Notes under the pieces: generated by a model | The model's input: only the letters and a program-made list of their open reading frames with translations | What the model was told of the DNA's origin: nothing | Database searches by the model: none | Shown: positions 1 to 64,000 of the stretch, one piece after another | How positions within the stretch are numbered: the stretch's first letter is position 1 | Layout of the letters: each line of letters opens with the position of its first letter | Assembly: GCF_002994045.1 (NCBI RefSeq) | Contig: NZ_MQUC01000003.1 | Location: 1,526,501 to 1,590,500 of the forward strand | DNA: 64,000 nucleotides | Direction: 5' to 3' | DNA from: Nonlabens agnitus | GTDB taxonomy: Bacteria > Bacteroidota > Bacteroidia > Flavobacteriales > Flavobacteriaceae | Made by a program: the position numbers and the translations under genes

Positions 1-1820
1 GCACTTGAAATGTACACCGATGGGTCGCCGTTATTATGAAAATAATACACTCGTGGATGCTCCAGATAACGATCTACAATACTAATCGCAGTAATGTTTT
101 CGCTCATCCCTTTGACGCCTGGTATCAAACAACAAATGCCACGTACGATCAATTCTATGATCACACCAGCTTGCGACGCCTCATAGAATAGATCAATCAT
201 GTTGTAATCTGAGAATGAATTGAGTTTCAATCTGATTTTTGCTGGTTTTCCCGCTTTCGCGAAAGCGATCTCACGACGAACCAATCGTTCTATTCCAGGC
301 CTAAGGAAATTAGGACTAACTAATAAGTGTTTGTATTTGTGTTGCTTGTAATTGACTTCAAAAAATTCAAAAACTCGTTCTACTTCCTTCAAAATTCTAC
401 GATCTGCCGTGAATAAGGTGTAATCCGTATAAATTCCAGCGGTCGCCTCATTGAAATTACCCGTACTTATGAATCCGTAGCGTTTCAATTTCTGATTTTC
501 TCGTCTGGTAATCATGCAGGCCTTGCAGTGTACTTTCAGGCCAGGAACACCAAAAATCATCTTGATGCCTTCTTCCTGCATCAGCTCTGCATAATTGATA
601 TTTGCTTGTTCATCAAATCTCGCCTGCAACTCGATGGAAACCGTCACTGATTTCCCATTCTTTGCAGCGTTGACCAGTGATCCAGCGATCTGGGAAACCT
701 CTGCAAGTCGATAAATAGTGATTTTTATTTCTTCTACTTGTGGGTCCAGCGCTGCCTCACGCAAGAACTTTGTGGTGTTTGCAAACGTATGATATGGAGC
801 GTATTGAAGGATGTCCTTTTGGGCAATACGCTTTAAAAGCGAGCCTTTGATATCAATGCCTTTTATGGGAAGCGCTACTTGCTTTTCATACAGTAGATCT
901 TGCCTGCCCAAGCTTGGAAACTTCAAATAGTCTCGCCTGTTATGATAACGTCCACTAGGGATAATCGAGTCCGTATCGTCGATCTCGAGCTTGCTCATGA
1001 TCAAGTCAATGGTTTCTGGATGGATCTCACGATCAAAAACAAATCGTACTGGGTCACCATCTTTACGATCATAGACACTATCTCTAATTTTTTCAAGCAA
1101 GCTTTTCTTCAAGTCCAGATCCATGTCAAGTTCTGCATCCAGCGTGACCTTGATCATATGGGCCTGAATGTCTTGATAATCAAAAATGCTGAATAGATAG
1201 TGCATGCGATGCCTTATCAAGTCATCGATAAGAATAATGTATTGCTTACCATCTTTGAGATCTGGCAATACTACAAACCTGTTGAGGTGTTTAGGCTTTT
1301 CAATTAAGGCGTGTTTAATCTTGCCTTTGGCAAAGGTCATTCTCACGGCCAGATAACCCATTCCATCTTGTAATGGCGGGAAGGCCGTCGTCTCATCAAT
1401 CATGATGACTCCTAGGGCTGGACTTACCTTTTCATTGAAATACTGCCTGATAAAATCTTCATGTTCCTTGAGGATTTCCTGCTCATCTACGATGACGATA
1501 TTCTCCTTACTCAATTCCTGCTCTAGATCATTTAGAATCTGAAAACTCAAGGTCTGATCTTTGATTACAGCCTCATTGATCTCATTAAGCAACTCTCCAG
1601 CAGATATTCCTCCTAATGATTTGGTCGCATTTTTACCTGCACGATAAATTCTTTGAATAGTGGCATATCGTACCTTAAAGAACTCATCTAGGTTATTTGA
1701 AAATATACCCAGAAAACGCAATCTTTCAATCAATGGTACGGTTGGATCATTTGCCTCTTGCAGTACGCGTGCATTGAACTTGAGCCAACTTAATTCTCTA
1801 TTATAGTATTCGTTAATCAT
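1..1820 (-). CDS. ppk1: Polyphosphate kinase 1 (C-terminus cut by window edge)
   Basis: Transfers the gamma-phosphate of ATP to inorganic polyphosphate, reversibly. About 606 codons are present; PPK1 proteins are near 690 residues, so roughly the last 80 lie outside the window. The N-terminus MINEYYNRELSWLKFNARVL is the family hallmark, and the phospholipase-D-like half shows the segments with GVPGLKVHCK and STGNFNE. The ATG at 1820 shares one base with the sixA stop (TGATG), which fixes the start and indicates translational coupling. Positions 252-267 carry the 16-bp palindrome, read here as AFAKA in REIAFAKAGKPA, where family members usually have a similar-length charged stretch. Identity is firm; only the 3' end is missing. 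Confidence 0.96.
   Translation of the reverse strand, partial: MINEYYNRELSWLKFNARVLQEANDPTVPLIERLRFLGIFSNNLDEFFKVRYATIQRIYRAGKNATKSLGGISAGELLNEINEAVIKDQTLSFQILNDLEQELSKENIVIVDEQEILKEHEDFIRQYFNEKVSPALGVIMIDETTAFPPLQDGMGYLAVRMTFAKGKIKHALIEKPKHLNRFVVLPDLKDGKQYIILIDDLIRHRMHYLFSIFDYQDIQAHMIKVTLDAELDMDLDLKKSLLEKIRDSVYDRKDGDPVRFVFDREIHPETIDLIMSKLEIDDTDSIIPSGRYHNRRDYLKFPSLGRQDLLYEKQVALPIKGIDIKGSLLKRIAQKDILQYAPYHTFANTTKFLREAALDPQVEEIKITIYRLAEVSQIAGSLVNAAKNGKSVTVSIELQARFDEQANINYAELMQEEGIKMIFGVPGLKVHCKACMITRRENQKLKRYGFISTGNFNEATAGIYTDYTLFTADRRILKEVERVFEFFEVNYKQHKYKHLLVSPNFLRPGIERLVRREIAFAKAGKPAKIRLKLNSFSDYNMIDLFYEASQAGVIIELIVRGICCLIPGVKGMSENITAISIVDRYLEHPRVYYFHNNGDPSVYISS
252..267. repeat. Palindrome CGCTTTCGCGAAAGCG, perfect copy (in ppk1)
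   Basis: Perfect 16-bp inverted repeat inside ppk1, read as Ala-Phe-Ala-Lys-Ala. Confidence 0.95.
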
Positions 1821-2302
1821 CAGATGTTTTTGGGAAATAAATGAAACGTTGTGTTTCCTTTCTCGATTTTACTCCATTCTCGTGTGGAAAACTCAATCAT
1901 CACAACACCAGTAGTAGGAACATTAGAAAAATATTCAGACCCTAGGATACCTGCTAGCTCGGTAAGTCCGTGATTGTGTGAAACAATCATGCAGCTATCC
2001 ACGTCATCACTTAAATTTTTGATCACCTCAAGTTGTTCCTTCCAATTGAACGTATATAATTTCCTGGTGATCTTAAGCTTTTTGAGCTCATAATCGATAT
2101 ACTCCGTAAGGATCGTGGCTGTTTGCAGCGCTCGGGCAGCCGTGCTGGATAAAATTAAATCGGGTAGCGTATGAATTTCTTTAAGTGCACGTCCTATGGA
2201 ATGCGCGTCATCGATTCCCTTTTGAATCAAAGGTCGATCGTGATCTCGCACATCAAATTCCCAACTGGATTTACCGTGTCTAACTAAGATCAGTTTCTTC
2301 AT
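1820..2302 (-). CDS. sixA: Phosphohistidine phosphatase SixA-like, histidine phosphatase family
   Basis: A 160-residue single-domain histidine phosphatase. The RHGKS motif near residues 8-12 carries the phospho-accepting His, and the second catalytic His lies in VSHNHGL. The Arg-containing SSTAARALQTA segment matches SixA-type proteins, which are about 160 residues long. Such enzymes remove phosphate from His in phosphorelay proteins; the real substrate here cannot be told from sequence. The start ATG overlaps the pdxH stop (TAATG) and its own stop overlaps the ppk1 start, so pdxH-sixA-ppk1 is one coupled operon. The link to ppk1 suggests a role in phosphate metabolism, which is inference. 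Confidence 0.88.
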   Translation of the reverse strand: MKKLILVRHGKSSWEFDVRDHDRPLIQKGIDDAHSIGRALKEIHTLPDLILSSTAARALQTATILTEYIDYELKKLKITRKLYTFNWKEQLEVIKNLSDDVDSCMIVSHNHGLTELAGILGSEYFSNVPTTGVVMIEFSTREWSKIEKGNTTFHLFPKNI

Positions 2303-2946
2303 TAGGGTTGTAATCTTTTAGTATTCCAGCCATCATTTGATTTTTCAAATAAGATACGGTCATGTAGTCTATTGGGGCGTCCTTGCCAAAACTCAAAAGA
2401 TAACGGTGTACATTGAAAACCACCCCAAAATTCAGGAAGTGGCACCTCTTGACCTTCAAATCGCTTCTCGACCTCTTTCAGTTGTTTTTCTAAAGCTTCC
2501 CGTGATGCTATCGGGTCGCTTTGATGACTTGCCCATGCGCCTAGCTGACTACCACGAGGTCTAGAATCAAAATAGGAAGCAGACTTTTCTCGAGAGGTCT
2601 TGCTTGCCATCGCCTTAATGATGACCTGTCGTTCTAAACTAGGCCAGAAAAAATGAAGGCTAATTTGTGGATTCTCTGATATGGAAACCGCCTTTTCTGA
2701 TGTATAGTTGGTATAAAAAATAAAAGTATCATCCTCAATTTCCTTTAACAGTACGATACGTGTTTTAGGGAAACCATCTTGACCTATGGTTGAAATTGCC
2801 ATAGCATTTGCCTCTTCAACACCTTTATCATTTTCTGCATCCTGGAACCAATTTGAAAATACCTCAAACGGATTTTTAGCGAGATGATCTTCAAGGAGTG
2901 CGTCCTTTTCATAGGATTTTCGTAATGAGTGCAGGTTCTGTTCCAT
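2302..2946 (-). CDS. pdxH: Pyridoxamine 5'-phosphate oxidase
   Basis: FMN-dependent oxidase that makes pyridoxal 5'-phosphate from PNP or PMP in the B6 salvage pathway. The protein begins MEQNLHSLRKSYEKDALLE and contains the FMN/substrate segment SRPRGSQLGAWASHQSDPI and the C-terminal FWQGRPNRLHDR signature, ending in RLQP as usual. An in-frame ATG lies 12 codons upstream (2982), but the extra residues are not family-like, so the ATG at 2946 is chosen, giving 214 residues, the normal length. First gene of the coupled pdxH-sixA-ppk1 operon. Confidence 0.95.
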   Translation of the reverse strand: MEQNLHSLRKSYEKDALLEDHLAKNPFEVFSNWFQDAENDKGVEEANAMAISTIGQDGFPKTRIVLLKEIEDDTFIFYTNYTSEKAVSISENPQISLHFFWPSLERQVIIKAMASKTSREKSASYFDSRPRGSQLGAWASHQSDPIASREALEKQLKEVEKRFEGQEVPLPEFWGGFQCTPLSFEFWQGRPNRLHDRILFEKSNDGWNTKRLQP

Positions 2947-3057
2947 GTTGTTGGTTTCCCTGCAATTTAGGAATTTGAGCAAATAAATTTAGGGTTCTAA
3001 AGAAAGGTTTCACATAGCTGCGATGATTTATCCTGAGCAACAATATTTAAAACAGTT

Positions 3058-3073
3058 CGCTTTCGCGAAAGCG
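3058..3073. repeat. Palindrome CGCTTTCGCGAAAGCG, perfect copy (intergenic)
   Basis: Perfect copy between pdxH and the tRNA unit. The symmetry extends three bases on each side (GTT...AAC), making a 22-bp perfect inverted repeat. Confidence 0.95.
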
Positions 3074-3181
3074 AACTTTAACCACCACATTTTACACTTC
3101 ACTAAAAAATGGAGAATTACATGAAGTAGCCTCTTATTTGAGAATCAAAATTTAAGTACGTCCTCTAAAAACGGGTAAAAC

Positions 3182-3212
3182 AAAAAGCCCATCAAACAGG
3201 GTTTGATGGGCT
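3182..3212 (-). terminator. Rho-independent terminator of the tRNA unit
   Basis: A 12-bp stem AAGCCCATCAAA/TTTGATGGGCTT with a 5-base loop, followed on the minus strand by a T run. It lies directly downstream of tRNA-Pro. Confidence 0.85.
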
Positions 3213-3238
3213 TATGATGCGATCTTTACAGATCGTCG

Positions 3239-3313
3239 TCGGGGTGGCAGGATTCGAACCTGCGACCTCCTGCTCCCAAAGCAGGCGCGATGACCGGGCT
3301 ACGCTACACCCCG
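3239..3313 (-). tRNA. tRNA-Pro (anticodon TGG)
   Basis: Read on the minus strand, the acceptor arm CGGGGTG pairs with CACCCCG, the anticodon loop CTTTGGGAG gives TGG, and the T arm contains GGTTCGAATCC. CCA is not encoded. It lies 42 bp downstream of tRNA-Ser and shares its promoter and terminator. Confidence 0.95.
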
Positions 3314-3355
3314 ATTTTTATTTTAGTCAGTCTCGGTTCTGACTTAATTAGTTTG

Positions 3356-3439
3356 CGGAGAGACAGGGACTCGAACCCTGGCGACGGTTACCCGTCGACA
3401 GATTAGCAATCTGCTCCATTACCACTCTGGCACCTCTCC
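3356..3439 (-). tRNA. tRNA-Ser (anticodon GCT)
   Basis: A class II tRNA with a long variable arm. Acceptor GGAGAGG, anticodon loop TTGCTAA giving GCT, a variable stem CGACGGG...CCGTCG and T arm GGTTCGAGTCC are all visible on the minus strand. CCA is not encoded. Confidence 0.95.
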
Positions 3440-3476
3440 TATTTTAAAGAACGACTACCATTTCTGAAAGCGGATG

Positions 3477-3507
3477 CAAATGTATGTTATGTTTATAATT
3501 TGCCAAA
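3477..3507 (-). promoter_or_regulatory. Bacteroidota-type promoter of the tRNA-Ser/tRNA-Pro unit
   Basis: On the minus strand, TTTG (3507-3504), a 19-base spacer and TACATTTG (3484-3477) match the -33/-7 consensus TTTG-N19-TAnnTTTG exactly. The first tRNA base lies about 37 bases downstream. Confidence 0.8.
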
Positions 3508-3533
3508 GGAATAAACTCTTTTTTTATGCGATT

Positions 3534-5579
3534 TTACTCAGGATACTCAATTCTAAGATGATACATACTAGCAAGTTTCTTTTTAATGATGGTTTTTACG
3601 GCTTCTATTTGCTTGAGAGTAATATCTGCATTGAGAAATTGACCGTTATTCATTTGTGTCGTGATGATATTTTCCACCAACTTATCGATCGCGACGCTGC
3701 TGGGGCTTTTTAAACTTTTAGAAGCAGCCTCTACACTATCTGAAATCATTAATATTGCCGTTTCCAAACTGTAAGGCCTAGGGCCAGGATATCTAAAAAG
3801 ACTCTCGTCTAGCTCTGGGTTTTCATCCAGTTCTCTTTTATAAAAGTAATAGACAAGACTGTCCCCATGGTGAGTTCTTATGAAATCGATGATGCGGTCA
3901 GGCAGATTGTATTTTTTGGCAATCTCAACACCGTGAATAACGTGATCTATGATAATTTGAGCGCTTTCTTCTGGATCTAAATCATCATGCGGGTTGATTC
4001 CGTTTCCTTGATTTTCGGTAAAATAAGTTGGGTTTGCCATTTTACCTACATCATGGTAGAGTGCTCCTACCCTAACAAGCATGGCGTTAGCTCCTACTTC
4101 ATTAGCAATGGTCTCTGCAATATTTGCCACATTCAAGGAATGATGAAATGTCCCAGGTGCTTTATTGGACAGTTCCTTTAGTAATTTAGAATTGGTATCA
4201 GACAGCTCTAACAAAGAAACGTCACTAACAAGATTAAAAATCTTCTCAAACACATAAATGAGCGGCCATACAAACAACATTGCCAGACCACAAAGGGTGA
4301 AGTATAGCAACCTATCCCATTCCCAACCTGTGATGCCGCCTTGGTAAACTGCATAAAAGGCAAAATAGGAAATAAAGTAAACCAGAACGATCTTACCTAC
4401 TGTCACGAACAAATTAGCGCGTTTATAGATTTCCTTACCTGATAAAATGGTAACGATACCGGCCATGATTTGCAAAAAGAGATATTCTGCGCTGGAAGGA
4501 ATGACAAAGCTTAAAATGAATATGATGATCACATGACTGAATAATCCCAAACGCGCATCAAAGAATGCTTTTACAATAAGCGGCAACATACAAACCGGCA
4601 CTATGTAAACGAAAACGGCATCTAACTTCACCACTGCCGCGGTAAGAATGGCAAAAAGACAAATGTTGAAGTAAATGAAAAGAAGCTTTTTATTGCTTAA
4701 GTAAACCTCAGTTCTATACTTTTTAATGAACAGCATTAACATTGTTAATGCCATACCTACAAGGATCACATAACCTAATAGCTTCCAATTATACTGCGAG
4801 TCAGACCAGGTTTGCGACTCATAGGTGCTGTTGAGTGTATTGAGAATTTGTAGTTTGTCGCCTTCTACAATTTCGCCTTGAGCGATAATTCTAGCATTTT
4901 GGGCTATTAAACCACGAGTGGGAAGTATTTTTTCTAACTCGCTCTCAATATTTAAATCTGTAATAGGTTGATCATAAAATATATTGGGCTCGATGAGCGC
5001 TTTAAGTCGGCGGGTGAGCACTCCATTAAATTCCTTTGGGAAGTCAGCAAACAAATCAACAAACTGCTGGTTCAACTCTTTGGGCGTTATAAGGTCGCCA
5101 TAAGTCAATTGCTGCAACTCATCATCTCCAGTTTTTAATACTATGGGATGAATATCTTTAAGATCCTGGACGTCTTCAAGGTATCCTTGTCGATACGTGT
5201 TTGACAGGAATTCTTTGACGCTACTCTTTATTTTCCTATTATACTTGTCGTAGATACTATCAGCAAGCCCTGCTTTGAGGCTCTGATCATAATTTTCTAA
5301 CAGTTCATTTTGATCAATGTCGATACTGTAAAAATGTCTAGGAGTCTGCTCGATCACTTCAAGACGTTCTTGAGCCAACTCTTCCTCATCTTTCATTATC
5401 GCAAAGCGAAAAGGAGAATACAAGGTCTCATATTCCCATGGTTCACCTTGAGCGTAATCATATTTGAATCGATCACTTTTAGGAAAAAAATACACGATAA
5501 TAGCGGTACAAAACAGCACCAGAAATATCCTGATCACGAGATCTTGATGTTTGTACAGTCTATTTTTTGAGGTGTTCAT
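3534..5579 (-). CDS. 7TM-HD membrane phosphodiesterase, PgpH/YqfF type
   Basis: A 681-residue membrane enzyme of the family that hydrolyses cyclic dinucleotides, c-di-AMP in studied members. Order: one N-terminal membrane helix (about 15-35), an extracytoplasmic 7TMR-HDED region to about 260, seven membrane helices (about 265-455) and a cytoplasmic HD domain. The HD metal ligands are visible as HHSLNVANIAE and YHDVGKM (near residue 509), with later HVIHG and RTHHGD. Transcribed on its own, divergent from the thiolase gene with 119 bp between. The nucleotide substrate is inferred from family, not from sequence. Confidence 0.9.
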   Translation of the reverse strand: MNTSKNRLYKHQDLVIRIFLVLFCTAIIVYFFPKSDRFKYDYAQGEPWEYETLYSPFRFAIMKDEEELAQERLEVIEQTPRHFYSIDIDQNELLENYDQSLKAGLADSIYDKYNRKIKSSVKEFLSNTYRQGYLEDVQDLKDIHPIVLKTGDDELQQLTYGDLITPKELNQQFVDLFADFPKEFNGVLTRRLKALIEPNIFYDQPITDLNIESELEKILPTRGLIAQNARIIAQGEIVEGDKLQILNTLNSTYESQTWSDSQYNWKLLGYVILVGMALTMLMLFIKKYRTEVYLSNKKLLFIYFNICLFAILTAAVVKLDAVFVYIVPVCMLPLIVKAFFDARLGLFSHVIIIFILSFVIPSSAEYLFLQIMAGIVTILSGKEIYKRANLFVTVGKIVLVYFISYFAFYAVYQGGITGWEWDRLLYFTLCGLAMLFVWPLIYVFEKIFNLVSDVSLLELSDTNSKLLKELSNKAPGTFHHSLNVANIAETIANEVGANAMLVRVGALYHDVGKMANPTYFTENQGNGINPHDDLDPEESAQIIIDHVIHGVEIAKKYNLPDRIIDFIRTHHGDSLVYYFYKRELDENPELDESLFRYPGPRPYSLETAILMISDSVEAASKSLKSPSSVAIDKLVENIITTQMNNGQFLNADITLKQIEAVKTIIKKKLASMYHLRIEYPE

Positions 5580-5648
5580 AGTTGCAAAGTAACGACTATC
5601 AGAATAATTATCAGTTACAATTATAGATTGTTCCCTTTTCAGACATTA

Positions 5649-5683
5649 TTGACAGAAATTAGCGCCTGAAATTATTATTTTCG
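5649..5683 (+). promoter_or_regulatory. Possible promoter of the thiolase gene
   Basis: TTGACA at 5649-5654 and TATTTTCG at 5676-5683, one mismatch from TAnnTTTG, lie 15 bp before the ATG. The spacer is slightly long, so this is tentative. Confidence 0.4.
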
Positions 5684-5698
5684 CAAGAAAACATCTCC

Positions 5699-6877
5699 AT
5701 GAGAAAAGTAGTAATAGTTTCATATGCACGTACACCTATAGGCAGTTTTTTGGGAGCACTAAGTTCCGTCCCAGCTACCCAGTTAGGCTCCATAGCAATT
5801 AAAGGTGCATTGGATAAAATTCAATTAGACCCTAAGCATGTTCAAGAAGTTTTCATGGGTCATGTAGTACAAGCAAACACAGGTCAATCACCAGCAAAGC
5901 AAGCTTCACTGGGTGCAGGAATTTCTAATGATGTTCCTGCTACTACTGTCAATAAAGTTTGTGCCAGTGGTATGAAATCTATCATGTTAGCTGCCCAATC
6001 TATAGCGTTAGGAGATCAGGATGTTGTAGTTGCTGGTGGCATGGAGAATATGAGTCAAATTCCTCACTATTTGCATTTAAGAAACCCACAGAAGTTTGGC
6101 CCAGCGACCATGGTAGATGGGATGCAACGCGATGGGCTCGTAGATGCCTATAATCAACAAGCCATGGGCGTTTGTGCAGATTTATGCGCGACAGAAAATG
6201 GTTTTACACGTGAAGATCAAGATCAATTTGCAATCCAATCTTATGAAAGATCTGCAGCTGCCTGGAAAGCAGGCAAGTTTAAGGATGAAGTCGTTCCCGT
6301 TGCTGTAAAACAGCGTAGAGGTGACGACATCATTGTGGATACTGATGAAGAGTTCACCAATGTAAAAATGGACAAGATCCCATCACTTAGAGCTGCATTT
6401 ACAAAGGATGGAACAGTCACCGCAGCAAATGCCAGTACCATTAATGACGGTGCCGCTGCTATAATCCTGATGAGTGAAGAAAAAGCAAAAGAATTAAACA
6501 TTCAACCACTAGCTAGCGTAGTAAGTTATGCCGATGCATCTGTAGAACCTGAGCGTTTTACCACAGCGCCGTCTAAAGCCTTACCTAAAGCACTTAAAAA
6601 GGCACAGCTAGAATTGAAGGACATGGATTATATAGAACTCAATGAAGCTTTTGCTGTAGTTGGCTTGGCAAACATGAAATTACTGGGTATTCAAGACACT
6701 AACGTCAACGTTTACGGTGGCGCAGTATCTCTAGGACATCCTTTAGGGTGCAGTGGTACCAGAATTGTCACTACACTTTTGAGCACCCTTAAAAACGAAG
6801 GTGGCAAACTAGGAGCTGCTGCTATTTGTAATGGCGGCGGCGGTGCATCTGCGATAGTCATAGAGTCTTACAGTTAA
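5699..6877 (+). CDS. Acetyl-CoA C-acetyltransferase (thiolase)
   Basis: Condenses two acetyl-CoA to acetoacetyl-CoA, or runs in the degradative direction. The 392 residues match thiolase length. The nucleophile is Cys88 in VNKVCASGMK; the GGMENMS segment, the NEAFAVV His/Asn region, GGAVSLGHPLGCSG and the C-terminal CNGGGGASA with the second catalytic Cys are all present. The stop overlaps the next start (TAATG), so it is coupled to an NlpC/P60 gene, an association with no obvious metabolic logic. Biosynthetic use (AtoB/PhaA type) is likely from the overall pattern but not proven. Confidence 0.93.
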   Translation: MRKVVIVSYARTPIGSFLGALSSVPATQLGSIAIKGALDKIQLDPKHVQEVFMGHVVQANTGQSPAKQASLGAGISNDVPATTVNKVCASGMKSIMLAAQSIALGDQDVVVAGGMENMSQIPHYLHLRNPQKFGPATMVDGMQRDGLVDAYNQQAMGVCADLCATENGFTREDQDQFAIQSYERSAAAWKAGKFKDEVVPVAVKQRRGDDIIVDTDEEFTNVKMDKIPSLRAAFTKDGTVTAANASTINDGAAAIILMSEEKAKELNIQPLASVVSYADASVEPERFTTAPSKALPKALKKAQLELKDMDYIELNEAFAVVGLANMKLLGIQDTNVNVYGGAVSLGHPLGCSGTRIVTTLLSTLKNEGGKLGAAAICNGGGGASAIVIESYS

Positions 6878-7638
6878 TGAAATACGGTATTTGTCCCATA
6901 TCCATCGCTCCCATGCGAGAGGAACCCGGCGATAAAAGCGAGATGGTTTCTCAAATCTTGTATGGCGAGGTCTGTAAAGTACTGGAACAGCGCAAGAAAT
7001 GGTCACGTATTCGATTAAGCAACGATGATTATGAAGGTTGGGTGGACAACAAGCAATATAAAGAAATATCAGAAATTGATTATACAAACCTGAGTAGTAA
7101 GAAGAATATCGCTTTCGCGAAAGATCCTATCACTACCGTCACTCATGCAGACCAGACCATCAGTTCCATCATCATGGGTTCTCAAGTGTCATCGGCTGAA
7201 TTTTTGGGAGATAGCTATTCCTTCAACGCTATTACGACTCCTGGCGCCGCAGAAAATAAATCCGCATTAATTGACGATGCATTGTTGTTGCTCAATACAC
7301 CCTACTTATGGGGTGGACGCAGCTTCATGGGAATAGATTGTAGTGGGTTCACCCAATTGATATACAAGCTCAACGGTTATTTTTTATCCCGAGATGCCAG
7401 TGATCAAGCCAAACATGGAGAAGTATTAAGTTTCATTGAAGAATCAGACCCTGGAGACTTGGCATTCTTTGACAATTCTGAAGGTCAAATCACCCATGTA
7501 GGAATGATAATGAAAGATAACTATATCATTCATGCCCATGGCAAAGTCAGGATTGATCGATTAGATCAAACAGGCATTTTCAATTTAGATACTTCCAGCC
7601 ATTCCCATAAGCTGAGGATGATTAAAAAAATTCTATAA
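6877..7638 (+). CDS. NlpC/P60 (C40) family peptidoglycan endopeptidase with SH3 domain
   Basis: A 253-residue protein with an N-terminal bacterial SH3-like region (GDKSEMVSQILYGEV, about 15-60) and a C-terminal NlpC/P60 domain. The catalytic Cys155 lies in MGIDCSGFTQL, the His in ITHVGM, and the third polar residue in IIHAHG. Members cut gamma-D-Glu to diamino-acid bonds in cell-wall peptides. No clear signal peptide is visible, so either secretion is non-classical or the start is unusual; TAATG coupling to the thiolase supports the chosen start. A 14/16 copy of the palindrome (7110-7123) is read as NIAFAKDP in the linker between the domains. Confidence 0.9.
   Translation: MKYGICPISIAPMREEPGDKSEMVSQILYGEVCKVLEQRKKWSRIRLSNDDYEGWVDNKQYKEISEIDYTNLSSKKNIAFAKDPITTVTHADQTISSIIMGSQVSSAEFLGDSYSFNAITTPGAAENKSALIDDALLLLNTPYLWGGRSFMGIDCSGFTQLIYKLNGYFLSRDASDQAKHGEVLSFIEESDPGDLAFFDNSEGQITHVGMIMKDNYIIHAHGKVRIDRLDQTGIFNLDTSSHSHKLRMIKKIL
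7110..7125. repeat. Palindrome, 14/16 copy (in NlpC/P60 gene)
   Basis: CGCTTTCGCGAAAG followed by AT instead of CG. Read as AFAK-Asp. Confidence 0.8.
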
Positions 7639-7668
7639 AAAAAACCCAGCACATGCTGGGTTTTTAGT
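7638..7668. terminator. Bidirectional terminator
   Basis: Stem AAACCCAGCA/TGCTGGGTTT (7642-7663) flanked by an A run and a T run, between convergent genes. Confidence 0.85.
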
Positions 7669-7684
7669 TTGATAATGATGAGTT

Positions 7685-8872
7685 CTAATTACCAGCTTCT
7701 AATGCAGCGGCCTTATCGTCCATTTTAAAGGATTTGTAAATACTTATCAAGGTTTGCTTTGCTGAATCCATGTCTGGTTTAAGCTTTAAAACTTTTTCGT
7801 AATGCTCGGCAGCACTCATATAAAAGTCTTTCTGCTCAGCAGCTGTAGTTTCCTCTAGGTTTCCTTTTTGAATGTAGGCTACGGCAATATTATTTTGAAC
7901 GACATAATTGTCAGGATTCAATTCAATACTTTTTTTATAGTAGTCGATAGCTTGATCCCAATTTTCTTTTTCACCTGCCGCAATTCCTAGATTTTCAAAA
8001 ACCTTTGGATCAGTTATATTGTCATTTAATTTAGAAATAGCTTTTTCATACTCATCATTCATTCCTAATAGTAAATAAATATCGGCAGAGGCCAATTTCA
8101 AACTTTCATCATTTGGATATTTGGCCTGAGCATCACTAAAAGTCTTTTTGGCTTTATCTAAATCTCCATCATTTTTATACATCCAAGCCAAATTGGTGAT
8201 GAAACTTCCCAATTTTGATGTAGAAAGCTCGACTTTGGAATCCTTGTATTTTTTGGACATAACTGCGAGATCAGCAGCTTGTTTGTTTGGAAATGCTTCA
8301 ACCTCGTTTGAAGCTATATTAGTAGCTACAAAAGATTTCTCAGCACCAATATAGTCTTCAGACAACAACTTTTCGTAATTGGCTTTTGCAGTCTCAAAAT
8401 CACCTACTCGATAAGCAAGATCAGCTGCATTCATTCTCATATTCTGATTGCTAGGATTTCTTTCTACTAGATAAACTACATTTTTTAATGCTGCTTTTTG
8501 ATCATTATCTTTCAAAGATTTCTGTGCTTCAGAAAAAATTGCACTTTCGGCAGCTTGTGTGTAAGAGCTAATAAGAGCTTTATTTTCAAAACCTAGATCT
8601 TTGGCCGTTTCGATCAAAACGATAGCCTCTTTCAATTCATCACCAGACGCCTTCGGATTCCCTGGGTTTCCAAGCACCGTGACGGCTTTATAGAATGTAT
8701 AGTCTGCTTCATATTTCTCTTCAACCTCTGACTCATTAATTTCAGAAAAAATTGATGAGACTTCTTGAAAATTACCTTTCTCCAAGGCTTTTTCCATGTT
8801 TCTGATTTCTTTCTTCTGGGCAAAGGCCAAGCTAGAAATTGCCAGACCCGTTATTAAAAATTTATATTTCAT
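7685..8872 (-). CDS. Secreted tetratricopeptide-repeat protein
   Basis: A 395-residue exported protein with a signal peptide ending SLAFAQKK, so cleavage by signal peptidase I is likely; no lipobox Cys. Several TPR units follow, best seen as GDFETAKANYEKLL, GDLDKAKKTFSDAQAKYPND, ENWDQAIDYYKKSIELNPDN and AAEHYEKVLKLKPDMDSAK. The start lies 18 bp after the gyrA stop with no terminator between, so it is probably co-transcribed with gyrA. TPR proteins act as binding scaffolds; the partner is unknown. Confidence 0.85.
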   Translation of the reverse strand: MKYKFLITGLAISSLAFAQKKEIRNMEKALEKGNFQEVSSIFSEINESEVEEKYEADYTFYKAVTVLGNPGNPKASGDELKEAIVLIETAKDLGFENKALISSYTQAAESAIFSEAQKSLKDNDQKAALKNVVYLVERNPSNQNMRMNAADLAYRVGDFETAKANYEKLLSEDYIGAEKSFVATNIASNEVEAFPNKQAADLAVMSKKYKDSKVELSTSKLGSFITNLAWMYKNDGDLDKAKKTFSDAQAKYPNDESLKLASADIYLLLGMNDEYEKAISKLNDNITDPKVFENLGIAAGEKENWDQAIDYYKKSIELNPDNYVVQNNIAVAYIQKGNLEETTAAEQKDFYMSAAEHYEKVLKLKPDMDSAKQTLISIYKSFKMDDKAAALEAGN

Positions 8873-8890
8873 TACTTTATCTATTTAATT

Positions 8891-11422
8891 TTATTCTTCA
8901 CTGTCGTCAGCTGCAAGGGTTGTGCCATCTTCCGTTGCTTCTGTGGATGTTTCTTCTTCTAATGTTTGATCATCGTTTTCATCATCTTCATTGGCAACTT
9001 TCGCGACAGCGGCAATACTATCATCACCTTTAAGATTGATTAATCGCACACCTTGGGTCGCACGTCCCATTACTCTAAGATCTGAAACATTGATACGAAT
9101 TGCAACACCTGATTTGTTAATAATCATAAGATCATCATCGTCAGTTACATTTTTAAGTGCTACGAGGCCTCCAGTTTTTGCAGTAACAGAAATGGTTTTT
9201 ACTCCTTTACCACCACGATTGGTTTCTCTGTAATCCTCAAGGCTGGATCGCTTACCATAGCCTTTCTCTGAAACTACAAGAATCTCTGAATCCATATCGT
9301 TCACTGCAACCATTCCGATTACCTCATCCTTCTCATTGGCAAGTCTTATACCACGGACTCCACTGGCATTTCTGCCCATAGGGCGGGTTTTTGACTCGTC
9401 AAAGCGAATGGCTTTACCACTCTTAAGACCTAGCATGATCTGGCTATCGCCAGTAGTCAATTTAGCCTCTAATAGTATGTCACCGTCACGAACTGTGATG
9501 GCATTGATACCGTTAGTTCTAGGTCTCGAGTATTGTTCTAAAGAAGTTTTTTTAACCACACCTTTTTTAGTACACATAATGACATAGTGACTATTGATAT
9601 ACTCTTCATCCTTGATATCCTGGGTACAGATAACGGCTTTTACATTATCATCCTGCTCGATATTGATCAAGTTTTGTATCGCTCTTCCTTTTGAAGTACG
9701 ACTACCTTCTGGAATTTCAAAGACTCGCATCCAGAAACACTTTCCTTTCTCTGTAAAGAAGAGCATGTACTGGTGGTTGGTGCCAACAAAAATATCTTCC
9801 AAGAAGTCTTCATCTCTTGTGGTACTTGCCTTTTGACCAACACCACCGCGGTTTTGGGTTTTATATTCGGTTAGACTGGTTCTCTTGATATATCCAGCGT
9901 GCGAGATGGTGATGACTACCTGCTCATCAGGGATCATATCCTCAATACTCAAGTCACCACCTGCGTATTCGATTTGTGATCTTCTCTCATCGCCGTACTT
10001 CTCGCGTATTTCTGCGAGCTCTTTCTTGATGATTTCCATTCTGCGTTCCTTCTTCTCTAAAATATCTTTAAGGTCTGCGATGGTAATTAATAGTTCATTG
10101 TATTCTGTACGTAATTTGTCTTGTTCCAGACCTGTCAATTGACGTAAACGCATTTCTACAATGGCTCGTGCCTGAATTTCAGACAGCTCGAATCTCTTAA
10201 TAAGGTTCTCGCGGGCCTCTTCACCATTTGAACTACCTCTAATAATTTTGATCACCTCGTCAATGTTATCACTTGCGATGATGAGTCCCTCAAGAATATG
10301 AGCACGCTCTTCTGCTTTGCGCAATTCATAGGTAGTACGTCTTACAACCACCTCATGGCGGTGCTCCACAAAATGATGGATCATCTCTTTAACATTGAGC
10401 ATTTCTGGACGACCGTTAACCAATGCAATGTTGTTAACGCTGAAAGACGACTGAAGCGCCGTATGCTTGTAAAGCGTATTCACAACGATGTTAGGAATTG
10501 CATCACGTTTAAGTACATAAACGATGCGCATCCCTTTTCTGTCAGATTCATCTCTTATAGAGGCAATACCATCCAGCTTCTTATCATTAATAAGGTCTGC
10601 TGTTTTTTTGATCATATCAGCTTTGTTGACCTGATATGGCAACTCATCAACGATGATGCACTCGCGTCCTTTGACATCTTCAATTCTAACACGGCCACGA
10701 ATCTTAACGCGTCCACGACCCGTATGCATGGCATCCTTCACACCATCATATCCATAGATAATTCCACCCGTTGGGAAATCTGGCGCCTTGATGTGCTGCA
10801 TCAACTCATCGATCTCAATATCGTTATTGTCGATGTAGGCTATGGTTCCATCCACAACCTCAGTAAGGTTGTGTGGTGGCATATTAGTCGCCATACCTAC
10901 GGCGATACCACTGGCACCATTCACTAGAAGGTTAGGTACTTTGGTAGGCAGAACAGTAGGCTCTGACAACGTATCGTCAAAGTTAAGTTGGGTGTCTACC
11001 GTTTCCTTATCAATATCTGCAAGCAACTCTTCAGAAATCTTGCGCATGCGAGCTTCTGTATATCGCATGGCTGCCGGTGGATCGCCGTCCACACTACCAA
11101 AGTTTCCTTGCCCATCCACAAGCATGTATCTCAACGACCATTCTTGTGCCATGCGCACCATGGTATCATAAACAGATGTATCACCATGTGGGTGATATTT
11201 ACCTAGGACCTCACCTACGATTCTTGCACTCTTTTTATAACTACGATTGGAAAGAACTCCCAATTCATACATTCCATAAAGCACTCGTCTGTGTACGGGT
11301 TTCAAGCCGTCTCGCACATCTGGCAGTGCTCGTGACACTATGACCGACATCGAATAATCGATGTACGCTGACTTCATCTCATCCTCAATATTAATTGGGA
11401 TTAACTTTTCTCCATCTGCCAT
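8891..11422 (-). CDS. gyrA: DNA gyrase subunit A
   Basis: The 843-residue breakage-reunion subunit of gyrase, which introduces negative supercoils. The active-site Tyr121 lies in [10 protein letters not shown]. The quinolone-resistance region [10 protein letters not shown] has Thr82 and Asp86 at the positions of E. coli Ser83 and Asp87. The C-terminal beta-propeller (about 510-810) has GyrA-box-like motifs QNRGGVG and TNRGGKG rather than the textbook QRRGGKG, followed by an acidic tail. Followed closely by the TPR gene. A degenerate palindrome-like stretch occurs near the 3' end (about 8999-9014) but is too divergent to score. Confidence 0.98.
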
Positions 11423-11592
11423 TTAAAATCTATTTTATTACGTATAATTTTAACAAAGAGCAATTTAAGTAAAATGTCAGTAATGATAAGGCTCTACGAC
11501 TTATTAGGTACTGTTTTTATTAACACATTGTACCACGATCTGTGGATAAGTATTCTAGACTACAAAATAGGTTGCGAGGCGTGTGGATAGTA

Positions 11593-11608
11593 CGCTTTCG
11601 CGAAAGCG
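11593..11608. repeat. Palindrome CGCTTTCGCGAAAGCG, perfect copy (intergenic)
   Basis: Perfect copy, extended by TA on each side, in the 266-bp divergent region between gyrA and clpC. Confidence 0.95.
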
Positions 11609-11688
11609 TAACTTCACTTTAACCCATTATTACAATTCGGAATGCTTTTTGAAACAAATCTTTAATTACATTTAGACAAAGAAGTGAT

Positions 11689-14238
11689 ATGGACGATAAT
11701 TTTTCACCAAGAGTCAAAGACGTGATCGCCTACAGCAAGGAAGAAGCCCTGCGATTGGGACACGATTTTATAGGAACTGAACATTTAATGCTAGGATTGT
11801 TGCGCGATGGAGATGGAAAAGCCATTGAAATTCTCAACAACTTATCTGTTGATCTGGATCACCTGCGTAAAAAGGTTGAGATTCTAAGCCCGGCAAACCC
11901 AGGATCAAGCACTACTATCAATGAGAAGAAAAACCTGCATTTAACCAGACAGGCAGAGCGTGCGCTAAAAACCACGTTCCTGGAAGCGAAACTTTTTCAA
12001 AGTACATCGATCAATACGGCGCATCTACTATTGTGCATTTTACGCAACGAGAATGACCCGACGACTAAGCTGCTTAACAAGCTTAGAGTAGATTATGATG
12101 GAGTCAAGGAAGAGTTTAAGGTACTACTTTCTCAAAGTGATGACAATTATGAAGATCCTCTGGCTTCATCCTTTAGCGATGATGCAGAAGATATGAAGGA
12201 TGATGGCAAGGAGAATTTGTTTTCACCGTCTGGAGATAAGAAAACGAACAAAAAATCCAAAACACCTGTATTGGATAACTTTGGGCGTGACCTTACTCGC
12301 ATGGCAGAAGAGGACAAACTGGATCCAGTAGTAGGCCGCGCAGAAGAAATACAGCGTGTTTCCCAGATCCTAAGCCGTCGTAAAAAGAATAACCCGTTAC
12401 TTATAGGAGAACCTGGAGTTGGAAAAAGCGCCATTGCGGAAGGTCTTGCACTACGCATCATTCAACGTAAGGTTTCTAGGATTCTTTATGACAAGCGAGT
12501 GATCACTCTTGATCTTGCGAGTCTTGTAGCTGGAACAAAATATCGTGGCCAGTTTGAAGAGCGTATGAAGGCTGTGATGAATGAGCTTGAAAAGAATGAA
12601 GATATCATTCTGTTTATTGATGAAATTCACACTATCGTTGGAGCTGGTGGTGCAGCTGGATCGCTAGATGCGAGCAATATGTTCAAACCTGCGCTGGCAC
12701 GTGGCGAGATTCAATGTATTGGTGCCACGACACTTGATGAGTACCGTAACAGCATTGAAAAAGATGGAGCGCTAGAACGTCGTTTCCAAAAGGTAATGGT
12801 AGAGCCTACTAATGTTGAGGAGACGATTGAGATACTTAACAACATCAAAGAAAAGTATGAAGATCACCACAATGTAAGTTACACTGACGAGGCTATTGCA
12901 GCCTGTGTCAAGTTGACCAGCAGATACATGACAGACCGATTCCTGCCAGACAAAGCCATTGATGCTTTGGATGAGGCTGGATCACGCATTCACATTGCAA
13001 ATATTGAAGTCCCGCAACAGATTCTGGATCTTGAAAAACAACTGGAAGATGTCAAGCTGGAGAAAAACAATGTGGTCAAAAAGCAAAAGTATGAGCAAGC
13101 TGCCAAATTAAGAGACGACGAGAAAAAGCTAGAAAAAGCACTCGCCGAGGCTCAAGAAGAATGGCATGAAGCTTCAAAACTACAGCGTGATACCGTAACC
13201 GAAGAGAACGTTGCTGAAGTGGTAAGCATGATGACAGGAATTCCTGTAAATCGTATTGCTACTAAAGAAATGAAGAAACTCAAGGATCTTGATAATACGA
13301 TAACTGATTTAGTCATAGGTCAGGACAAAGCCGTGAAGCAAGTGGTTAAAGCCATACAACGTAACCGTGCAGGATTGAAAGATCCCAATAAGCCTATCGG
13401 TTCCTTTATTTTCTTAGGACAAACTGGTGTTGGTAAAACGCAGCTCGCTAAAGTTCTTGCCAAGGAATTATTTGATTCAGAGAACTCACTCATCAGAGTG
13501 GATATGAGTGAATACATGGAGAAATTTGCCATATCTCGTTTGATAGGTGCACCTCCAGGATATGTAGGCTATGAAGAAGGTGGACAACTTACCGAGAAAG
13601 TTCGTAGAAAACCATACTCTGTCATTCTTCTGGACGAGATTGAAAAAGCGCATCCAGATGTATTCAACATGTTATTACAGGTACTTGATGATGGATACTT
13701 GACAGATAGTTTAGGTAGAAAAATCGACTTTAGAAACTCGATCATTATCATGACCTCAAATATTGGGGCTAGAAAATTGAAGGACTTCGGTTCTGGTGTT
13801 GGATTTGGTACCGCAGCACAAAAATCTGCAGAGATGGATAACGCTCGCGGTGTGATTGAAGGTGCTTTGAAAAAGACCTTTGCTCCAGAATTCTTGAATA
13901 GGATTGATGATGTGATCATTTTCAATGCTTTAGAACGTGAGGATATCCATAAAATCATTGATATTGAATTGGCAAAATTATTCTCTCGCATAGATGATCT
14001 AGGCTATAACTTGAAGCTAAGTGACAAAGCCAAAGATTACATTGCCGACAAAGGTTTTGACAAACAATATGGCGCACGACCATTAAAGAGAGCGATACAG
14101 AAATATATTGAGGACGCTCTCGCAGAAGAAATCGTGAACAGCCAGTTGGAAGAAGGAGATTCTATTTTCATGGATCTTGATGAGAAAGCCAACGAGCTTA
14201 CCGTAAATATTGAAAAGGCAAAAGAATCTGCTGAATAA
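11689..14238 (+). CDS. clpC: ATP-dependent Clp protease ATPase subunit ClpC
   Basis: An 849-residue AAA+ unfoldase that feeds substrates to ClpP. Two Clp-N repeats (about 1-150) come first, then D1 with Walker A GEPGVGKS near residue 241 and Walker [15 protein letters not shown]-like coiled middle region ([19 protein letters not shown], about 463) marks ClpC rather than ClpB. D2 has Walker A GQTGVGKT near 577, the arginine-finger region and a C-terminal D2-small domain. Single gene with its own terminator; divergent from gyrA. Confidence 0.96.
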
Positions 14239-14260
14239 AGCAGCGTTGACTTATATATTT

Positions 14261-14297
14261 AAAAATCCCAAGCCTAATCGCTTGGGATTTTTTTTCA
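14261..14297 (+). terminator. Rho-independent terminator of clpC
   Basis: Stem AAATCCCAAGC/GCTTGGGATTT followed by an uninterrupted T run, 22 bp after the clpC stop. Confidence 0.9.
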
Positions 14298-14323
14298 ACT
14301 GATTTTAAGTAGTCTCGTAAAAC

Positions 14324-14339
14324 GCGCAAACGTTTGCGC
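14324..14339. promoter_or_regulatory. Perfect 16-bp palindrome resembling a LacI/PurR-family operator
   Basis: GCGCAAACGTTTGCGC is perfectly symmetric around a CG centre, like known LacI-family operators (the PurR site core is GCAAACGTTTGC). It lies about 75 bp before the -7 box of the next gene. No LacI-family regulator is in the window. Function is inference. Confidence 0.45.
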
Positions 14340-14414
14340 TTAGTTTCTTCTTACCATTCACCGAAAAACTCGTATATTCAAGTTTAAATGAGTGTCGTTT
14401 AAATCGACCAGTTA

Positions 14415-14422
14415 TACTTTTG
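14415..14422 (+). promoter_or_regulatory. Promoter -7 box of the 126-residue protein gene
   Basis: TACTTTTG fits TAnnTTTG; the ATG lies 25 bp downstream. No convincing -33 box. Confidence 0.5.
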
Positions 14423-14447
14423 CAAACTTTTTTAAAGCAAGAAAGTA

Positions 14448-14828
14448 ATGATCATTCATGAATTAGAATTCGGTAAGTTTTCAATCTATCCTAATATCAT
14501 GATAGGCGAGATCTATGAAGATGTTCACTTCGATTTAGAACTCAATAAAATCGTTTGCGATATAGCAAGATCGCATTTTGGTGACACAAAAAATTTTGGA
14601 TACATCAGTCACCGCCTCAATAATTATAGCATCGACCCTATGGTGCATCACTTGAACAAGGATTTCAATAACTTGAAATGTTTTGCAGTGGTAAATCCTA
14701 CAGGCATAAAACCTGCTGCAAAAATTGAGTCAAAATTTTACTACAAAGACAGGTTCTATTCTTTTCTTGAAATGGACGAGGCCGTTACTTGGGTATCTCA
14801 TATTCTACAAAATTTACCTAAAGAATAA
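14448..14828 (+). CDS. Uncharacterised 126-residue protein, possibly STAS/SpoIIAA-like
   Basis: Not firmly recognised. The protein starts MIIHELEFGKFSIYPNIMIG, has no signal peptide or membrane segment, and mixes short beta-prone stretches with a C-terminal helix (MDEAVTWVSHILQNLP). This order resembles small flavobacterial proteins with a SpoIIAA/STAS-like fold, a weak analogy. It has its own -7 box and follows the clpC terminator and a LacI-operator-like palindrome, so it is probably transcribed alone. Converges with nnrDE 21 bp downstream. Confidence 0.7.
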   Translation: MIIHELEFGKFSIYPNIMIGEIYEDVHFDLELNKIVCDIARSHFGDTKNFGYISHRLNNYSIDPMVHHLNKDFNNLKCFAVVNPTGIKPAAKIESKFYYKDRFYSFLEMDEAVTWVSHILQNLPKE

Positions 14829-14849
14829 GAGCCTAATCTACAGGCCCAG

Positions 14850-16370
14850 TTATTTATTTTCCTGTCTAAATAATTGCAAAATAGCTGGCCCAACAAAATT
14901 GGAAATAATTCCAGCACGCAACCCTTCATGAGCATACGTTTGCGCTGCGATGTCACCAGATGCACCATGAATATACGCGCCAAAAACGGCCGCCATCAAT
15001 GGATCATAACTTTGGGCCATAAAGGAACTGATGATCCCAGAAAGAACATCACCGCTACCGGCGGTTGCCATACCAGCATTACCAGAATCATTAATGTACA
15101 TATGATCCTTATAAACGGTTATGCTATGCGCACCTTTAAGGACTAGAATCACATCGTGTTGCATTGAAAATTCTCGCGCCTTGTCCAATCGTTCCATACT
15201 GGAATCCCAACCGCCCAACAGTCGTTCTAGTTCACCATCATGAGGTGTCAAAATGGATTTGGCCGGCACATCCTTTAGTAATTCGATATTTGCAGCAAGT
15301 ATATTAATACCATCGGCGTCAATGAGGACTGGTGAGGATTGAAGTTTAATCGCTTTCGCGAAAGCGGAAACCACCTCATCACTTGTCCCTATCCCAGGAC
15401 CTACACATAAGATATATTTCTCTAGTTCTGTTTTGAAATCGTTCAATTGATCCACGCCAGAATCTGCAATGGTCATGACTTCTGGAACTGAAGATTGCAG
15501 GATGTCATTACCACAAGAAGGCACGTATGCCGTCACCTTTCCAGCGCCACTATTGATGGCTGCTGTTGATGCCAGCACGGCAGCGCCTATTTTTCCTTTG
15601 CTGCCTGCCATTACAAGCACATGACCATAATCTCCTTTGTGTGAAAACTTCTTACGTGGTCGATAGATGTTTTGTGCAGACTCGCGCGTGATCAACATGG
15701 CTGCAGGATCTGCCTGATGGATAAATGTAGGATCCAAACCTATGTTGAGCACTTCAAAAGTGCCGGTGTAATTACCCGTATCCTCCAAAAAGAAACTCAG
15801 CTTAGGACTGTTGAAGGTAAACGTATGATCTGCTTGAATCACGGCAGAATCTGCCGGCTGTGCCGTATCAGAAAATAAACCGCTAGGCATATCAATACTT
15901 ACCGTAAACGCACCAGAATCATTGGTGCGGTTGAATAGACTCGCCATCCAGCCTTTTACGGGTCGGTTAAGGCCTATTCCAAAAATGGCGTCGATCACAA
16001 TATCTTTAGGGCTTATTTCGGGAATGTCTTCCTCGCAATCCAGCAAAATGGGCCAGTCCTTAGTGACCTCTTTAACCTTGTCATAATTGACCAAAAAATC
16101 CTTAGAACGTTTCTTGCTGCAGTTGGTTACATAGGTGGTCACATGATAACCATGCTGTATCATGTGGCGCGCTATGGCAAGTCCATCACCACCATTATTC
16201 CCGATACCACAAAAAATCTTTACCGGCACTGGCGCTCCATTCAATCGCTCGTGAATCTTATTGAATACCAGCGTGGACACACGCTCCATAAGATCTGTAC
16301 TTGAAATGTTCTGGGATTTGAGGGTAGCCTGATCAGCTTCTGCGAGTTGTGCAGCGGTAAGAATTTTCAT
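14850..16370 (-). CDS. nnr: Bifunctional NAD(P)H-hydrate epimerase / ADP-dependent dehydratase
   Basis: Repairs hydrated NAD(P)H. The 506 residues hold the epimerase domain (about 1-215; FCGIGNNGGDGLAIARHM and VIDAIFGIGL) and the ribokinase-like dehydratase domain (about 225-500; HKGDYGHVLVMAGSKGKIGA, LTPHDGELERLLG and TAGSGDVLSGIISS with the catalytic Asp). Length and order are normal for the fused enzyme. The palindrome at 15351-15366 is read as SAFAKAIKL in a helix of the dehydratase domain. Divergent from gcvT. Confidence 0.95.
   Translation of the reverse strand: MKILTAAQLAEADQATLKSQNISSTDLMERVSTLVFNKIHERLNGAPVPVKIFCGIGNNGGDGLAIARHMIQHGYHVTTYVTNCSKKRSKDFLVNYDKVKEVTKDWPILLDCEEDIPEISPKDIVIDAIFGIGLNRPVKGWMASLFNRTNDSGAFTVSIDMPSGLFSDTAQPADSAVIQADHTFTFNSPKLSFFLEDTGNYTGTFEVLNIGLDPTFIHQADPAAMLITRESAQNIYRPRKKFSHKGDYGHVLVMAGSKGKIGAAVLASTAAINSGAGKVTAYVPSCGNDILQSSVPEVMTIADSGVDQLNDFKTELEKYILCVGPGIGTSDEVVSAFAKAIKLQSSPVLIDADGINILAANIELLKDVPAKSILTPHDGELERLLGGWDSSMERLDKAREFSMQHDVILVLKGAHSITVYKDHMYINDSGNAGMATAGSGDVLSGIISSFMAQSYDPLMAAVFGAYIHGASGDIAAQTYAHEGLRAGIISNFVGPAILQLFRQENK
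15351..15366. repeat. Palindrome CGCTTTCGCGAAAGCG, perfect copy (in nnr)
   Basis: Perfect copy inside the dehydratase domain, read on the minus strand as AFAKA. Confidence 0.95.
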
Positions 16371-16415
16371 GGATTTGATTTGTACGCAATTTAATAAATA
16401 CCCGACTTAAAAAAT

Positions 16416-16459
16416 GGGAAGCATGGTTGGGATCCCACAACAAAGCATGCGCGTTTCCC
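16416..16459. repeat. Nested inverted repeat upstream of gcvT
   Basis: TGGGATCCCA (16428-16437) is a perfect palindrome enclosed by GTTG/CAAC, then by GCATG/CATGC, then by GGGAA/TTCCC. It lies in the divergent nnr-gcvT region just before the gcvT -7 box and could be a regulatory hairpin or operator. Confidence 0.4.
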
Positions 16460-16470
16460 TACTATTTTGA

Positions 16471-16478
16471 TACATTTG
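16471..16478 (+). promoter_or_regulatory. Promoter -7 box of gcvT
   Basis: TACATTTG matches TAnnTTTG, 21 bp before the ATG. Confidence 0.55.
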
Positions 16479-16499
16479 CCATCCCAATAAAACAAGGAT

Positions 16500-17585
16500 A
16501 TGAAAAACACCGCTCTCACTAATGTTCATCAAGCGCTAGGCGCAAAAATGGTTCCTTTTGCAGGATACAATATGCCTGTTCAATATGAAGGCGTGACCAT
16601 CGAACATCATACGGTACGCAATGATGTAGGAGTCTTTGATGTGTCCCACATGGGTGAGTTTATTGTTAGTGGCCCCAAAGCCCTGGAATTGATCCAAAAA
16701 GTATCTGCAAACGATGCTTCAAAATTGGTTATAGGTAGAGCTCAATATTCTTATTTACCTAATGAAACTGGCGGCATCGTTGATGATTTACTTATTTACA
16801 AGATAAAAGACGAGCAATACCTACTCGTCGTCAACGCATCTAATATCGAGAAGGACTGGAATCACATCTCAAAATACAATGATAGCATAGGTGCAGATTT
16901 GAGAGATTTAAGTGATGATTATTCACTGCTTGCCATTCAAGGGCCCAAAGCAGTTGAGGCAATGCAGTCGTTGACAGACATTGATCTTTCTGCCATAAAA
17001 TATTATCATTTTGAAGTTGCCGCTTTCGCGAAAGCGGAACACGTCATCATCAGCGCCACAGGATACACCGGTAGCGGTGGATTTGAAATTTACTGCAAGA
17101 ATAGTGAGGTGGAACAAATATGGAATAGTGTGCTGGAAGCAGGTAAAAGTTATGGCATCAAACCCATAGGACTTGCCGCAAGAGATACACTGCGACTTGA
17201 AATGGGCTTTTGTCTATATGGAAATGATATAGACGACACCACAAGTCCCATAGAAGCTGGACTAGGTTGGGTAACTAAATTCACCAAGGACTTCATTAAT
17301 TCTGAACATCTTGCAGACCAAAAAGAAAACGGTGTACATCGCAAACTCGTAGGTTTTACCATGGATGAGAAAGCCATACCTCGCGGTGGATACAATATCA
17401 CAGATCCTGAGGGCAACCCTATAGGAATGGTGACCAGCGGTACGATGTCTCCTTCTCTAAATGTAGGATTGGGATTAGGCTACGTACCTTCATCTCTAGG
17501 TATTCCCGATAGTAAAATCTATATACAGATACGTAAGAAATTAGTACCGGCGACCGTTGTAAAACTTCCTTTCTACAAATCGTAA
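16500..17585 (+). CDS. gcvT: Glycine cleavage system aminomethyltransferase (T protein)
   Basis: Transfers the methylene group from aminomethyl-lipoyl-H protein to tetrahydrofolate. The 361-residue length is normal. Hallmarks are [14 protein letters not shown] at the start, [15 protein letters not shown], the folate-site region [36 protein letters not shown] and a C-terminal [13 protein letters not shown]. The palindrome at 17021-17036 is read as [12 protein letters not shown], where homologues have a similar-length different sequence, so it seems substituted rather than inserted. gcvH and gcvP are not in the window. Only 4 bp separate its stop from the following TTG start. Confidence 0.96.
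17021..17036. repeat. Palindrome CGCTTTCGCGAAAGCG, perfect copy (in gcvT)
   Basis: Perfect copy, read as AFAKA just before the conserved ISATGYTG motif. Confidence 0.95.
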
Positions 17586-17589
17586 TTAT

Positions 17590-18402
17590 TTGAATAGAAT
17601 ATTGATCATAGGCGGTAGCGGTTTTGTAGGCAATGCGATCTATAAAGAGCTAGCGCCATTGTATGATGTGCATGCGACGTACTTAAGCGACAAATCTGAA
17701 TTTAGAAACAACCAGCATTTCCATGAATTTGACATGGAGACTGATATGGTTGAGATCCTGCTGGACAAACTCAAGCCTAAATACATCATAAGTGCTGTAA
17801 GAGGTAATGAAAACAGTCAATTGTATCTACACGATCAATTGATTACCTATATCATGAACAATGATTGCCGATTGCTGTTTCTTTCTAGCGCCAACGTTTT
17901 TGACCGCTTTACAAATTTCCCCAGCTATGAATACGATAAGACTTTTTCAGAGAGTATTTATGGTAGGCTTAAAATCAAGATCGAAAACAGGCTACTCAGG
18001 CTGCCTCCAGATAAATATGTGATTTGCCGCATACCGATGATTTTTGGTGCTCAAAGTCCGCGAGTTAAGGAACTCAAAGTACAAATTCAAAACGATATTC
18101 CTATTGAGGTTTTTCCCAATGTCGTGATAAACGCCGCTCATATTGACAAGCTGGCGCAGCAAATACATTACTTGATTAATAGAAGAAGGCGCGGAATTTT
18201 CCACCTAGGTAGTAAAGACTTAATCCATCACAGTGATTTGATTAAAGAGATTTGTGACGAATTGAGCGATAAGAAACCCGTTTTCAAAAATGTGTTTGAC
18301 AGCAATGAAGACCGACAATTGTCTGTATTGCCTAAAGATAACTTGTTACCTAAACACTTGCAGCTAACTATTGAAGAAGTGGTGTCAAGAACCACTGTTT
18401 AA
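17590..18402 (+). CDS. NAD(P)-binding epimerase/RmlD-like sugar-nucleotide reductase family protein
   Basis: A 270-residue Rossmann-fold protein. ILIIGGSGFVGNAIY is the GxxGxxG dinucleotide-binding motif, and SSANVFD...YEYDKTFSESIYGRLKIK gives the Ser...Tyr-x3-Lys catalytic pattern of extended SDR enzymes (here YGRLK). This fits RmlD-like or NAD-dependent epimerase families, but the substrate is unknown. The start codon is TTG, 4 bp after gcvT, so it is expected to be co-transcribed with gcvT. Confidence 0.82.
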   Translation: MNRILIIGGSGFVGNAIYKELAPLYDVHATYLSDKSEFRNNQHFHEFDMETDMVEILLDKLKPKYIISAVRGNENSQLYLHDQLITYIMNNDCRLLFLSSANVFDRFTNFPSYEYDKTFSESIYGRLKIKIENRLLRLPPDKYVICRIPMIFGAQSPRVKELKVQIQNDIPIEVFPNVVINAAHIDKLAQQIHYLINRRRRGIFHLGSKDLIHHSDLIKEICDELSDKKPVFKNVFDSNEDRQLSVLPKDNLLPKHLQLTIEEVVSRTTV

Positions 18403-18416
18403 TTTGGCCTAGTTTC

Positions 18417-20624
18417 TTAATGATGTAAAGGAAGCGAGAGAACGAATTCTGCCTTAGAACTTTCATTAGATTGAATTTCTACTTTTCCCTTAATTCCCTC
18501 TAAATATTTCATGGCAAAAGGAACTCCTTCGCCTAATGCCTTGAAGCTACTAGTATCACTTTCTTCACTAGCATTGTGGGTATTCAAAACATGTTCAACG
18601 ATTAAATAGACTTGTTTTGTTAAAACAGTATAAAGAATAACCTCTGCCCTATCATTATTGATTCTGGATTTTATCATTACGATTTCCCTATCACAAATTT
18701 TGAAGAAAAGATCTAACAAATTTGCTAGAGACTGTCTTAAAAAAACAGGATCTGCATTTACTAAAACTAGTTTTTCAAAATTATTAAAGGTGAAATCAAT
18801 TTCTTCCTGCTTTGCCTTATTGATACTGTCCGTATTCATATTTTGTAGCAACAATGCCAGATCAACCGGTTTTTGAGAGGAAAAGAACAAACTTTCAGAA
18901 TCCTTATTATTTATGATTTCATCTAAGGATCCCATGAGTTCCTCGCCACCTCTGATTTGTCCTTCGGACAGGTTGTTATCCGTTTTGTAAATGACCTCTT
19001 CTTGAAAAATCCCTTGGGTAACAGCCAGAAGTTTGTCAAAAGGCAATCGCTGGTTGTTAGTTATTTGTGCTAGCACATTATTTTTAAAATGATGTGCTGT
19101 TATCAGTTTGTGCTGGAATGATTTTACTTCTTCTTGTAAACGCACTCTATTGGTAAGATCAAAGAAGTAAAACACGTACCCATCCACTTTTTGTGAATAG
19201 TTTAGAATGGGCTTGCACAATGCATCATAGCAAGTACTGCTATTTTCAAAAAGATCGATGTATAATTCATTTCTGTATTCCTGACCTTTTTTCAATACAC
19301 GATCGATGATGTTGAATTTCAACAGATCAAAACTGGAAAGAATTTCAGAGAACAGAGATTTTTTAAGAATAGGATTATAACCTAATCGATCCATCAAAAT
19401 TTTCTTGGTCTTTGCGTCCAGTCCTATGATTCTAGAATCTTTGTCTAGAAGTATACTTCGTACAAAAGTGTTGTCAAGCATGGTGCGCAGGTGATACCTA
19501 TGCTTGTCTTCCATTTCTGAAAGCTTGTACTTATCCTCAACATCGATCAGATTAGCTACAAGTTTTATGGGCTCGCCGTCACTGTTAAAGACCTTGAAGC
19601 CATGTATTTCATAATGTCGATAGATCCCTTGTTCATTACCTACTCTAAAAGCGTTGAAATAGAATTCACCTTCTTCTTTTATTTCTCTCTTATGTTGAGC
19701 TAGAGCGGCGTCTCTATCTTCTGGATGTACCAGCTTGAAGAATTTTTCCCTAGTCATATCTTCAGGGAAATTAGACCTTGCCATGAAGGAATCGCTGTAT
19801 CGTTTTTCTTCAGTAACTAAATTGAAACTAAAATATCCTGAATTAATGGCTCGTAAAGCGAGTTCTTGATTCTTCTTAGTTTCTTCAAGTGCAATATTGA
19901 GTTCTTTATAAGGAGTAATATTTTGAGTAACGCCTTGAATTATTGTTACTTCTCCTTTATATATTTCTGGAGCCGCTATTATTCTTAACCAGACTTCTTT
20001 TTCATCCTTTCCTAGGACGAGTTTTATTTCTACATCATAAGGCTCATGATTGAAGTATAATTTTTCAAGAGCCTCATCAATGATTGGCAAACTATCCTCA
20101 TGTACCGCATCATACATGACCTTAGTATCTAATACCTGTTCGTCTGTTAGATCAAACAATTCTTTAAAAAAACCATTGTAGTGAAATTTGTCTTGAGCTG
20201 GTATGTAAGTCCATGTGCCTAAATTGGCCACGTGACTGATCGTGGTATTGTGCTGTTGTAAATAGATGTCCATACTAACATCAACACCAGCGATATAGAC
20301 GCGATCCTCTCTAAAGCCAAAATTGCACTTTAAATATACGGGCACTCCTGAATCGTTGTAAAATTTTACAGTAGTTGATAGTCGCTCTCTTTTAGAGCCA
20401 TCTTTTACCTTAAGATCAGGCCAGTTGTCGTTTGATCCCGTTATATCTAGGATCGTATGATCATCAAAGTAGGACTCATGATATCCTAAAACATTGAAAA
20501 ACTCTTCATTTGCCTGAATAAGCTCAGAATCGTTACTCACCACCATACATATCAAGCAGGTGCTGGTCATTAATTCTTCATAGGGAAAGGTGCTTTGCTT
20601 CAGGTCATTAACCATGTTGGTCAC
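18417..20624 (-). CDS. Multi-PAS sensor protein with degenerate histidine-kinase core
   Basis: A 735-residue cytoplasmic protein without membrane segments. About four PAS domains are visible: roughly 20-120 (EFFNVLGYHESYF), 130-240 (NLGTWTYIPAQDKFHYNGFF), 250-365 (NSGYFSFNLVTEEKRYSD, then VHPEDRDAAL) and 380-495. A dimerisation-like helix follows, but the H box reads TNNQRLPF, where active kinases have SHEIRTPL, so the phosphoacceptor His is Asn (near residue 521). In the ATPase-like part the N box (ANLLDLFFKI) lacks the key Asn and the DxGxG motif is absent; only the last strand with KVEIQSNESSKAEFVLSLPL looks familiar. It probably senses and signals without autophosphorylation. Confidence 0.85.
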   Translation of the reverse strand: MTNMVNDLKQSTFPYEELMTSTCLICMVVSNDSELIQANEEFFNVLGYHESYFDDHTILDITGSNDNWPDLKVKDGSKRERLSTTVKFYNDSGVPVYLKCNFGFREDRVYIAGVDVSMDIYLQQHNTTISHVANLGTWTYIPAQDKFHYNGFFKELFDLTDEQVLDTKVMYDAVHEDSLPIIDEALEKLYFNHEPYDVEIKLVLGKDEKEVWLRIIAAPEIYKGEVTIIQGVTQNITPYKELNIALEETKKNQELALRAINSGYFSFNLVTEEKRYSDSFMARSNFPEDMTREKFFKLVHPEDRDAALAQHKREIKEEGEFYFNAFRVGNEQGIYRHYEIHGFKVFNSDGEPIKLVANLIDVEDKYKLSEMEDKHRYHLRTMLDNTFVRSILLDKDSRIIGLDAKTKKILMDRLGYNPILKKSLFSEILSSFDLLKFNIIDRVLKKGQEYRNELYIDLFENSSTCYDALCKPILNYSQKVDGYVFYFFDLTNRVRLQEEVKSFQHKLITAHHFKNNVLAQITNNQRLPFDKLLAVTQGIFQEEVIYKTDNNLSEGQIRGGEELMGSLDEIINNKDSESLFFSSQKPVDLALLLQNMNTDSINKAKQEEIDFTFNNFEKLVLVNADPVFLRQSLANLLDLFFKICDREIVMIKSRINNDRAEVILYTVLTKQVYLIVEHVLNTHNASEESDTSSFKALGEGVPFAMKYLEGIKGKVEIQSNESSKAEFVLSLPLHH

Positions 20625-20785
20625 TTATACATTCTCTGTTAAGTTAGTGACAATTGTAGGACTTAAGAATTGAGGTTTCTTAAAATAAGGTTAATACCAC
20701 ACTTTGTAGACTATTTGATGTATTTCTAATTCATTTTTTAAACAAATGTGTTTCGCTTGTTTAAGTTTATCGATCACAAAAGAAT

Positions 20786-21628
20786 TTATGGCAACCACTT
20801 ATTGCCACCAAAATTCGGCTTGCGCTTCTCTAAAAAGGCATCACGGCCTTCTTTGGCTTCATCTGTCATATAAATCAATCGAGTCATTTCTCCTGCAAAA
20901 ACCTGTTGCCCAACCATTCCATCATCAGTAGCATTCATGGCAAACTTGGCCATTTTTATTGCTGTAGGGGATTTTTCCATGATTTCTTGAGCCCATTTAT
21001 AGGCGGTTTGATCCAGCTCTTTGTGCGGTACAACCGCATTGACCATTCCCATTTCCATAGCTTCTTGAGCGTTATAGTTACGTCCCAAGAAAAAGATCTC
21101 GCGAGCCTTTTTTTGACCTACCATTTTTGCTAGATAGGCGCTACCATAACCTGCATCAACACTGGCAACGTCTAAGTCTGTTTGTTTGAAAATCGCATGT
21201 TCCTTACTAGCAATAGTCATGTCACAAACCACATGCAAACTGTGTCCACCACCTACGGCCCATCCAGGCACGGCACAAATCACCACTTTAGGCATGAATC
21301 TAATCATGCGCTGCACCTCTAGAATATTCAACCTGCCGGTACCGGCACTGTCTTTATAACCATCCTTACCGCGAGCGTTTTGATCGCCTCCACTACAAAA
21401 GGCCCAACCGCCATCCTTGGGGCTAGGTCCTTCACCGGTCAGGATTACCACACCTATGGAAAGATCTTCCTGCGCATCATAGAACGCGTCAATGAGTTCG
21501 CTAACGGTTTGTGGCCTAAAGGCATTGCGCACCTCTGGTCTATTGAACGCTATCCGCGCTACACCATCGGCTTTTTTGTAGGTGAGATCTTTATATTCCT
21601 TGGCTGTTTTCCAGTTGATCGTGCTCAT
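20786..21628 (-). CDS. menB: 1,4-dihydroxy-2-naphthoyl-CoA synthase
   Basis: Cyclises o-succinylbenzoyl-CoA in menaquinone synthesis. The 280-residue crotonase-fold protein has the MenB signatures FNRPEVRNAFRPQTV, DGGWAFCSGGDQ with the oxyanion-hole region, GWAVGGGHSLHVVCD and DAGYGSAYLA, and ends RKPNFGGNKWLP as MenB does. It stands apart from menD/menF (6 kb away) and menA (19 kb away). Confidence 0.97.
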   Translation of the reverse strand: MSTINWKTAKEYKDLTYKKADGVARIAFNRPEVRNAFRPQTVSELIDAFYDAQEDLSIGVVILTGEGPSPKDGGWAFCSGGDQNARGKDGYKDSAGTGRLNILEVQRMIRFMPKVVICAVPGWAVGGGHSLHVVCDMTIASKEHAIFKQTDLDVASVDAGYGSAYLAKMVGQKKAREIFFLGRNYNAQEAMEMGMVNAVVPHKELDQTAYKWAQEIMEKSPTAIKMAKFAMNATDDGMVGQQVFAGEMTRLIYMTDEAKEGRDAFLEKRKPNFGGNKWLP

Positions 21629-21645
21629 GGGTAAAGTTTAGAACT

Positions 21646-21653
21646 CAAAGATA
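21646..21653 (-). promoter_or_regulatory. Promoter -7 box of menB
   Basis: The minus strand reads TATCTTTG, matching TAnnTTTG, 17 bp before the menB ATG. Confidence 0.5.
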
Positions 21654-21660
21654 GAACGCT

Positions 21661-21936
21661 CTATCCTTTATACCATATTCTAATGATCTGGAAAGTTTGC
21701 ACGATGCTTCCTCCTGTGGGATATTTAGTGGTTTGATTGGTTTGGGCCTTTTCTTTGATATAAATATTTGGCAGGATTACGGTTTCCACATTGACGATTT
21801 CTTTGCTATAATGGCGTCGTATCCATTCGTTAGCCCTTTCAAGCGTAGCGTCTACGGTCTCATAGGTATGCGTACCCCAGAAACTCTTTTCAAGAACTCT
21901 AGGTTCAAAGTCGATATATTGGATGGTTGTTGTCAT
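21661..21936 (-). CDS. Small uncharacterised protein (91 residues)
   Basis: Not recognised. Starts MTTTIQYIDFEPRVLEKSFW; no signal peptide or membrane segment. The pattern of alternating hydrophobic residues (VNVETVILPNIYIKE, IVQTFQIIRIWYKG) suggests a small alpha/beta protein with C-terminal strands. It lies just upstream of menB on the same strand and may be co-transcribed, although menB has its own -7 box. Coding is judged from composition and context only. Confidence 0.6.
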   Translation of the reverse strand: MTTTIQYIDFEPRVLEKSFWGTHTYETVDATLERANEWIRRHYSKEIVNVETVILPNIYIKEKAQTNQTTKYPTGGSIVQTFQIIRIWYKG

Positions 21937-21984
21937 GCTTATAAGTTGCTGTAAAACGAAATTTGTTACGATGAATGGTTATTT

Positions 21985-22000
21985 CGCTTTCGCGAAAGCG
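21985..22000. repeat. Palindrome CGCTTTCGCGAAAGCG, perfect copy (intergenic)
   Basis: Perfect copy with symmetric TT/AA flanks between the divergent 91-residue gene and the DUF2452 gene. Confidence 0.95.
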
Positions 22001-22124
22001 AACTCTATCTCATCCTTACTGCAAGGATCAAGGCAACCGTACGACATCTTACCTATTGATTTCTTGTTTAACAAAATCACGTTAACAATAAACAATACTG
22101 AAAGTTGTCCCTTAAATTTGTAGC

Positions 22125-22526
22125 ATGAGTGAGAAAAAAAAGCCAGACGCCGTTGTATATGATGAAGAATCTGGAACCTATAATGCTGCCTTGTTGCCCT
22201 ATGCCAGCGGTGTAGGTGCTCCTAAGATTTCTACTCCAGACATCACCTCGTGGAAGCAGAATAATATCTCTAAAGTCAACCACGAGATCAAATCGCAGTT
22301 TGACCAACTAAAGGCGCAGTATGATGCGATGACTAAAAAGTTTAACGACAACCAGTTGGTTTACGGTGCAAAATTCTCTTTTGAACCTATCGTGGGCGAG
22401 ACATATCACTTGTATCAAAATAACGACGGCCACTTTCTATCGGTCATCGCACCTAATGAATGTCGCTGGGATCATGTGGGCACCTATCGCCTATCCTCAG
22501 AAAAATTATGGGAAGAGATCGATTGA
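22125..22526 (+). CDS. DUF2452 family protein
   Basis: A 133-residue cytoplasmic protein. The N-terminal PDAVVYDEESGTYNAALLPY, the central coiled-coil-like KSQFDQLKAQYDAMTKKF and C-terminal GETYHLYQNNDGHFLSVIAP with ECRWDHVGTYRLSSEKLWEE fit DUF2452, a family of unknown function found widely in Bacteroidota. It precedes the blaI operator region by only 22 bp, but has an independent start. Confidence 0.8.
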   Translation: MSEKKKPDAVVYDEESGTYNAALLPYASGVGAPKISTPDITSWKQNNISKVNHEIKSQFDQLKAQYDAMTKKFNDNQLVYGAKFSFEPIVGETYHLYQNNDGHFLSVIAPNECRWDHVGTYRLSSEKLWEEID

Positions 22527-22548
22527 TCTCTTTTTATTTGAATTATTC

Positions 22549-22605
22549 AACTAAATAATTAGTTTAACTAAAATATTAGTTTATATTTGAACTAAACATT
22601 TAGTT
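22549..22605 (+). promoter_or_regulatory. Three identical BlaI-type operators with embedded -7 box
   Basis: Three perfect inverted repeats AACTAA-N4-TTAGTT lie at 22549-22564, 22566-22581 and 22590-22605. Between the second and third lies TATATTTG (22582-22589), a TAnnTTTG -7 box. The third copy ends 2 bp before the blaI ATG, so the transcript would have a very short leader. BlaI/MecI regulators bind inverted repeats at their own promoter, so autoregulation is the natural reading. Confidence 0.85.
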
Positions 22606-22607
22606 AG

Positions 22608-22970
22608 ATGAAAACACTTACCCAAGCCGAAGAAGAGATCATGCAGATCTTGTGGAAACTCGATGAGGCTAATGTTGCCGCTATTATCGACCAGATGCCA
22701 GACCCTAAACCTGCCTACAATACGGTTTCTACCATCACTCGCATCCTGGAAAGTAAAAAGTTTGTGGGCTATCGCAAGGAAGGTCGCGGTCACATCTACT
22801 TCCCTATCGTGAGTAAAGATGCGTACTCCAGAGCCACCGCTGGGAAACTTGCCAGCAATTATTTTAAAGGCTCCTATAAAAGTATGGTGTCCTTCTTCAT
22901 GGAGCAGGAAAAATTAAGCGTTCAGGATCTGGAGGACATCTTGAAGGAAATCAATAAAAAGGAAGAATAA
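22608..22970 (+). CDS. blaI: BlaI/MecI/CopY-family transcriptional repressor
   Basis: A 120-residue winged-helix repressor starting MKTLTQAEEEIMQILWKL, with the recognition region PAYNTVSTITRILESKKFVGY and a C-terminal dimerisation helix where the M56 partner cuts in studied systems. The gene overlaps the M56/TonB gene by one base (TAATG), the classical pairing. Three matching operators sit directly upstream. No beta-lactamase gene is nearby, so the target is probably its own operon or envelope genes elsewhere. Confidence 0.93.
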   Translation: MKTLTQAEEEIMQILWKLDEANVAAIIDQMPDPKPAYNTVSTITRILESKKFVGYRKEGRGHIYFPIVSKDAYSRATAGKLASNYFKGSYKSMVSFFMEQEKLSVQDLEDILKEINKKEE

Positions 22971-24706
22971 TGAATCATTTCATACACAGCTGCGTTTTGG
23001 CCATCTTATTCTATGGCTTATACCGTTTGTTTCTTAAAGGGACTACCGGTTTTCAATGGCATCGTTTGTATTTGCTGCTCATACCAGTGGTATCTTTCAT
23101 ACTGCCATTGCTGGTCATACCACTGGATCAAGCCTTGACCACACCAGCCTTTTTAATGCCTGTCGAGATGGATGTAATGCCTGTCATCATTGAGGCTGGT
23201 CAACAACCTGTGACGCCTGCAACTCCTAAAATAGAATGGACTAACATTTTATGGACCACCTATTTCTTAGGGCTGACCACGGCTGTGATTCTGTTTATCA
23301 TCAAACTCGCACGTATTCAAAACTATAAAGAGCAAGGACAGACTATCTACCAAAATGGGGTTTACATCACAAAAGTTCACGACCTGCCTACGGCCTTCTC
23401 TTTTATGAACCATATCTATATCAATGACGCTTTCGCGGAAGCGAGATACGAACAGGTCCTACTGCACGAAATCACACACATCAAACAGAAGCACAGTTGG
23501 GATTTGTTATTCTATGAATTGTTGCGCATTGTTTTCTGGTTCCATCCAGTACCCTATCTAGCGCAGCGCGAACTTAAAATGGTTCATGAGCATATCGCAG
23601 ATCATAGAACTATAGCTGCTTATGGTAAAAAATCCTATTACGAAAACCTATTGAAGGAAGCCCTGGATTGTCCAGACTTCTCGTTTACCAATCCCTTTTT
23701 TAAATCCAAAACCATTAAAACCCGTTTAACCATGATACAAAAATCCCAAAACCAGAAATTCCCATTCCGCAAGTTGTTGTGGATGCTACCCGTTTTATTT
23801 GCAAGCTTGATTTATACGGCTTGTAGCACTGAACAGGAAGTGATCAAAGTGGAACAGAAAACGTATAGAGTTGATGAATTACCTACTCTTCAAGATCATG
23901 TCTATGGGCAAATTGACTTTTATAAAGGTGTTACAGCAGATGAAATGGAGGTTTTGGAAAAAGGGAACGAGACTATTAAACGGTATATAGGTGATGATAC
24001 CAGCAAGGAGAAGAGTTTTGAGGTTGCTAAAAGGATATTGCGGGATCCAAATTTTAAGGAATATCGTAGAGTCATGGACAAAATAAACAATAATGGCAAA
24101 ACAATAGTACGTGACGTCGAGAACAACAATTATGTTTTAACCATCCAAGAGTATGAAAATGGAAGTCCTTCTTTTACGGGAACCGGTCCGATCGATCAAT
24201 TAAATATGAGCAATGATGAAATTTCAGCTTATTTAAAAGATTTACATGAGAAGTACGGTAAGGCCGACGATGTGACCGTAATTACAGAAATTGAGTTAAT
24301 AGAAGAAAAATCTGATATGCAAAATCGGGCAGTAGTTGTTCCTTTTGCAATTATAGAAAACGTTCCAACTTATCCAGGTTGCATTGGCGATAACGCAGAG
24401 AAGAAGAAATGTATGCAGCAAAATATTGCGCAGCTGGTACAAGAAAATTTTGACACTTCCATTGCCAACAAAGTTGGGTTAAGCGGTAAACAAACCATTT
24501 CTGTTCAATTTAAAATTGATCAAAATGGCAATGTTGCAAACATTATATCTAGAGCCAAAGCTCCAGAACTTCAAGCCGAAGCGGCTCGAGTTGTCAACTT
24601 GTTGCCTAAAATGCAACCGGGAACTCAACGAGGACAAAATGTAGGTGTCATTTACGGCTTACCCATTATTTTCAATGTTCCAGAAGAGTCCAAAAAAGAG
24701 GATTAA
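22970..24706 (+). CDS. BlaR1-like M56 membrane metallopeptidase with C-terminal TonB-like domain
   Basis: A 578-residue protein. N-terminal membrane helices (about 5-20, 35-55 and 90-110), then the M56 domain with zinc motif HEITH (residues 166-170) and a later Glu-containing helix (HEHIADH), and another membrane helix near 270 (LLWMLPVLFASLIYTA). The periplasmic part ends in a TonB C-terminal-like domain (about 490-570: SVQFKIDQNGNVANI). It probably senses an envelope signal and releases BlaI repression by proteolysis. A one-mismatch palindrome (23428-23443) is read as NDAFAEARY just before the active site. Confidence 0.9.
   Translation: MNHFIHSCVLAILFYGLYRLFLKGTTGFQWHRLYLLLIPVVSFILPLLVIPLDQALTTPAFLMPVEMDVMPVIIEAGQQPVTPATPKIEWTNILWTTYFLGLTTAVILFIIKLARIQNYKEQGQTIYQNGVYITKVHDLPTAFSFMNHIYINDAFAEARYEQVLLHEITHIKQKHSWDLLFYELLRIVFWFHPVPYLAQRELKMVHEHIADHRTIAAYGKKSYYENLLKEALDCPDFSFTNPFFKSKTIKTRLTMIQKSQNQKFPFRKLLWMLPVLFASLIYTACSTEQEVIKVEQKTYRVDELPTLQDHVYGQIDFYKGVTADEMEVLEKGNETIKRYIGDDTSKEKSFEVAKRILRDPNFKEYRRVMDKINNNGKTIVRDVENNNYVLTIQEYENGSPSFTGTGPIDQLNMSNDEISAYLKDLHEKYGKADDVTVITEIELIEEKSDMQNRAVVVPFAIIENVPTYPGCIGDNAEKKKCMQQNIAQLVQENFDTSIANKVGLSGKQTISVQFKIDQNGNVANIISRAKAPELQAEAARVVNLLPKMQPGTQRGQNVGVIYGLPIIFNVPEESKKED
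23428..23443. repeat. Palindrome, 15/16 copy (in M56 gene)
   Basis: CGCTTTCGCGGAAGCG; one A-to-G change turns AFAKA into AFAEA, about 20 bp before the HEITH codons. Confidence 0.85.
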
Positions 24707-24744
24707 TATTTCACTAAAATAGAGCAAACCTAAATTCAATAAGC

Positions 24745-24777
24745 AAAAGTCCAGACCTCAACATCTGGACTTTTGTG
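24745..24777 (+). terminator. Rho-independent terminator of the blaI operon
   Basis: Stem AAAAGTCCAGA/TCTGGACTTTT with an 8-base loop, 39 bp after the M56 stop. Confidence 0.8.
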
Positions 24778-24891
24778 TATTTAAACGTAAATAATAAATA
24801 TTTCATCGATTTTACTACTTTGTATTGCATAGTAGTGTAACAATCTTAGAAATGCCTCGTCTATATAGTATAACCTTTAAAACTTTATATT

Positions 24892-25005
24892 ATGATAGCT
24901 TCAAACACCTTCAACGAGACCAGAGAATTGATCAACAAAAGATTCAGACCTGAAAAATCATTGTCAGAATCTTGGAACACTAAAAGAAGATATAGATTAG
25001 CATAA
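24892..25005 (+). CDS. Candidate 37-residue small protein in its own transcription unit
   Basis: Not recognised. An ATG frame of 37 codons encodes a basic, Arg/Lys-rich peptide (N-terminus MIASNTFNETREL, C-terminus NTKRRYRLA), with no signal peptide. It is bracketed by the preceding operon's terminator and its own terminator at 25050-25089, and a -7-like TACTTTG lies at 24816-24822. The isolated unit suggests a real transcript; it could instead be a small RNA with an incidental frame. Confidence 0.5.
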   Translation: MIASNTFNETRELINKRFRPEKSLSESWNTKRRYRLA

Positions 25006-25049
25006 TGCGATCCCTGCATCACAACAGCAGACCTCTTCTACTCTATCTC

Positions 25050-25089
25050 AAAAATTCCCTAAACCTTTAACGGCTTAGGGAATTTTTTT
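25050..25089 (+). terminator. Rho-independent terminator after the small ORF
   Basis: Stem AAAAATTCCCTAA/TTAGGGAATTTTT with a loop of about 12 bases, followed by further T residues. Confidence 0.85.
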
Positions 25090-25142
25090 ATGATTACCAT
25101 CGTAGCTCTGTAGATTGGATTATTTTTATAAAAACTAATGCT

Positions 25143-26345
25143 ATGAGAATTCTGCTTGCCATAAGTGCTTTACTTATACTTTCCACATCCTGTAAAAAGG
25201 CATTTTCTGAAACCAACGATGCTGATTCTTTAGCAGTCTTATCTTTTGAAACACCTTATGTGACAAATGACAGTGTCAATCAAAAAGTGCCTAAGGTAGA
25301 TGGCATTCCACTGATTGAAGATCAAAAAAACTATACGGTAACGTCTGTTGTGGAAGGGCTCAACAATCCATGGGGCATGGATTGGCTGCCTAATGGTGAT
25401 TTGATCTATACAGAAAAGGAAGGTAAAATGTTTCGTTTTGATGGTACTACTTCTATTGAAATTCAAAACGTTCCCGAAGTTTACATACGTGGACAAGGTG
25501 GATTGCTGGATGTAATGGTTCATCCAGATTTTGATGCCAACAATATCATTTTTATATCCTACGCTAGTTCTACCGGTGATGAAGATGGCGGAAACACTGC
25601 TATTGCCAGTGCCGTTTTAAACAACGACGAATTGACTAATCTCAAAGTACTGTACAAAGCAGTTCCCAACACTAAAAAAGGACAGCATTTTGGCAGCAGG
25701 TTTGCTTGGGGCAACGATAACAAATTATACTTCTCCATAGGCGAACGTGGCGAGCGCGACGTGAATCCGCAAGATATTACTCGTGATGGCGGAAAGATTT
25801 ATAGAATTAATGATGACGGCAGCATTCCAGAAGACAATCCTTTTGTGGGAATCACAGATGCGATAACCGCGGCCTACACGTACGGTAATAGAAACCCACA
25901 AGGTTTGTTGAAACATCCTGTTACTGGTGAGATTATTGCCCACGAGCATGGTCCTCGCGGCGGTGATGAAATCAACATCATAAAAGCTGGTGTGAACTAT
26001 GGCTGGCCTATTATAAGCTACGGCATCAACTATAGTGGTAGCAAATTCACTGAGATTACCGAGAAAGAAGGAATGGCACAGCCTATTTATTACTGGGTTC
26101 CCAGCATTGCACCTAGCGGCTTTGCTGTTATCAATGATGTTTCTTACGGAGACTGGAATGGGAATTTTCTAGTGGGTAGTTTAAAATTCCAGTACCTAGA
26201 AATGCTCTATATGGATGGTCATCAAGTGACCAAACGTGAAAAACTGGTAGACGGTTTAGGCCGTTTACGCAATGTCAAAATAGGTCCCGACAATCAGATT
26301 TATATAGGAGTTGAGGGCAAAGGCATCTATAAGATTAGCCGATAA
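25143..26345 (+). CDS. PQQ-dependent sugar dehydrogenase (Asd/YliI-like lipoprotein)
   Basis: A 400-residue beta-propeller of the glucose/sorbosone dehydrogenase family. The signal peptide ends in the lipobox LSTSC, so it is a lipoprotein. Family motifs include NNPWGMDWLPNGDLIYTEKEG, GQGGLLDVMVHPDF, RDGGKIYRINDDGSIPEDNPF, YGNRNPQGL and HGPRGGDEINIIKAGVNYGWP. Such enzymes oxidise aldoses using PQQ and pass electrons on. A c-type cytochrome gene follows 45 bp later and could take the electrons. The actual sugar is unknown. Confidence 0.92.
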   Translation: MRILLAISALLILSTSCKKAFSETNDADSLAVLSFETPYVTNDSVNQKVPKVDGIPLIEDQKNYTVTSVVEGLNNPWGMDWLPNGDLIYTEKEGKMFRFDGTTSIEIQNVPEVYIRGQGGLLDVMVHPDFDANNIIFISYASSTGDEDGGNTAIASAVLNNDELTNLKVLYKAVPNTKKGQHFGSRFAWGNDNKLYFSIGERGERDVNPQDITRDGGKIYRINDDGSIPEDNPFVGITDAITAAYTYGNRNPQGLLKHPVTGEIIAHEHGPRGGDEINIIKAGVNYGWPIISYGINYSGSKFTEITEKEGMAQPIYYWVPSIAPSGFAVINDVSYGDWNGNFLVGSLKFQYLEMLYMDGHQVTKREKLVDGLGRLRNVKIGPDNQIYIGVEGKGIYKISR

Positions 26346-26390
26346 ACAGTTTCATCAAAAGGCGAAACAAACCCCAGAAAAATTGAAATC

Positions 26391-26834
26391 ATGAACAAAA
26401 TAGTGAGCATTATTATCCTCTCGTTGCTTTTTACCAGTTGTGGGAATGAAGCAAAAAAAGAAACTACAGCTGCAACAACTGTAACAAAAGCAGAGCCTCT
26501 CGACCCATTAGAGGAAAGTGTGAAACGCGGCAGGGAAATCTATTCCGAATTATGTGTAACCTGCCACTTGCCTAACGGTAAAGGAGTTCCTGGTGCGTTC
26601 CCACCGTTAAATCCTTCTGACTGGCTCACTAAAAAGCGAACCGAAAGCATACATGCTGTAAAATATGGTTTGAAAGGTGAGATTGTTGTCAACGGTGAGC
26701 CATATAACAATGTGATGCTGGCGTTGGGATTGGACGATCAAGAAGTGGCAGATGTAATGAACTACACCATCCAGACCTGGAACAAAGGCGATATGGTAAC
26801 TGTGGAAGAAGTGGCTGCAGTAGAAAAGGAATAA
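26391..26834 (+). CDS. Mono-haem c-type cytochrome lipoprotein
   Basis: A 147-residue lipoprotein (lipobox LFTSC, Cys17) with one haem-binding site Cys55-x2-Cys58-His59 (CVTCH) and a likely Met axial ligand in the C-terminal half (NNVMLALG). It resembles the cytochromes that accompany PQQ dehydrogenases, and its position directly behind the dehydrogenase supports electron transfer from it. It ends at a strong bidirectional terminator. Confidence 0.92.
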   Translation: MNKIVSIIILSLLFTSCGNEAKKETTAATTVTKAEPLDPLEESVKRGREIYSELCVTCHLPNGKGVPGAFPPLNPSDWLTKKRTESIHAVKYGLKGEIVVNGEPYNNVMLALGLDDQEVADVMNYTIQTWNKGDMVTVEEVAAVEKE

Positions 26835-26856
26835 ACCCTTATAAATTATTTGAAAT

Positions 26857-26895
26857 TAAAAATCCCCAATCGGCAACCGATTGGGGATTTTCTTG
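26857..26895. terminator. Bidirectional terminator
   Basis: Stem AAAATCCCCAATCGG/CCGATTGGGGATTTT with a 3-base loop between convergent genes; A and T tracts on both sides. Confidence 0.9.
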
Positions 26896-26914
26896 AAAGC
26901 AATAATAAAATTTT

Positions 26915-27250
26915 CTAGTTGTAAACGGACTGCTTACCGTGGTGTACACACAACATATAATACACTACAGCACGATACTTAGAGCGGTTACTCTTTCCGT
27001 ATTTCTCGATGACGGCTTCAACAGATGCCATTAGATTATCTCCTGAAAGACCTAATTTCTTTTGAAGATAGTTGGTCACCACGCGTTCCATCTCAGATTT
27101 CTCGGCGCTTACTGTTTCTGCATCGCGATTGTAGATCGATGGGCCTAAACCTTTGGTTACTTTTTTAAGTAATTCTTCATCAAGGTTGCCTCCAACATGT
27201 TCTTTGTAGGATGCCACGTATTTTTCAAGCTTTTCATCAAATTTACTCAT
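26915..27250 (-). CDS. DUF2853 family protein
   Basis: A 111-residue soluble, helical protein. The start MSKFDEKLEKYVASYKE and the segments LLKKVTKGLGPSIYNRDAE and EAVIEKYGKSNRSKYRAVVY match DUF2853, small proteins of unknown function in Bacteroidota and Proteobacteria. It lies 63 bp after menD on the same strand and could be co-transcribed with the men genes. Confidence 0.85.
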   Translation of the reverse strand: MSKFDEKLEKYVASYKEHVGGNLDEELLKKVTKGLGPSIYNRDAETVSAEKSEMERVVTNYLQKKLGLSGDNLMASVEAVIEKYGKSNRSKYRAVVYYMLCVHHGKQSVYN

Positions 27251-27313
27251 CGTGTATTTTTTGGTATTTAGTTATCTGTTAAAGCTAAAGAAAAAAAAAG
27301 ATTAACAAAAGTT

Positions 27314-28984
27314 TTACCTCAAAAATTTGAAGTAGTCCAATAATATCTTATCGTTGATTTCACGCGGTGTCTGTATCTCCAACAATTGTGGTGCAGTGTT
27401 GGTATGGATGAATTGTTGGTACGCTTTCGCGAAAGCGAACTCTTCATCAATCTTTGTATAACCAAATCCATGCATGGCACACAAGTGACTGGCGTCTAAA
27501 TGGTGTGTAGTCTCAAAATAGGTGGAGAAATAAACTTCCTGCTTCTCACCTGGCAAGATTCTAAAGATGCCACCACCGCTATTGTTGATCAGTATGATCT
27601 TAAAGTTCTTGGGAATGTAATTGTTCCAAAGTCCATTGGAATCGTAGAAAAAACTAAGATCTCCAGTAATTAAAACCGTCGGCATTCCAGAACCTACTGC
27701 AGCACCTATGGCAGTACTGGTACAGCCATCGATACCGCTGGTGCCACGATTAGAAAAAATACGGTGTGTGGCGTTCATCTTGAATAACTGCGCATACCTA
27801 ATGGTACTACTATTACCTAATTGCAAAACGATGTCATCTGGAAGGTGTTCAAATAACAATTCAAAAACCTTCATATCGCTCCATCCTATTTTTTCAAAAT
27901 AGGCAGGACGCTTTGAAAGGTAATCCTTGAAATGATGGAGCCATTGCTCTTGATAAGTGCTGGGTTGTGTTTGCACTGGTAGCGAGTGCAACCATTTTCT
28001 AGGCGCGATCTTGATATGTGCGGCAAGTTTAAAAAAGGTATCATAGGCCCTACGTTTGCCTATGTGGTAATGGATGTTGGTCTCAAACCTGCGCAGGTAC
28101 TGCTTGATTTTTTTAGAAACGATCATACCGCCTATGGTAACTACCATATCTGGCTGCAAGGCTGCAATCTGGTCATCGTCAAATTCAATAGGCGCTATTA
28201 AGGTGTCGATTCCCCAAACAATATTCTCGTGCACGATATTTGAGCTTACTTCACTCATTACCAACACACTGCCGTCTGCGGTTAAACGATCTATATCTTC
28301 CTTCTCAAATACCGGCGGATTGAGCGTCGAGAGTATAACAAGCTTACGTTTTGAATTGTTCCAGTTTTCGTAAAATGCTGCTGGGATTTCAGTAGTCTCG
28401 TCTTTGAGTACATCCATCACTTTCACATCCATAGATGGCTGTTCTACCGTATTATACAGCGGTTCTTCAAATGGGACGTTGATGTGAACAGGACCGTGTT
28501 TTGATATAGCTGTGTTGATCGCTTTATTGAGCTGCCGCTCGTTAGTAATCAAATATTCCTTTTGATCTGATCTAGTGATCATTTCCAGTTGCGTATCAAA
28601 CAAGATATGGTTTGCAAAAACATGTTTTTGGCGGATGGTCTGGCCATCGCCTATATCAATCTTGTGTGGTGGACGGTCAGCACTTAAAACAATTAATGGT
28701 ATCTCACTATAGTAGGCCTCTGCCACCGCAGGATAATAATTGAGCAAAGCACTACCGCTGGTACAAAGAAGGACCGTTGGCTCCTGCAGCTGTTGCGCAA
28801 TTCCCATCGCAAAATGCCCTGCACATCGCTCATCAACAATACTATAGCAATTGAAGAATGAATCCTGAGAGAAACTAATGGTTAATGGAGCATTGCGAGA
28901 ACCTGGAGATATAATAATGTTTTTAATATCCCTTTTCTTGAATAACTGGATGATTTGCTGAGCGTGTAGAACGGATGTCATCAT
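27314..28984 (-). CDS. menD: SEPHCHC synthase
   Basis: A thiamine-diphosphate enzyme that joins 2-oxoglutarate to isochorismate in menaquinone synthesis. At 556 residues it has normal length. Visible are ISPGSRNAPLTI near the N-terminus, the Glu-containing VDERCAGHFAMGIA, and the ThDP/Mg motif GDLSFFYDSNGLWNN. The palindrome at 27422-27437 is read as EEFAFAKAYQQ near the C-terminus. It lies downstream of menI-menF on the same strand, with a 330-bp gap. A -7 box is directly upstream. Confidence 0.96.
   Translation of the reverse strand: MMTSVLHAQQIIQLFKKRDIKNIIISPGSRNAPLTISFSQDSFFNCYSIVDERCAGHFAMGIAQQLQEPTVLLCTSGSALLNYYPAVAEAYYSEIPLIVLSADRPPHKIDIGDGQTIRQKHVFANHILFDTQLEMITRSDQKEYLITNERQLNKAINTAISKHGPVHINVPFEEPLYNTVEQPSMDVKVMDVLKDETTEIPAAFYENWNNSKRKLVILSTLNPPVFEKEDIDRLTADGSVLVMSEVSSNIVHENIVWGIDTLIAPIEFDDDQIAALQPDMVVTIGGMIVSKKIKQYLRRFETNIHYHIGKRRAYDTFFKLAAHIKIAPRKWLHSLPVQTQPSTYQEQWLHHFKDYLSKRPAYFEKIGWSDMKVFELLFEHLPDDIVLQLGNSSTIRYAQLFKMNATHRIFSNRGTSGIDGCTSTAIGAAVGSGMPTVLITGDLSFFYDSNGLWNNYIPKNFKIILINNSGGGIFRILPGEKQEVYFSTYFETTHHLDASHLCAMHGFGYTKIDEEFAFAKAYQQFIHTNTAPQLLEIQTPREINDKILLDYFKFLR
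27422..27437. repeat. Palindrome CGCTTTCGCGAAAGCG, perfect copy (in menD)
   Basis: Perfect copy near the 3' end of menD, read as AFAKA. Confidence 0.95.
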
Positions 28985-29314
28985 ACATCAAAGGTAATAG
29001 ACGCAAGCACCTCTTCATACTGGATTAACAACATATTCTAAAAGGAATTCATGACAATTCTCATTAGAAAGATTTAAGCTATTAATTCATTGCGAAAAAA
29101 GAAGAAATAAACATTTAGAAAAGAATATTGACGTTTCAGCAATTGAATCACAATAAGTTGTAATTTAATACCAATCATTGCCATGGTCTTGAATCTTCAA
29201 TTATAATCGTACTTAAATATATCGCATTGTATTGCTACATTTTGTTTTACGAGATGCGCAGTACTGTAAAAAGTGCTGCTGGAATATTCTTGGGATAAGT
29301 TTTTGGTGTCGTGT
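28985..29314. other. 330-bp intergenic region between menF and menD
   Basis: AT-rich with no open frame of note. On the minus strand TACCTTTG (28996-28989), a TAnnTTTG box, lies 4 bp before the menD ATG and may start a nearly leaderless menD transcript. Nothing else recognisable is seen; no terminator hairpin follows menF. Confidence 0.5.
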
Positions 29315-30358
29315 TTAAGTAATGATTCGCGCCATAGTCATCAACTTATTCTCGATTTCTTGCACCTCATCTTGTGGAACGCTCAACTCTGTAATACCAC
29401 CGCCAGCATATAGATGAATATTTGATTTGTCAATTTCCAAACACCTAAGGTTGACATAATAATCTGCTCGACGCTCCACCGGATTCTGAACACCTATATA
29501 TCCTGTGTAAAAACTGCGGTTATAGTTTTCATGGTTCCTGATGTAATCCAAAGCTGCTTGTCTAGGAAGACCACAAACTGCTGGAGTAGGATGTAATTCA
29601 TTTACGACCTCATTAATTTTACCGTAATCAACAGGAACTTCTAGCGATGTTTTCAAGTGGAGTAAGGAACCTGCTTGGATAGTTTCGACATCTCCAACAT
29701 CGGGTTTTTTCCCGGTCACTTTCTCTAGTGCCTTTGATATGAAATCAGTGACCAATTGCTGTTCGTTTTTCTCTTTGATTCCCCATGGTATTTGCGGATC
29801 GGCAAGAGCACTTTTTGTACCTGCCAGTGACATGGTTTTGAGCAATCCATCTTTGTAGGAAACGAGCGTCTCTGGTGTAGCACCCAACCAAGTTCCAATA
29901 GATGGATGATGGAAGAAATAACAATTAGCTTGAGGATATTCATCCAGCAAATTAGTAAGAATTTTTAGCGGATCGGTACTTTTAGCAACAGTGTGCTTTA
30001 AAGAGAGAACCACCTTTTTAAATGCTTCGTTTTTAAGTGATGTAACTGCACTTTGCACTCTATTTTGGTGCTCTATTTTTACATTTTCTGGCAAATTAAC
30101 GGCAACACCATCTAAGGTTCTCCTTTGAATTCCCCATGAAAAGCTTTTCCTCACTTCACCAATGATATAAAACTGGTTTTCAAACGATAAAAATTTTGAT
30201 AAAACTGCACAAGACATTGTGTCATGTGGTGTTTTATGTAGTTTTTGGGATTTTTGATGGAGTATTTCTACGTTGGATTCTCCACTTTTTCTTAGAAGTA
30301 AGAATGGCAGATTTTGCTGTAGAAGTTGTTGTGTATATGTGAGCAGCCTTTCGCGCAA
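29315..30358 (-). CDS. menF: Isochorismate synthase (chorismate-binding enzyme)
   Basis: Converts chorismate to isochorismate, the entry to menaquinone. A 347-residue chorismate-binding fold with the hallmarks LGATPETLVS, KTMSLAGTK, the ELHPTPAVCGLPR metal/chorismate site and FYTGYIGV. Only a TTG start (30358) fits: the next Met is about 45 residues in. The start lies 11 bp after the menI stop, in a degenerate copy of the palindrome, a curious coincidence. Its place between menI and menD favours isochorismate synthase over anthranilate or salicylate synthases. Confidence 0.9.
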   Translation of the reverse strand: MRERLLTYTQQLLQQNLPFLLLRKSGESNVEILHQKSQKLHKTPHDTMSCAVLSKFLSFENQFYIIGEVRKSFSWGIQRRTLDGVAVNLPENVKIEHQNRVQSAVTSLKNEAFKKVVLSLKHTVAKSTDPLKILTNLLDEYPQANCYFFHHPSIGTWLGATPETLVSYKDGLLKTMSLAGTKSALADPQIPWGIKEKNEQQLVTDFISKALEKVTGKKPDVGDVETIQAGSLLHLKTSLEVPVDYGKINEVVNELHPTPAVCGLPRQAALDYIRNHENYNRSFYTGYIGVQNPVERRADYYVNLRCLEIDKSNIHLYAGGGITELSVPQDEVQEIENKLMTMARIIT

Positions 30359-30361
30359 GCG
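30346..30361. repeat. Degenerate palindrome copy at the menF start
   Basis: CGCTTGCGCGAAAGGC on the minus strand differs from the consensus at three positions and contains the TTG start codon of menF. It could be chance. Confidence 0.35.
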
Positions 30362-30369
30362 ATATAAAT

Positions 30370-30789
30370 TTAAGTGTTTTTCTTTAAAGCTATGGTCGTT
30401 AATTTACAGATGGAAATCAAACGTTCCTCCTCATCAGTAATCTTGATTTCCCATAGTTGGGTGGTTCGTCCCTTGTGTAGGAATCTGGCGGTAGCAAACA
30501 CATACCCATTAACTTTAGATCGGGTATGATTGGCACTGATTTCCAACCCTCGAATGGCGAAAGAATCCGTGTCCAAAAATAGATAACTTGCCGCACTGCC
30601 TACAGACTCCGCCAGCGCCACGCTGGCACCTCCATGAAGTACACCATCAGGCTGATGCACACGTGAATTTACAGGCATTTTTGCCGTTAGAAAATCGGCA
30701 CCTACATCGATGAATTCGATATCCAGCGTTTCCATAAGTGTGTTCTTACAAATGGCGTTACACTGCGATAGTATCTTTTGTTTGTCCAT
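30370..30789 (-). CDS. menI: Hotdog-fold acyl-CoA thioesterase, probable DHNA-CoA hydrolase (MenI-like)
   Basis: A 139-residue PaaI/YdiI-type thioesterase. The GVLHGGASVALAESVGSAAS segment carries the hotdog active-site Gly and Glu and is very close to the E. coli YdiI pattern. YdiI hydrolyses 1,4-dihydroxy-2-naphthoyl-CoA in menaquinone synthesis. Genetic linkage to menF and menD supports this job here. Assignment by motif and context; substrate untested. Confidence 0.8.
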   Translation of the reverse strand: MDKQKILSQCNAICKNTLMETLDIEFIDVGADFLTAKMPVNSRVHQPDGVLHGGASVALAESVGSAASYLFLDTDSFAIRGLEISANHTRSKVNGYVFATARFLHKGRTTQLWEIKITDEEERLISICKLTTIALKKNT

Positions 30790-30823
30790 ATCTTTATCAA
30801 AAATAAGCTATCAAATTGACTCT

Positions 30824-31471
30824 ATGGTAAAGATGGTTTCTTACGTTCACACGAATTCTTATGAAGTATTATACCCTACTACAAAAAGCACCAAAAACAT
30901 TTGGATTTGTTTTCATGGCTTGGGCTACCTCTCTCGATATTTCAAAAAGTATTTCAAGGATCTCGATCCAGAAACAAATGCCGTTATCGTTCTTCAGGCT
31001 CCTTCTAAATTCTATTTAGATAAGAAATTCAAACACGTCGGTGCCAGTTGGCTCACCAGAGTGGATACAGTTCAGGAAATGGACAACAATCTCCATTATA
31101 TTGACGAGGTTATAAAGAATGAAAAGTTGGTAGGCGATCCACGTCTTATCCTTATGGGGTATTCCCAAGGAGTTTCCATTGCAACACGTTTCTTGAAGCA
31201 CTATGCACAGCCCATAAAAGCACTCATTATGCATAGCGGTAGCATACCTGATGAGCTTAATGAGCAAGACGGTAAGCTTTTCAAGGCGATGGCAGATCGC
31301 ATCATCCATATTGTCGGAACTCAAGATGAGTACCTCACCGAAGAGCGTATAGAAAAAGAGCAGCAAAAGATCGACCTTTTATTTGGTGAAAAATGTGAGT
31401 TTCATCGACCAACGATCAAACATGAAGTAGATGTCGAGCTAATCATATCTATATCTAAAACCCTATCATAA
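30824..31471 (+). CDS. Alpha/beta hydrolase (phospholipase/carboxylesterase-like)
   Basis: A serine hydrolase of about 215 residues. The nucleophile elbow is LMGYSQGVS, the likely Asp is in IVGTQDEYL and the His in TIKHEVD; the oxyanion HGLGYLS precedes. It belongs with cytoplasmic carboxylesterase/phospholipase 2-type hydrolases; substrate unknown. A longer frame reaches back to 30710, but the extra 38 residues overlap menI and look non-native, so the ATG at 30824 is preferred (30833 is possible). Coupled by TAATG to rdgB. Confidence 0.82.
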   Translation: MVKMVSYVHTNSYEVLYPTTKSTKNIWICFHGLGYLSRYFKKYFKDLDPETNAVIVLQAPSKFYLDKKFKHVGASWLTRVDTVQEMDNNLHYIDEVIKNEKLVGDPRLILMGYSQGVSIATRFLKHYAQPIKALIMHSGSIPDELNEQDGKLFKAMADRIIHIVGTQDEYLTEERIEKEQQKIDLLFGEKCEFHRPTIKHEVDVELIISISKTLS

Positions 31472-32055
31472 TGCAATTAATATTTGCCACGCATAACCCC
31501 AACAAGCTCCAAGAAGTGCAACAAATGATGCCTAGCAGCATTAAACTTTTGAGCCTTGAGGACGTCCAACTATTTGACGAAATTCCAGAGACAGCTGCCA
31601 CTATTAAAGAAAATGCCATCCTTAAAACTGATTATATCAAAACTAGATTTGATCTTCCTGTTTTTGCAGACGATACCGGTTTGATCGTTCCCGCGCTTGC
31701 TGGCGATCCAGGTGTGCGATCTGCGAGATATGCTGGTGAGCATAAAAACAGCCAAAATAATATGGATCTACTTTTGTCAAATCTTGAAGGCAAGGAAAAC
31801 AGATCTGCCTATTTTTTGACCGTCATCTCACTGTATCTCAATGGCAAACAACACGTTTTTGAAGGACGCTGTGATGGCGAGATACTCCAGCATCGACAAG
31901 GCGAGAAGGGATTTGGCTACGATCCCATTTTTAGACCTAAAGGGTTTGATAAGAGTTTTGCACAAATGGACATGGATCAAAAATCTGAGATTAGCCATCG
32001 CGGTATGGCCCTTAAAAAGCTTATTAACTATTTAAATGGCATCAAAATTGACTAA
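31471..32055 (+). CDS. rdgB: Non-canonical purine NTP pyrophosphatase (RdgB/HAM1)
   Basis: Removes dITP, XTP and ITP from the nucleotide pool. The 194 residues match family length. The start FATHNPNKLQEVQQMMP, FADDTGLIVPAL with metal-binding Asp residues, GDPGVRSARYAGEH and C-terminal GEKGFGYDPIF and SHRGMALKKL are textbook RdgB motifs. The ATG overlaps the hydrolase stop (TAATG). Confidence 0.96.
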   Translation: MQLIFATHNPNKLQEVQQMMPSSIKLLSLEDVQLFDEIPETAATIKENAILKTDYIKTRFDLPVFADDTGLIVPALAGDPGVRSARYAGEHKNSQNNMDLLLSNLEGKENRSAYFLTVISLYLNGKQHVFEGRCDGEILQHRQGEKGFGYDPIFRPKGFDKSFAQMDMDQKSEISHRGMALKKLINYLNGIKID

Positions 32056-32100
32056 TTATCACTTTAGAACAATACACTTACCGTATTTTTATAGTCCTGT

Positions 32101-32898
32101 ATGAAATCAATTAGACTAGTTGTTACTTTTTTAATCTTGGGTGCCTATTTAGGTTTCGCTCAAGGCGAAAACAACAACGCTCAAAACACCTCGCAAAAAG
32201 CAACCATAGTCAATGGTAAAGTCCTCAATGCAAAGGACAACTCCATATTACAGGATGTGAATATTGTGAACCTCAACAAGGTCATAGGAACCATCACCAA
32301 ACCTGACGGAACTTTTGAAATACGTGCCGCAGTAAATGACACGTTGTACTTTTCATATATTGGATTTCAAACCATCAACGTTAGAGTAACCGAAGACTGG
32401 ATCAAATATGGCGATGTGACCATATCCATGACTGAAAAAGGAATCGCCCTGGAAGATGTTGTGGTGACTGATAATGGTCTTACTGGCTATCTTGAAATTG
32501 ATGCCAAGCGTGCTCCTATTTACGCCACACGCAGATTCAGCATTAGTGGTTTACCAGAAGCCTATGAAGGCGGTAACAAAGCACCTGGTGCCGTAGAAAA
32601 AACATTGAACTCCATTTTCAACCCTGTAGACTTTCTGTTTAATACCTTCGGTAAAGAAGGGAAATCCTTGAGCAAAGTTCGTAGGATTAAAGAGCAGGAC
32701 GAGATACGGAATTTACTGCAGTCGAAATATGATAGGGAAACACTTGTGAACCTATTGCAAATGGACAAAATAAGTATTGACGCCATATTGAGAAACTGTC
32801 AATACTCAAAAGAATTTATAACCGGAGCAAACGACCTTCAAATCCTAGACGCCATTAGCGAGTGTTATGAGGAATACAAGGTGCTCAAGCAAAATTGA
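32101..32898 (+). CDS. Secreted carboxypeptidase-regulatory-like domain protein
   Basis: A 265-residue exported protein. A signal peptide (about 1-20, ending LGFAQG) precedes a CarboxypepD_reg-like beta-sandwich (about 36-120: VNGKVLNAKDNSILQDVNIV, FSYIGFQTI), as found at the N-terminus of TonB-dependent receptors. The rest (about 125-265) is a helical region seen in free-standing flavobacterial proteins. No receptor barrel is present. It probably resides in the periplasm or at the outer membrane; role unknown. Confidence 0.8.
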   Translation: MKSIRLVVTFLILGAYLGFAQGENNNAQNTSQKATIVNGKVLNAKDNSILQDVNIVNLNKVIGTITKPDGTFEIRAAVNDTLYFSYIGFQTINVRVTEDWIKYGDVTISMTEKGIALEDVVVTDNGLTGYLEIDAKRAPIYATRRFSISGLPEAYEGGNKAPGAVEKTLNSIFNPVDFLFNTFGKEGKSLSKVRRIKEQDEIRNLLQSKYDRETLVNLLQMDKISIDAILRNCQYSKEFITGANDLQILDAISECYEEYKVLKQN

Positions 32899-32908
32899 AA
32901 ATTAATAT

Positions 32909-33967
32909 ATGATACGTAACACTATTCTTATCGCATCGCTTGCGATTACTGCGCTTACCAGCTGCACCTCAACAAAAACCTCTAGTACAGAATCTACGGC
33001 GATGACTCCTGTAGATAATGAACCTAGAATGATGGAAGATGATAAAAACCCATTAGTGGTAAAATACATGAACACCATCACCGCAGCCGAACTTAAGGAG
33101 CAATTGTATGAGTATGCCAGCGATGATATGGAAGGTCGTATGACCGGAACTCCTGGACAAAGAAAAGCCGTTGAATATCTCAAAGGAAAGTATCAAGTAA
33201 TGAACGTTCCTGGTGGTGCCCAAAACGGTGAGTATTTCCAGAGCATTCCTCAAGAGTTTTTTGGAAAGAGAGAAATCACTTCAGAAAATGTTTTGGCATT
33301 TATTGAAGGCTCAGAAAAGCCAGAAGAAGTATTAGTCATTTCGGCGCACCTGGACCATATTGGTACTCGTAATGGCGAAGTGTTTAATGGAGCAGATGAT
33401 GATGGTAGTGGTACCATCGCGCTTGTAGAGATCGCAGAGGCTTTTCAACAAGCTAAGGAAGAAGGAAACGGCCCTAAACGCTCTATCCTATTCCTTCACG
33501 TCACGGCAGAGGAAATAGGACTTCAAGGTAGCAAGTACTATTCAGAAAATCCAGTATATCCATTAGCAAACACTATTGCAGACCTAAATGTGGACATGAT
33601 AGGCCGTATCGATCCAGAAAGAGAAGCTAAAACAAACTATGTATACCTAATAGGTAGTGACATGTTGAGCCAAGACCTACACGATATAAGTGAGAAGGCG
33701 AACAAGACATATGTGAATATGGATCTAGACTATACCTACAACGGTAAAGATGATCCCAACCGTTTCTATTACAGATCTGACCACTACAATTTTGCTAAAA
33801 ACAATGTACCGGTCATTTTCTACTTTAACGGTACGCACGAGGATTACCATAAGGCGAGCGACACACCAGACAAGATTGAATACGATTTGTACGCACAGCG
33901 CGCACAATTGATATTTGCAACCGCATGGGAATTGGCAAATGCAGACCAACGTCCAATGCTTAAATAA
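32909..33967 (+). CDS. M28 family metallopeptidase, lipoprotein
   Basis: A 352-residue peptidase with a lipobox (ITALTSC). M28 zinc ligands are visible as SAHLDHIG, NGADDDGSGT, TAEEIGLQGS, DLNVDMIGRID and a C-terminal HEDYHKASDT, the two-zinc aminopeptidase pattern. It follows the regulatory-like protein by 10 bp and probably shares its transcript, ending at the terminator at 33985. It likely trims peptides at the cell surface or in the periplasm. Confidence 0.93.
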   Translation: MIRNTILIASLAITALTSCTSTKTSSTESTAMTPVDNEPRMMEDDKNPLVVKYMNTITAAELKEQLYEYASDDMEGRMTGTPGQRKAVEYLKGKYQVMNVPGGAQNGEYFQSIPQEFFGKREITSENVLAFIEGSEKPEEVLVISAHLDHIGTRNGEVFNGADDDGSGTIALVEIAEAFQQAKEEGNGPKRSILFLHVTAEEIGLQGSKYYSENPVYPLANTIADLNVDMIGRIDPEREAKTNYVYLIGSDMLSQDLHDISEKANKTYVNMDLDYTYNGKDDPNRFYYRSDHYNFAKNNVPVIFYFNGTHEDYHKASDTPDKIEYDLYAQRAQLIFATAWELANADQRPMLK

Positions 33968-33984
33968 GCAAAATAGCTTTCTAT

Positions 33985-34014
33985 AAAAAAACGCACCTCA
34001 TGGGTGCGTTTTTT
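33985..34014 (+). terminator. Rho-independent terminator after the M28 peptidase
   Basis: Stem ACGCACC/GGTGCGT flanked by an A run and a T run, about 18 bp after the stop. Confidence 0.85.
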
Positions 34015-34076
34015 GTTTCTAGGAAAATCGGTTTCTTCGAAATCTTGAATAACCTGTAGGATGATCATATGAACTT

Positions 34077-34092
34077 CGCTTTCGCGAAAGCG
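34077..34092. repeat. Palindrome CGCTTTCGCGAAAGCG, perfect copy (intergenic)
   Basis: Perfect copy with TT/AA flanks between the convergent M28 and helicase genes, 18 bp from the helicase stop. Confidence 0.95.
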
Positions 34093-34109
34093 AACCTATA
34101 ACAATCCTT

Positions 34110-35624
34110 TTAACTTTCTACTCCAGCAAACTCTTGCTGTATCGCGACGCGCAACCTGCGGTAATAATCCTCTTCTAACCAATCCTTGTAATTGTTGGTG
34201 TTGTTGATAATGCAATAGGAATAGCGGCGTATGCGGTCCTTAATATCTTCTTTGAGCAACTTTGCTAGGATACGAGCGTCAAACACGTCCTCGCTATTCT
34301 CGACACACCACTGTACGTGCTGAGCGATGCTCTCATCAAGGACTTCTTTAGATTTTCGGTTTTCCTTAGTGATGCGCTTATAGGCACCACGAATGTCAAA
34401 TGTAAAGTCTTTGGTATTTGGGAATTCTGCCTTGACGTCTTCTGGCATCTTGTACACGAAATTGCGCTCAATCTCTTCGTCAGAAACGATGTTCTCTACA
34501 TAAAAATCTGGAGATCTAAATACTTGCTGCCAGTCCACAGGCTCGTTCCAAAGTCCAAATCGCGCCACATTATTACCCAGATCTATGATCTGGAACTCTT
34601 CCTTATTCTTATAGATACGTGATCCACGACCTATCATTTGATAATAAAGAGTCAACGATTTTGTCGCTCTGTTCAAAATAATGGATTCCACAGATGGCTC
34701 ATCAAAACCAGTGGTCAAAATACTTACCGAGGTCAAGATCGCATCTGGCTTTTTCTTGAACCACTTCAAGATTTCCTTACGTTCTTCCTTGTTATTGGTG
34801 TTATCCAAATGTCTTATCTCCAGACCTGCTCTTCTAAAGGTATCCTCAACTTCCATACTGGTTCTAATACCATTATTAAAGATGAGCGTTTTCTTTCCCT
34901 TACTTGTTTCAAAGTAAGCCTGCAGGAGCTTGTCCTGCATGGAATGGTCGGTATAGAGCTTTTCACTGGATTTTACCGTATAATCTCCATTCATACCTAT
35001 GGTAAGCCCACTCAAACCTACATCATAGGTATGCGTTACCGCACGAGCAAGAAAACCATTGTCAACTAGGGATGTGATGCTGTCACCTACAATAAGCTCA
35101 TCATAGTTATCCTTCATTGGGAGCTTGAAGTTGGAACTAAGCGGCGTCGCGGTAACACCTAGCATAAAACAGTGCTCAAAATACTTGAACAACTTACGGA
35201 AGCTATTATAGTGCGCCTCATCCACTATTACAAGGCCAATGTCTTCCAGCTTGAGTTTATCGTCCTGAATACGGTTATTGAGTGTTTCAACCATCGCAAC
35301 AAAACACTGATAATCCTTTTGATCATCCAGTTCCTTAACCTTGGAATTGATGATCTTATTCTTAACCTGAAAGTTATCCAAGACTTTAGAAGTCTGCTTA
35401 CACAACTCGATACGGTGTGTTAGGATGACAACCTTTTTGTTTTTTTGCTTAAGGTAACGCCTCACGATTTCTGAAAAGACCACGGTCTTTCCACCACCGG
35501 TAGGCAATTGATATAGAAGTTTGTAATCGTCTGGTTTCTCATCGATCCTATCAAAAATCTCACCTAGATCACGCTTTTGGTAATCGTAAAGTTTTTTGAT
35601 TTTTGTCTTGGATTCTTGCTGCAT
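34110..35624 (-). CDS. Superfamily 2 DEAD/DEAH helicase
   Basis: A 504-residue two-domain helicase of the COG1061/RadD-like type. Motifs: LPTGGGKTVV (I), ILTHRIEL (Ia), VIVDEAHYN (II), MLGVTATPL (III), LTTGFDEPSVE (V) and YYQMIGRGSR (VI). A roughly 100-residue C-terminal extension follows. No nuclease or methylase partner is nearby, so it is not an obvious restriction subunit; a repair role like RadD is possible but unproven. Transcribed alone from upstream of 35624. Confidence 0.9.
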   Translation of the reverse strand: MQQESKTKIKKLYDYQKRDLGEIFDRIDEKPDDYKLLYQLPTGGGKTVVFSEIVRRYLKQKNKKVVILTHRIELCKQTSKVLDNFQVKNKIINSKVKELDDQKDYQCFVAMVETLNNRIQDDKLKLEDIGLVIVDEAHYNSFRKLFKYFEHCFMLGVTATPLSSNFKLPMKDNYDELIVGDSITSLVDNGFLARAVTHTYDVGLSGLTIGMNGDYTVKSSEKLYTDHSMQDKLLQAYFETSKGKKTLIFNNGIRTSMEVEDTFRRAGLEIRHLDNTNNKEERKEILKWFKKKPDAILTSVSILTTGFDEPSVESIILNRATKSLTLYYQMIGRGSRIYKNKEEFQIIDLGNNVARFGLWNEPVDWQQVFRSPDFYVENIVSDEEIERNFVYKMPEDVKAEFPNTKDFTFDIRGAYKRITKENRKSKEVLDESIAQHVQWCVENSEDVFDARILAKLLKEDIKDRIRRYSYCIINNTNNYKDWLEEDYYRRLRVAIQQEFAGVES

Positions 35625-35757
35625 GGATGAAGTTATTTTTCAGTTTTGGGATTTGCAAAAATAGGGAATTTAAATCCTTTTGAAACTACCGTAAACGTTG
35701 ACTTTTTAAATATTTTATATTGATGCGAATTTAACAATGTAAAGGGCTGCTTATTCC

Positions 35758-35765
35758 TATTTTTG
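35758..35765 (+). promoter_or_regulatory. Promoter -7 box of the VTT-domain protein gene
   Basis: TATTTTTG fits TAnnTTTG, 20 bp before the ATG. Confidence 0.5.
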
Positions 35766-35785
35766 CAAATTCCAACGTCGATTAA

Positions 35786-36394
35786 ATGGGTTCTTCCAAA
35801 AACAAATTTCAGCCTCAACGAGCTCACCGGTATTATAAAATCACCGGGTTTTACTCCTTTGTGGTGGAGAGCATCAAAAAATCGATGCCACCAGTACTGA
35901 TAGTCGTTGGTTTGCTGGTCATCTTTCATTTTGCAGTGATGCCCATTCCAGATGCACTGGAACTTGCCGTGGCAGAATTGCCTAATTATGGTGTCCTGGC
36001 CTTCTTCTTTCTATCTGAAACTCTATTAGGTTTAATCCCACCAGAACTTTTTATCGCATGGGCCGGCAAGACGGCAGATCCAGCGCTCAACCTATTTTTT
36101 ATCGCACTACTCTCCTATCTAGGCGGTATGTGCTCCTATTTTATAGGTAGATGGTCGCTCAAGATCCCAGCGATACATAACTATCTGGAAATTAAAATGG
36201 CTAAACAACTTATCATGGCCAGAAAATGGGGTGGCATCTTGATCGCTGTAGGCGCACTATTACCGCTACCTTTTTCCATAGGTAGTCTAGTAGCTGGAAT
36301 GCTGCGCTATCCATTTAAATATTGGGTCGTCATCGGTCTACTCCGTTTCTTGAGGTTTGCCCTTTATGGTGCCGCGATCTTCTCAGTAGTATAA
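35786..36394 (+). CDS. YqaA/DedA-like VTT-domain inner-membrane protein
   Basis: A 202-residue membrane protein. A hydrophobic helix near residues 36-54 precedes a VTT (SNARE-associated) region: ETLLGLIPPELFIAWAG with its Pro-containing re-entrant loop, LLSYLGGMCSYFIGRW with Gly-rich packing, and LLPLPFSIGSLVAGML. This matches the YqaA branch of the DedA superfamily, some members of which flip lipids. The cargo here is unknown. Confidence 0.85.
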   Translation: MGSSKNKFQPQRAHRYYKITGFYSFVVESIKKSMPPVLIVVGLLVIFHFAVMPIPDALELAVAELPNYGVLAFFFLSETLLGLIPPELFIAWAGKTADPALNLFFIALLSYLGGMCSYFIGRWSLKIPAIHNYLEIKMAKQLIMARKWGGILIAVGALLPLPFSIGSLVAGMLRYPFKYWVVIGLLRFLRFALYGAAIFSVV

Positions 36395-36490
36395 TGAGTT
36401 TCTCTTTGATAGCAGGGCACAAAAAACATAGCACCTTAGCCTCAAACGACATCTATCGACCGTAGATGTTCTAGATGATGGTGTTGTTAT

Positions 36491-36506
36491 CGCTTTCGCG
36501 AAAGCG
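36491..36506. repeat. Palindrome CGCTTTCGCGAAAGCG, perfect copy (intergenic)
   Basis: Perfect copy between the convergent VTT-protein and OmpA genes. Confidence 0.95.
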
Positions 36507-36549
36507 AACTCTCATTGCACCTTATTACATTTCCCTGAAGTGATCGCAT

Positions 36550-36582
36550 AAAAAAAGCCTCCTAAAACTAGGAGGCTTTTGA
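36550..36582 (-). terminator. Rho-independent terminator, mainly of ompA
   Basis: Stem AAAAGCCTCCTA/TAGGAGGCTTTT (36553-36580) with the longer T run on the minus strand; it may act in both directions. Confidence 0.85.
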
Positions 36583-36600
36583 AGTGAAGGGTACACTTGA

Positions 36601-37473
36601 TTATTTACCAGCTTTAGCGTTCTCTTTTGCCTGCTCCATTCCTTTCTCTACCATATCAAAGAATTGATCTAGTTTAGGAAGTACGATGATTCTGGTGCGT
36701 CTGTTCTTTGCACGACCAGCAGCAGTGCTGTTGTCTGCAACAGGAACGTAGTAACTTCTACCAGCAGCAGTCATACGCTCTGGAGCCACGTCAAATTCAT
36801 TCTGTAAGATTCTGGTAACTGATGCTGCACGAGCGGCACTCAATGCCCAGTTGTCTTCAAACTTAGCAGTGCTGATGGATTGGTCGTCAGTATGACCTTC
36901 AATCATGATCTCAATCTCTGGCTTGTCGTTTACTACTTTGGCTACTTTTCCAAGTACATTTTTAGCAGCGCTGTTCACATTAGCACTACCGCTAGCAAAT
37001 AATAACTTGTCGCTGATGGAAACATATACCACACCTTTCTCTACATTGACACTGATGTCCTCATCATTAAGATTACCCAATGAGCTTTTCAGACTAGTTA
37101 CAAGAGCTAAGGTTACACTGTCTTTTCTAGTGATAGCATCGTTAAGAGTACGTATTTGTAGGTCTTTCTCACGTAGGCTTTCTAAAGACTTTTCTAGGTT
37201 TTCTGCTCCTTTCTTAGAAAGCGTGGTCAAGTTACCTGTGTTATCTATAAGGGATTGGTTGTTTGCACGTAGATCTGCAACTTGTGCGCGTAGAACAGAA
37301 AGTTCTGCTGCTGCAGCCTTCTCATCTGCAAGACAAGCGTTCAATTTCACAGTTGCAGAATCAAGCAATTCTTGATTGAGTCGTGCTTTTGCTTCTGCTG
37401 CTTCTAAATCTTTTTTTGAGGCACATGATACTGCCATTAATGCAGTAAGTGCTACTAGGGCTATTTTTTTCAT
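36601..37473 (-). CDS. OmpA-family lipoprotein with coiled coil
   Basis: A 290-residue protein. The signal peptide ends in lipobox MAVSC. A long coiled coil (about 22-130: KKDLEAAEAKARLNQELL and following heptads) connects to a C-terminal OmpA peptidoglycan-binding domain (about 150-270) with the diaminopimelate-site motif IEGHTDDQSIS and ALSAARAASVTRIL. It probably tethers the outer membrane to the cell wall. Single gene with its own terminator. Confidence 0.93.
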   Translation of the reverse strand: MKKIALVALTALMAVSCASKKDLEAAEAKARLNQELLDSATVKLNACLADEKAAAAELSVLRAQVADLRANNQSLIDNTGNLTTLSKKGAENLEKSLESLREKDLQIRTLNDAITRKDSVTLALVTSLKSSLGNLNDEDISVNVEKGVVYVSISDKLLFASGSANVNSAAKNVLGKVAKVVNDKPEIEIMIEGHTDDQSISTAKFEDNWALSAARAASVTRILQNEFDVAPERMTAAGRSYYVPVADNSTAAGRAKNRRTRIIVLPKLDQFFDMVEKGMEQAKENAKAGK

Positions 37474-37561
37474 GGGTATATTATATTTATTTAACTACCA
37501 AAAGTAAAAAGGTTGAGATATCCCAACGAACTGTTAACATAGAATTATAAGAAAGAATCAC

Positions 37562-38560
37562 CTACAAAAACTGTCTTTTACCTTTGAGGTAATAACTTAA
37601 TATAATGCTAGTTACACCTTTATTTTTAATTCCCAGCATTCCTGAGGTTTTCAATAGCTTACGTTTCTTTAAAAAGGAAGGAAGCAACTTGTAAAAACTG
37701 ATGTGTGCTTTTAAAACAGCATAGCTATGTTTTACTTTAAATTCCAGCAAAAACTTTACCGCTGCAACGCCGTCAAGTATCATTCTTGCCAGAATAATAA
37801 GCCAGAACACAGAGCGCCCGTCATTCTTTACTATGGTAAGCAGGCTGTTTCTAAAATTCAGAAATGTTTTCCTGGGATTCAGACTGTTTAGGGTTCCACC
37901 ACCTAAATGAAAGACCCTAGCATCTGGAAATACCTTGACCTTGTAATCCAGTCTTCTTAATCTCCAGCATAGATCTACTTCTTCTTGGTGCGCAAAATAT
38001 TGTTCGTCAAAACCGCCAGCTTCTATAAAGGCTTTTTTACGTACAAATAAAGCTGCACCGCTAGCCCAATCGATCTCGATTTGGCTATCATATTGTCCGT
38101 GATCCATTTCTAAATAGTCAAATACCCGACCGCGACAGTATGGATATCCCAATTGATCCAGAAAACCACCACTGGCACCAGCGTACTCAAAGCGATCTTG
38201 ATTTTTATAATCCAACAACGCTGGCTGAGCAGCTCCAAGACTGGCGTCGTTTTCAAATTCCTTCAAGATAGGTTGACACCATTGGTTAGTCACCGAGACG
38301 TCACTATTTAAAAGACAAAGAACATCTGCATCTATTTGAGGTATGACTTGATTGTAACCACCAGCATAGCCCAGGTTTTCATCATTGATGATCACCTCAA
38401 TATCCGGATAGTTCTCACGTAACCAGTGGACGCTATCATCTGTCGAGGCATTATCTGCAACAATAACTTGATGATTGGAGGAGCATTCTACCACTGTTGG
38501 GAGAAATTCTTTCAACAATGCTGATCCATTCCAGTTAAGTATGACGATGGCTAGTTTCAT
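37562..38560 (-). CDS. Glycosyltransferase family 2
   Basis: A 332-residue cytoplasmic GT-A glycosyltransferase. VILNWNGSALL at the start, ADNASTDDSV, CLLNSDV with the DxD-like metal site, the WASGAALFVRKKAF acceptor region and FAHQEEVDLCWRL with the catalytic acidic residues are typical of GT2 rhamnosyltransferase-like enzymes. A hydrophobic C-terminal part (about 235-265) may bind the membrane. It overlaps the HsdR_N-domain gene by 4 bp, a pairing seen in other Bacteroidota (recollection). Sugar and acceptor unknown. Confidence 0.9.
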   Translation of the reverse strand: MKLAIVILNWNGSALLKEFLPTVVECSSNHQVIVADNASTDDSVHWLRENYPDIEVIINDENLGYAGGYNQVIPQIDADVLCLLNSDVSVTNQWCQPILKEFENDASLGAAQPALLDYKNQDRFEYAGASGGFLDQLGYPYCRGRVFDYLEMDHGQYDSQIEIDWASGAALFVRKKAFIEAGGFDEQYFAHQEEVDLCWRLRRLDYKVKVFPDARVFHLGGGTLNSLNPRKTFLNFRNSLLTIVKNDGRSVFWLIILARMILDGVAAVKFLLEFKVKHSYAVLKAHISFYKLLPSFLKKRKLLKTSGMLGIKNKGVTSIILSYYLKGKRQFL

Positions 38561-39003
38561 AAACTATATTCTGGAAGATCTGGAATAAAATTATACCGCT
38601 GGTTATCATAGTCCATGGTGCAAAAGTAATGCTCCATACCATTGCTTACCATAAGGTAGGTAGACTTTACCGCTAGATTATATCGTGCAATCTGATCAAA
38701 AACGCTTTGATCGATAGTGATGCTAGGCGCCTTACACTCCACAATGATTTCAATGCTGGCGTCTGGCTTAAAAACAACAATGTCATATCGTTTTGAAGTA
38801 CCAGCAATGATCAATTGCTTTTCAACATTGATAAGGCTGATAGGTACCTGCTTATAGCTAATTAGCCACTGAATAATATGCTGGCGAACCCATTCTTCAG
38901 GTTGCAGCTGGACAAACTTTTTACGGATGGGATCAAAAATGAGACGCCCTTTTTCAGTATTTTTAACCCTGAAATTTGCAGGCGGCAATCGCAGTGCCTT
39001 CAT
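38557..39003 (-). CDS. Orphan HsdR N-terminal-like (HSDR_N_2) nuclease-fold protein
   Basis: A 148-residue protein matching the N-terminal nuclease-like domain of type I restriction subunits: FDPIRKKFVQLQPEEWVRQH, KRYDIVVFKPD with the catalytic Asp, and EIIVECKAPS giving the E-x-K. The PD-(D/E)xK residues Asp...Glu-x-Lys are therefore intact. No helicase, methylase or specificity gene adjoins. It is divergent from holA with only 33 bp between and overlaps the glycosyltransferase gene. A nucleic-acid role is inferred. Confidence 0.82.
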   Translation of the reverse strand: MKALRLPPANFRVKNTEKGRLIFDPIRKKFVQLQPEEWVRQHIIQWLISYKQVPISLINVEKQLIIAGTSKRYDIVVFKPDASIEIIVECKAPSITIDQSVFDQIARYNLAVKSTYLMVSNGMEHYFCTMDYDNQRYNFIPDLPEYSL

Positions 39004-39036
39004 ATAACAAAACTACAAAAAGCGCCACGGCTCTAG

Positions 39037-40044
39037 ATGAGTGATCTCAATAATATTCTTACCAGCATTAAGGCAAAAAAATATGCACCTGTGTATTTTC
39101 TCTATGGTGACGAACCCTACTTTATTGATCAGATAAGTGACGCGATCGAGAACTCTGTCCTTGATGAATCTGAAAGAGGTTTCAATCAAATGGTCTTGTA
39201 TGGTAAGGATGCCAAAGTGGATGAGATCATCGAGAGTGCCAAACGTTTTCCTATGATGGCACCTTATCAGGTGATCATTGTAAAAGAAGCCCAGCATTTG
39301 AGTTCAAAGCTAACTCAGATGGAAAGCTATATGGAGAACCCATCTGCCACCACGATCCTCGTGTTCAATTTTAAATACAAGAAACCTGACGGTCGCACTA
39401 AAGTCTTTAAAAACATCAAGAAAAATGGTGTCGTATTTGAAAGCAAAACCATTTATGACAATCAGATGCCTAACTGGATCAGCGGGCACCTCAAGGAAAT
39501 GGGATATTCCATCGAACCCAAAGCGACCCAAATGCTGGTGGAATTTATAGGCAATGATTTGAGCAGGATCAGCAATGAGCTGGAAAAACTCACTATCGTG
39601 CACGATAAAAGCCAGCCCATTACACCGCAAGCTATTGAAGAAAACATAGGTTTCTCAAAAGACTTCAACAACTTTGAGTTGCGCAAGGCTTTGGGAAATC
39701 GGGATACGGTAAAGGTGCATCGCATCATCAATTATTTTTCAGAGAATCCTAAGGACAATCCGATTGTGCTCACCACTGCGCAACTTCACAGCTTTTTTGT
39801 ACAGCTGCTCAAGGTGCACGCCTTAAAGGATCGGTCGCCAAAAAGTGTGGCTCGTGCAGCCGGAATCAATCCGTTTTTTGTGCAGGAACTGCTCGTGGCC
39901 GTGCGTAATTATCCCATGAAATATTGCAGTCGTGCGATCCAGATCATACGTGAGATGGACGTGAAGTCTAAAGGTGTAGGCGCCATACAAATGCCGCAAG
40001 CAGACTTACTGAAGGAAACCATGGTAAAAATCATGGCACCTTGA
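39037..40044 (+). CDS. holA: DNA polymerase III delta subunit
   Basis: The clamp-loader subunit that opens the sliding clamp. The 335 residues have normal HolA length. Signatures are APVYFLYGDEPYFIDQISDAIE at the N-terminus (about 18-39), LVFNFKYKKPDGRTKVFK and the C-terminal DxLLK-like ending QADLLKETMVKIM. The gene overlaps menA by 4 bp (TTGA). Confidence 0.93.
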   Translation: MSDLNNILTSIKAKKYAPVYFLYGDEPYFIDQISDAIENSVLDESERGFNQMVLYGKDAKVDEIIESAKRFPMMAPYQVIIVKEAQHLSSKLTQMESYMENPSATTILVFNFKYKKPDGRTKVFKNIKKNGVVFESKTIYDNQMPNWISGHLKEMGYSIEPKATQMLVEFIGNDLSRISNELEKLTIVHDKSQPITPQAIEENIGFSKDFNNFELRKALGNRDTVKVHRIINYFSENPKDNPIVLTTAQLHSFFVQLLKVHALKDRSPKSVARAAGINPFFVQELLVAVRNYPMKYCSRAIQIIREMDVKSKGVGAIQMPQADLLKETMVKIMAP

Positions 40045-41039
40045 AAAATAAAACCCAAGCCTGGATCAGTGCTGCCAGACCACGTACGTTGCCGTTGAGT
40101 ATTAGTGGCATTCTTGTGGGTAGTGCCTATGCTTATCTGGATATCGCTTTCGCGAAAGCGAGCTATAATGTGTTCGATGGACTATACAATCATATACCGG
40201 TCATTTATTTCAACTGGTGGATTCCTATTCTAGCCTTATTAACAACGCTAGGTTTCCAGATTCTATCCAATTTTGCCAATGACTATGGCGATGGAGTTAA
40301 GGGAACCGATAATGACGAGCGCATAGGTCCCATGAGAGCCATTCAAAGCGGCATCATCAAACCACCAGAAATGAAGCGTGTGATGATCATTACTTCTGTC
40401 CTCACTTTTTTATGTGCCGTTGCCTTGATTTATGTGAGCTTGGGATTGGAGCAACTTTTGATTTCTCTTTTCTTCTTAGTTCTTGGCATCGCGGCGATAT
40501 GGGCGGCTATAAAATACACCGTTGGCGATAATGCCTATGGCTATCGAGGCCTTGGAGATGTTTTTGTATTTATATTTTTTGGCCCGGTAAGCGTGATGGG
40601 TATTTACTTCTTGATTACTTCGGTTCTGGATTGGAGTTTTATCCTACCATCGTTTACAATCGGGTTATTGAGTGTTGCGGTACTTAATCTGAACAACATG
40701 CGAGATATTGAAAGTGATAAGAAATCTGGAAAGAATACCATTCCCGTAAAGTTGGGACTGGAAAAATCAAAGAGGTTGCATTTCGCTTACCTTATAATAG
40801 CTTTCGTCTCCTTGATGCTGTTTCTATGGATACAGTTTATTAAATCGGGCAGTTTAGAACTATCCGTATCGTATGTGCTGTTCTTACCTATACTGGCTTT
40901 CATACCACTACTAAAACATCTGTTGACCGTTAGGAGCATAGCTTCTTCCATACTTCTGGATCCCGAATTGAAAAAAGTAGCCTTGTCTACATTTCTTCTG
41001 GCCCTTCTATCCATTGTAAGCGTTATAGTTGTTAGCTAA
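40041..41039 (+). CDS. menA: 1,4-dihydroxy-2-naphthoate polyprenyltransferase
   Basis: Attaches the isoprenoid chain to DHNA, making demethylmenaquinone at the inner membrane. A 332-residue UbiA-fold protein with about nine membrane helices. The Asp-rich prenyl-binding motif is NFANDYGDGVKGTDND, and the second is NMRDIESDKKSGKNTIPVKLG. It starts with TTG in a TTGA overlap with holA. The palindrome at 40145-40160 is read as DIAFAKASYN in the loop after the first membrane helix. Confidence 0.95.
   Translation: MKNKTQAWISAARPRTLPLSISGILVGSAYAYLDIAFAKASYNVFDGLYNHIPVIYFNWWIPILALLTTLGFQILSNFANDYGDGVKGTDNDERIGPMRAIQSGIIKPPEMKRVMIITSVLTFLCAVALIYVSLGLEQLLISLFFLVLGIAAIWAAIKYTVGDNAYGYRGLGDVFVFIFFGPVSVMGIYFLITSVLDWSFILPSFTIGLLSVAVLNLNNMRDIESDKKSGKNTIPVKLGLEKSKRLHFAYLIIAFVSLMLFLWIQFIKSGSLELSVSYVLFLPILAFIPLLKHLLTVRSIASSILLDPELKKVALSTFLLALLSIVSVIVVS
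40145..40160. repeat. Palindrome CGCTTTCGCGAAAGCG, perfect copy (in menA)
   Basis: Perfect copy read as AFAKA in an extramembrane loop of MenA. Confidence 0.95.
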
Positions 41040-41204
41040 CGTATTGGAAATCAAATTTAAATAGGTTGTTAAGGCTTTTTTATCACTGGGAAACTTCAAA
41101 TATTAACACTTGATATTTGAGTCTAGCGAGAGTTTTGACCTATATTTAAAGAGCTCAAATGTTCTACTATTCTACAAAACTACGCTTCTAAAATTCTAAA
41201 AATT

Positions 41205-41402
41205 ATGGCACGAGCGATGTTTGAATACACTCTAATCATACTCGAAAAGGTAAGTTTTGATTCCACGTTATTCTGTAAGGAACTCCACAAAGCTCTGGAT
41301 CGATTGCTTCCATTCGAAATTCAAGAATTAAATATCTGGCTTAAAAAACTATACGTGATGCAGCCAGAATTGAAGGTATGCTTACCACCGCATGCGACCT
41401 AG
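41205..41402 (+). CDS. Small helical protein (65 residues), probably conserved in Flavobacteriaceae
   Basis: Starts MARAMFEYTLIILEKVSFD and continues with LFCKELHKALDRLLPFEIQEL. Both segments look like amphipathic helices, and I believe similar proteins occur across Flavobacteriaceae, but this is recollection. No signal peptide. It stands alone in the 388-bp stretch between menA and oxyR. The isolated setting and compact length suggest a genuine gene of unknown function. Confidence 0.65.
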   Translation: MARAMFEYTLIILEKVSFDSTLFCKELHKALDRLLPFEIQELNIWLKKLYVMQPELKVCLPPHAT

Positions 41403-41427
41403 CTTTTTCTAAGCTATAGTTCTCAGA

Positions 41428-42366
41428 TTATCTTTTAGCTATCGGGCTTATAATCTGTACGTTGCTAAAGGCAATTGCGCCTTTTACCACACCAGCAATC
41501 ACGCCTTGAAGAGCCTCAATGATCTGCATTTTAAGTTCTGATTTATGATAAATCAAGCTCACTTCTCTAGCAGGAGATGGTTCTTCAAAGTATCTAAGGT
41601 TTTGTTTCTTAATGGATGAGAGATCTAAAGTATTTAAATAAGGCAGTAAAGTCATGCCTAGACCTTCATCAGATAACTTGATCATCGTTTCAAAACTACC
41701 GCTCTCCAGCGTGAATTTATCGTCGTCATTCTTTTTGGAGCTGCGGCACAGGTTCAGCACATTATCTTTAAAACAGTGACCATCTTCTAACAATAGCAAT
41801 TCATCAATATTGATGTCTTCTACTTTTATTTTTTTGTTGTCTTGTCCAGAATTTTTTGGATCGTAACAAACAAAAGGCTCGTAATAAAGGACACGTTCCT
41901 TGATCATTTCATTTTCCAGTGGCGTGGCGGCAATAGCCGCGTCTATAGAACCCTCCAACAATCCATTGATCATATTATCAGTGGTCAATTCTTCAATGCG
42001 CAAGCGTACTTTAGGGTAGCGATTTACAAAGTTCATCAAGAACATAGGTAATAATGTAGGCATCACCGTTGGGATTACTCCTATTTTAAAATCTCCACCT
42101 ATAAATCCTTTTTCTTGATCGACAATGTCCTGAATGCGATCACTTTCATTGACAATGTTATGTGCCTGTTGGACAATCTTCTTACCAGTTTCGGTTAGTT
42201 CAATGGGTTTTTTAGTACGGTCAAAAATCTGCACGTCTAACTCATCTTCCAGCTTCTGGATTTGCATGCTTAAGGTAGGTTGTGTCACAAACACCTTATT
42301 GGCCGCCTTGGTGAAATTTTGGTATTGGGCTACGGCAAGGACATATTTGAGCTGTGTGATGGTCAT
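41428..42366 (-). CDS. oxyR: LysR-family peroxide regulator OxyR
   Basis: A 312-residue LysR protein. The N-terminal helix-turn-helix is MTITQLKYVLAVAQYQNFT to about residue 65. The redox cysteines are Cys198 and Cys207 in GHCFKDNVLNLC, nine positions apart as in E. coli OxyR (Cys199/Cys208), so disulfide-based peroxide sensing is expected. Divergent from tpx with 156 bp between, the usual setting of a regulator and target. A minus-strand TAATTTTG (42389-42382) lies 15 bp before the start. Confidence 0.95.
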   Translation of the reverse strand: MTITQLKYVLAVAQYQNFTKAANKVFVTQPTLSMQIQKLEDELDVQIFDRTKKPIELTETGKKIVQQAHNIVNESDRIQDIVDQEKGFIGGDFKIGVIPTVMPTLLPMFLMNFVNRYPKVRLRIEELTTDNMINGLLEGSIDAAIAATPLENEMIKERVLYYEPFVCYDPKNSGQDNKKIKVEDINIDELLLLEDGHCFKDNVLNLCRSSKKNDDDKFTLESGSFETMIKLSDEGLGMTLLPYLNTLDLSSIKKQNLRYFEEPSPAREVSLIYHKSELKMQIIEALQGVIAGVVKGAIAFSNVQIISPIAKR

Positions 42367-42381
42367 TATAGATATTTTCTA

Positions 42382-42389
42382 CAAAATTA
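42382..42389 (-). promoter_or_regulatory. Promoter -7 box of oxyR
   Basis: The minus strand reads TAATTTTG, matching TAnnTTTG. Confidence 0.45.
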
Positions 42390-42522
42390 AAACAATGTAT
42401 TTACTTACTCTATGGCTATGTGAGTCATTTCTTATAATTCTTTCCTTTGTTATTTAACATTTTACCAACTTAAAGCACTTCTACCATGGGTAATTTAGTG
42501 CAAACTGAAAAAACCAAACCAG

Positions 42523-43023
42523 ATGGCAACGATTACATTAAGCGGTAATGAAATACACACTGTAGGTTCACTTCCCGAAGTAGGATCACAAGCTCCAGAT
42601 TTTGAATTACTAAAGGATGACCTTTCTACCACAACTCTAGCCGATTTTAAAGGCAGTCGTGTGGTGTTCAATATTTTCCCAAGTATTGATACAGACGTTT
42701 GCGCCACATCAGTGCGCAACTTCAATAAACGTGCGACAGATTTAGAAAATACAAAAGTGGTGAGTGTTTCTAGGGATACACCTTTCGCACTCAAGAGATT
42801 TACTAAGGACGAAGACACTAACAATGTCATGAATTTGAGTGACATTAGAACAGGAGAATTTGGTGAGAGCTATGGCTTGACCATTGTCGATGGGCCTTTT
42901 GAAGGTTTCCATTCCAGAGCGGTGGTTGTGGTTGATGAAAATGGAAAAGTCATTTACAATCAACAAGTTCCAGAAATAGGTCAAGAACCTGATTACCTTG
43001 AAGCGCTAAAATCCCTGCTATAA
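42523..43023 (+). CDS. tpx: Thiol peroxidase (Tpx), one-cysteine variant
   Basis: A 166-residue atypical peroxiredoxin that reduces peroxides. The peroxidatic Cys60 lies in PSIDTDVCATSVR with the usual Pro, Thr and Arg framework. The resolving Cys, which Tpx proteins carry in the PFAxxRFC segment, is Thr94 here (PFALKRFT), and no other Cys exists in the protein. It must therefore resolve through another thiol, or use a partner. Divergent from oxyR. The following dgkA TTG begins immediately after the stop. Confidence 0.93.
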   Translation: MATITLSGNEIHTVGSLPEVGSQAPDFELLKDDLSTTTLADFKGSRVVFNIFPSIDTDVCATSVRNFNKRATDLENTKVVSVSRDTPFALKRFTKDEDTNNVMNLSDIRTGEFGESYGLTIVDGPFEGFHSRAVVVVDENGKVIYNQQVPEIGQEPDYLEALKSLL

Positions 43024-43413
43024 TTGGGGTTTAAACAATTTGTAAAAGGAAGATTAAAGGGTTGTGTCTATGCTTTTAACGGCGCCGCAACCCTTATTAA
43101 AACAGAACCTAGCATACAGGTTCAAATATTTCTGTCCATTATAGTAACCGCGATGGGCTTCTACTTCCAGATCACGACAACCCAATGGATGTTCCAGTGC
43201 TTTGCGATAGGATTAGTACTCACTGCCGAAGGTATCAACAGTGCCATTGAGGCCGTAGCAGATTTTATACATCCAGATTTTCACGTCAAAATAGGCCACA
43301 TTAAAGATATTGCCGCTGGTGCCGTGTTCTTTGCAGCAGTTATTGCCATCATCATTGGTCTCATCATCTACATTCCCTATTTTCAAGATTTGATGCAACC
43401 TTTATTTGCATAA
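43024..43413 (+). CDS. dgkA: Diacylglycerol/undecaprenol kinase family protein
   Basis: A 129-residue inner-membrane kinase with three membrane helices (about 40-52, 58-75, 98-122). The catalytic core LTAEGINSAIEAVADFI and KDIAAGAVFFAA are DgkA motifs. In many bacteria it phosphorylates undecaprenol for cell-wall recycling. It uses TTG directly after the tpx stop, so the two genes share a transcript. Confidence 0.92.
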   Translation: MGFKQFVKGRLKGCVYAFNGAATLIKTEPSIQVQIFLSIIVTAMGFYFQITTTQWMFQCFAIGLVLTAEGINSAIEAVADFIHPDFHVKIGHIKDIAAGAVFFAAVIAIIIGLIIYIPYFQDLMQPLFA

Positions 43414-43452
43414 ACAACTAGTTACTGCCTTAAAGAAACCATACAATATTGC

Positions 43453-43460
43453 TATTTTTG
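43453..43460 (+). promoter_or_regulatory. Promoter -7 box of ftsK
   Basis: TATTTTTG fits TAnnTTTG, 16 bp before the ATG. Confidence 0.5.
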
Positions 43461-43476
43461 CTCGTTCACTATTGAT

Positions 43477-45918
43477 ATGGCCCGCAAAAAATCAACTACT
43501 AAAAAGAAAGCCACAGGCAAGACCAATTCCCTATCCATGCCGTCCTTTAAACTATCTCGTTTACAGGAAGTTATTGTAGGTTTTTTTCTCATTGCTCTAG
43601 GTATCGTCTTTTTACTATCGTTCACCTCATTCCTACTTACCTGGCGCAGCGATCAAAGCATTTTGGGACGACTCACAGAACGTGAACTGGAAGCTCAAAA
43701 CTGGCTCAGCAAACTTGGTGCATGGTTGGGCAACGTTTTCGTTTATGACGGGTTCGGTATTGCGGCTTTTTCCATCGCCATTCTACTCATTATTACAGGA
43801 ACTTACTTATTTGCAGCAAAGCGTGGAGCGTTTTCGCTTTCGCGAAAGCGAATTTCCCTTCTATGGATTTGGGGTCTGCCGCTCATGCTGTGGCTGTCCG
43901 TATTTTTTGGGTTTTTCCACCAGAGCATACCATTATTGGGCGGTATGGTGGGCATGGAACTTAACGACTTCATGCAAGATTACATTGGTTTGATAGGAAC
44001 CATTATTGTCATGGCGTTTCTCGCACTTATTTATCTCACCTTGAGATTGGGCGTCACTCCAGAGAAAATAAGCAGCTACTTCAAACGTAAATCGGCTCAG
44101 GTTAAAGAAGGATTTGATCCATTGGAAAATATTGAAGCGACTGACGAGGAAACCGATTGGAAAACCAATACCATTGAAGGCCAAACGATAGGCGATGACA
44201 ATGTCGATCTTACCGAGATCACAATCACTGAAGACGATGAAGAAGAAATTCCAGAACCTGTCCTAAAAACCGAACCCATTAGTCCTATTATTACTTCTAT
44301 TCCAGCCACCGGCGACGGTGATGACATAGGCATGGACATAGAGCAAACGGTCGATGAAGAAGAAGTGTTTGACAATAAGGCGTCGAAGTTGGTGCAGGAT
44401 TTTGGCGAATTTGATCCGACCCTAGAATTAAGCAACTACCAGTTCCCGCCTATTGATCTTTTAAAGGATTATACTAAAGGTAAAACCATCACCATCAACG
44501 AGCAAGAACTGCAAGCGAACAAAGATCGCATCGTGGACACGCTCAAGAATTACAAAATAGGCATTGCCAAAATCACAGCTACTGTTGGACCTACGGTAAC
44601 TCTATATGAAATTGTACCAGAGGCTGGTGTGCGTATCTCTAAAATCAAGAATCTAGAGGACGATATCGCTTTATCACTTGCGGCACTTGGAATTAGAATC
44701 ATCGCTCCTATTCCTGGTAAAGGTACCATAGGTATTGAGGTGCCTAATCAAAACCCTTCTATTGTATCCATGCGATCTGTGATTGCATCGCCCAAGTTCC
44801 AAAATGCAGAAATGGCGCTGCCTATTGCTTTTGGAAAGACCATCAGCAACGAGACCTTTGTCGTGGATCTTGCCAAAATGCCTCACCTACTCATGGCTGG
44901 TGCTACAGGTCAAGGTAAATCGGTAGGATTGAATGCGGTGCTGACCTCACTACTATACTCAAAACACCCAGCCGAAGTCAAATTCGTACTGGTAGATCCC
45001 AAAAAAGTAGAATTAACGCTCTTCAATAAAATCGAGCGTCATTATCTCGCAAAACTTCCAGACAGCGAGGAAGCTATCATTACTGACAATTCCAAAGTTA
45101 TCAATACGCTCAACAGCCTGTGTATTGAAATGGACCAGCGTTATGACATCTTGAAAGAGGCCATGTGCCGTAACATTAAGGAGTATAATGCAAAGTTTAA
45201 GGCTAGAAAACTGAACCCAGCAAATGGACACAAGTTCCTACCTTATATAGTATTGGTAGTGGACGAGTTTGCAGACCTGATCATGACCGCTGGTAAAGAG
45301 GTAGAAACACCCATCGCGAGATTGGCACAACTGGCTCGAGCCATCGGGATTCACTTGATTATTGCAACGCAGCGACCATCGGTTAATGTGATAACTGGTA
45401 TGATCAAGGCAAACTTCCCAGCGCGTGTGTCATTTAGGGTACAACAAAAAGTCGATTCCAGGACCATTCTGGACAGTGGTGGCGCAGATCAATTGATAGG
45501 TCGTGGTGACATGTTGTACACTTCTGGAAATGAGATCATCCGTATTCAATGTGCCTTTGTAGACACGCCAGAAGTGGAGAAAATCACAGATTTTATAGGC
45601 TCACAAAAGGCTTACCCAGACGCTCATCTCCTACCAGAATACGTGGGCGAGGAAGGTGGCACAAGTCTTGATATTAGTATAGAAGAGCGTGATGCTAAGT
45701 TCAAGGAAGCCGCTGAAATTATCGTGGTAGCACAACAAGGCAGCGCCTCATTATTGCAACGCAAGTTAAAACTGGGCTACAATCGTGCCGGTAGAATTAT
45801 TGACCAACTGGAGGCCGCTGGAATCGTAGGTGGTTTTGAAGGTAGTAAAGCCCGTCAGGTGCTCATTCCAGACTTAGCGTCGCTAGAAGTATTTTTAAAT
45901 GCAGAAAAGCAGAATTAA
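43477..45918 (+). CDS. ftsK: DNA translocase FtsK
   Basis: An 813-residue septal DNA pump. Four membrane helices (about 30-195), an acidic linker (about 210-310), the alpha/beta motor with Walker A GATGQGKS and Walker B LVVDEFADLI, and the gamma winged helix (about 740-805: SLLQRKLKLGYNRAGRIIDQ). The palindrome at 43835-43850 is read in a different frame, as SLSRKRIS, in a short loop between membrane helices. The next gene, lolA, starts one base after the stop. Confidence 0.97.
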   Translation: MARKKSTTKKKATGKTNSLSMPSFKLSRLQEVIVGFFLIALGIVFLLSFTSFLLTWRSDQSILGRLTERELEAQNWLSKLGAWLGNVFVYDGFGIAAFSIAILLIITGTYLFAAKRGAFSLSRKRISLLWIWGLPLMLWLSVFFGFFHQSIPLLGGMVGMELNDFMQDYIGLIGTIIVMAFLALIYLTLRLGVTPEKISSYFKRKSAQVKEGFDPLENIEATDEETDWKTNTIEGQTIGDDNVDLTEITITEDDEEEIPEPVLKTEPISPIITSIPATGDGDDIGMDIEQTVDEEEVFDNKASKLVQDFGEFDPTLELSNYQFPPIDLLKDYTKGKTITINEQELQANKDRIVDTLKNYKIGIAKITATVGPTVTLYEIVPEAGVRISKIKNLEDDIALSLAALGIRIIAPIPGKGTIGIEVPNQNPSIVSMRSVIASPKFQNAEMALPIAFGKTISNETFVVDLAKMPHLLMAGATGQGKSVGLNAVLTSLLYSKHPAEVKFVLVDPKKVELTLFNKIERHYLAKLPDSEEAIITDNSKVINTLNSLCIEMDQRYDILKEAMCRNIKEYNAKFKARKLNPANGHKFLPYIVLVVDEFADLIMTAGKEVETPIARLAQLARAIGIHLIIATQRPSVNVITGMIKANFPARVSFRVQQKVDSRTILDSGGADQLIGRGDMLYTSGNEIIRIQCAFVDTPEVEKITDFIGSQKAYPDAHLLPEYVGEEGGTSLDISIEERDAKFKEAAEIIVVAQQGSASLLQRKLKLGYNRAGRIIDQLEAAGIVGGFEGSKARQVLIPDLASLEVFLNAEKQN
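43835..43850. repeat. Palindrome CGCTTTCGCGAAAGCG, perfect copy (in ftsK)
   Basis: Perfect copy in a reading frame giving LSRKR instead of AFAKA. Confidence 0.95.
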
Positions 45919-46569
45919 ATGAAAATGAAGAATTTATATCTATTGCTGGTGGTTTTTTTCGCTTTCGCGAAAGCGGGAACAGCACAATCCAATCAAGCAT
46001 CAAAATTGCTGGATGAAGTGGCAGCAAAATATAAGAGCTATGACAATGTCACTTTTACCTATAAGGGAAATCTGAAAAACTCTAAAGCCAACTTTGATAC
46101 AGACTTACAAGGTGAGGCAAAATTGAGTGGCAATAAGTACAATGCGACCTACAATGGTACAACCTATATGTACGATGGTAGAAAATTGTACACGATCAAT
46201 CGTGAGGACGAACAAGTCACCATTGCCACCCAAAACAATGACGGTAGTGAAATGATCAATCCTTCCAACATCATGACGTTCTATCAAAAAGGTTACAACA
46301 AGGAATTAGATATTGTACAAAACGTGAAGGGAAGAAAAATCCAATACGTGAAGCTCACACCTATCAAATCAGGATCTGACTACAAGAATATTCTTTTGGG
46401 AATCGATGCCAATACCAAGCATATTTACAACACCATCATTACAGAGCGCAGCGGCACGGTGATTACGTTTACGCTGCAAACCTTTAAGACGAATGAGCCT
46501 TTAGCTAAAAACTGTTTTACCTTTGATCCTAGCCAGTATAAAAACTGGGACATTGAGGAAATGAACTAG
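45919..46569 (+). CDS. lolA: Outer-membrane lipoprotein carrier protein LolA
   Basis: Periplasmic carrier of lipoproteins to the outer membrane, 216 residues. After a signal peptide the segments SYDNVTFTYKGNLKN, LQGEAKLSGNKY and MYDGRKLYTIN form the half-barrel. The palindrome at 45960-45975 encodes part of the signal peptide itself (VVFFAFAKAGTAQ), placing a Lys near the cleavage site. Starts one base after the ftsK stop, followed two bases later by the lptF/G gene. Confidence 0.9.
   Translation: MKMKNLYLLLVVFFAFAKAGTAQSNQASKLLDEVAAKYKSYDNVTFTYKGNLKNSKANFDTDLQGEAKLSGNKYNATYNGTTYMYDGRKLYTINREDEQVTIATQNNDGSEMINPSNIMTFYQKGYNKELDIVQNVKGRKIQYVKLTPIKSGSDYKNILLGIDANTKHIYNTIITERSGTVITFTLQTFKTNEPLAKNCFTFDPSQYKNWDIEEMN
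45960..45975. repeat. Palindrome CGCTTTCGCGAAAGCG, perfect copy (in lolA signal peptide)
   Basis: Perfect copy read as AFAKA within the LolA signal sequence. Confidence 0.95.
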
Positions 46570-46570
46570 C

Positions 46571-48016
46571 TTGAAAATACTGGATCGCTACATATTGACA
46601 CAATTTATAAAGACGTTCTTGAGCGTCTTTATTGTGTTAATGTTTATTTTGATCCTGCAGGCCATCTGGCTATACATCAAGGACATTGCTGGTAAAGACA
46701 TTGACCTAATTACCATAGGTAAATTCATGATGTATACCATACCGGTAATCGTACCGCTGGCATTACCACTTAGTATCTTACTGGCATCGATCATGGTCTT
46801 TGGGAACATGGCAGAAAACTATGAGTTTGCCGCCATGAAATCCAACGGTATATCACTACAGCGCGCCATGCGCAGCTTGATGATTGTCATCTTTTCATTA
46901 GGAATCACCAGTTTTGTTTTTGCAAACACGGTTATTCCATGGGGAAACCTAAAGCAGCGTAATTTAAGACGTAACATCGCGCAGGTCAAACCAGCGATGG
47001 CGATCAGTAAAAACGTGTTTAATCAGTTAGGTGATATCAACATCAAGGTTTCTGACAAGACCGGAGATCGTGGGCAATATCTGGACGATGTTATTATTCA
47101 TAAGAAAAGTCCTGGTAGATCAGGAAACTGGAGAGTAATAAAAAGCGAAAAGGGTGAACTTAAAAGTTCACTCAAGTCAGATATCATTCAGTTGGTATTG
47201 ACTAACGGGAATTATTACGAGGATCTTTTTGTGAACGATCCTAGAAAGCGAGCTTCATCACCTTTTGTAAAAAGCTATTTTGAGACCTATACTTTGAATG
47301 TCGATGTATCAGAGTTGAATGATGTAGACATGGATAAGGAAAATGTCACCGATGATTATCAAATGTTGAAGATCAACGAGCTTCAAACTCAGATTGATTC
47401 GTTTTCCGCCAGTTACAATACCCAAAAAGACATCTACAACCAAACCCAATTGCTCAAATGGTCACCCAACAAATTGACAGACCGGGTTTCTAAATACCTG
47501 GATTCAACTGCCGTTAAGAAAACTTTTTTTGAGCGGCTATCTCTCAACGATCAAAAGCGTGCGGTGGATGTAGCAACAAATAAGGCCACCCAGCAAATCT
47601 ATAGCATCACGGCTCGTAAAGAGCAGCTGCAACGAGAACAGGTGCGACTTAATAAATATGAGATCGAGATCCACAAAAAATACGTACTAGGCGTTGCTTG
47701 TATCATTCTGTTCTTTATAGGTGCGCCATTGGGTGCGATCATTAGAAAAGGTGGTATGGGTTTACCACTCGTTGTGGCCACCATGTTTTTTCTCACCTAC
47801 CACTTTATCGGAATCTTTGCAGAAAAATCTGCAGCCGAAGGTGCCTTTCCAGCATGGCTAGGTGCCTGGATGAGTACCTTGATTATTTTCCCCATAGGCG
47901 TATTTTTAACCTATAGAGCCACGACAGATCAAGGATTCTTTGATTTGGGCGGCAGCATCAATTCCTTACTCAATAGGTTCAAAAAGAAACCCAAGAGCCC
48001 TACCACAGTAGCATAA
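46571..48016 (+). CDS. LptF/LptG-family permease (YjgP/YjgQ)
   Basis: A 481-residue membrane component of the LPS-export ABC transporter. Three N-terminal membrane helices (about 12-110: MFILILQAIWLYIKDIAGK), a large periplasmic beta-jellyroll-like part with an extended coiled region (about 275-360), and three C-terminal helices (about 375-465). Start is TTG. The ftsK-lolA-lptF/G arrangement suggests coordinated envelope assembly. LptF and LptG cannot be separated from sequence alone. Confidence 0.92.
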   Translation: MKILDRYILTQFIKTFLSVFIVLMFILILQAIWLYIKDIAGKDIDLITIGKFMMYTIPVIVPLALPLSILLASIMVFGNMAENYEFAAMKSNGISLQRAMRSLMIVIFSLGITSFVFANTVIPWGNLKQRNLRRNIAQVKPAMAISKNVFNQLGDINIKVSDKTGDRGQYLDDVIIHKKSPGRSGNWRVIKSEKGELKSSLKSDIIQLVLTNGNYYEDLFVNDPRKRASSPFVKSYFETYTLNVDVSELNDVDMDKENVTDDYQMLKINELQTQIDSFSASYNTQKDIYNQTQLLKWSPNKLTDRVSKYLDSTAVKKTFFERLSLNDQKRAVDVATNKATQQIYSITARKEQLQREQVRLNKYEIEIHKKYVLGVACIILFFIGAPLGAIIRKGGMGLPLVVATMFFLTYHFIGIFAEKSAAEGAFPAWLGAWMSTLIIFPIGVFLTYRATTDQGFFDLGGSINSLLNRFKKKPKSPTTVA

Positions 48017-48021
48017 TCCCG

Positions 48022-48029
48022 TATCTTTG
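48022..48029 (+). promoter_or_regulatory. Promoter -7 box of ribB
   Basis: TATCTTTG matches TAnnTTTG, 26 bp before the ATG. Confidence 0.55.
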
Positions 48030-48055
48030 CATAGAATTGAAAGAGCAAAAGTACC

Positions 48056-49201
48056 ATGGTTACAGAACAGCAACAGACAAAGATTCAACTGGATCGTATA
48101 GAAGATGCTATTGAAGACATCAAGAACGGCAAAGTCATTATTGTTGTCGATGATGAGAATAGAGAGAATGAAGGTGATTTTTTAGCCAGTGCTCAATCAG
48201 TCACTCCAGAAATGATCAACTTTATGGCGACTCACGGTCGTGGATTGATCTGTTGTCCTATCACAGAAAAACGAGTCAAAGAACTGGAGCTTCCCATGAT
48301 GGTCAATAATAATTCTGACCCTATGGAAACTGCATTTACGGTTTCTGTAGATCTACGTGGTCATGGTGTCACCACTGGTATCAGTGCCAGTGACCGCGCT
48401 CTTACCATCAAAGCCATTATCGACAAGAATACCAAGTCGCACGACTTGAGCAAACCAGGCCATATTTTCCCATTAAAGGCAAGAGATGGTGGCGTTCTAA
48501 GAAGAACTGGTCATACAGAAGCTGCGATAGATTTTGCCAGATTGGCCGGCCATGAACCTGCAGGTGTGATCGTAGAGATCATGAATGAAAACGGCACCAT
48601 GGCAAGATTGCCACAATTGATGGAAGTGGCACGCAAGCATGATCTTAAGCTGGTGAGCATTGAAGATCTAGTAGCCTATCGCATGAAGAACGATAGCTTG
48701 ATTGTGAAGAAAGAGGACTTTGAGTTGAAGACTCGATTTGGCAACTATCGCTTGAGAGCCTATCAACAGACGACAAACGATCAGATCCATCTAGCGTTGA
48801 CCTTGGGCGATTGGGATCACGACGATGTGGTGTTGACCAGAATGAATTCGACTCAAGTGAACAACGACCTCTTCTCTACCCTAACGTCAGAGGCAGATCG
48901 TAAACTGGACGCTATGTTTGAGCGCTTGAATAAAGAAGGAAAAGGAGCGATTGTGTTCATCAATCAGCAGTTTGAACCAGAAAACATGCTGGGCCGACTG
49001 GAAGAACTCAAAGCACTCCAGGAAAACGGCACCCATAAAGCGCCTAGACGCCACTTGGACAACAAGGATTACGGTATAGGCGCACAGATTTTGCACGATT
49101 TGAATATCTCAAAACTCAAGTTGATGACTAATAGTGAGCAAAGCAAACGCATCGGGATCATAGGCTATGACCTTGAAATTGTAGAAACGGTAGAATATTA
49201 G
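48056..49201 (+). CDS. ribB: 3,4-dihydroxy-2-butanone-4-phosphate synthase with degenerate GTP cyclohydrolase II domain
   Basis: Makes the four-carbon unit of riboflavin from ribulose 5-phosphate. The RibB domain (about 15-215) is complete: VVDDENRENEGDF, the Cys/Glu-containing GRGLICCP, and GHIFPLKARDGGVLRRTGHTE. The C-terminal GTP-cyclohydrolase-II-like domain (about 220-381) lacks the three zinc cysteines (no CxxxxxxxxxxCDC) and the GTP-site signature, so it is probably inactive. A separate RibA is expected elsewhere. No FMN riboswitch is seen upstream. Confidence 0.92.
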   Translation: MVTEQQQTKIQLDRIEDAIEDIKNGKVIIVVDDENRENEGDFLASAQSVTPEMINFMATHGRGLICCPITEKRVKELELPMMVNNNSDPMETAFTVSVDLRGHGVTTGISASDRALTIKAIIDKNTKSHDLSKPGHIFPLKARDGGVLRRTGHTEAAIDFARLAGHEPAGVIVEIMNENGTMARLPQLMEVARKHDLKLVSIEDLVAYRMKNDSLIVKKEDFELKTRFGNYRLRAYQQTTNDQIHLALTLGDWDHDDVVLTRMNSTQVNNDLFSTLTSEADRKLDAMFERLNKEGKGAIVFINQQFEPENMLGRLEELKALQENGTHKAPRRHLDNKDYGIGAQILHDLNISKLKLMTNSEQSKRIGIIGYDLEIVETVEY

Positions 49202-49232
49202 AATCAAGATTAAAATTATATCGCTTTTTGTA

Positions 49233-49278
49233 AACGCAGTGAACAAAAGTTTATATTGAGCGTAGTCGAAATACGAAG
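49233..49278. repeat. Dispersed flavobacterial repeat (GAGCGTAGTCGAAATAC type)
   Basis: TTGAGCGTAGTCGAAATACG, preceded by GTGAACAAAAGTT, resembles a short dispersed element common in flavobacterial intergenic regions (from memory). One copy only in this window. Confidence 0.45.
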
Positions 49279-49292
49279 GCGATCTCCATAAT

Positions 49293-50108
49293 ATGCCCAT
49301 TAACAACATAACAGAGCAAGATTCTAATCACGATCATCTAGAGACGATGAGCACTCGTGAATTGTTGGAGGCGATAAATCAAGAAGACCAGCAGGTGGCC
49401 TCTGCAGTTCAAAAAGTCCTGCCCGAAATAGAACAACTAGTCGATGTTATCGCTGAAAAGATGAACAATGGCGGTCGTCTTTTTTACATAGGCGCTGGTA
49501 CGAGTGGCCGTTTGGGAATTCTGGATGCCAGCGAGTGTCCGCCTACCTTTGGCGTTGCTCCCGGAAAAGTGATAGGCATTATTGCCGGTGGTGATCAAGC
49601 GATCAGAAACGCCGTAGAAAATGCCGAGGATGACACAGCACAGGCGATTAAGGATCTTGAAAAACATGATATTACAGATAAGGATGTCGTCATAGGCATA
49701 GCTGCCAGTGGTCGCACTCCATATGTCATAGGCGGACTTCAAGCCTCCCAAAATCGTGGAATAATAACAGGAGGAATTACGTGTAATCCTGGTAGTAAGT
49801 TAAATGAGATAGCCCATCATTCTATAGTTCCCGTAGTAGGACCAGAATTTGTAACCGGCAGTAGTCGTATGAAAGCTGGAACGGCACAGAAAATGGTACT
49901 CAACATGATCAGTACAAGCGTGATGATCAAATTGGGTCACATTAAAGGAAATAAAATGATTGACATGCAATTGAGTAACGACAAACTCGTTGATAGAGGT
50001 ACGCGAATGATTATGGAAGCCACGAGAATGGATTATGAACAGTCGCGGGAACTTCTTAAAAAATACGGTAGCGTGCGAGCTGTTCTGGATCATATAGGAT
50101 TATGCTAA
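49293..50108 (+). CDS. murQ: N-acetylmuramic acid 6-phosphate etherase
   Basis: Cleaves the lactyl ether of MurNAc-6-P during cell-wall recycling. A 271-residue SIS-fold enzyme with GAGTSGRLGILDASECPPTF, GIAASGRTPYVIGGL and VTGSSRMKAGTAQK, the MurQ signature set. It lacks the extra C-terminal helical part of the roughly 300-residue E. coli type. The next gene starts inside its stop codon (TAATG). Confidence 0.96.
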   Translation: MPINNITEQDSNHDHLETMSTRELLEAINQEDQQVASAVQKVLPEIEQLVDVIAEKMNNGGRLFYIGAGTSGRLGILDASECPPTFGVAPGKVIGIIAGGDQAIRNAVENAEDDTAQAIKDLEKHDITDKDVVIGIAASGRTPYVIGGLQASQNRGIITGGITCNPGSKLNEIAHHSIVPVVGPEFVTGSSRMKAGTAQKMVLNMISTSVMIKLGHIKGNKMIDMQLSNDKLVDRGTRMIMEATRMDYEQSRELLKKYGSVRAVLDHIGLC

Positions 50109-50347
50109 TGGAAAACCAACAACCATCAACGGATCGAGAGGTTTTAAGTAAAGGTGTGAAGCGTCTCATGATGGCGATTCCGTTTTTCTTCTTGGGTCCT
50201 ATCTTAATCTATATAGGCGCTGGTAGCGAGCATCCCATTATTTTCTTGATGCCTGGAATTGCTTTTGCCATTTTAGCCATTGTATTTATGTATCAAGGGA
50301 TCCAGACGATTTTGGATTCTATGTTTAAGAGCAACAAAACCCGTTAG
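50108..50347 (+). CDS. Small two-helix membrane protein (DUF6095)
   Basis: A 79-residue protein with two membrane helices (about 20-36 and 42-65) and a Lys-rich tail, matching DUF6095. An ATG lies two codons upstream (50102), but the one overlapping the murQ stop (50108) fits the coupling seen elsewhere. Unknown function. Confidence 0.75.
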   Translation: MENQQPSTDREVLSKGVKRLMMAIPFFFLGPILIYIGAGSEHPIIFLMPGIAFAILAIVFMYQGIQTILDSMFKSNKTR

Positions 50348-51148
50348 ATGCAAAAATCAATTCTTCTTTTATGGATCATTACTTTTTTGGTAGGCTGCAA
50401 GCAAAGTGATTCTTCGTTATCTATCGAACAGATAACGCCTGATACAACGATGAAGGTTGAAGAAATTGAACCAGCCGTTGCTGATGTTGAAATGGCGCAT
50501 GAGAAGTATGCTTTTCTAAATAAGCAAGTGGTTCAATTTGATTTGGATCTGAGTTTTGGTGGCCAGCCAAGACTCAACGGTACTGTTTCCTTGTCCACCG
50601 ATTCCAAATACGTAAGAATTGACAAGGCCGATGGAACCACACTAATTTATGACGGTGATAAGGTTTGGATGAGTCCGCAGGATGCTGACGATAGTGGAGC
50701 GCGATTTGACATTTTTACTTGGAGTTACTTTTTCTCCTTACCATACAAACTTACTGATGATGGCACCATCATCAACGTTTTAGCCGATACCCAAGATTAC
50801 AAAATAATCCAACTCACCTTCGAGCAAGGCACAGGCGATGCACCAGATGATTGGTACGAGATTTATGTGGATAAAGAAACGAATCGAATAGACCATGCGG
50901 GTTACATTGTTACCTATGGAGGCACACCAGCAGATAAGGCAGCGCAAAATGCTCATGCGATCGCATATGGAGAATATAAAGAAGTGAATGACATTCCTTT
51001 CGCCACGTCCTGGAAGTTTTATAACTACTCATATAAAATAGATCGATCTAATATCATAGGTGAAGCGACCATAACCAATATCCAATTTAAGGGATTGAAC
51101 GAAGTCGCATTCTCAAGACCTGAAAATGCTAAAGAGATTAAATTGTAA
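50348..51148 (+). CDS. DUF6503-like lipoprotein
   Basis: A 266-residue lipoprotein (lipobox TFLVGC). The body is beta-rich, with LNGTVSLSTDSKYVRI, GDKVWMSPQD, DWYEIYVDKETNRI and DIPFATSWKFYNY; this is the LolA/DUF6503-like outer-membrane-associated fold. It begins directly after the small membrane protein and precedes the OstA-like gene. Role unknown, probably envelope-related. Confidence 0.75.
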   Translation: MQKSILLLWIITFLVGCKQSDSSLSIEQITPDTTMKVEEIEPAVADVEMAHEKYAFLNKQVVQFDLDLSFGGQPRLNGTVSLSTDSKYVRIDKADGTTLIYDGDKVWMSPQDADDSGARFDIFTWSYFFSLPYKLTDDGTIINVLADTQDYKIIQLTFEQGTGDAPDDWYEIYVDKETNRIDHAGYIVTYGGTPADKAAQNAHAIAYGEYKEVNDIPFATSWKFYNYSYKIDRSNIIGEATITNIQFKGLNEVAFSRPENAKEIKL

Positions 51149-51155
51149 GCCTGTG

Positions 51156-52856
51156 ATGGACCAGAAAAAATTCATTTTAGCGTTTGCGATGAGCTTAGGG
51201 TTCTTTCTAATAGCAATAGCTCAAGAGCAACCTGTGGATTCACTCATACGTGTGGAGTCGCCATTTGAAAGCATTAATGAAAATGAATTCCCAGGAGCCA
51301 TTCTTTATTTACGTAACGCCGGCAAACAGGTTTATGTACAGCACCGCGGTATTGAGATGTATTGCGACAAGGCTGTTTTTTATAAAGAAAGTAACTTCAT
51401 AAAAGCCATAGGAAACGTGCGCATGAATCAAGGTGATACCATCACTATGAACTCCAAGTACGCAGAATATAACGGGAGAAACCAGAAGGCATTTGCGAGT
51501 GGCAACGTCAATATGCGCAGTCCTGAATCGACCCTACAAACAGATACCTTGCATTTTGACCGTGTACGACAGCAGGCCTATTACCGTAGCGGTGGCACGG
51601 TCAGAGACACCGCAAGCACGTTGAAAAGTCGAGTGGGTCGATATTTTATGAGGGACAAGAAGTATCAATTCTTGGACAATGTGGTGGTTACTAATCCAGA
51701 ATATGTGATCAATTCTAACCACTTGAACTTTTATTCAGATTCTGGTCATGCCTATATGTATGGTCCATCGACCATCACAGGAAAAACGAGCAAGGTGTAT
51801 TGTGAACGAGGCTTTTACGATACCCGAGCAGATGAAGGTTATTTTGTCAAGAACTCCAGCATAGATTACAACGATCGTAATGTGAGAGGTGACAGCCTCT
51901 ATTTTAATCGCGGTCGGGATTTCGCCAGTGGCGTCAACAATATCAAGATCACAGACACCATCAACAACTCTGTCATCAAAGGTGACTATGCCGAAGTTTT
52001 TAGAGCCAAGGATTCGGTTTTTATCACCAAGAGAGCCGTGGCAATATCCGTTCAGGAACAAGACAGTGTGTACATACACGCAGACACCTTAATGGTGACC
52101 GGCAAACCAGAAAATAGGCTGGTAAGAGGTTTCTATGATGCCAGGATCTTCAAGAAAGATCTAAGCGGTAAGTCAGATAGTATCGTCTCGCGTCAAACTA
52201 CTGGTTTGACAAAAATGATAGGCAGTCCCATATTATGGAATGGCGTGAGCCAAATGACAGGCGATAGCATTTTTATCCAAAGCAACGTTCAAACTGAAAA
52301 ACTGGATTCCCTTAGGGTCTTCTACAACGCCTTTATTGTAAACAAGGATACGACGGGTGGTTTCAACCAAATAAAGGGAAAAGAACTCACTGGATTCTTC
52401 AAGGATAATGAATTGAGCGTGGTAAACATTGATAAGAACGTGGAACATCTCGTCTATTTACGTAATGAAGCGCAGGAGTTGATAGGAATTGACAAAAGAA
52501 CCAGTGGCCGCGTTTTGCTGGAATTTGAAGATGGTGAACTTGTTCTGGACACCTACTACAACGAGGCTAAGGGCACCACCTTTCCGCCAGATGAATTGCC
52601 AGTGAATGCGAGGACCCTAAGAGGATTGAACTGGCGAGGAGACGAACAGATACTGTCATATAATGACCTTTTCAAGGGCAAATCTATTCCCAAACAAATC
52701 AAGATTCAGGGATTGCCATTGCCAGTAAAAGAGGACGATTTCTTTAGCAAAGAAGATCTGGAAAACCTCAATGAAAATAGTGAGCTCAAAAAAGAGGATC
52801 TGGAAAACAGGAAGGAAGACCAGATAGAAAATATTGAAGGTACAGGAGATAATTGA
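51156..52856 (+). CDS. OstA-like/LptA-family organic-solvent-tolerance protein
   Basis: A 566-residue exported protein. The signal peptide (MDQKKFILAFAMSLGFFLIAIA) is followed by repeated OstA/LptA beta-strand units such as GIEMYCDKAVFYKESNFIKA, YAEYNGRNQKAFASGNVNMR and GDSLYFNRGRDFASG. The C-terminus is acidic and charged. It may form part of the LPS bridge that the upstream lptF/G gene feeds. A longer frame begins at 51126 but the ATG at 51156 gives a clean signal peptide. Overlaps the aminotransferase start by 4 bp (TTGA). Confidence 0.88.
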   Translation: MDQKKFILAFAMSLGFFLIAIAQEQPVDSLIRVESPFESINENEFPGAILYLRNAGKQVYVQHRGIEMYCDKAVFYKESNFIKAIGNVRMNQGDTITMNSKYAEYNGRNQKAFASGNVNMRSPESTLQTDTLHFDRVRQQAYYRSGGTVRDTASTLKSRVGRYFMRDKKYQFLDNVVVTNPEYVINSNHLNFYSDSGHAYMYGPSTITGKTSKVYCERGFYDTRADEGYFVKNSSIDYNDRNVRGDSLYFNRGRDFASGVNNIKITDTINNSVIKGDYAEVFRAKDSVFITKRAVAISVQEQDSVYIHADTLMVTGKPENRLVRGFYDARIFKKDLSGKSDSIVSRQTTGLTKMIGSPILWNGVSQMTGDSIFIQSNVQTEKLDSLRVFYNAFIVNKDTTGGFNQIKGKELTGFFKDNELSVVNIDKNVEHLVYLRNEAQELIGIDKRTSGRVLLEFEDGELVLDTYYNEAKGTTFPPDELPVNARTLRGLNWRGDEQILSYNDLFKGKSIPKQIKIQGLPLPVKEDDFFSKEDLENLNENSELKKEDLENRKEDQIENIEGTGDN

Positions 52857-54037
52857 AAGAGGACTTTTTTAAATATCAAGCGCCCACGACTCCATTTGCT
52901 CCAGGTCTAGAAATAGAACGCGCTTCTGGAAACTACATCATCGATACGCAGGGTAACAAGTATCTGGATATGGTGGCAGGTGTCAGCGCCTTGCCGTTGG
53001 GACATTGCCATCCTGAAGTGGTAAACGCCATTAAAGATCAAGTGGATCGGTACATGCACGTTATGGTTTATGGTGAATATGCCCAGAAACCTGCAGTGGA
53101 ATTGTGCAAATTGCTAGCGAGCACGATGCCGGCGCCCTTAGACATGACCTATCTGGTAAACAGTGGTACAGAAGCCATTGAAGCCTCCATCAAGCTGGCC
53201 AAAACCGTTACCCAACGCTCAGAGATTATTGCCATGAAGAATTGTTATCATGGGAACACGCTAGGTTCGCTTAGTCTGATGAATTATGAAGAGCGCAAGG
53301 CACCATTCAGACCGCTGTTGCCAGATATAAAGCATATTCAATTCAATTGCCTGCCAGACTTAAAAAGGATTACCCATAAAACAGCAGCCGTGGTGATGGA
53401 AACCATCCAAGGTGGTGCGGGTTTTATCATGCCAGACAAACGCTGGTTCCAGGCGTTGCGGGAAACCTGTACCAAAATGGGAGCCTTATTGATTCTGGAC
53501 GAGATTCAGCCAGGTGTTGGCCGTACTGGCACCATGTGGCATTTTGAGCAACACAACATTGTTCCCGACGTCGTGGTAAGCGGTAAAGGCCTTGCGGGTG
53601 GTCTTCCCATTGGTTCGCTAACGGCCAGTTCAGAGCACTTGAATCACTTCAAAACATCACCCATGTTGGGGCACATCACCACCTTTGGTGGTAATCCTGT
53701 GATTGCTTCAGCGGCTCTTGCAACCCTGCAGGTGATATTACGAGAAGGTTATATGGAACGTGTGAAGATGATGGAATTACGCTTTCGCGAAAGCTTACTA
53801 TCCAAACATATCGTGCAAGTAAGAGGCACCGGTTTGATGCTGGCTGCCATATTGCCTGATGCGACACATACGGCTGCCATTGTTGATCGTTGTAGGGAAA
53901 AAGGTGTGATTTTCTTTTTGCTGCTTTTTGAAAAGCGAGCCATACGCATCACGCCGCCCTATACCGTGACTATGGATGAAATTGATCACGCCTGTAATAT
54001 TTTAAAGCAAACAATTGCCGAATTCTACGGCTCATAA
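52853..54037 (+). CDS. Class III pyridoxal-phosphate aminotransferase
   Basis: A 394-residue fold-type I aminotransferase. The PLP Lys lies in VVSGKGLAGGLPIGS, the preceding Asp in LILDEIQPGVGRTG, and the phosphate-binding NSGTEAIEASIKLAK is typical of class III (acetylornithine/ornithine/GABA type). The substrate is unknown; ArgD-like activity cannot be told apart. Starts with TTG. A 15/16 palindrome copy at 53780-53795 is read as RFRES. Confidence 0.92.
   Translation: MKEDFFKYQAPTTPFAPGLEIERASGNYIIDTQGNKYLDMVAGVSALPLGHCHPEVVNAIKDQVDRYMHVMVYGEYAQKPAVELCKLLASTMPAPLDMTYLVNSGTEAIEASIKLAKTVTQRSEIIAMKNCYHGNTLGSLSLMNYEERKAPFRPLLPDIKHIQFNCLPDLKRITHKTAAVVMETIQGGAGFIMPDKRWFQALRETCTKMGALLILDEIQPGVGRTGTMWHFEQHNIVPDVVVSGKGLAGGLPIGSLTASSEHLNHFKTSPMLGHITTFGGNPVIASAALATLQVILREGYMERVKMMELRFRESLLSKHIVQVRGTGLMLAAILPDATHTAAIVDRCREKGVIFFLLLFEKRAIRITPPYTVTMDEIDHACNILKQTIAEFYGS
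53780..53795. repeat. Palindrome, 15/16 copy (in aminotransferase gene)
   Basis: CGCTTTCGCGAAAGCT; read in the third possible frame, as RFRES. Confidence 0.85.
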
Positions 54038-54148
54038 ATAGCTGTTTTGTGCTGTTTATAAGATGTTGACAAGAGATTTGGCGGGAACTGCGAGACTTTG
54101 GCAAATCTTTTGAACTTAGTAAGAAGCGGATCATTAAAAATTCGACCT

Positions 54149-55537
54149 ATGGAATTCAACTTAAATAATGATGATGATTTGAGCATTGAAAAGTTTGAAT
54201 TGATGCTTAAAACCAACGAGGTAGGTTTCTTTGATAGCGATGAATTTGAAGAAATTATTGAGCATTATCTGGAAAACGGAAAGATGGCTCTGGCTCGCAA
54301 AGCGATCCATCTTGCGATGAATCAACATCCATCATCAGTCAATTTAAAGCTGTTTCATGCAGAGATGTTGATTTTTGATGACAAATTTGAACTGGCTCAC
54401 GAACTACTGGACGAGTTACATGAATTGCAACCCCACAATTCTGAAATATTCATTCAAAAGGCTAATATATTTTCCAAAACAGAGCAGCATGAGAAGGCGA
54501 TCAACCTTCTTAACGATGCATTACAATTGACGGATGATAAGGCAGATGTCTACAACCTTATAGGTATGGAATTTCTTTTTATAGAGGACTATTCCAGTGC
54601 CAAGTTGAATTTTATGCAGTGTCTAGAGCTGGACGATACAGACTATTCTGCGCTTTATAACATTATCTATTGTTTCGATTTTCTACAGGAAAATCAGCAA
54701 GCCATAGACTTCTTAAATATGTTCTTAAACAAGAATCCATATTGTGAAGTTGCCTGGCATCAAGTAGGCAAGCAATACTTTGATTTGAAGATGTATGAGA
54801 AGTCACTAGCCGCTTTTGAATTTGCGATCATTTCAGACGATCACTTTGTAGGTGCCTATCTTGAAAAAGGTAAGGTGTTGGAAAAGCTGGGTCGCTACAA
54901 TGAGGCGATTGAGAATTATCAAATCACATTAGAGCTGGATGATCCTACATCCTTTGCTTATTTACGTTTAGGAAAATGCTTCAACAAGTTAGGGAATAGC
55001 GAACTAGCTATTAAATACTTCAAAAAGACTATTAATGAAGATCCGTTATTGGATAAAGGCTGGATTTCCATTGTGGACTACTATTCAAAGCAGTTGAATT
55101 ACCCTAAAGCATTAAGTTATATAGAAAAGGCTATTGAAGTTGATGGAGAAAATGCGCTGTACTGGACAAGGTATGCGCATTTGAATAAACGTCTTAACTT
55201 CTTTGAAGAGGCTGAATACGGTTATCGCAAAGCCATTGAATTAGGTAATTACGAGCAAGAAACCTGGTTGTCTAGAGCGGATATTTTGTTAGCCCTAGGT
55301 GAAACTGAGGCTGTCGTTTCTAACTTGAACTACGGTCTTGAATTTTACCCACAACAGGTAGAAATGGAATATCGCATTGCTGGTGCTTACTATAAATTGA
55401 ATCAAAAAGTCAAAGCGAGATTTCATCTACAAAATGCGCTAAAAACAGATCCAGAATACATCATCATTCTAGAAGAACTTTTTCCTGAATTGATGAAGGA
55501 AAAAGAAGTAAAGGATCTCATAGCGCGATACTCCTAA
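54149..55537 (+). CDS. Tetratricopeptide-repeat protein
   Basis: About 462 residues without signal peptide. It is an array of TPR units, e.g. KFELAHELLDELHELQPHN, QHEKAINLLNDALQLTDDK, GRYNEAIENYQITLELDD and YPKALSYIEKAIEVDGE, with an acidic N-terminus (NLNNDDDLSIEKFELML). An open frame reaches back to a TTG at 54098, but the ATG at 54149 fits better. It overlaps the CpsB-like gene by one base (TAATG). Partners unknown. Confidence 0.88.
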   Translation: MEFNLNNDDDLSIEKFELMLKTNEVGFFDSDEFEEIIEHYLENGKMALARKAIHLAMNQHPSSVNLKLFHAEMLIFDDKFELAHELLDELHELQPHNSEIFIQKANIFSKTEQHEKAINLLNDALQLTDDKADVYNLIGMEFLFIEDYSSAKLNFMQCLELDDTDYSALYNIIYCFDFLQENQQAIDFLNMFLNKNPYCEVAWHQVGKQYFDLKMYEKSLAAFEFAIISDDHFVGAYLEKGKVLEKLGRYNEAIENYQITLELDDPTSFAYLRLGKCFNKLGNSELAIKYFKKTINEDPLLDKGWISIVDYYSKQLNYPKALSYIEKAIEVDGENALYWTRYAHLNKRLNFFEEAEYGYRKAIELGNYEQETWLSRADILLALGETEAVVSNLNYGLEFYPQQVEMEYRIAGAYYKLNQKVKARFHLQNALKTDPEYIIILEELFPELMKEKEVKDLIARYS

Positions 55538-56268
55538 TGTTCTTTTTTACCAAGAAAGTTTTTCTGGCAGATGCAATCGATGGTCTCATCGATATGCACA
55601 ATCATGTGTTGCCCAATATTGATGATGGTTCGGATAGTCTGGAGACAACTTCGAGCATGATCAAATGGTATCGTGAATTAGGGTTCTCTGGAGTTTACAC
55701 GACACCTCATACCATGGAGGATTACTATGGGAATGATGCAGAAAAAATCAAAAGCAGCTTCATAGAAACTAAAGCAGGCTTATCAATAGACGATGCAGGT
55801 TTTATTTTAGGTACTGCGTCAGAATATATGATGGACGGTGGTTTTGAGGACATTCTTAAAACTAAGAATTTCTTGACCCTGCCAGGAAATCATCTGTTGT
55901 TTGAATTTAGCTATTTTCAAAAGCCCTTCAATTCGGAAGAGCTGATTTTTGAAATGAGTAATTTGGATTTGAAACCCATTCTAGCGCATCCAGAACGATA
56001 CAGGTATTTAAGCATTCAACAGATGCTGGATTTTGCAAATAGAGGCTGCAGATTGCAACTCAATATGTTGAGCCTATCGGGACACTATGGATCTGATGCT
56101 AAGAAAAAAGCTTTAGACCTTTTAAAAGGCAATCACTATTCTTTCATAGCGACAGACGCTCATAAACAGGAACACCTGAGTAAAATAAAAGACATCCAAA
56201 TAGACAAAAAGCTAGTGCCAGCACTGCAGCGCCTCATTAAAACACAAATGAGTGTATTTGAGAAATAA
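55537..56268 (+). CDS. CpsB/CapC-type tyrosine-protein phosphatase (PHP fold)
   Basis: A 243-residue manganese-dependent phosphatase. DMHNHVLPNIDDGSD holds the first metal ligands, VYTTPHT a further His, LAHPERYR another, and FIATDAHK the C-terminal Asp-x-His. In capsule loci this enzyme dephosphorylates the Wzc-type tyrosine kinase; here the convergent wzc lies immediately downstream on the opposite strand, making the pair a natural regulator/target set. Confidence 0.9.
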   Translation: MFFFTKKVFLADAIDGLIDMHNHVLPNIDDGSDSLETTSSMIKWYRELGFSGVYTTPHTMEDYYGNDAEKIKSSFIETKAGLSIDDAGFILGTASEYMMDGGFEDILKTKNFLTLPGNHLLFEFSYFQKPFNSEELIFEMSNLDLKPILAHPERYRYLSIQQMLDFANRGCRLQLNMLSLSGHYGSDAKKKALDLLKGNHYSFIATDAHKQEHLSKIKDIQIDKKLVPALQRLIKTQMSVFEK

Positions 56269-56296
56269 ATTAGTCTTTTAAAAATCAGGTAATAAA

Positions 56297-58678
56297 TTAC
56301 TTTTTGAGCTTAACTGCTTTCAGTAATCGCGTCCAGGTGCTATCCGCATCTACTCCATAAGAGTAAGCGTATTTGTTCCCATAGCCAAAGTTGGCTATTT
56401 TGACGTTATTCAGTACCATGGCAACATTCTTAAGTTTTTCACTTTCGATGGTATCGCTTACAAAGTCTAACAAAGGCTTTTCGGTATAATTAGCTCGAGT
56501 GACATAAACAGTAACATCCGCTTTATCGCTGATCAATAAGGTATCCGTAACCAGCATGGATGGAGCACTGTCGATGATCACTACATCATAATTTTCTTTT
56601 CCGTAGTCCAAAAGCTCATCGACACGCGAACTTAACCATAGCTCTGCTGGATTGGGAGGAATGGCTCCAGACAGCATTATTTTTAGGTTGGAATTAGCAT
56701 CACTTTCATGAACCAGTTCTTCGGGCTGATATTCTGGATATACCAAGAATTCGGTCACACCTTTTAAATTCTTGCTGCCTTTTACCAAATATCTATGCAA
56801 CTGCGGGTTTCTAATATCACCACCCACAAGCAACACATTTTTACCGGAGTTGGCCATAGTCATGGCAAGATTAAAAGAGACAAATGTTTTTCCTTCACCT
56901 TTTACAGAGGAAGTGACGATGATCACAGGTGTTTTGACGGTATTAGATAGTGCAGAAAGTTTATACTGCAGATTTGTTCGCAAAATCCTAAACGATTCAG
57001 CTAATATGGACCTGTCGTTCTTAGTAATTACATCAGATTCATCTGAAGCCAATTTTGGCACTTCGCCTAGGAAAGAGGTGTTGGATAGACGTCTCGTAAC
57101 ATCTTTTCTGTTTTCGATTTTGTTATAAATCAAGCCTTTCAAATAGATAAACGCAAAGGGTATAAGTAGTCCTACAATCAGAGCTCCCAAAAGCACAATT
57201 TTTGGTTTAGGAGAAATAGGTTGATCAGAAATCCAGGCACTATCAACCACTTTTGCCTTGGGTGCTGTAACGGCTAGGCTTATAGCAGTTTCTTCTTTCT
57301 TTTGAAAGAGATACAAGTAGATAGCCTCAACGATAGTTTGGTCTCGTTCTATATCTCTTGCCGTTCTTTCGGTCGCCGGAATTTCCCCCAATCGCCCTTC
57401 AATTCTATTATTTTGAGAAGCAATGCTGCCTAACCGCACTTCTAATGACTGGATATAGGAATTTAAAGATGCATTTATCGAGGACCTTAATTTGGACAAT
57501 TGACCCTGTAATTCCTGTACAATAGGGTTAAGCTCAGTGGCCGTTTCTAAGCGTTGATTATAAGTAAGTAAAAGCTGATTATACTCATTAATAATTTCAT
57601 TAACCGAACTACTTCCTAGGGTTAAATTAGCTGGAATATATTCAGTATCATTTAAGCTTGCCATATAAGCACGCAAATCTTTAGCAATTCTTAATTGCGT
57701 TTGAGCCTCAATTTGCAAGGAGGTATATTCTGCGCTGGATTGTAGATTTAAACCAGCCTCGGCTACAATGTCGGATAGATTATTCTCTCTTTTAAAATTC
57801 TCCTTTTTGATCTCAACAGAATCTAGGGACAATTCTATAGTAGCTAACCGATCTTCAATAAACTCCACGGTGTTTTTAGCTACGATATTTTTATCCTCGG
57901 TCGCATCTTTATTATATTCAATAATCAATTGATTCAAAATTGCAGCCGCTTTTGAAGGCACCGGATCAGAAATGGACAAATCGATCACACTACCTCTCTT
58001 TACAGATTGTGAAATAGAAACCTTGTCCGCATAACTAACGACTACTTTTTCAAAATCAGCCAATCTTACAAGAAAAATGTTATCGCTGTCCTTGCTATCC
58101 AAAGAACTATTGAGGGAGCTGATTTGAACTTCGGTATTCTCACCAACTTTGACATAAGAACCAAAATTGGCCGTCTTAGTTTCCTCACCTTCATTAACCC
58201 AATATTCAAAAGTCAACTGAGAAATGGGTTGTACGTAAAATTCTACCGGTGTTTCTACACTTACGGTATCTAGTACTTTGGTAACTGTAAAAGGAGCAGA
58301 TTGGAATACCTCAGAAGTTTTAATATTACCTTCTCTAAAATACCGCACATCTAAACGAAGCTCCTCCACCACTCTAGACATAAGTCTTCTTGAGGTCAAA
58401 ATTTCAATCTCGTTCTCTACACTATTGAAATTATTTCCAAGCATTCCCAAATCCCCTAAAGCAGCTAATTCTGATACACCTCCTCCAGCCTGAGTATCTT
58501 TAATCAGTATAGAGGCCTCGGCTTGATAAATTTTAGTCGAATACCTCAAATAGAAAAAGGCTATCGTTATGAACAAAACCGCAGATATCACAAACCAAAA
58601 CCATTTATTTAAGTACGGTTGAATTTGCTGTGAAAGCGTTTCCTCAGTCATTGTGTGTTGCTGATTTGATTCTTGCAT
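56297..58678 (-). CDS. wzc: Wzc-type polysaccharide co-polymerase/tyrosine kinase
   Basis: A 793-residue inner-membrane protein. Helix near 30-50, a periplasmic Wzz-like and coiled-coil region (about 55-500), a second helix (about 505-525) and a cytoplasmic BY-kinase. Walker A is SSVKGEGKT near 589; Walker A' reads LLVGGDIRNP, where the usual first Asp is Gly, and Walker B is VVIIDSAPSM. The C-terminus has a small Tyr cluster (YGNKYAYSYG) for autophosphorylation. Its ATG overlaps the wza stop (TAATG). Confidence 0.95.
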   Translation of the reverse strand: MQESNQQHTMTEETLSQQIQPYLNKWFWFVISAVLFITIAFFYLRYSTKIYQAEASILIKDTQAGGGVSELAALGDLGMLGNNFNSVENEIEILTSRRLMSRVVEELRLDVRYFREGNIKTSEVFQSAPFTVTKVLDTVSVETPVEFYVQPISQLTFEYWVNEGEETKTANFGSYVKVGENTEVQISSLNSSLDSKDSDNIFLVRLADFEKVVVSYADKVSISQSVKRGSVIDLSISDPVPSKAAAILNQLIIEYNKDATEDKNIVAKNTVEFIEDRLATIELSLDSVEIKKENFKRENNLSDIVAEAGLNLQSSAEYTSLQIEAQTQLRIAKDLRAYMASLNDTEYIPANLTLGSSSVNEIINEYNQLLLTYNQRLETATELNPIVQELQGQLSKLRSSINASLNSYIQSLEVRLGSIASQNNRIEGRLGEIPATERTARDIERDQTIVEAIYLYLFQKKEETAISLAVTAPKAKVVDSAWISDQPISPKPKIVLLGALIVGLLIPFAFIYLKGLIYNKIENRKDVTRRLSNTSFLGEVPKLASDESDVITKNDRSILAESFRILRTNLQYKLSALSNTVKTPVIIVTSSVKGEGKTFVSFNLAMTMANSGKNVLLVGGDIRNPQLHRYLVKGSKNLKGVTEFLVYPEYQPEELVHESDANSNLKIMLSGAIPPNPAELWLSSRVDELLDYGKENYDVVIIDSAPSMLVTDTLLISDKADVTVYVTRANYTEKPLLDFVSDTIESEKLKNVAMVLNNVKIANFGYGNKYAYSYGVDADSTWTRLLKAVKLKK

Positions 58679-59451
58679 TAACGGGAAATAAGTATGATAA
58701 CAGATAGTAAAACCGAGGCTATGGAAACATAGAGGGCATTGTTACGGTTAAAAGATGCCCCATTGACTTGTGCGTTATTAGGACCTACAACTAAAACATC
58801 ATTTTGTTGTAAATAGAATAATTCACTGTCTAGAACATCAGATTTGGTCAAATCAATGATATGACTTTCTTGAATTCCATTTCTATCTCTCAGTAAAATA
58901 ATGTCTTTTCGCTTTCCATAAATAGTTAGATCACCAGCCAGTCCTAAAGCTTGCGGTAGAGTGACCCTTTCATCAGGAATAGTAAATGTTCCTGGACGCT
59001 GTACTTCTCCTAAAACAGTGATTTTAAAATTGGCAATTCTGACATTAACAACAGCGTCCGTGATATATTTACGGTATTCATTTGACAACTCCTCTTCTAG
59101 CGTCATTCGTGATTTACCAGCAACCCTATATTTTCCCAACTTTGGTAAAATAATATAACCATCGGTGTCAACTAAGTAATCCTGTAATAAGGGCTGGCCA
59201 TTTACTCTAAAGTCATTTGCGTCAGTGATTCCAGGAATTAATCTATTGTAAGGACTGGCATTAGTCATGTCAGCACTGCTCACGATAATGGAAAGCCGAT
59301 CATTATTTTTAATGATAGACTTGTAATTTTCTGGAGTATAACTTTCTTTTTCTTGTATATCTTGAAAGTACAACACTTCCTTTTTGGTCGTGCAACTAGC
59401 AATTAGCATTAGGCAAATTAAAAGAAGCAAAGAGGATGATGAACGTAGCAT
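58678..59451 (-). CDS. wza: Polysaccharide export lipoprotein, Wza family
   Basis: A 257-residue outer-membrane export protein with lipobox LIASC (Cys20). The poly-export (about 45-130) and SLBB (about 145-200: FKITVLGEVQRPGTFTIPDE) domains are clear, and a C-terminal hydrophobic stretch (about 240-255, SIASVLLSVIILISR) is likely a membrane anchor. Upstream partner of Wzc in capsule or exopolysaccharide export; coupled by TAATG. Confidence 0.94.
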   Translation of the reverse strand: MLRSSSSLLLLICLMLIASCTTKKEVLYFQDIQEKESYTPENYKSIIKNNDRLSIIVSSADMTNASPYNRLIPGITDANDFRVNGQPLLQDYLVDTDGYIILPKLGKYRVAGKSRMTLEEELSNEYRKYITDAVVNVRIANFKITVLGEVQRPGTFTIPDERVTLPQALGLAGDLTIYGKRKDIILLRDRNGIQESHIIDLTKSDVLDSELFYLQQNDVLVVGPNNAQVNGASFNRNNALYVSIASVLLSVIILISR

Positions 59452-59468
59452 TTATTATTTTAAAAGTG

Positions 59469-59476
59469 CAAAGGTA
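59469..59476 (-). promoter_or_regulatory. Promoter -7 box of wza-wzc
   Basis: The minus strand reads TACCTTTG, 17 bp before the wza ATG. Confidence 0.5.
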
Positions 59477-59481
59477 AGAAA

Positions 59482-61436
59482 TCAATCTTCTGAATGGGTC
59501 GGTATGTCCAGAAACTCATAAACGCTATTTTCGCTTTTAAATTCGGGTACCAAAACTTTAAGCTTACTAATCATATGAATATCATTAGACTGTTCTGCAG
59601 CTGCAGCAATTTCAATAATCAAATTCATGACGTGCTCTAAAGATTGAGCATGGTCTATAGCCCTTAAGATCTTGGAATGATGTGTGGGAAGCGTAGTGGC
59701 CTCGTTACTTAAAAGTTCTTCATACAGCTTCTCACCAGGTCGTAAACCTATCACTGAAATTTTGATGTCTTTATCAGGCTCTAAACCAGAAAGCTTAATC
59801 ATCTTTCTCGCCAGATCCATGATTCTAACGGGTTTCCCCATGTCAAATACAAAAACCTCGCCTCCTTGTCCCATAGTTCCAGCCTGAAGAACCAATTGAC
59901 AGGCTTCAGGAATGGTCATAAAATACCTTATAATATTCTCGTGAGTGACAGTAACAGGACCGCCATTTTTAATTTGTTCCTTAAAATAAGGAATGACAGA
60001 ACCATTGGATCCTAGAACATTACCAAATCTAGTAGTGATGAACTTGGTTTCACCGTCGCCTTCTTTCATCAACGATTGCACATAAATTTCGGCAGCCCTT
60101 TTACTAGCGCCCATAACATTAGTAGGGTTCACCGCCTTATCGGTACTGACCATAACAAATCGATCCGCACAATATTCCGCAGATAAATCAGCAAGGTTTA
60201 CCGTTCCTAAGATGTTGACTTGTATCGCCTCGGTTGGATTACGCTCAATAAGTGGGACATGTTTATAGGCAGCAGCATGAAAAACAACAGCAATCGATTC
60301 ACTCTTGAAAATCTCCTCGATTCTGGACTTTTTCCGAACATCGGCTAGTATGAATTCATAGGAGACCTCTGGATGATCTTTGCGTAACTCTAACTCTAAA
60401 TTGTGTAGAGGTGATTCCGCCTGATCCAATACCAATACTTTTTTAGGTTGATAATGACTGACCTGACGTACAATTTCACTACCTATAGACCCTGCACCGC
60501 CTGTAATAAGAACAATCTTATCGTTAATATAATGATGGATCTGTGAGTCATCTAGATTGATGGGATGGCGCTCTAATAGGTCTTCAATCTGGATTTCTTT
60601 AATATTCCCATTGACATCAGATTCGTTTTCCCATTTGGTGATAGAGGGAGCGTGATAGATTCTCAAATTTTGTTCAAGAGCAAGGTCTACTAAATGATTC
60701 TTTTCAGATACTTTCATTTGATCTCCCACCATGACCAGTCCATTGATTTTATAAGGTGCAATGGTTTCAAAAAAATGTTCATCATATTTAAAAATGGGAG
60801 CACCTTGAATTTTTATCTTTTTATACTTTTTTTTAAAACTGACAAACCCTCCCAAAACAAAATTTTGACGGTCAGAAATCGATAAGGCTTCTCCTACAGC
60901 GATGGCATCATCATTAACACCCAGGATAAGAACTCGATGTTTTTTTCGCCCCATATTAGTCATATACGTATATAAGGACTTCACTAATATGCGCAACATC
61001 AACATACAAGCAAAGGTGATCACTGCATGGATAATCAAAAATGGGATCAAGAATATTTTAGATCCAGAAAACAGATAGTATCCATAACTTATAGAAGCAA
61101 GTAATACAGCACTAAAACCACTGGAAAAAGCAATCTTAAAAATATCTACAAAGGTGCTGTGACGTATAAGACCCGCATACGTACTAAATAGAAAAAGGAA
61201 GAAAAATAAACCAGGGAAATAAAGAGGCACTCTTCCCAAAGGTTGAGCACATCGTAAAAAGACACATTTAAATGAGACGCAATAAAGAACGTCATGAAAA
61301 ATGAAAAAACAACGGTAGCCAAATCGATGATAAGCACCAACCATCTTGGCAAATAATTTAGGTTGCGTATACGCACTCTATTGTCCTCATTCCAGAGAAT
61401 TTGTCTAGCACGTATTTTAAAATACCTCCACTTCAC
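59482..61436 (-). pseudogene. CapD/PglF-like nucleoside-diphosphate-sugar 4,6-dehydratase, split by a frameshift
   Basis: A UDP-N-acetylhexosamine 4,6-dehydratase-type enzyme with an N-terminal membrane domain and a cytoplasmic SDR domain (LITGGAGSIGSEIVRQ, VSTDKAVNPTNVMGASKR). The N-terminal part (MKWRYFKIRARQILWNED, LPRWLVLIIDLATVVF) is read from 61436 and runs to 61146 in one frame, while the remainder continues from about 61200 in another. Adding one base near the A run at 61192-61196 (e.g. five to six A) restores a continuous FFLFSTYAGLIRHS. So the gene has a single-base deletion or a sequencing error. Everything else is intact, and the product would be near 651 residues. Confidence 0.85.
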
Positions 61437-61470
61437 AACTGTCGCCTTTTTGGAAATCTAACGCAAGGTA

Positions 61471-61503
61471 ATAAAAAAGGTGGTGCACTGGCACCACCTC
61501 TTG
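61471..61503 (-). terminator. Rho-independent terminator of the small secreted protein gene
   Basis: Stem AGGTGGTGC/GCACCACCT with a 4-base loop and a T run on the minus strand, between the 61523 gene and the capD-like gene. Confidence 0.85.
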
Positions 61504-61522
61504 TAGATCCTACGTTTATAAC

Positions 61523-61714
61523 TTAGTCTTCTCGTTGAGCCGCCTTAAATCCAATGACCAATGCAACTGCTGCAGCAATGGCAATTCCAGGAATTGGCGC
61601 CATGCTAACATCATCGACATCAGTTTCAAAATCAGGTGGTGCACTTTCCTGTGCATAAAGACTACCAGTAAAAAGCATCGCTGAAACAAATAATAAAGTT
61701 TTTAAATTTTTCAT
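61523..61714 (-). CDS. Small exported protein with C-terminal membrane anchor (63 residues)
   Basis: Not recognised as a named family. A signal peptide (MKNLKTLLFVSAMLFTGSLYAQ) is followed by an acidic linker (PPDFETDVDDVSM), a PIPG turn, a hydrophobic stretch (IAIAAAVALVIGF) and a charged tail KAAQRED. Short proteins of this layout occur next to flavobacterial polysaccharide loci, and the pattern resembles tripartite sorting signals; that is inference. The frame is open upstream to about 61963, but this ATG gives a clean signal peptide. Own terminator; in the wza-wzc/pglE cluster. Confidence 0.7.
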   Translation of the reverse strand: MKNLKTLLFVSAMLFTGSLYAQESAPPDFETDVDDVSMAPIPGIAIAAAVALVIGFKAAQRED

Positions 61715-62005
61715 GCTAAAATCAGTTAAGTTTAATTTTATAGAGGTTAGGAGATCATTCTGATAAACTTGTATCAAATATAAACCGCTGTCCAACTCAT
61801 TCATTCCATTAATCGTCTCAATGCTTCCACTTCTGGTCTTCTCCACCATATGCATTTGTTGACCTAAAGTATGGAAGATTTTAAAAGTCATCGGATTCCA
61901 AGCCTCTAGGTTGTAGATGGTAACGGCATCACTGCTGGAAGGATTAGAAAATATGGAGATCGCTTACGCGAAAGCGGGATCATGATCGATCCTTAAAGCA
62001 GATGA
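61715..62005 (-). pseudogene. Remnant of a type IX secretion (Por) C-terminal sorting domain
   Basis: Read in frame with the small protein gene are the pieces ISIFSNPSSSDAVTIYN, FKIFHTLGQQM and MNELDSGLYLIQVYQNDLL, the recognisable pattern of a type A sorting domain (NPS, LGQQ, SGLYLIQV). No cargo protein precedes it: a stop (TAA, 61966-61964) interrupts the frame inside a palindrome copy, followed by another at 62008. It is thus a degraded gene end. Confidence 0.65.
61961..61976. repeat. Palindrome, 15/16 copy (in T9SS-domain remnant)
   Basis: CGCTTACGCGAAAGCG; the T-to-A change turns the AFAKA Lys codon (minus strand AAA) into a TAA stop. Confidence 0.85.
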
Positions 62006-62649
62006 TTAAATAAGATGTGAAGTCATTTTATCTGGTAGGGTGATTACCTAAGAGTCATGCCCTTATAAGATCTGTTTAATGTAGTTAAAGGCTAATTAAT
62101 GATAACTTCATTTTTTGAATTGGGTTCCTCTCTAAACTGAAAACAATAAGTAAGCTAGAGTAATTTCTTGGGTTGAATAAACAAACCCCTAAATAAAGAT
62201 TATATCCAGCATATTTCAAATCAATCCTGCTTACAGTTTATCAATCATAATTATAATGCTAGTCAGACTAACAAAAAGTCGAAGAACCTTTGTTCTCCCT
62301 TTATCAATATCTAAAAGATGGACAAAGTATATTCCGCATAAGGATCATCTGTAACAGACCGATTCACTATCAGATTTCAATTTTTTCTTAAATAAATCAA
62401 ATGCAGCTACTTCTTGATTTAAGACTACATCTTTGAGTCTTACTAAAATTGGATTTGGTTTTTAACGTAAACGACCATGAAAACTGAAATTGAAAACGAT
62501 GTAAGTCTTTTCAGTATTACGGAGAGGAACTATAGTATGAATACTATCAAAATAATTTTCACTGTCAATAGCAAACTGATCAATCTAAAGGCTGAATCAA
62601 ATGTTCGAAACTTTATGAATCCAGTTAGACAGAGGATAAGTATGAAATG
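62006..62649. other. Gene-poor AT-rich region upstream of the pglE-like gene
   Basis: No convincing gene. A 58-codon frame (62477-62653, plus strand, MKTEIENDVSLF start) overlaps the 3' end of the aminotransferase gene by 4 bp and has no family resemblance. The stretch with its neighbouring sorting-domain remnant looks like decayed sequence. Confidence 0.5.
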
Positions 62650-63786
62650 CTAACTAAAAACTTTTGTTATAACACTAGCAATACGCTCCCTATCGGCATT
62701 TGTGAGATTTGATCCAGAAGGAAGGCACAAACCCTTTTCAAAAAGCTCCTCGCATACGGTACCTCCATAATAGGGGTACTTGGAATAAAGAGGTTGCAGG
62801 TGCATAGGTTTCCATAAAGGGCGTGATTCTATGTTTTCGGCTTCTAATGCCAGTCGCAAATCCTCTCTCGTAATACCACCGGTGACAGCTGGATCAACTA
62901 AAATGGCACTAAGCCAATGGTTAGAATAATAATCGGCAGATTTTTCAACGAGAACCTCTACTCCATCGATAGCTGCAAACAATTCTTGATAAAATTGATT
63001 CATAGCACGGCGTAGATGGACATGCTTATCAAGGACTTGCATCTGGCCACGACCTATACCGGCACTAATATTACTCATACGGTAATTGTAACCTACCTCA
63101 CTATGCTGATAATGCGGCGCCTCGTCTCTTGCTTGGGTGGCCAGATAAACTGTTTTTTGTTTATCCTCTATGGAATGGCAAACCATCGCTCCACCACCGC
63201 TGGTCGTGATGATTTTGTTACCGTTAAAACTAAGGATCCCAAAGTCCCCAAAGGTTCCGCATTTTCGTCCGTTGTAACTACTACCTAAAGCCTCAGCGCT
63301 ATCTTCAATGACGGGTATGGAGTACGCTTTCGCGAAAGCATGAATCTCATCCACCTTATAGGGCATACCATACAAGTGCACCGCGATAATGGCTTTGGGC
63401 TTCTTACCTTTATCAATACGGTCTTCTATAGCACTTTTTAAAGAATCAGGACACATGTTCCAAGTGTCGCGCTCACTATCCACTAAAATAGGTGTAGCAC
63501 CTAGATACAATATGGGATTGGAGCTACCACAAAAAGTAAAACTTTGGCAAATGACCTCATCGCCGGCGGTCACACCTGCCTGGATAAGTGCGAGATGAAT
63601 CGCTGCAGTACCAGAGCTTAGGGCCGCTACCTTAACATCCTGACCCTGATAGGTTTCTAGGTCCTTTTCAAATCCGTTGACATTAGGTCCTAGAGGTGCC
63701 ACCCAGTTCGTATCAAACGCCTCGGTCACAAAGTCACGTTCTGCACCACCCATATGCGGTGAAGACAGCCAAATTTTTTCTTGCAT
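62650..63786 (-). CDS. DegT/DnrJ/EryC1-type sugar aminotransferase (PglE-like)
   Basis: A 378-residue PLP enzyme for amino sugars. Signatures: WLSSPHMGGAERDFVTEAF at the N-terminus, SGTAAIHLAL, VIEDSAEALGSSYNGRKCGTFGD and the PLP Lys in SFNGNKIITTSGGG. Together with the capD/pglF-like dehydratase and a sugar transferase this fits a bacillosamine-type (4-amino-4,6-dideoxy) sugar route. A palindrome copy is read as HAFAKAYSIPVIED, where family members have a same-length, similar stretch. Confidence 0.93.
   Translation of the reverse strand: MQEKIWLSSPHMGGAERDFVTEAFDTNWVAPLGPNVNGFEKDLETYQGQDVKVAALSSGTAAIHLALIQAGVTAGDEVICQSFTFCGSSNPILYLGATPILVDSERDTWNMCPDSLKSAIEDRIDKGKKPKAIIAVHLYGMPYKVDEIHAFAKAYSIPVIEDSAEALGSSYNGRKCGTFGDFGILSFNGNKIITTSGGGAMVCHSIEDKQKTVYLATQARDEAPHYQHSEVGYNYRMSNISAGIGRGQMQVLDKHVHLRRAMNQFYQELFAAIDGVEVLVEKSADYYSNHWLSAILVDPAVTGGITREDLRLALEAENIESRPLWKPMHLQPLYSKYPYYGGTVCEELFEKGLCLPSGSNLTNADRERIASVITKVFS
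63325..63340. repeat. Palindrome, 15/16 copy (in pglE-like gene)
   Basis: CGCTTTCGCGAAAGCA; read as AFAKA on the minus strand. Confidence 0.85.
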
Positions 63787-63813
63787 GATAAAGTTTAAGT
63801 CGGTAAAGATAAT

Positions 63814-64000
63814 CTACTTAAATAAGGAAATAAAAGTCAGCCAGATGATTTTGAGATCGTACGTAAGACTGCGCTTTTCCAAATACTCCAAGTTCATAGC
63901 TATCTTGTCTGGAAAGATGACGGTATCGTTATATGCTTTAGGATCCTTTTGTTGTTTCAGAAGCGCTTCCTCATTTCTATATTTTAAGGCTGCCAGACTG
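63814..64000 (-). CDS. Bacterial sugar transferase, C-terminal part (continues beyond window)
   Basis: About 62 residues before a TAG stop. The segments LAALKYRNEEALLKQQKDP, YNDTVIFPDKIAMNLEYLEK and the hydrophobic end LKIIWLTFISLF match the C-terminus of undecaprenyl-phosphate sugar-1-phosphate transferases (PglC/WcaJ type), which start lipid-linked repeat units. The N-terminal membrane and catalytic part lies outside the window. It lies 27 bp upstream of the pglE-like start on the same strand, so the two form one operon. Confidence 0.85.
   Translation of the reverse strand, partial: SLAALKYRNEEALLKQQKDPKAYNDTVIFPDKIAMNLEYLEKRSLTYDLKIIWLTFISLFK

Follow-up and report, generated by a model that had tools for sequence, protein, structure and literature searches.

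What keeps a 16-bp palindrome, CGCTTTCGCGAAAGCG, in twelve perfect and five near-perfect copies within 64 kb of Nonlabens DNA? The expected number of copies in a stretch of this length (the window, that is, the whole 64 kb analysed here) is 0, as judged from 100 dinucleotide shuffles.

Copies in the window and across the genome

Four of the near-perfect copies in the window carry one change, and the copy at 7110 carries two (Table 1). The positions given for all of these copies by an earlier, sequence-only reading of the window were found again exactly, and its proposal of a chromosome-wide motif lying both in and between genes is supported. The 3.2-Mb Nonlabens genome has 676 perfect copies of the palindrome and 762 of its inner 14-mer, against 0 copies of the reversed, uncomplemented control sequence. 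Among 220 sites, 128 are genic and 92 intergenic; since intergenic DNA makes up 14.7% of the sequence, the latter represent an excess. Across 464 kb that take in the window and its surroundings, sites with 0, 1, 2, 3, 4 and 5 mismatches number 106, 21, 7, 4, 10 and 76, compared with 0, 0, 0, 0, 8 and 76 in one first-order random sequence of equal length, so that the mismatch spectrum is close to all-or-nothing, with few intermediates.

Table 1. Copies of the palindrome in the window; "between ORFs" refers to listed ORFs of at least 100 aa, a list that omits ORFs running off the window end
Copy	Position	Location and reading
Core, perfect	252..267	arms about 235-284
Core, perfect	3058..3073	between listed ORFs
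Core, 2 changes	7110..7125	within ORF 6877-7638; reads IAFAKD
Core, perfect	11593..11608	between DNA gyrase subunit A gene (8891-11422) and Clp-type ATPase gene (11689-14238)
Core, perfect	15351..15366	within Nnr-like NAD(P)H-hydrate repair enzyme gene 14850-16370 (minus); reads SAFAKA
Core, perfect	17021..17036	within gcvT 16500-17585; reads AAFAKA
Core, perfect	21985..22000	between listed ORFs
Core, 1 change	23428..23443	within weakly BlaR1-like gene 22970-24706; reads DAFAEA
Core, perfect	27422..27437	within menD 27314-28984 (minus); reads FAFAKA
Core, perfect	34077..34092	between listed ORFs
Core, perfect	36491..36506	between listed ORFs
Core, perfect	40145..40160	within ORF 40041-41039; reads IAFAKA
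Core, perfect	43835..43850	within ftsK 43477-45918; reads SLSRKR
Core, perfect	45960..45975	N-terminus (signal-peptide-like by eye) of LolA gene 45919-46569; reads FAFAKA
Core, 1 change	53780..53795	within acetylornithine-type aminotransferase gene 52853-54037
Core, 1 change	61961..61976	between listed ORFs
Core, 1 change	63325..63340	within sugar aminotransferase gene 62650-63786 (minus); reads HAFAKA

The spacing of the copies is not random either. The coefficient of variation of inter-copy spacing is 0.558, or about 0.56, compared with 1.01 under random placement, and the lowest value among 2000 random placements that preserved the genic/intergenic split was 0.764. The pair correlation is 0.21 at 0-1 kb and 0.52 at 1-2 kb and then stays near 1; that is, the copies show short-range repulsion below about 2 kb. 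Motif-free gaps longer than 9 kb number 11 in 864 kb. That such empty stretches are foreign DNA is true only in part: GC content is at most 0.37 in 5 of them and 0.38-0.44 in the other 6.

Arms, symmetry and the origin of genic copies

The full element is about 50 bp long and consists of the near-invariant 16-bp palindrome and symmetric arms that extend to +/-25 bp. Out to about this distance the left side is poor in C and the right side poor in G, and the arm signals fall roughly one and two turns of the helix away from the motif's centre. The flank pattern thus reaches well past the "few symmetric bases" at which the sequence-only reading had it end. Beyond the arms the copies have no common flanking sequence, so the shared region is only this ~50 bp, and a covariation test on the arms found none, unlike what is seen in hairpin stems. 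Because the arms are symmetric and do not covary, a double-stranded protein site is favoured over an RNA hairpin, and the motif indeed looks like a putative site of this kind.

How did the genic copies arise? A structure-based gap comparison, which covered five of the ten genic copies in the window, indicates that in most proteins tested they arose in place by substitution and not by insertion of a block. For four of the five testable proteins the alignment to the best solved relative is gapless across the motif: the Nnr-like protein (PDB 2ax3), GcvT (PDB 1yx2; 1woo shows a one-residue gap just past the motif), MenD (PDB 2x7j) and the sugar aminotransferase (PDB 1o61). For the fifth, the ArgD-like aminotransferase, the structural comparison has no motif-sized insert, and for the BlaR1-like gene the structural alignment begins just after the motif. 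GcvT is gapless also against N. xylanidelens, whose gcvT is motif-free at this place. With residues replaced in register and motif-sized inserts absent in most proteins, the earlier judgement that the motif is not an insertion sequence is upheld.

Position is conserved in 124 of 154 alignable site comparisons (ordered pairs among eight Nonlabens of 69-89% identity), and two close Nonlabens pairs share 9 and 4 sites with one difference, numbers too small to gauge turnover from. The menD site is kept in all three Nonlabens compared, in G010 with a two-change form. At the aminotransferase site 53780 the same last-base variant occurs in matching context in five of seven other Nonlabens loci, a two-change form occurs in the sixth, and the seventh (L143) ends before the site. 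FtsK is the exception as to origin: compared with 12 relatives, the Nonlabens segment at the motif has 6 extra residues, and the motif stands at the matching place in 8/8 Nonlabens FtsK compared. This copy may have been gained by an 18-bp insertion. A plasmid BLAST search with FtsK gave nothing informative.

Carriers and candidate partner genes

Among the genomes sampled, very large numbers of copies occur only in a small group of marine bacteria, namely Nonlabens, Dokdonia and a third genus. If a carrier is defined as a genome in which the 14-mer occurs more than 400 times, 6 of 397 genomes of the family qualify (among them N. xylanidelens, G242, with 664 copies). They come from three of 237 sampled genera of the family, and all remaining family genomes have at most 19 copies. 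The motif occurs about once per 3.5-4.8 kb. The phylogenetic check that the sequence-only reading had suggested therefore shows an abundance specific to a lineage.

Does any gene track the motif? None did among the pilus ATPase, the Y1 transposase, two methyltransferase families and DUF5689. ComEC (6/6 carriers, 18/18 non-carriers), DprA (6/6 and 6/6) and DUF5689 (6/6 and 22/24, or 28/30 genomes) fail to discriminate carriers from non-carriers; moreover, carriers do not group in the DUF5689 tree and are set apart by no column of its alignment, so we rejected it as a co-occurring reader. A pilus-type ATPase (PF00437) scores above cut-off in only two of six carriers, G000 and G242, three of the other four being draft genomes; a classical pilus receptor thus cannot serve all carriers, and this candidate too was dropped. 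A search for PF01797, the characteristic RAYT transposase domain, found none in G000 and G190, between 1 and 6 in the remaining four carriers, and matches in 6/18 non-carriers; missing from two of six carriers, the Y1 transposase was rejected as a partner, and the RAYT-type association raised earlier for checking finds no support. The methyltransferase families PF00145 and PF01555 have no match in G242 and, not being common to all carriers, were likewise set aside as partners.

Possible roles of the motif

Our best explanation, which we hold tentatively, is that the motif is a lineage-specific, dyad-symmetric site for the recognition of self-DNA, most likely a putative DNA-uptake sequence. A protein, acting as a symmetric dimer or a bigger assembly, would bind the site when DNA is taken up by the flavobacterial apparatus known in Riemerella: an outer-membrane barrel and a DUF5689 surface protein, with a periplasmic HHH protein, ComEC and DprA as further parts. 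DNA bearing the motif would be taken up better and then recombine into the chromosome, and copies would spread by this drive until every uptake-sized fragment (a few kb) had one. In the account of PMC8459023, Riemerella transformation needs ComEC, DprA, ComF and RecA together with four proteins unlike known uptake parts; from the genes listed there as needed we infer uptake without a pilus. DUF5689, required for Riemerella transformation, is, as noted, present in every carrier. R. columbina, as described in PMC7965970, favours its own DNA in uptake, and the self-DNA candidates proposed there for Riemerella are, as far as that account goes, short k-mers only, of putative role. The novelty of the Riemerella uptake proteins and this preference for own DNA together raise the question of self-recognition, and the motif gives a direct handle on its possible occurrence in Flavobacteriaceae. 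A narrow literature search found neither Nonlabens nor Dokdonia reported as competent.

Few genome-wide iterated signals have a known job (uptake sequences, Chi and KOPS), and among the literature matches listed there is no established one in Bacteroidota. The motif resembles the DUS of Neisseriaceae and the USS of Pasteurellaceae in its hundreds of copies, its even spacing, its presence in genes together with an intergenic excess, its gain mostly by substitution, and its occurrence in some phages and not others. Its T-rich tracts, in phase with the helix around a GC-rich core, also recall the layout of USS. It differs from both in its strict palindromy and the two-fold symmetry of its arms, in the density given above, and in having carriers in another phylum, only two of six with a pilus-type ATPase. 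According to PMC1939737, uptake sequences are evenly spaced, in intergenic excess and gained by point mutation, and those it describes are not palindromes; the strict palindromy of our motif therefore counts against the uptake reading, as may the FtsK copy, if indeed an insertion. So do the failure of ComEC, DprA and DUF5689 to tell carriers from non-carriers and the pilus-type ATPase found in two carriers only. Taken at its fullest, the uptake reading would make this ~50-bp two-fold symmetric site the first palindromic uptake sequence and the first in Bacteroidota, served by pilus-free flavobacterial machinery, spread by uptake-driven recombination through three genera and stamped on phages and on metal-efflux islands that passed to other genera; this larger claim we advance with considerable doubt.

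The main rival is that a DNA-organising protein, acting inside the cell and across the genome, binds the motif and needs about one site per 2-5 kb; the protein could be nucleoid-associated, condensin-loading, or related to segregation or to replication and repair. We consider this a serious, if uncertain, possibility. Strict palindromes are more usual as sites of DNA-binding proteins that work as dimers inside the cell, and the strict dyad symmetry, the non-covarying arms over ~50 bp, the even spacing, the conserved positions among Nonlabens and the presence of the motif in some viral contigs all suit such a protein. However, confinement of very high copy number to three genera would be surprising if the function were basic to the chromosome, and no candidate protein was found among the few looked for. 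Compared with parS/Noc palindromes, the motif is alike in length (14-16 bp) and in its TTTC...GAAA halves, but the spacing of the halves differs, and its hundreds of copies genome-wide contrast with a few or tens of parS/Noc sites per genome. With Chi and KOPS it shares genome-wide over-representation; these are oriented and short, whereas the motif is palindromic and so cannot give direction. If the intracellular reading were true, the motif would reveal a new chromosome-organising system.

It is improbable that the motif is an iterated palindrome of the HIP1 kind, maintained through DNA methylation or through repair or recombination acting on a methylated inner part. Cyanobacterial HIP1 (GCGATCGC) is, as PMC4390886 describes it, highly iterated and palindromic, both genic and intergenic, and our motif shares these features. 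But its sequence is different and longer, with arms; its host is not cyanobacterial; and carriers share no methyltransferase among the two families searched, G242 having a match to neither. Within 864 kb the octamer TTCGCGAA occurs 209 times, and all but 4 of these lie in the motif. The constrained site, 16 bp with arms to ~50 bp, exceeds the usual methyltransferase sites, which are shorter.

A mobile palindrome that disperses, whether of REP/RAYT type, akin to the Rickettsia palindromic elements or a MITE, is largely refuted, and we give it very little credence. Such an element is likewise a dispersed palindrome and would account for the numerous near-identical copies and, through an 18-bp insertion, for the extra residues of FtsK. 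Unlike REP/RAYT and Rickettsia elements, though, the motif is not mainly extragenic and mostly not block-inserted, as the protein comparisons above attest; decayed copies are few, the copies share no flank beyond the arms, and two carriers are without the Y1 transposase of RAYTs. A Rickettsia palindromic element is a block of about 100-150 bp inserted in frame, compared with a shared region of ~50 bp and gapless protein alignments here. Of the sequence-only interpretation, then, the chromosome-wide motif stands, and the likeness to REP and Rickettsia elements is not supported, given the RAYT domain missing from two carriers, the genic share, the non-covarying arms and the mostly gapless alignments, FtsK excepted. 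Least credible of all is an RNA hairpin element such as a transcription terminator: the core could, from its sequence, fold into a short hairpin, but the arm positions do not covary, more than half of the copies lie inside genes, and copies are not enriched in gaps between convergent genes (13/92 intergenic copies, compared with 20% of intergenic bases).

Phages and islands bear on the uptake reading as well. In the account of PMC6776037, USS accumulate, with exceptions, in phages that lysogenise Pasteurellaceae and not in large, likely lytic ones. Two related Nonlabens phages (71 kb) have 0 copies of our motif at up to 3 mismatches, where ~18 would be expected at host density; neither has an annotated integrase. 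We take both to be lytic. Thirteen viral contigs (of 30), all selected for motif presence, carry 53 sites in 249 kb, a host-like density; three were inspected, with phage genes for portal and capsid in two and an integrase in one. Repeated palindromes or 12-mers that might have been motif dialects in other genera, screened in those of 80 named loci that are at least 15 kb long, proved tandem, local or AT-rich. The one dispersed 10-mer palindrome was AACCGCGGTT: L188 (Salegentibacter) has it three times, and a single further locus has it once. The motif itself is found also on islands in other genera, one of which carries metal-efflux genes (plasmid BLAST). Copies on transferred islands are perfect in 21/53 cases compared with 175/228 in G000 (p 6e-7); since the difference from the other carriers, G190 excluded, is non-significant (43/78, p 0.11), we do not rely on decay of island copies. 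As a fingerprint, the motif can show which phages and islands have a history in Nonlabens or Dokdonia.

Abundance, spacing and anatomy of the palindrome

All 17 copies of the 16-bp palindrome that the sequence-only reading had claimed for the window are present at the positions given, 12 perfect and five with one or two changes, and the claimed excess over chance is borne out, none being expected from 100 dinucleotide shuffles. The whole genome holds 676 perfect 16-mers and 762 copies of the inner 14-mer in 3,215,882 bases, in which a reversed control sequence has no copy. For the anatomy of the motif we used 220 sites (at most 2 mismatches) in 864 kb of this genome, namely the window plus 800 kb in stretches. 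Copies lie both in and between genes, as had been noticed: 128 of the 220 are genic and 92 intergenic by a home-made periodic Markov gene caller, with intergenic DNA making up 14.7% of the sequence. Genic copies are read as AFAKA (81), LSRK (29) or RFRE (18), and those between genes are not preferentially placed in convergent gene pairs.

The sites are evenly spaced. Over the 464 kb surrounding the window the spacing has a CV of 0.558, whereas 2000 random placements that preserve the genic/intergenic split average 1.014 and never fall below 0.764; gaps below 1.5 kb number 15 versus 47.9 at random; in the other 400 kb the CV is 0.718 (random minimum 0.727), with 7 such gaps versus 25.7. Pair correlation in these 464 kb rises from 0.21 at 0-1 kb through 0.52 at 1-2 kb to about 1 farther out, so the pattern is one of repulsion at short range without long-range order. 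Site density also tracks GC (rho 0.44 in 10-kb bins); of the 11 gaps longer than 9 kb, five have a GC at or below 0.37 (lowest 0.255) and six lie at 0.38-0.44, close to the overall mean of 0.40. One 20-kb stretch without the motif encodes a type II/IV secretion ATPase (PF00437).

The 16-bp core is almost without variation among the 220 sites. Contrary to the sequence-only reading, the flanks are not free beyond a few symmetric bases; the symmetry extends over patterned arms to ±25 bp. The left arm is T-rich at positions 9-11, with A at 12, T at 17 and 19-20 and G at 22-23, mirrored on the right, and C is depleted throughout the left arm and G throughout the right. With a matrix built from the very sites it scores, the mean arm score is +8.4 at sites versus -9.8 at random positions, and scores are positive at 93% of the former and 4.7% of the latter. 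Covariation between opposite arm positions is not clear beyond composition (top z = 2.4, at the first arm position, of 27 tested), and the symmetry thus looks like a protein-DNA dyad rather than a folded strand. The arm composition bias is common to three other Nonlabens and a Dokdonia-like genome, and weaker in G190, a carrier from a further genus.

Distribution, conservation and gain of sites

Among 397 family genomes (237 genera), six carry more than 400 copies of the 14-mer and all others 0-19. These carriers are every Nonlabens sampled (762, 578, 664 and 609 copies), G190 (408) and the Dokdonia-like G206 (857). Outside the family no genome has more than one copy of the 14-mer or 16-mer in overlapping samples of 246 order and 395 phylum genomes, and in the phylum sample none except the genome containing the window exceeds two. 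Among the 80 top-ranking named FtsK loci (six are shorter than 10 kb) the 14-mer occurs in nine: six Nonlabens, BBFL7 and two Dokdonia. In the FtsK tree the FtsK of the window's genome groups with Nonlabens, BBFL7 adjoins N. ulvanivorans, G206 groups with Dokdonia, as does the 13-kb MAG locus L176, in which the 14-mer is absent, and G190 adjoins Leeuwenhoekiella, itself without the motif. The motif requires four changes on this tree, three forced by well-supported branches, and each could be gain or loss. L176 and a second MAG locus, L163, near Leeuwenhoekiella, have no 14-mer and two degraded copies each (3 mismatches), which hint at lineages that may have lost the system.

Across eight Nonlabens FtsK regions at least 14 of 16 bases are kept in 124 of 154 site comparisons, counted over ordered pairs (a shared site twice) and at alignable places only, against a background identity of 69-89%; the FtsK copy has its matching place in all eight. 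In GcvT, MenD, Nnr and a sugar aminotransferase the alignment with the best solved relative runs through the motif without a gap. An insert of motif size is likewise absent from an ArgD-like enzyme. GcvT is also gapless against N. xylanidelens, where the copy is absent; against a second solved relative it has a one-residue gap immediately after the motif. In a BlaR1-like gene the structural alignment begins just past the copy. Where one Nonlabens species has a copy that another lacks, the alignment in some cases shows short gaps (7110 and 45960 versus the family genome G394) or is messy (40145). One gain, that in FtsK, may have come about by an 18-bp insertion, which would count against substitution, since by comparison with 12 relatives (two Dokdonia and ten others) all eight Nonlabens have 6 extra residues in the segment at the motif.

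Signal peptides follow an A-x-A pattern, with which the AFAKA reading is compatible; LolA copies lie in an N-terminal, signal-peptide-like stretch in Dokdonia and several Nonlabens (the window's gene, L155 and L183 among them).

A possible uptake signal or a possible organising site

We tentatively read the motif as a DNA-uptake signal. Its copy number and lineage specificity, its gain by substitution, its spacing and intergenic excess and the phage contrast together resemble what PMC1939737 and PMC6776037 describe for uptake sequences; known uptake sequences, however, are not palindromic. An intracellular chromosome-organising site is only slightly less likely. Palindromy speaks for a dimeric reader. 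We arrive at these weights by setting the uptake-like features against palindromy and against uptake genes that do not discriminate: ComEC, DUF5689 and DprA each occur in 6 of 6 carriers, and in non-carriers DUF5689 occurs in 22 of 24, ComEC in 18 of 18 and DprA in 6 of 6. The DUF5689 tree shows no link to the motif. All six carriers have an ORF upstream of the DUF5689 gene, which we take to be a putative outer-membrane partner.

An uptake signal would be read through flavobacterial machinery as in Riemerella, of the same family (ComEC, DprA, DUF5689 and the outer-membrane partner). There, according to PMC8459023, transformation needs ComEC, DprA, ComF, RecA and four further proteins that have no known counterpart; two of these, a surface protein with DUF5689 and one predicted to lie in the outer membrane, come from one operon. 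From this list we infer that Riemerella uptake works without a pilus, so the missing pilus in most carriers need not be fatal to the uptake reading. R. columbina favours its own DNA, and the only candidates proposed in PMC7965970 are short k-mers whose role was not assayed.

The related Nonlabens phages P12024S and P12024L (71 kb), with no integrase annotated and presumably lytic, have no copy at up to 3 mismatches; at the density of the host they should contain about 18. The 16-mer occurs in 30 viral contigs, and the 13 that were tallied contain 53 sites in 249 kb, a host-like density in contigs selected for carrying the motif; among the remainder several are GC-rich with one copy each. Of three contigs whose genes were inspected, two encode portal and major head proteins (one also terminase and tail sheath) and the third an integrase. 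In several motif-poor genera of the family the few copies lie close together in a single region where a 933-bp pair recurs, and these regions (L068, L069, L070, L072, L077) are related islands with 72-95% identity across 1-13 kb. Since they are related between genera, confine the copies, and in L070 contain RND efflux and multicopper oxidase genes (plasmid BLAST), they resemble transfers from a carrier lineage, L070 being apparently a metal-efflux island.

Other identities fare worse: a REP/RAYT element, as first suggested, is contradicted by the lack of a Y1 transposase match in the window's genome and G190, a common methyltransferase, for the two families searched, by N. xylanidelens, which has neither, and a pilus-based reader common to carriers by an ATPase (PF00437) above cut-off in only 2 of 6 (the window's genome and N. 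xylanidelens).

No paper containing the 16-mer was found in the literature searched, and the matches listed for the motif, uptake sequences and iterated palindromes (including Flavobacteria), with most subscription journals outside coverage, hold no description of the element; such absence is not proof of novelty.

Coordinates of features discussed (window positions unless a contig is named)
Feature	Start	End	Remark
Motif copy	7110		short gap versus G394
SEQ1 palindrome	14324	14339	just 3' of a Clp-type gene
SEQ1, 2-mismatch copy	14930		
Motif copy	40145		messy alignment
FtsK gene	43477	45918	
LolA gene	45919	46569	
Motif copy	45960		short gap versus G394
Stretch without motif, G000:C4	332468	352821	L247 inside

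The window also contains a single perfect 16-bp palindrome of another kind, GCGCAAACGTTTGCGC, together with one imperfect copy; it resembles LacI/PurR-type operators.
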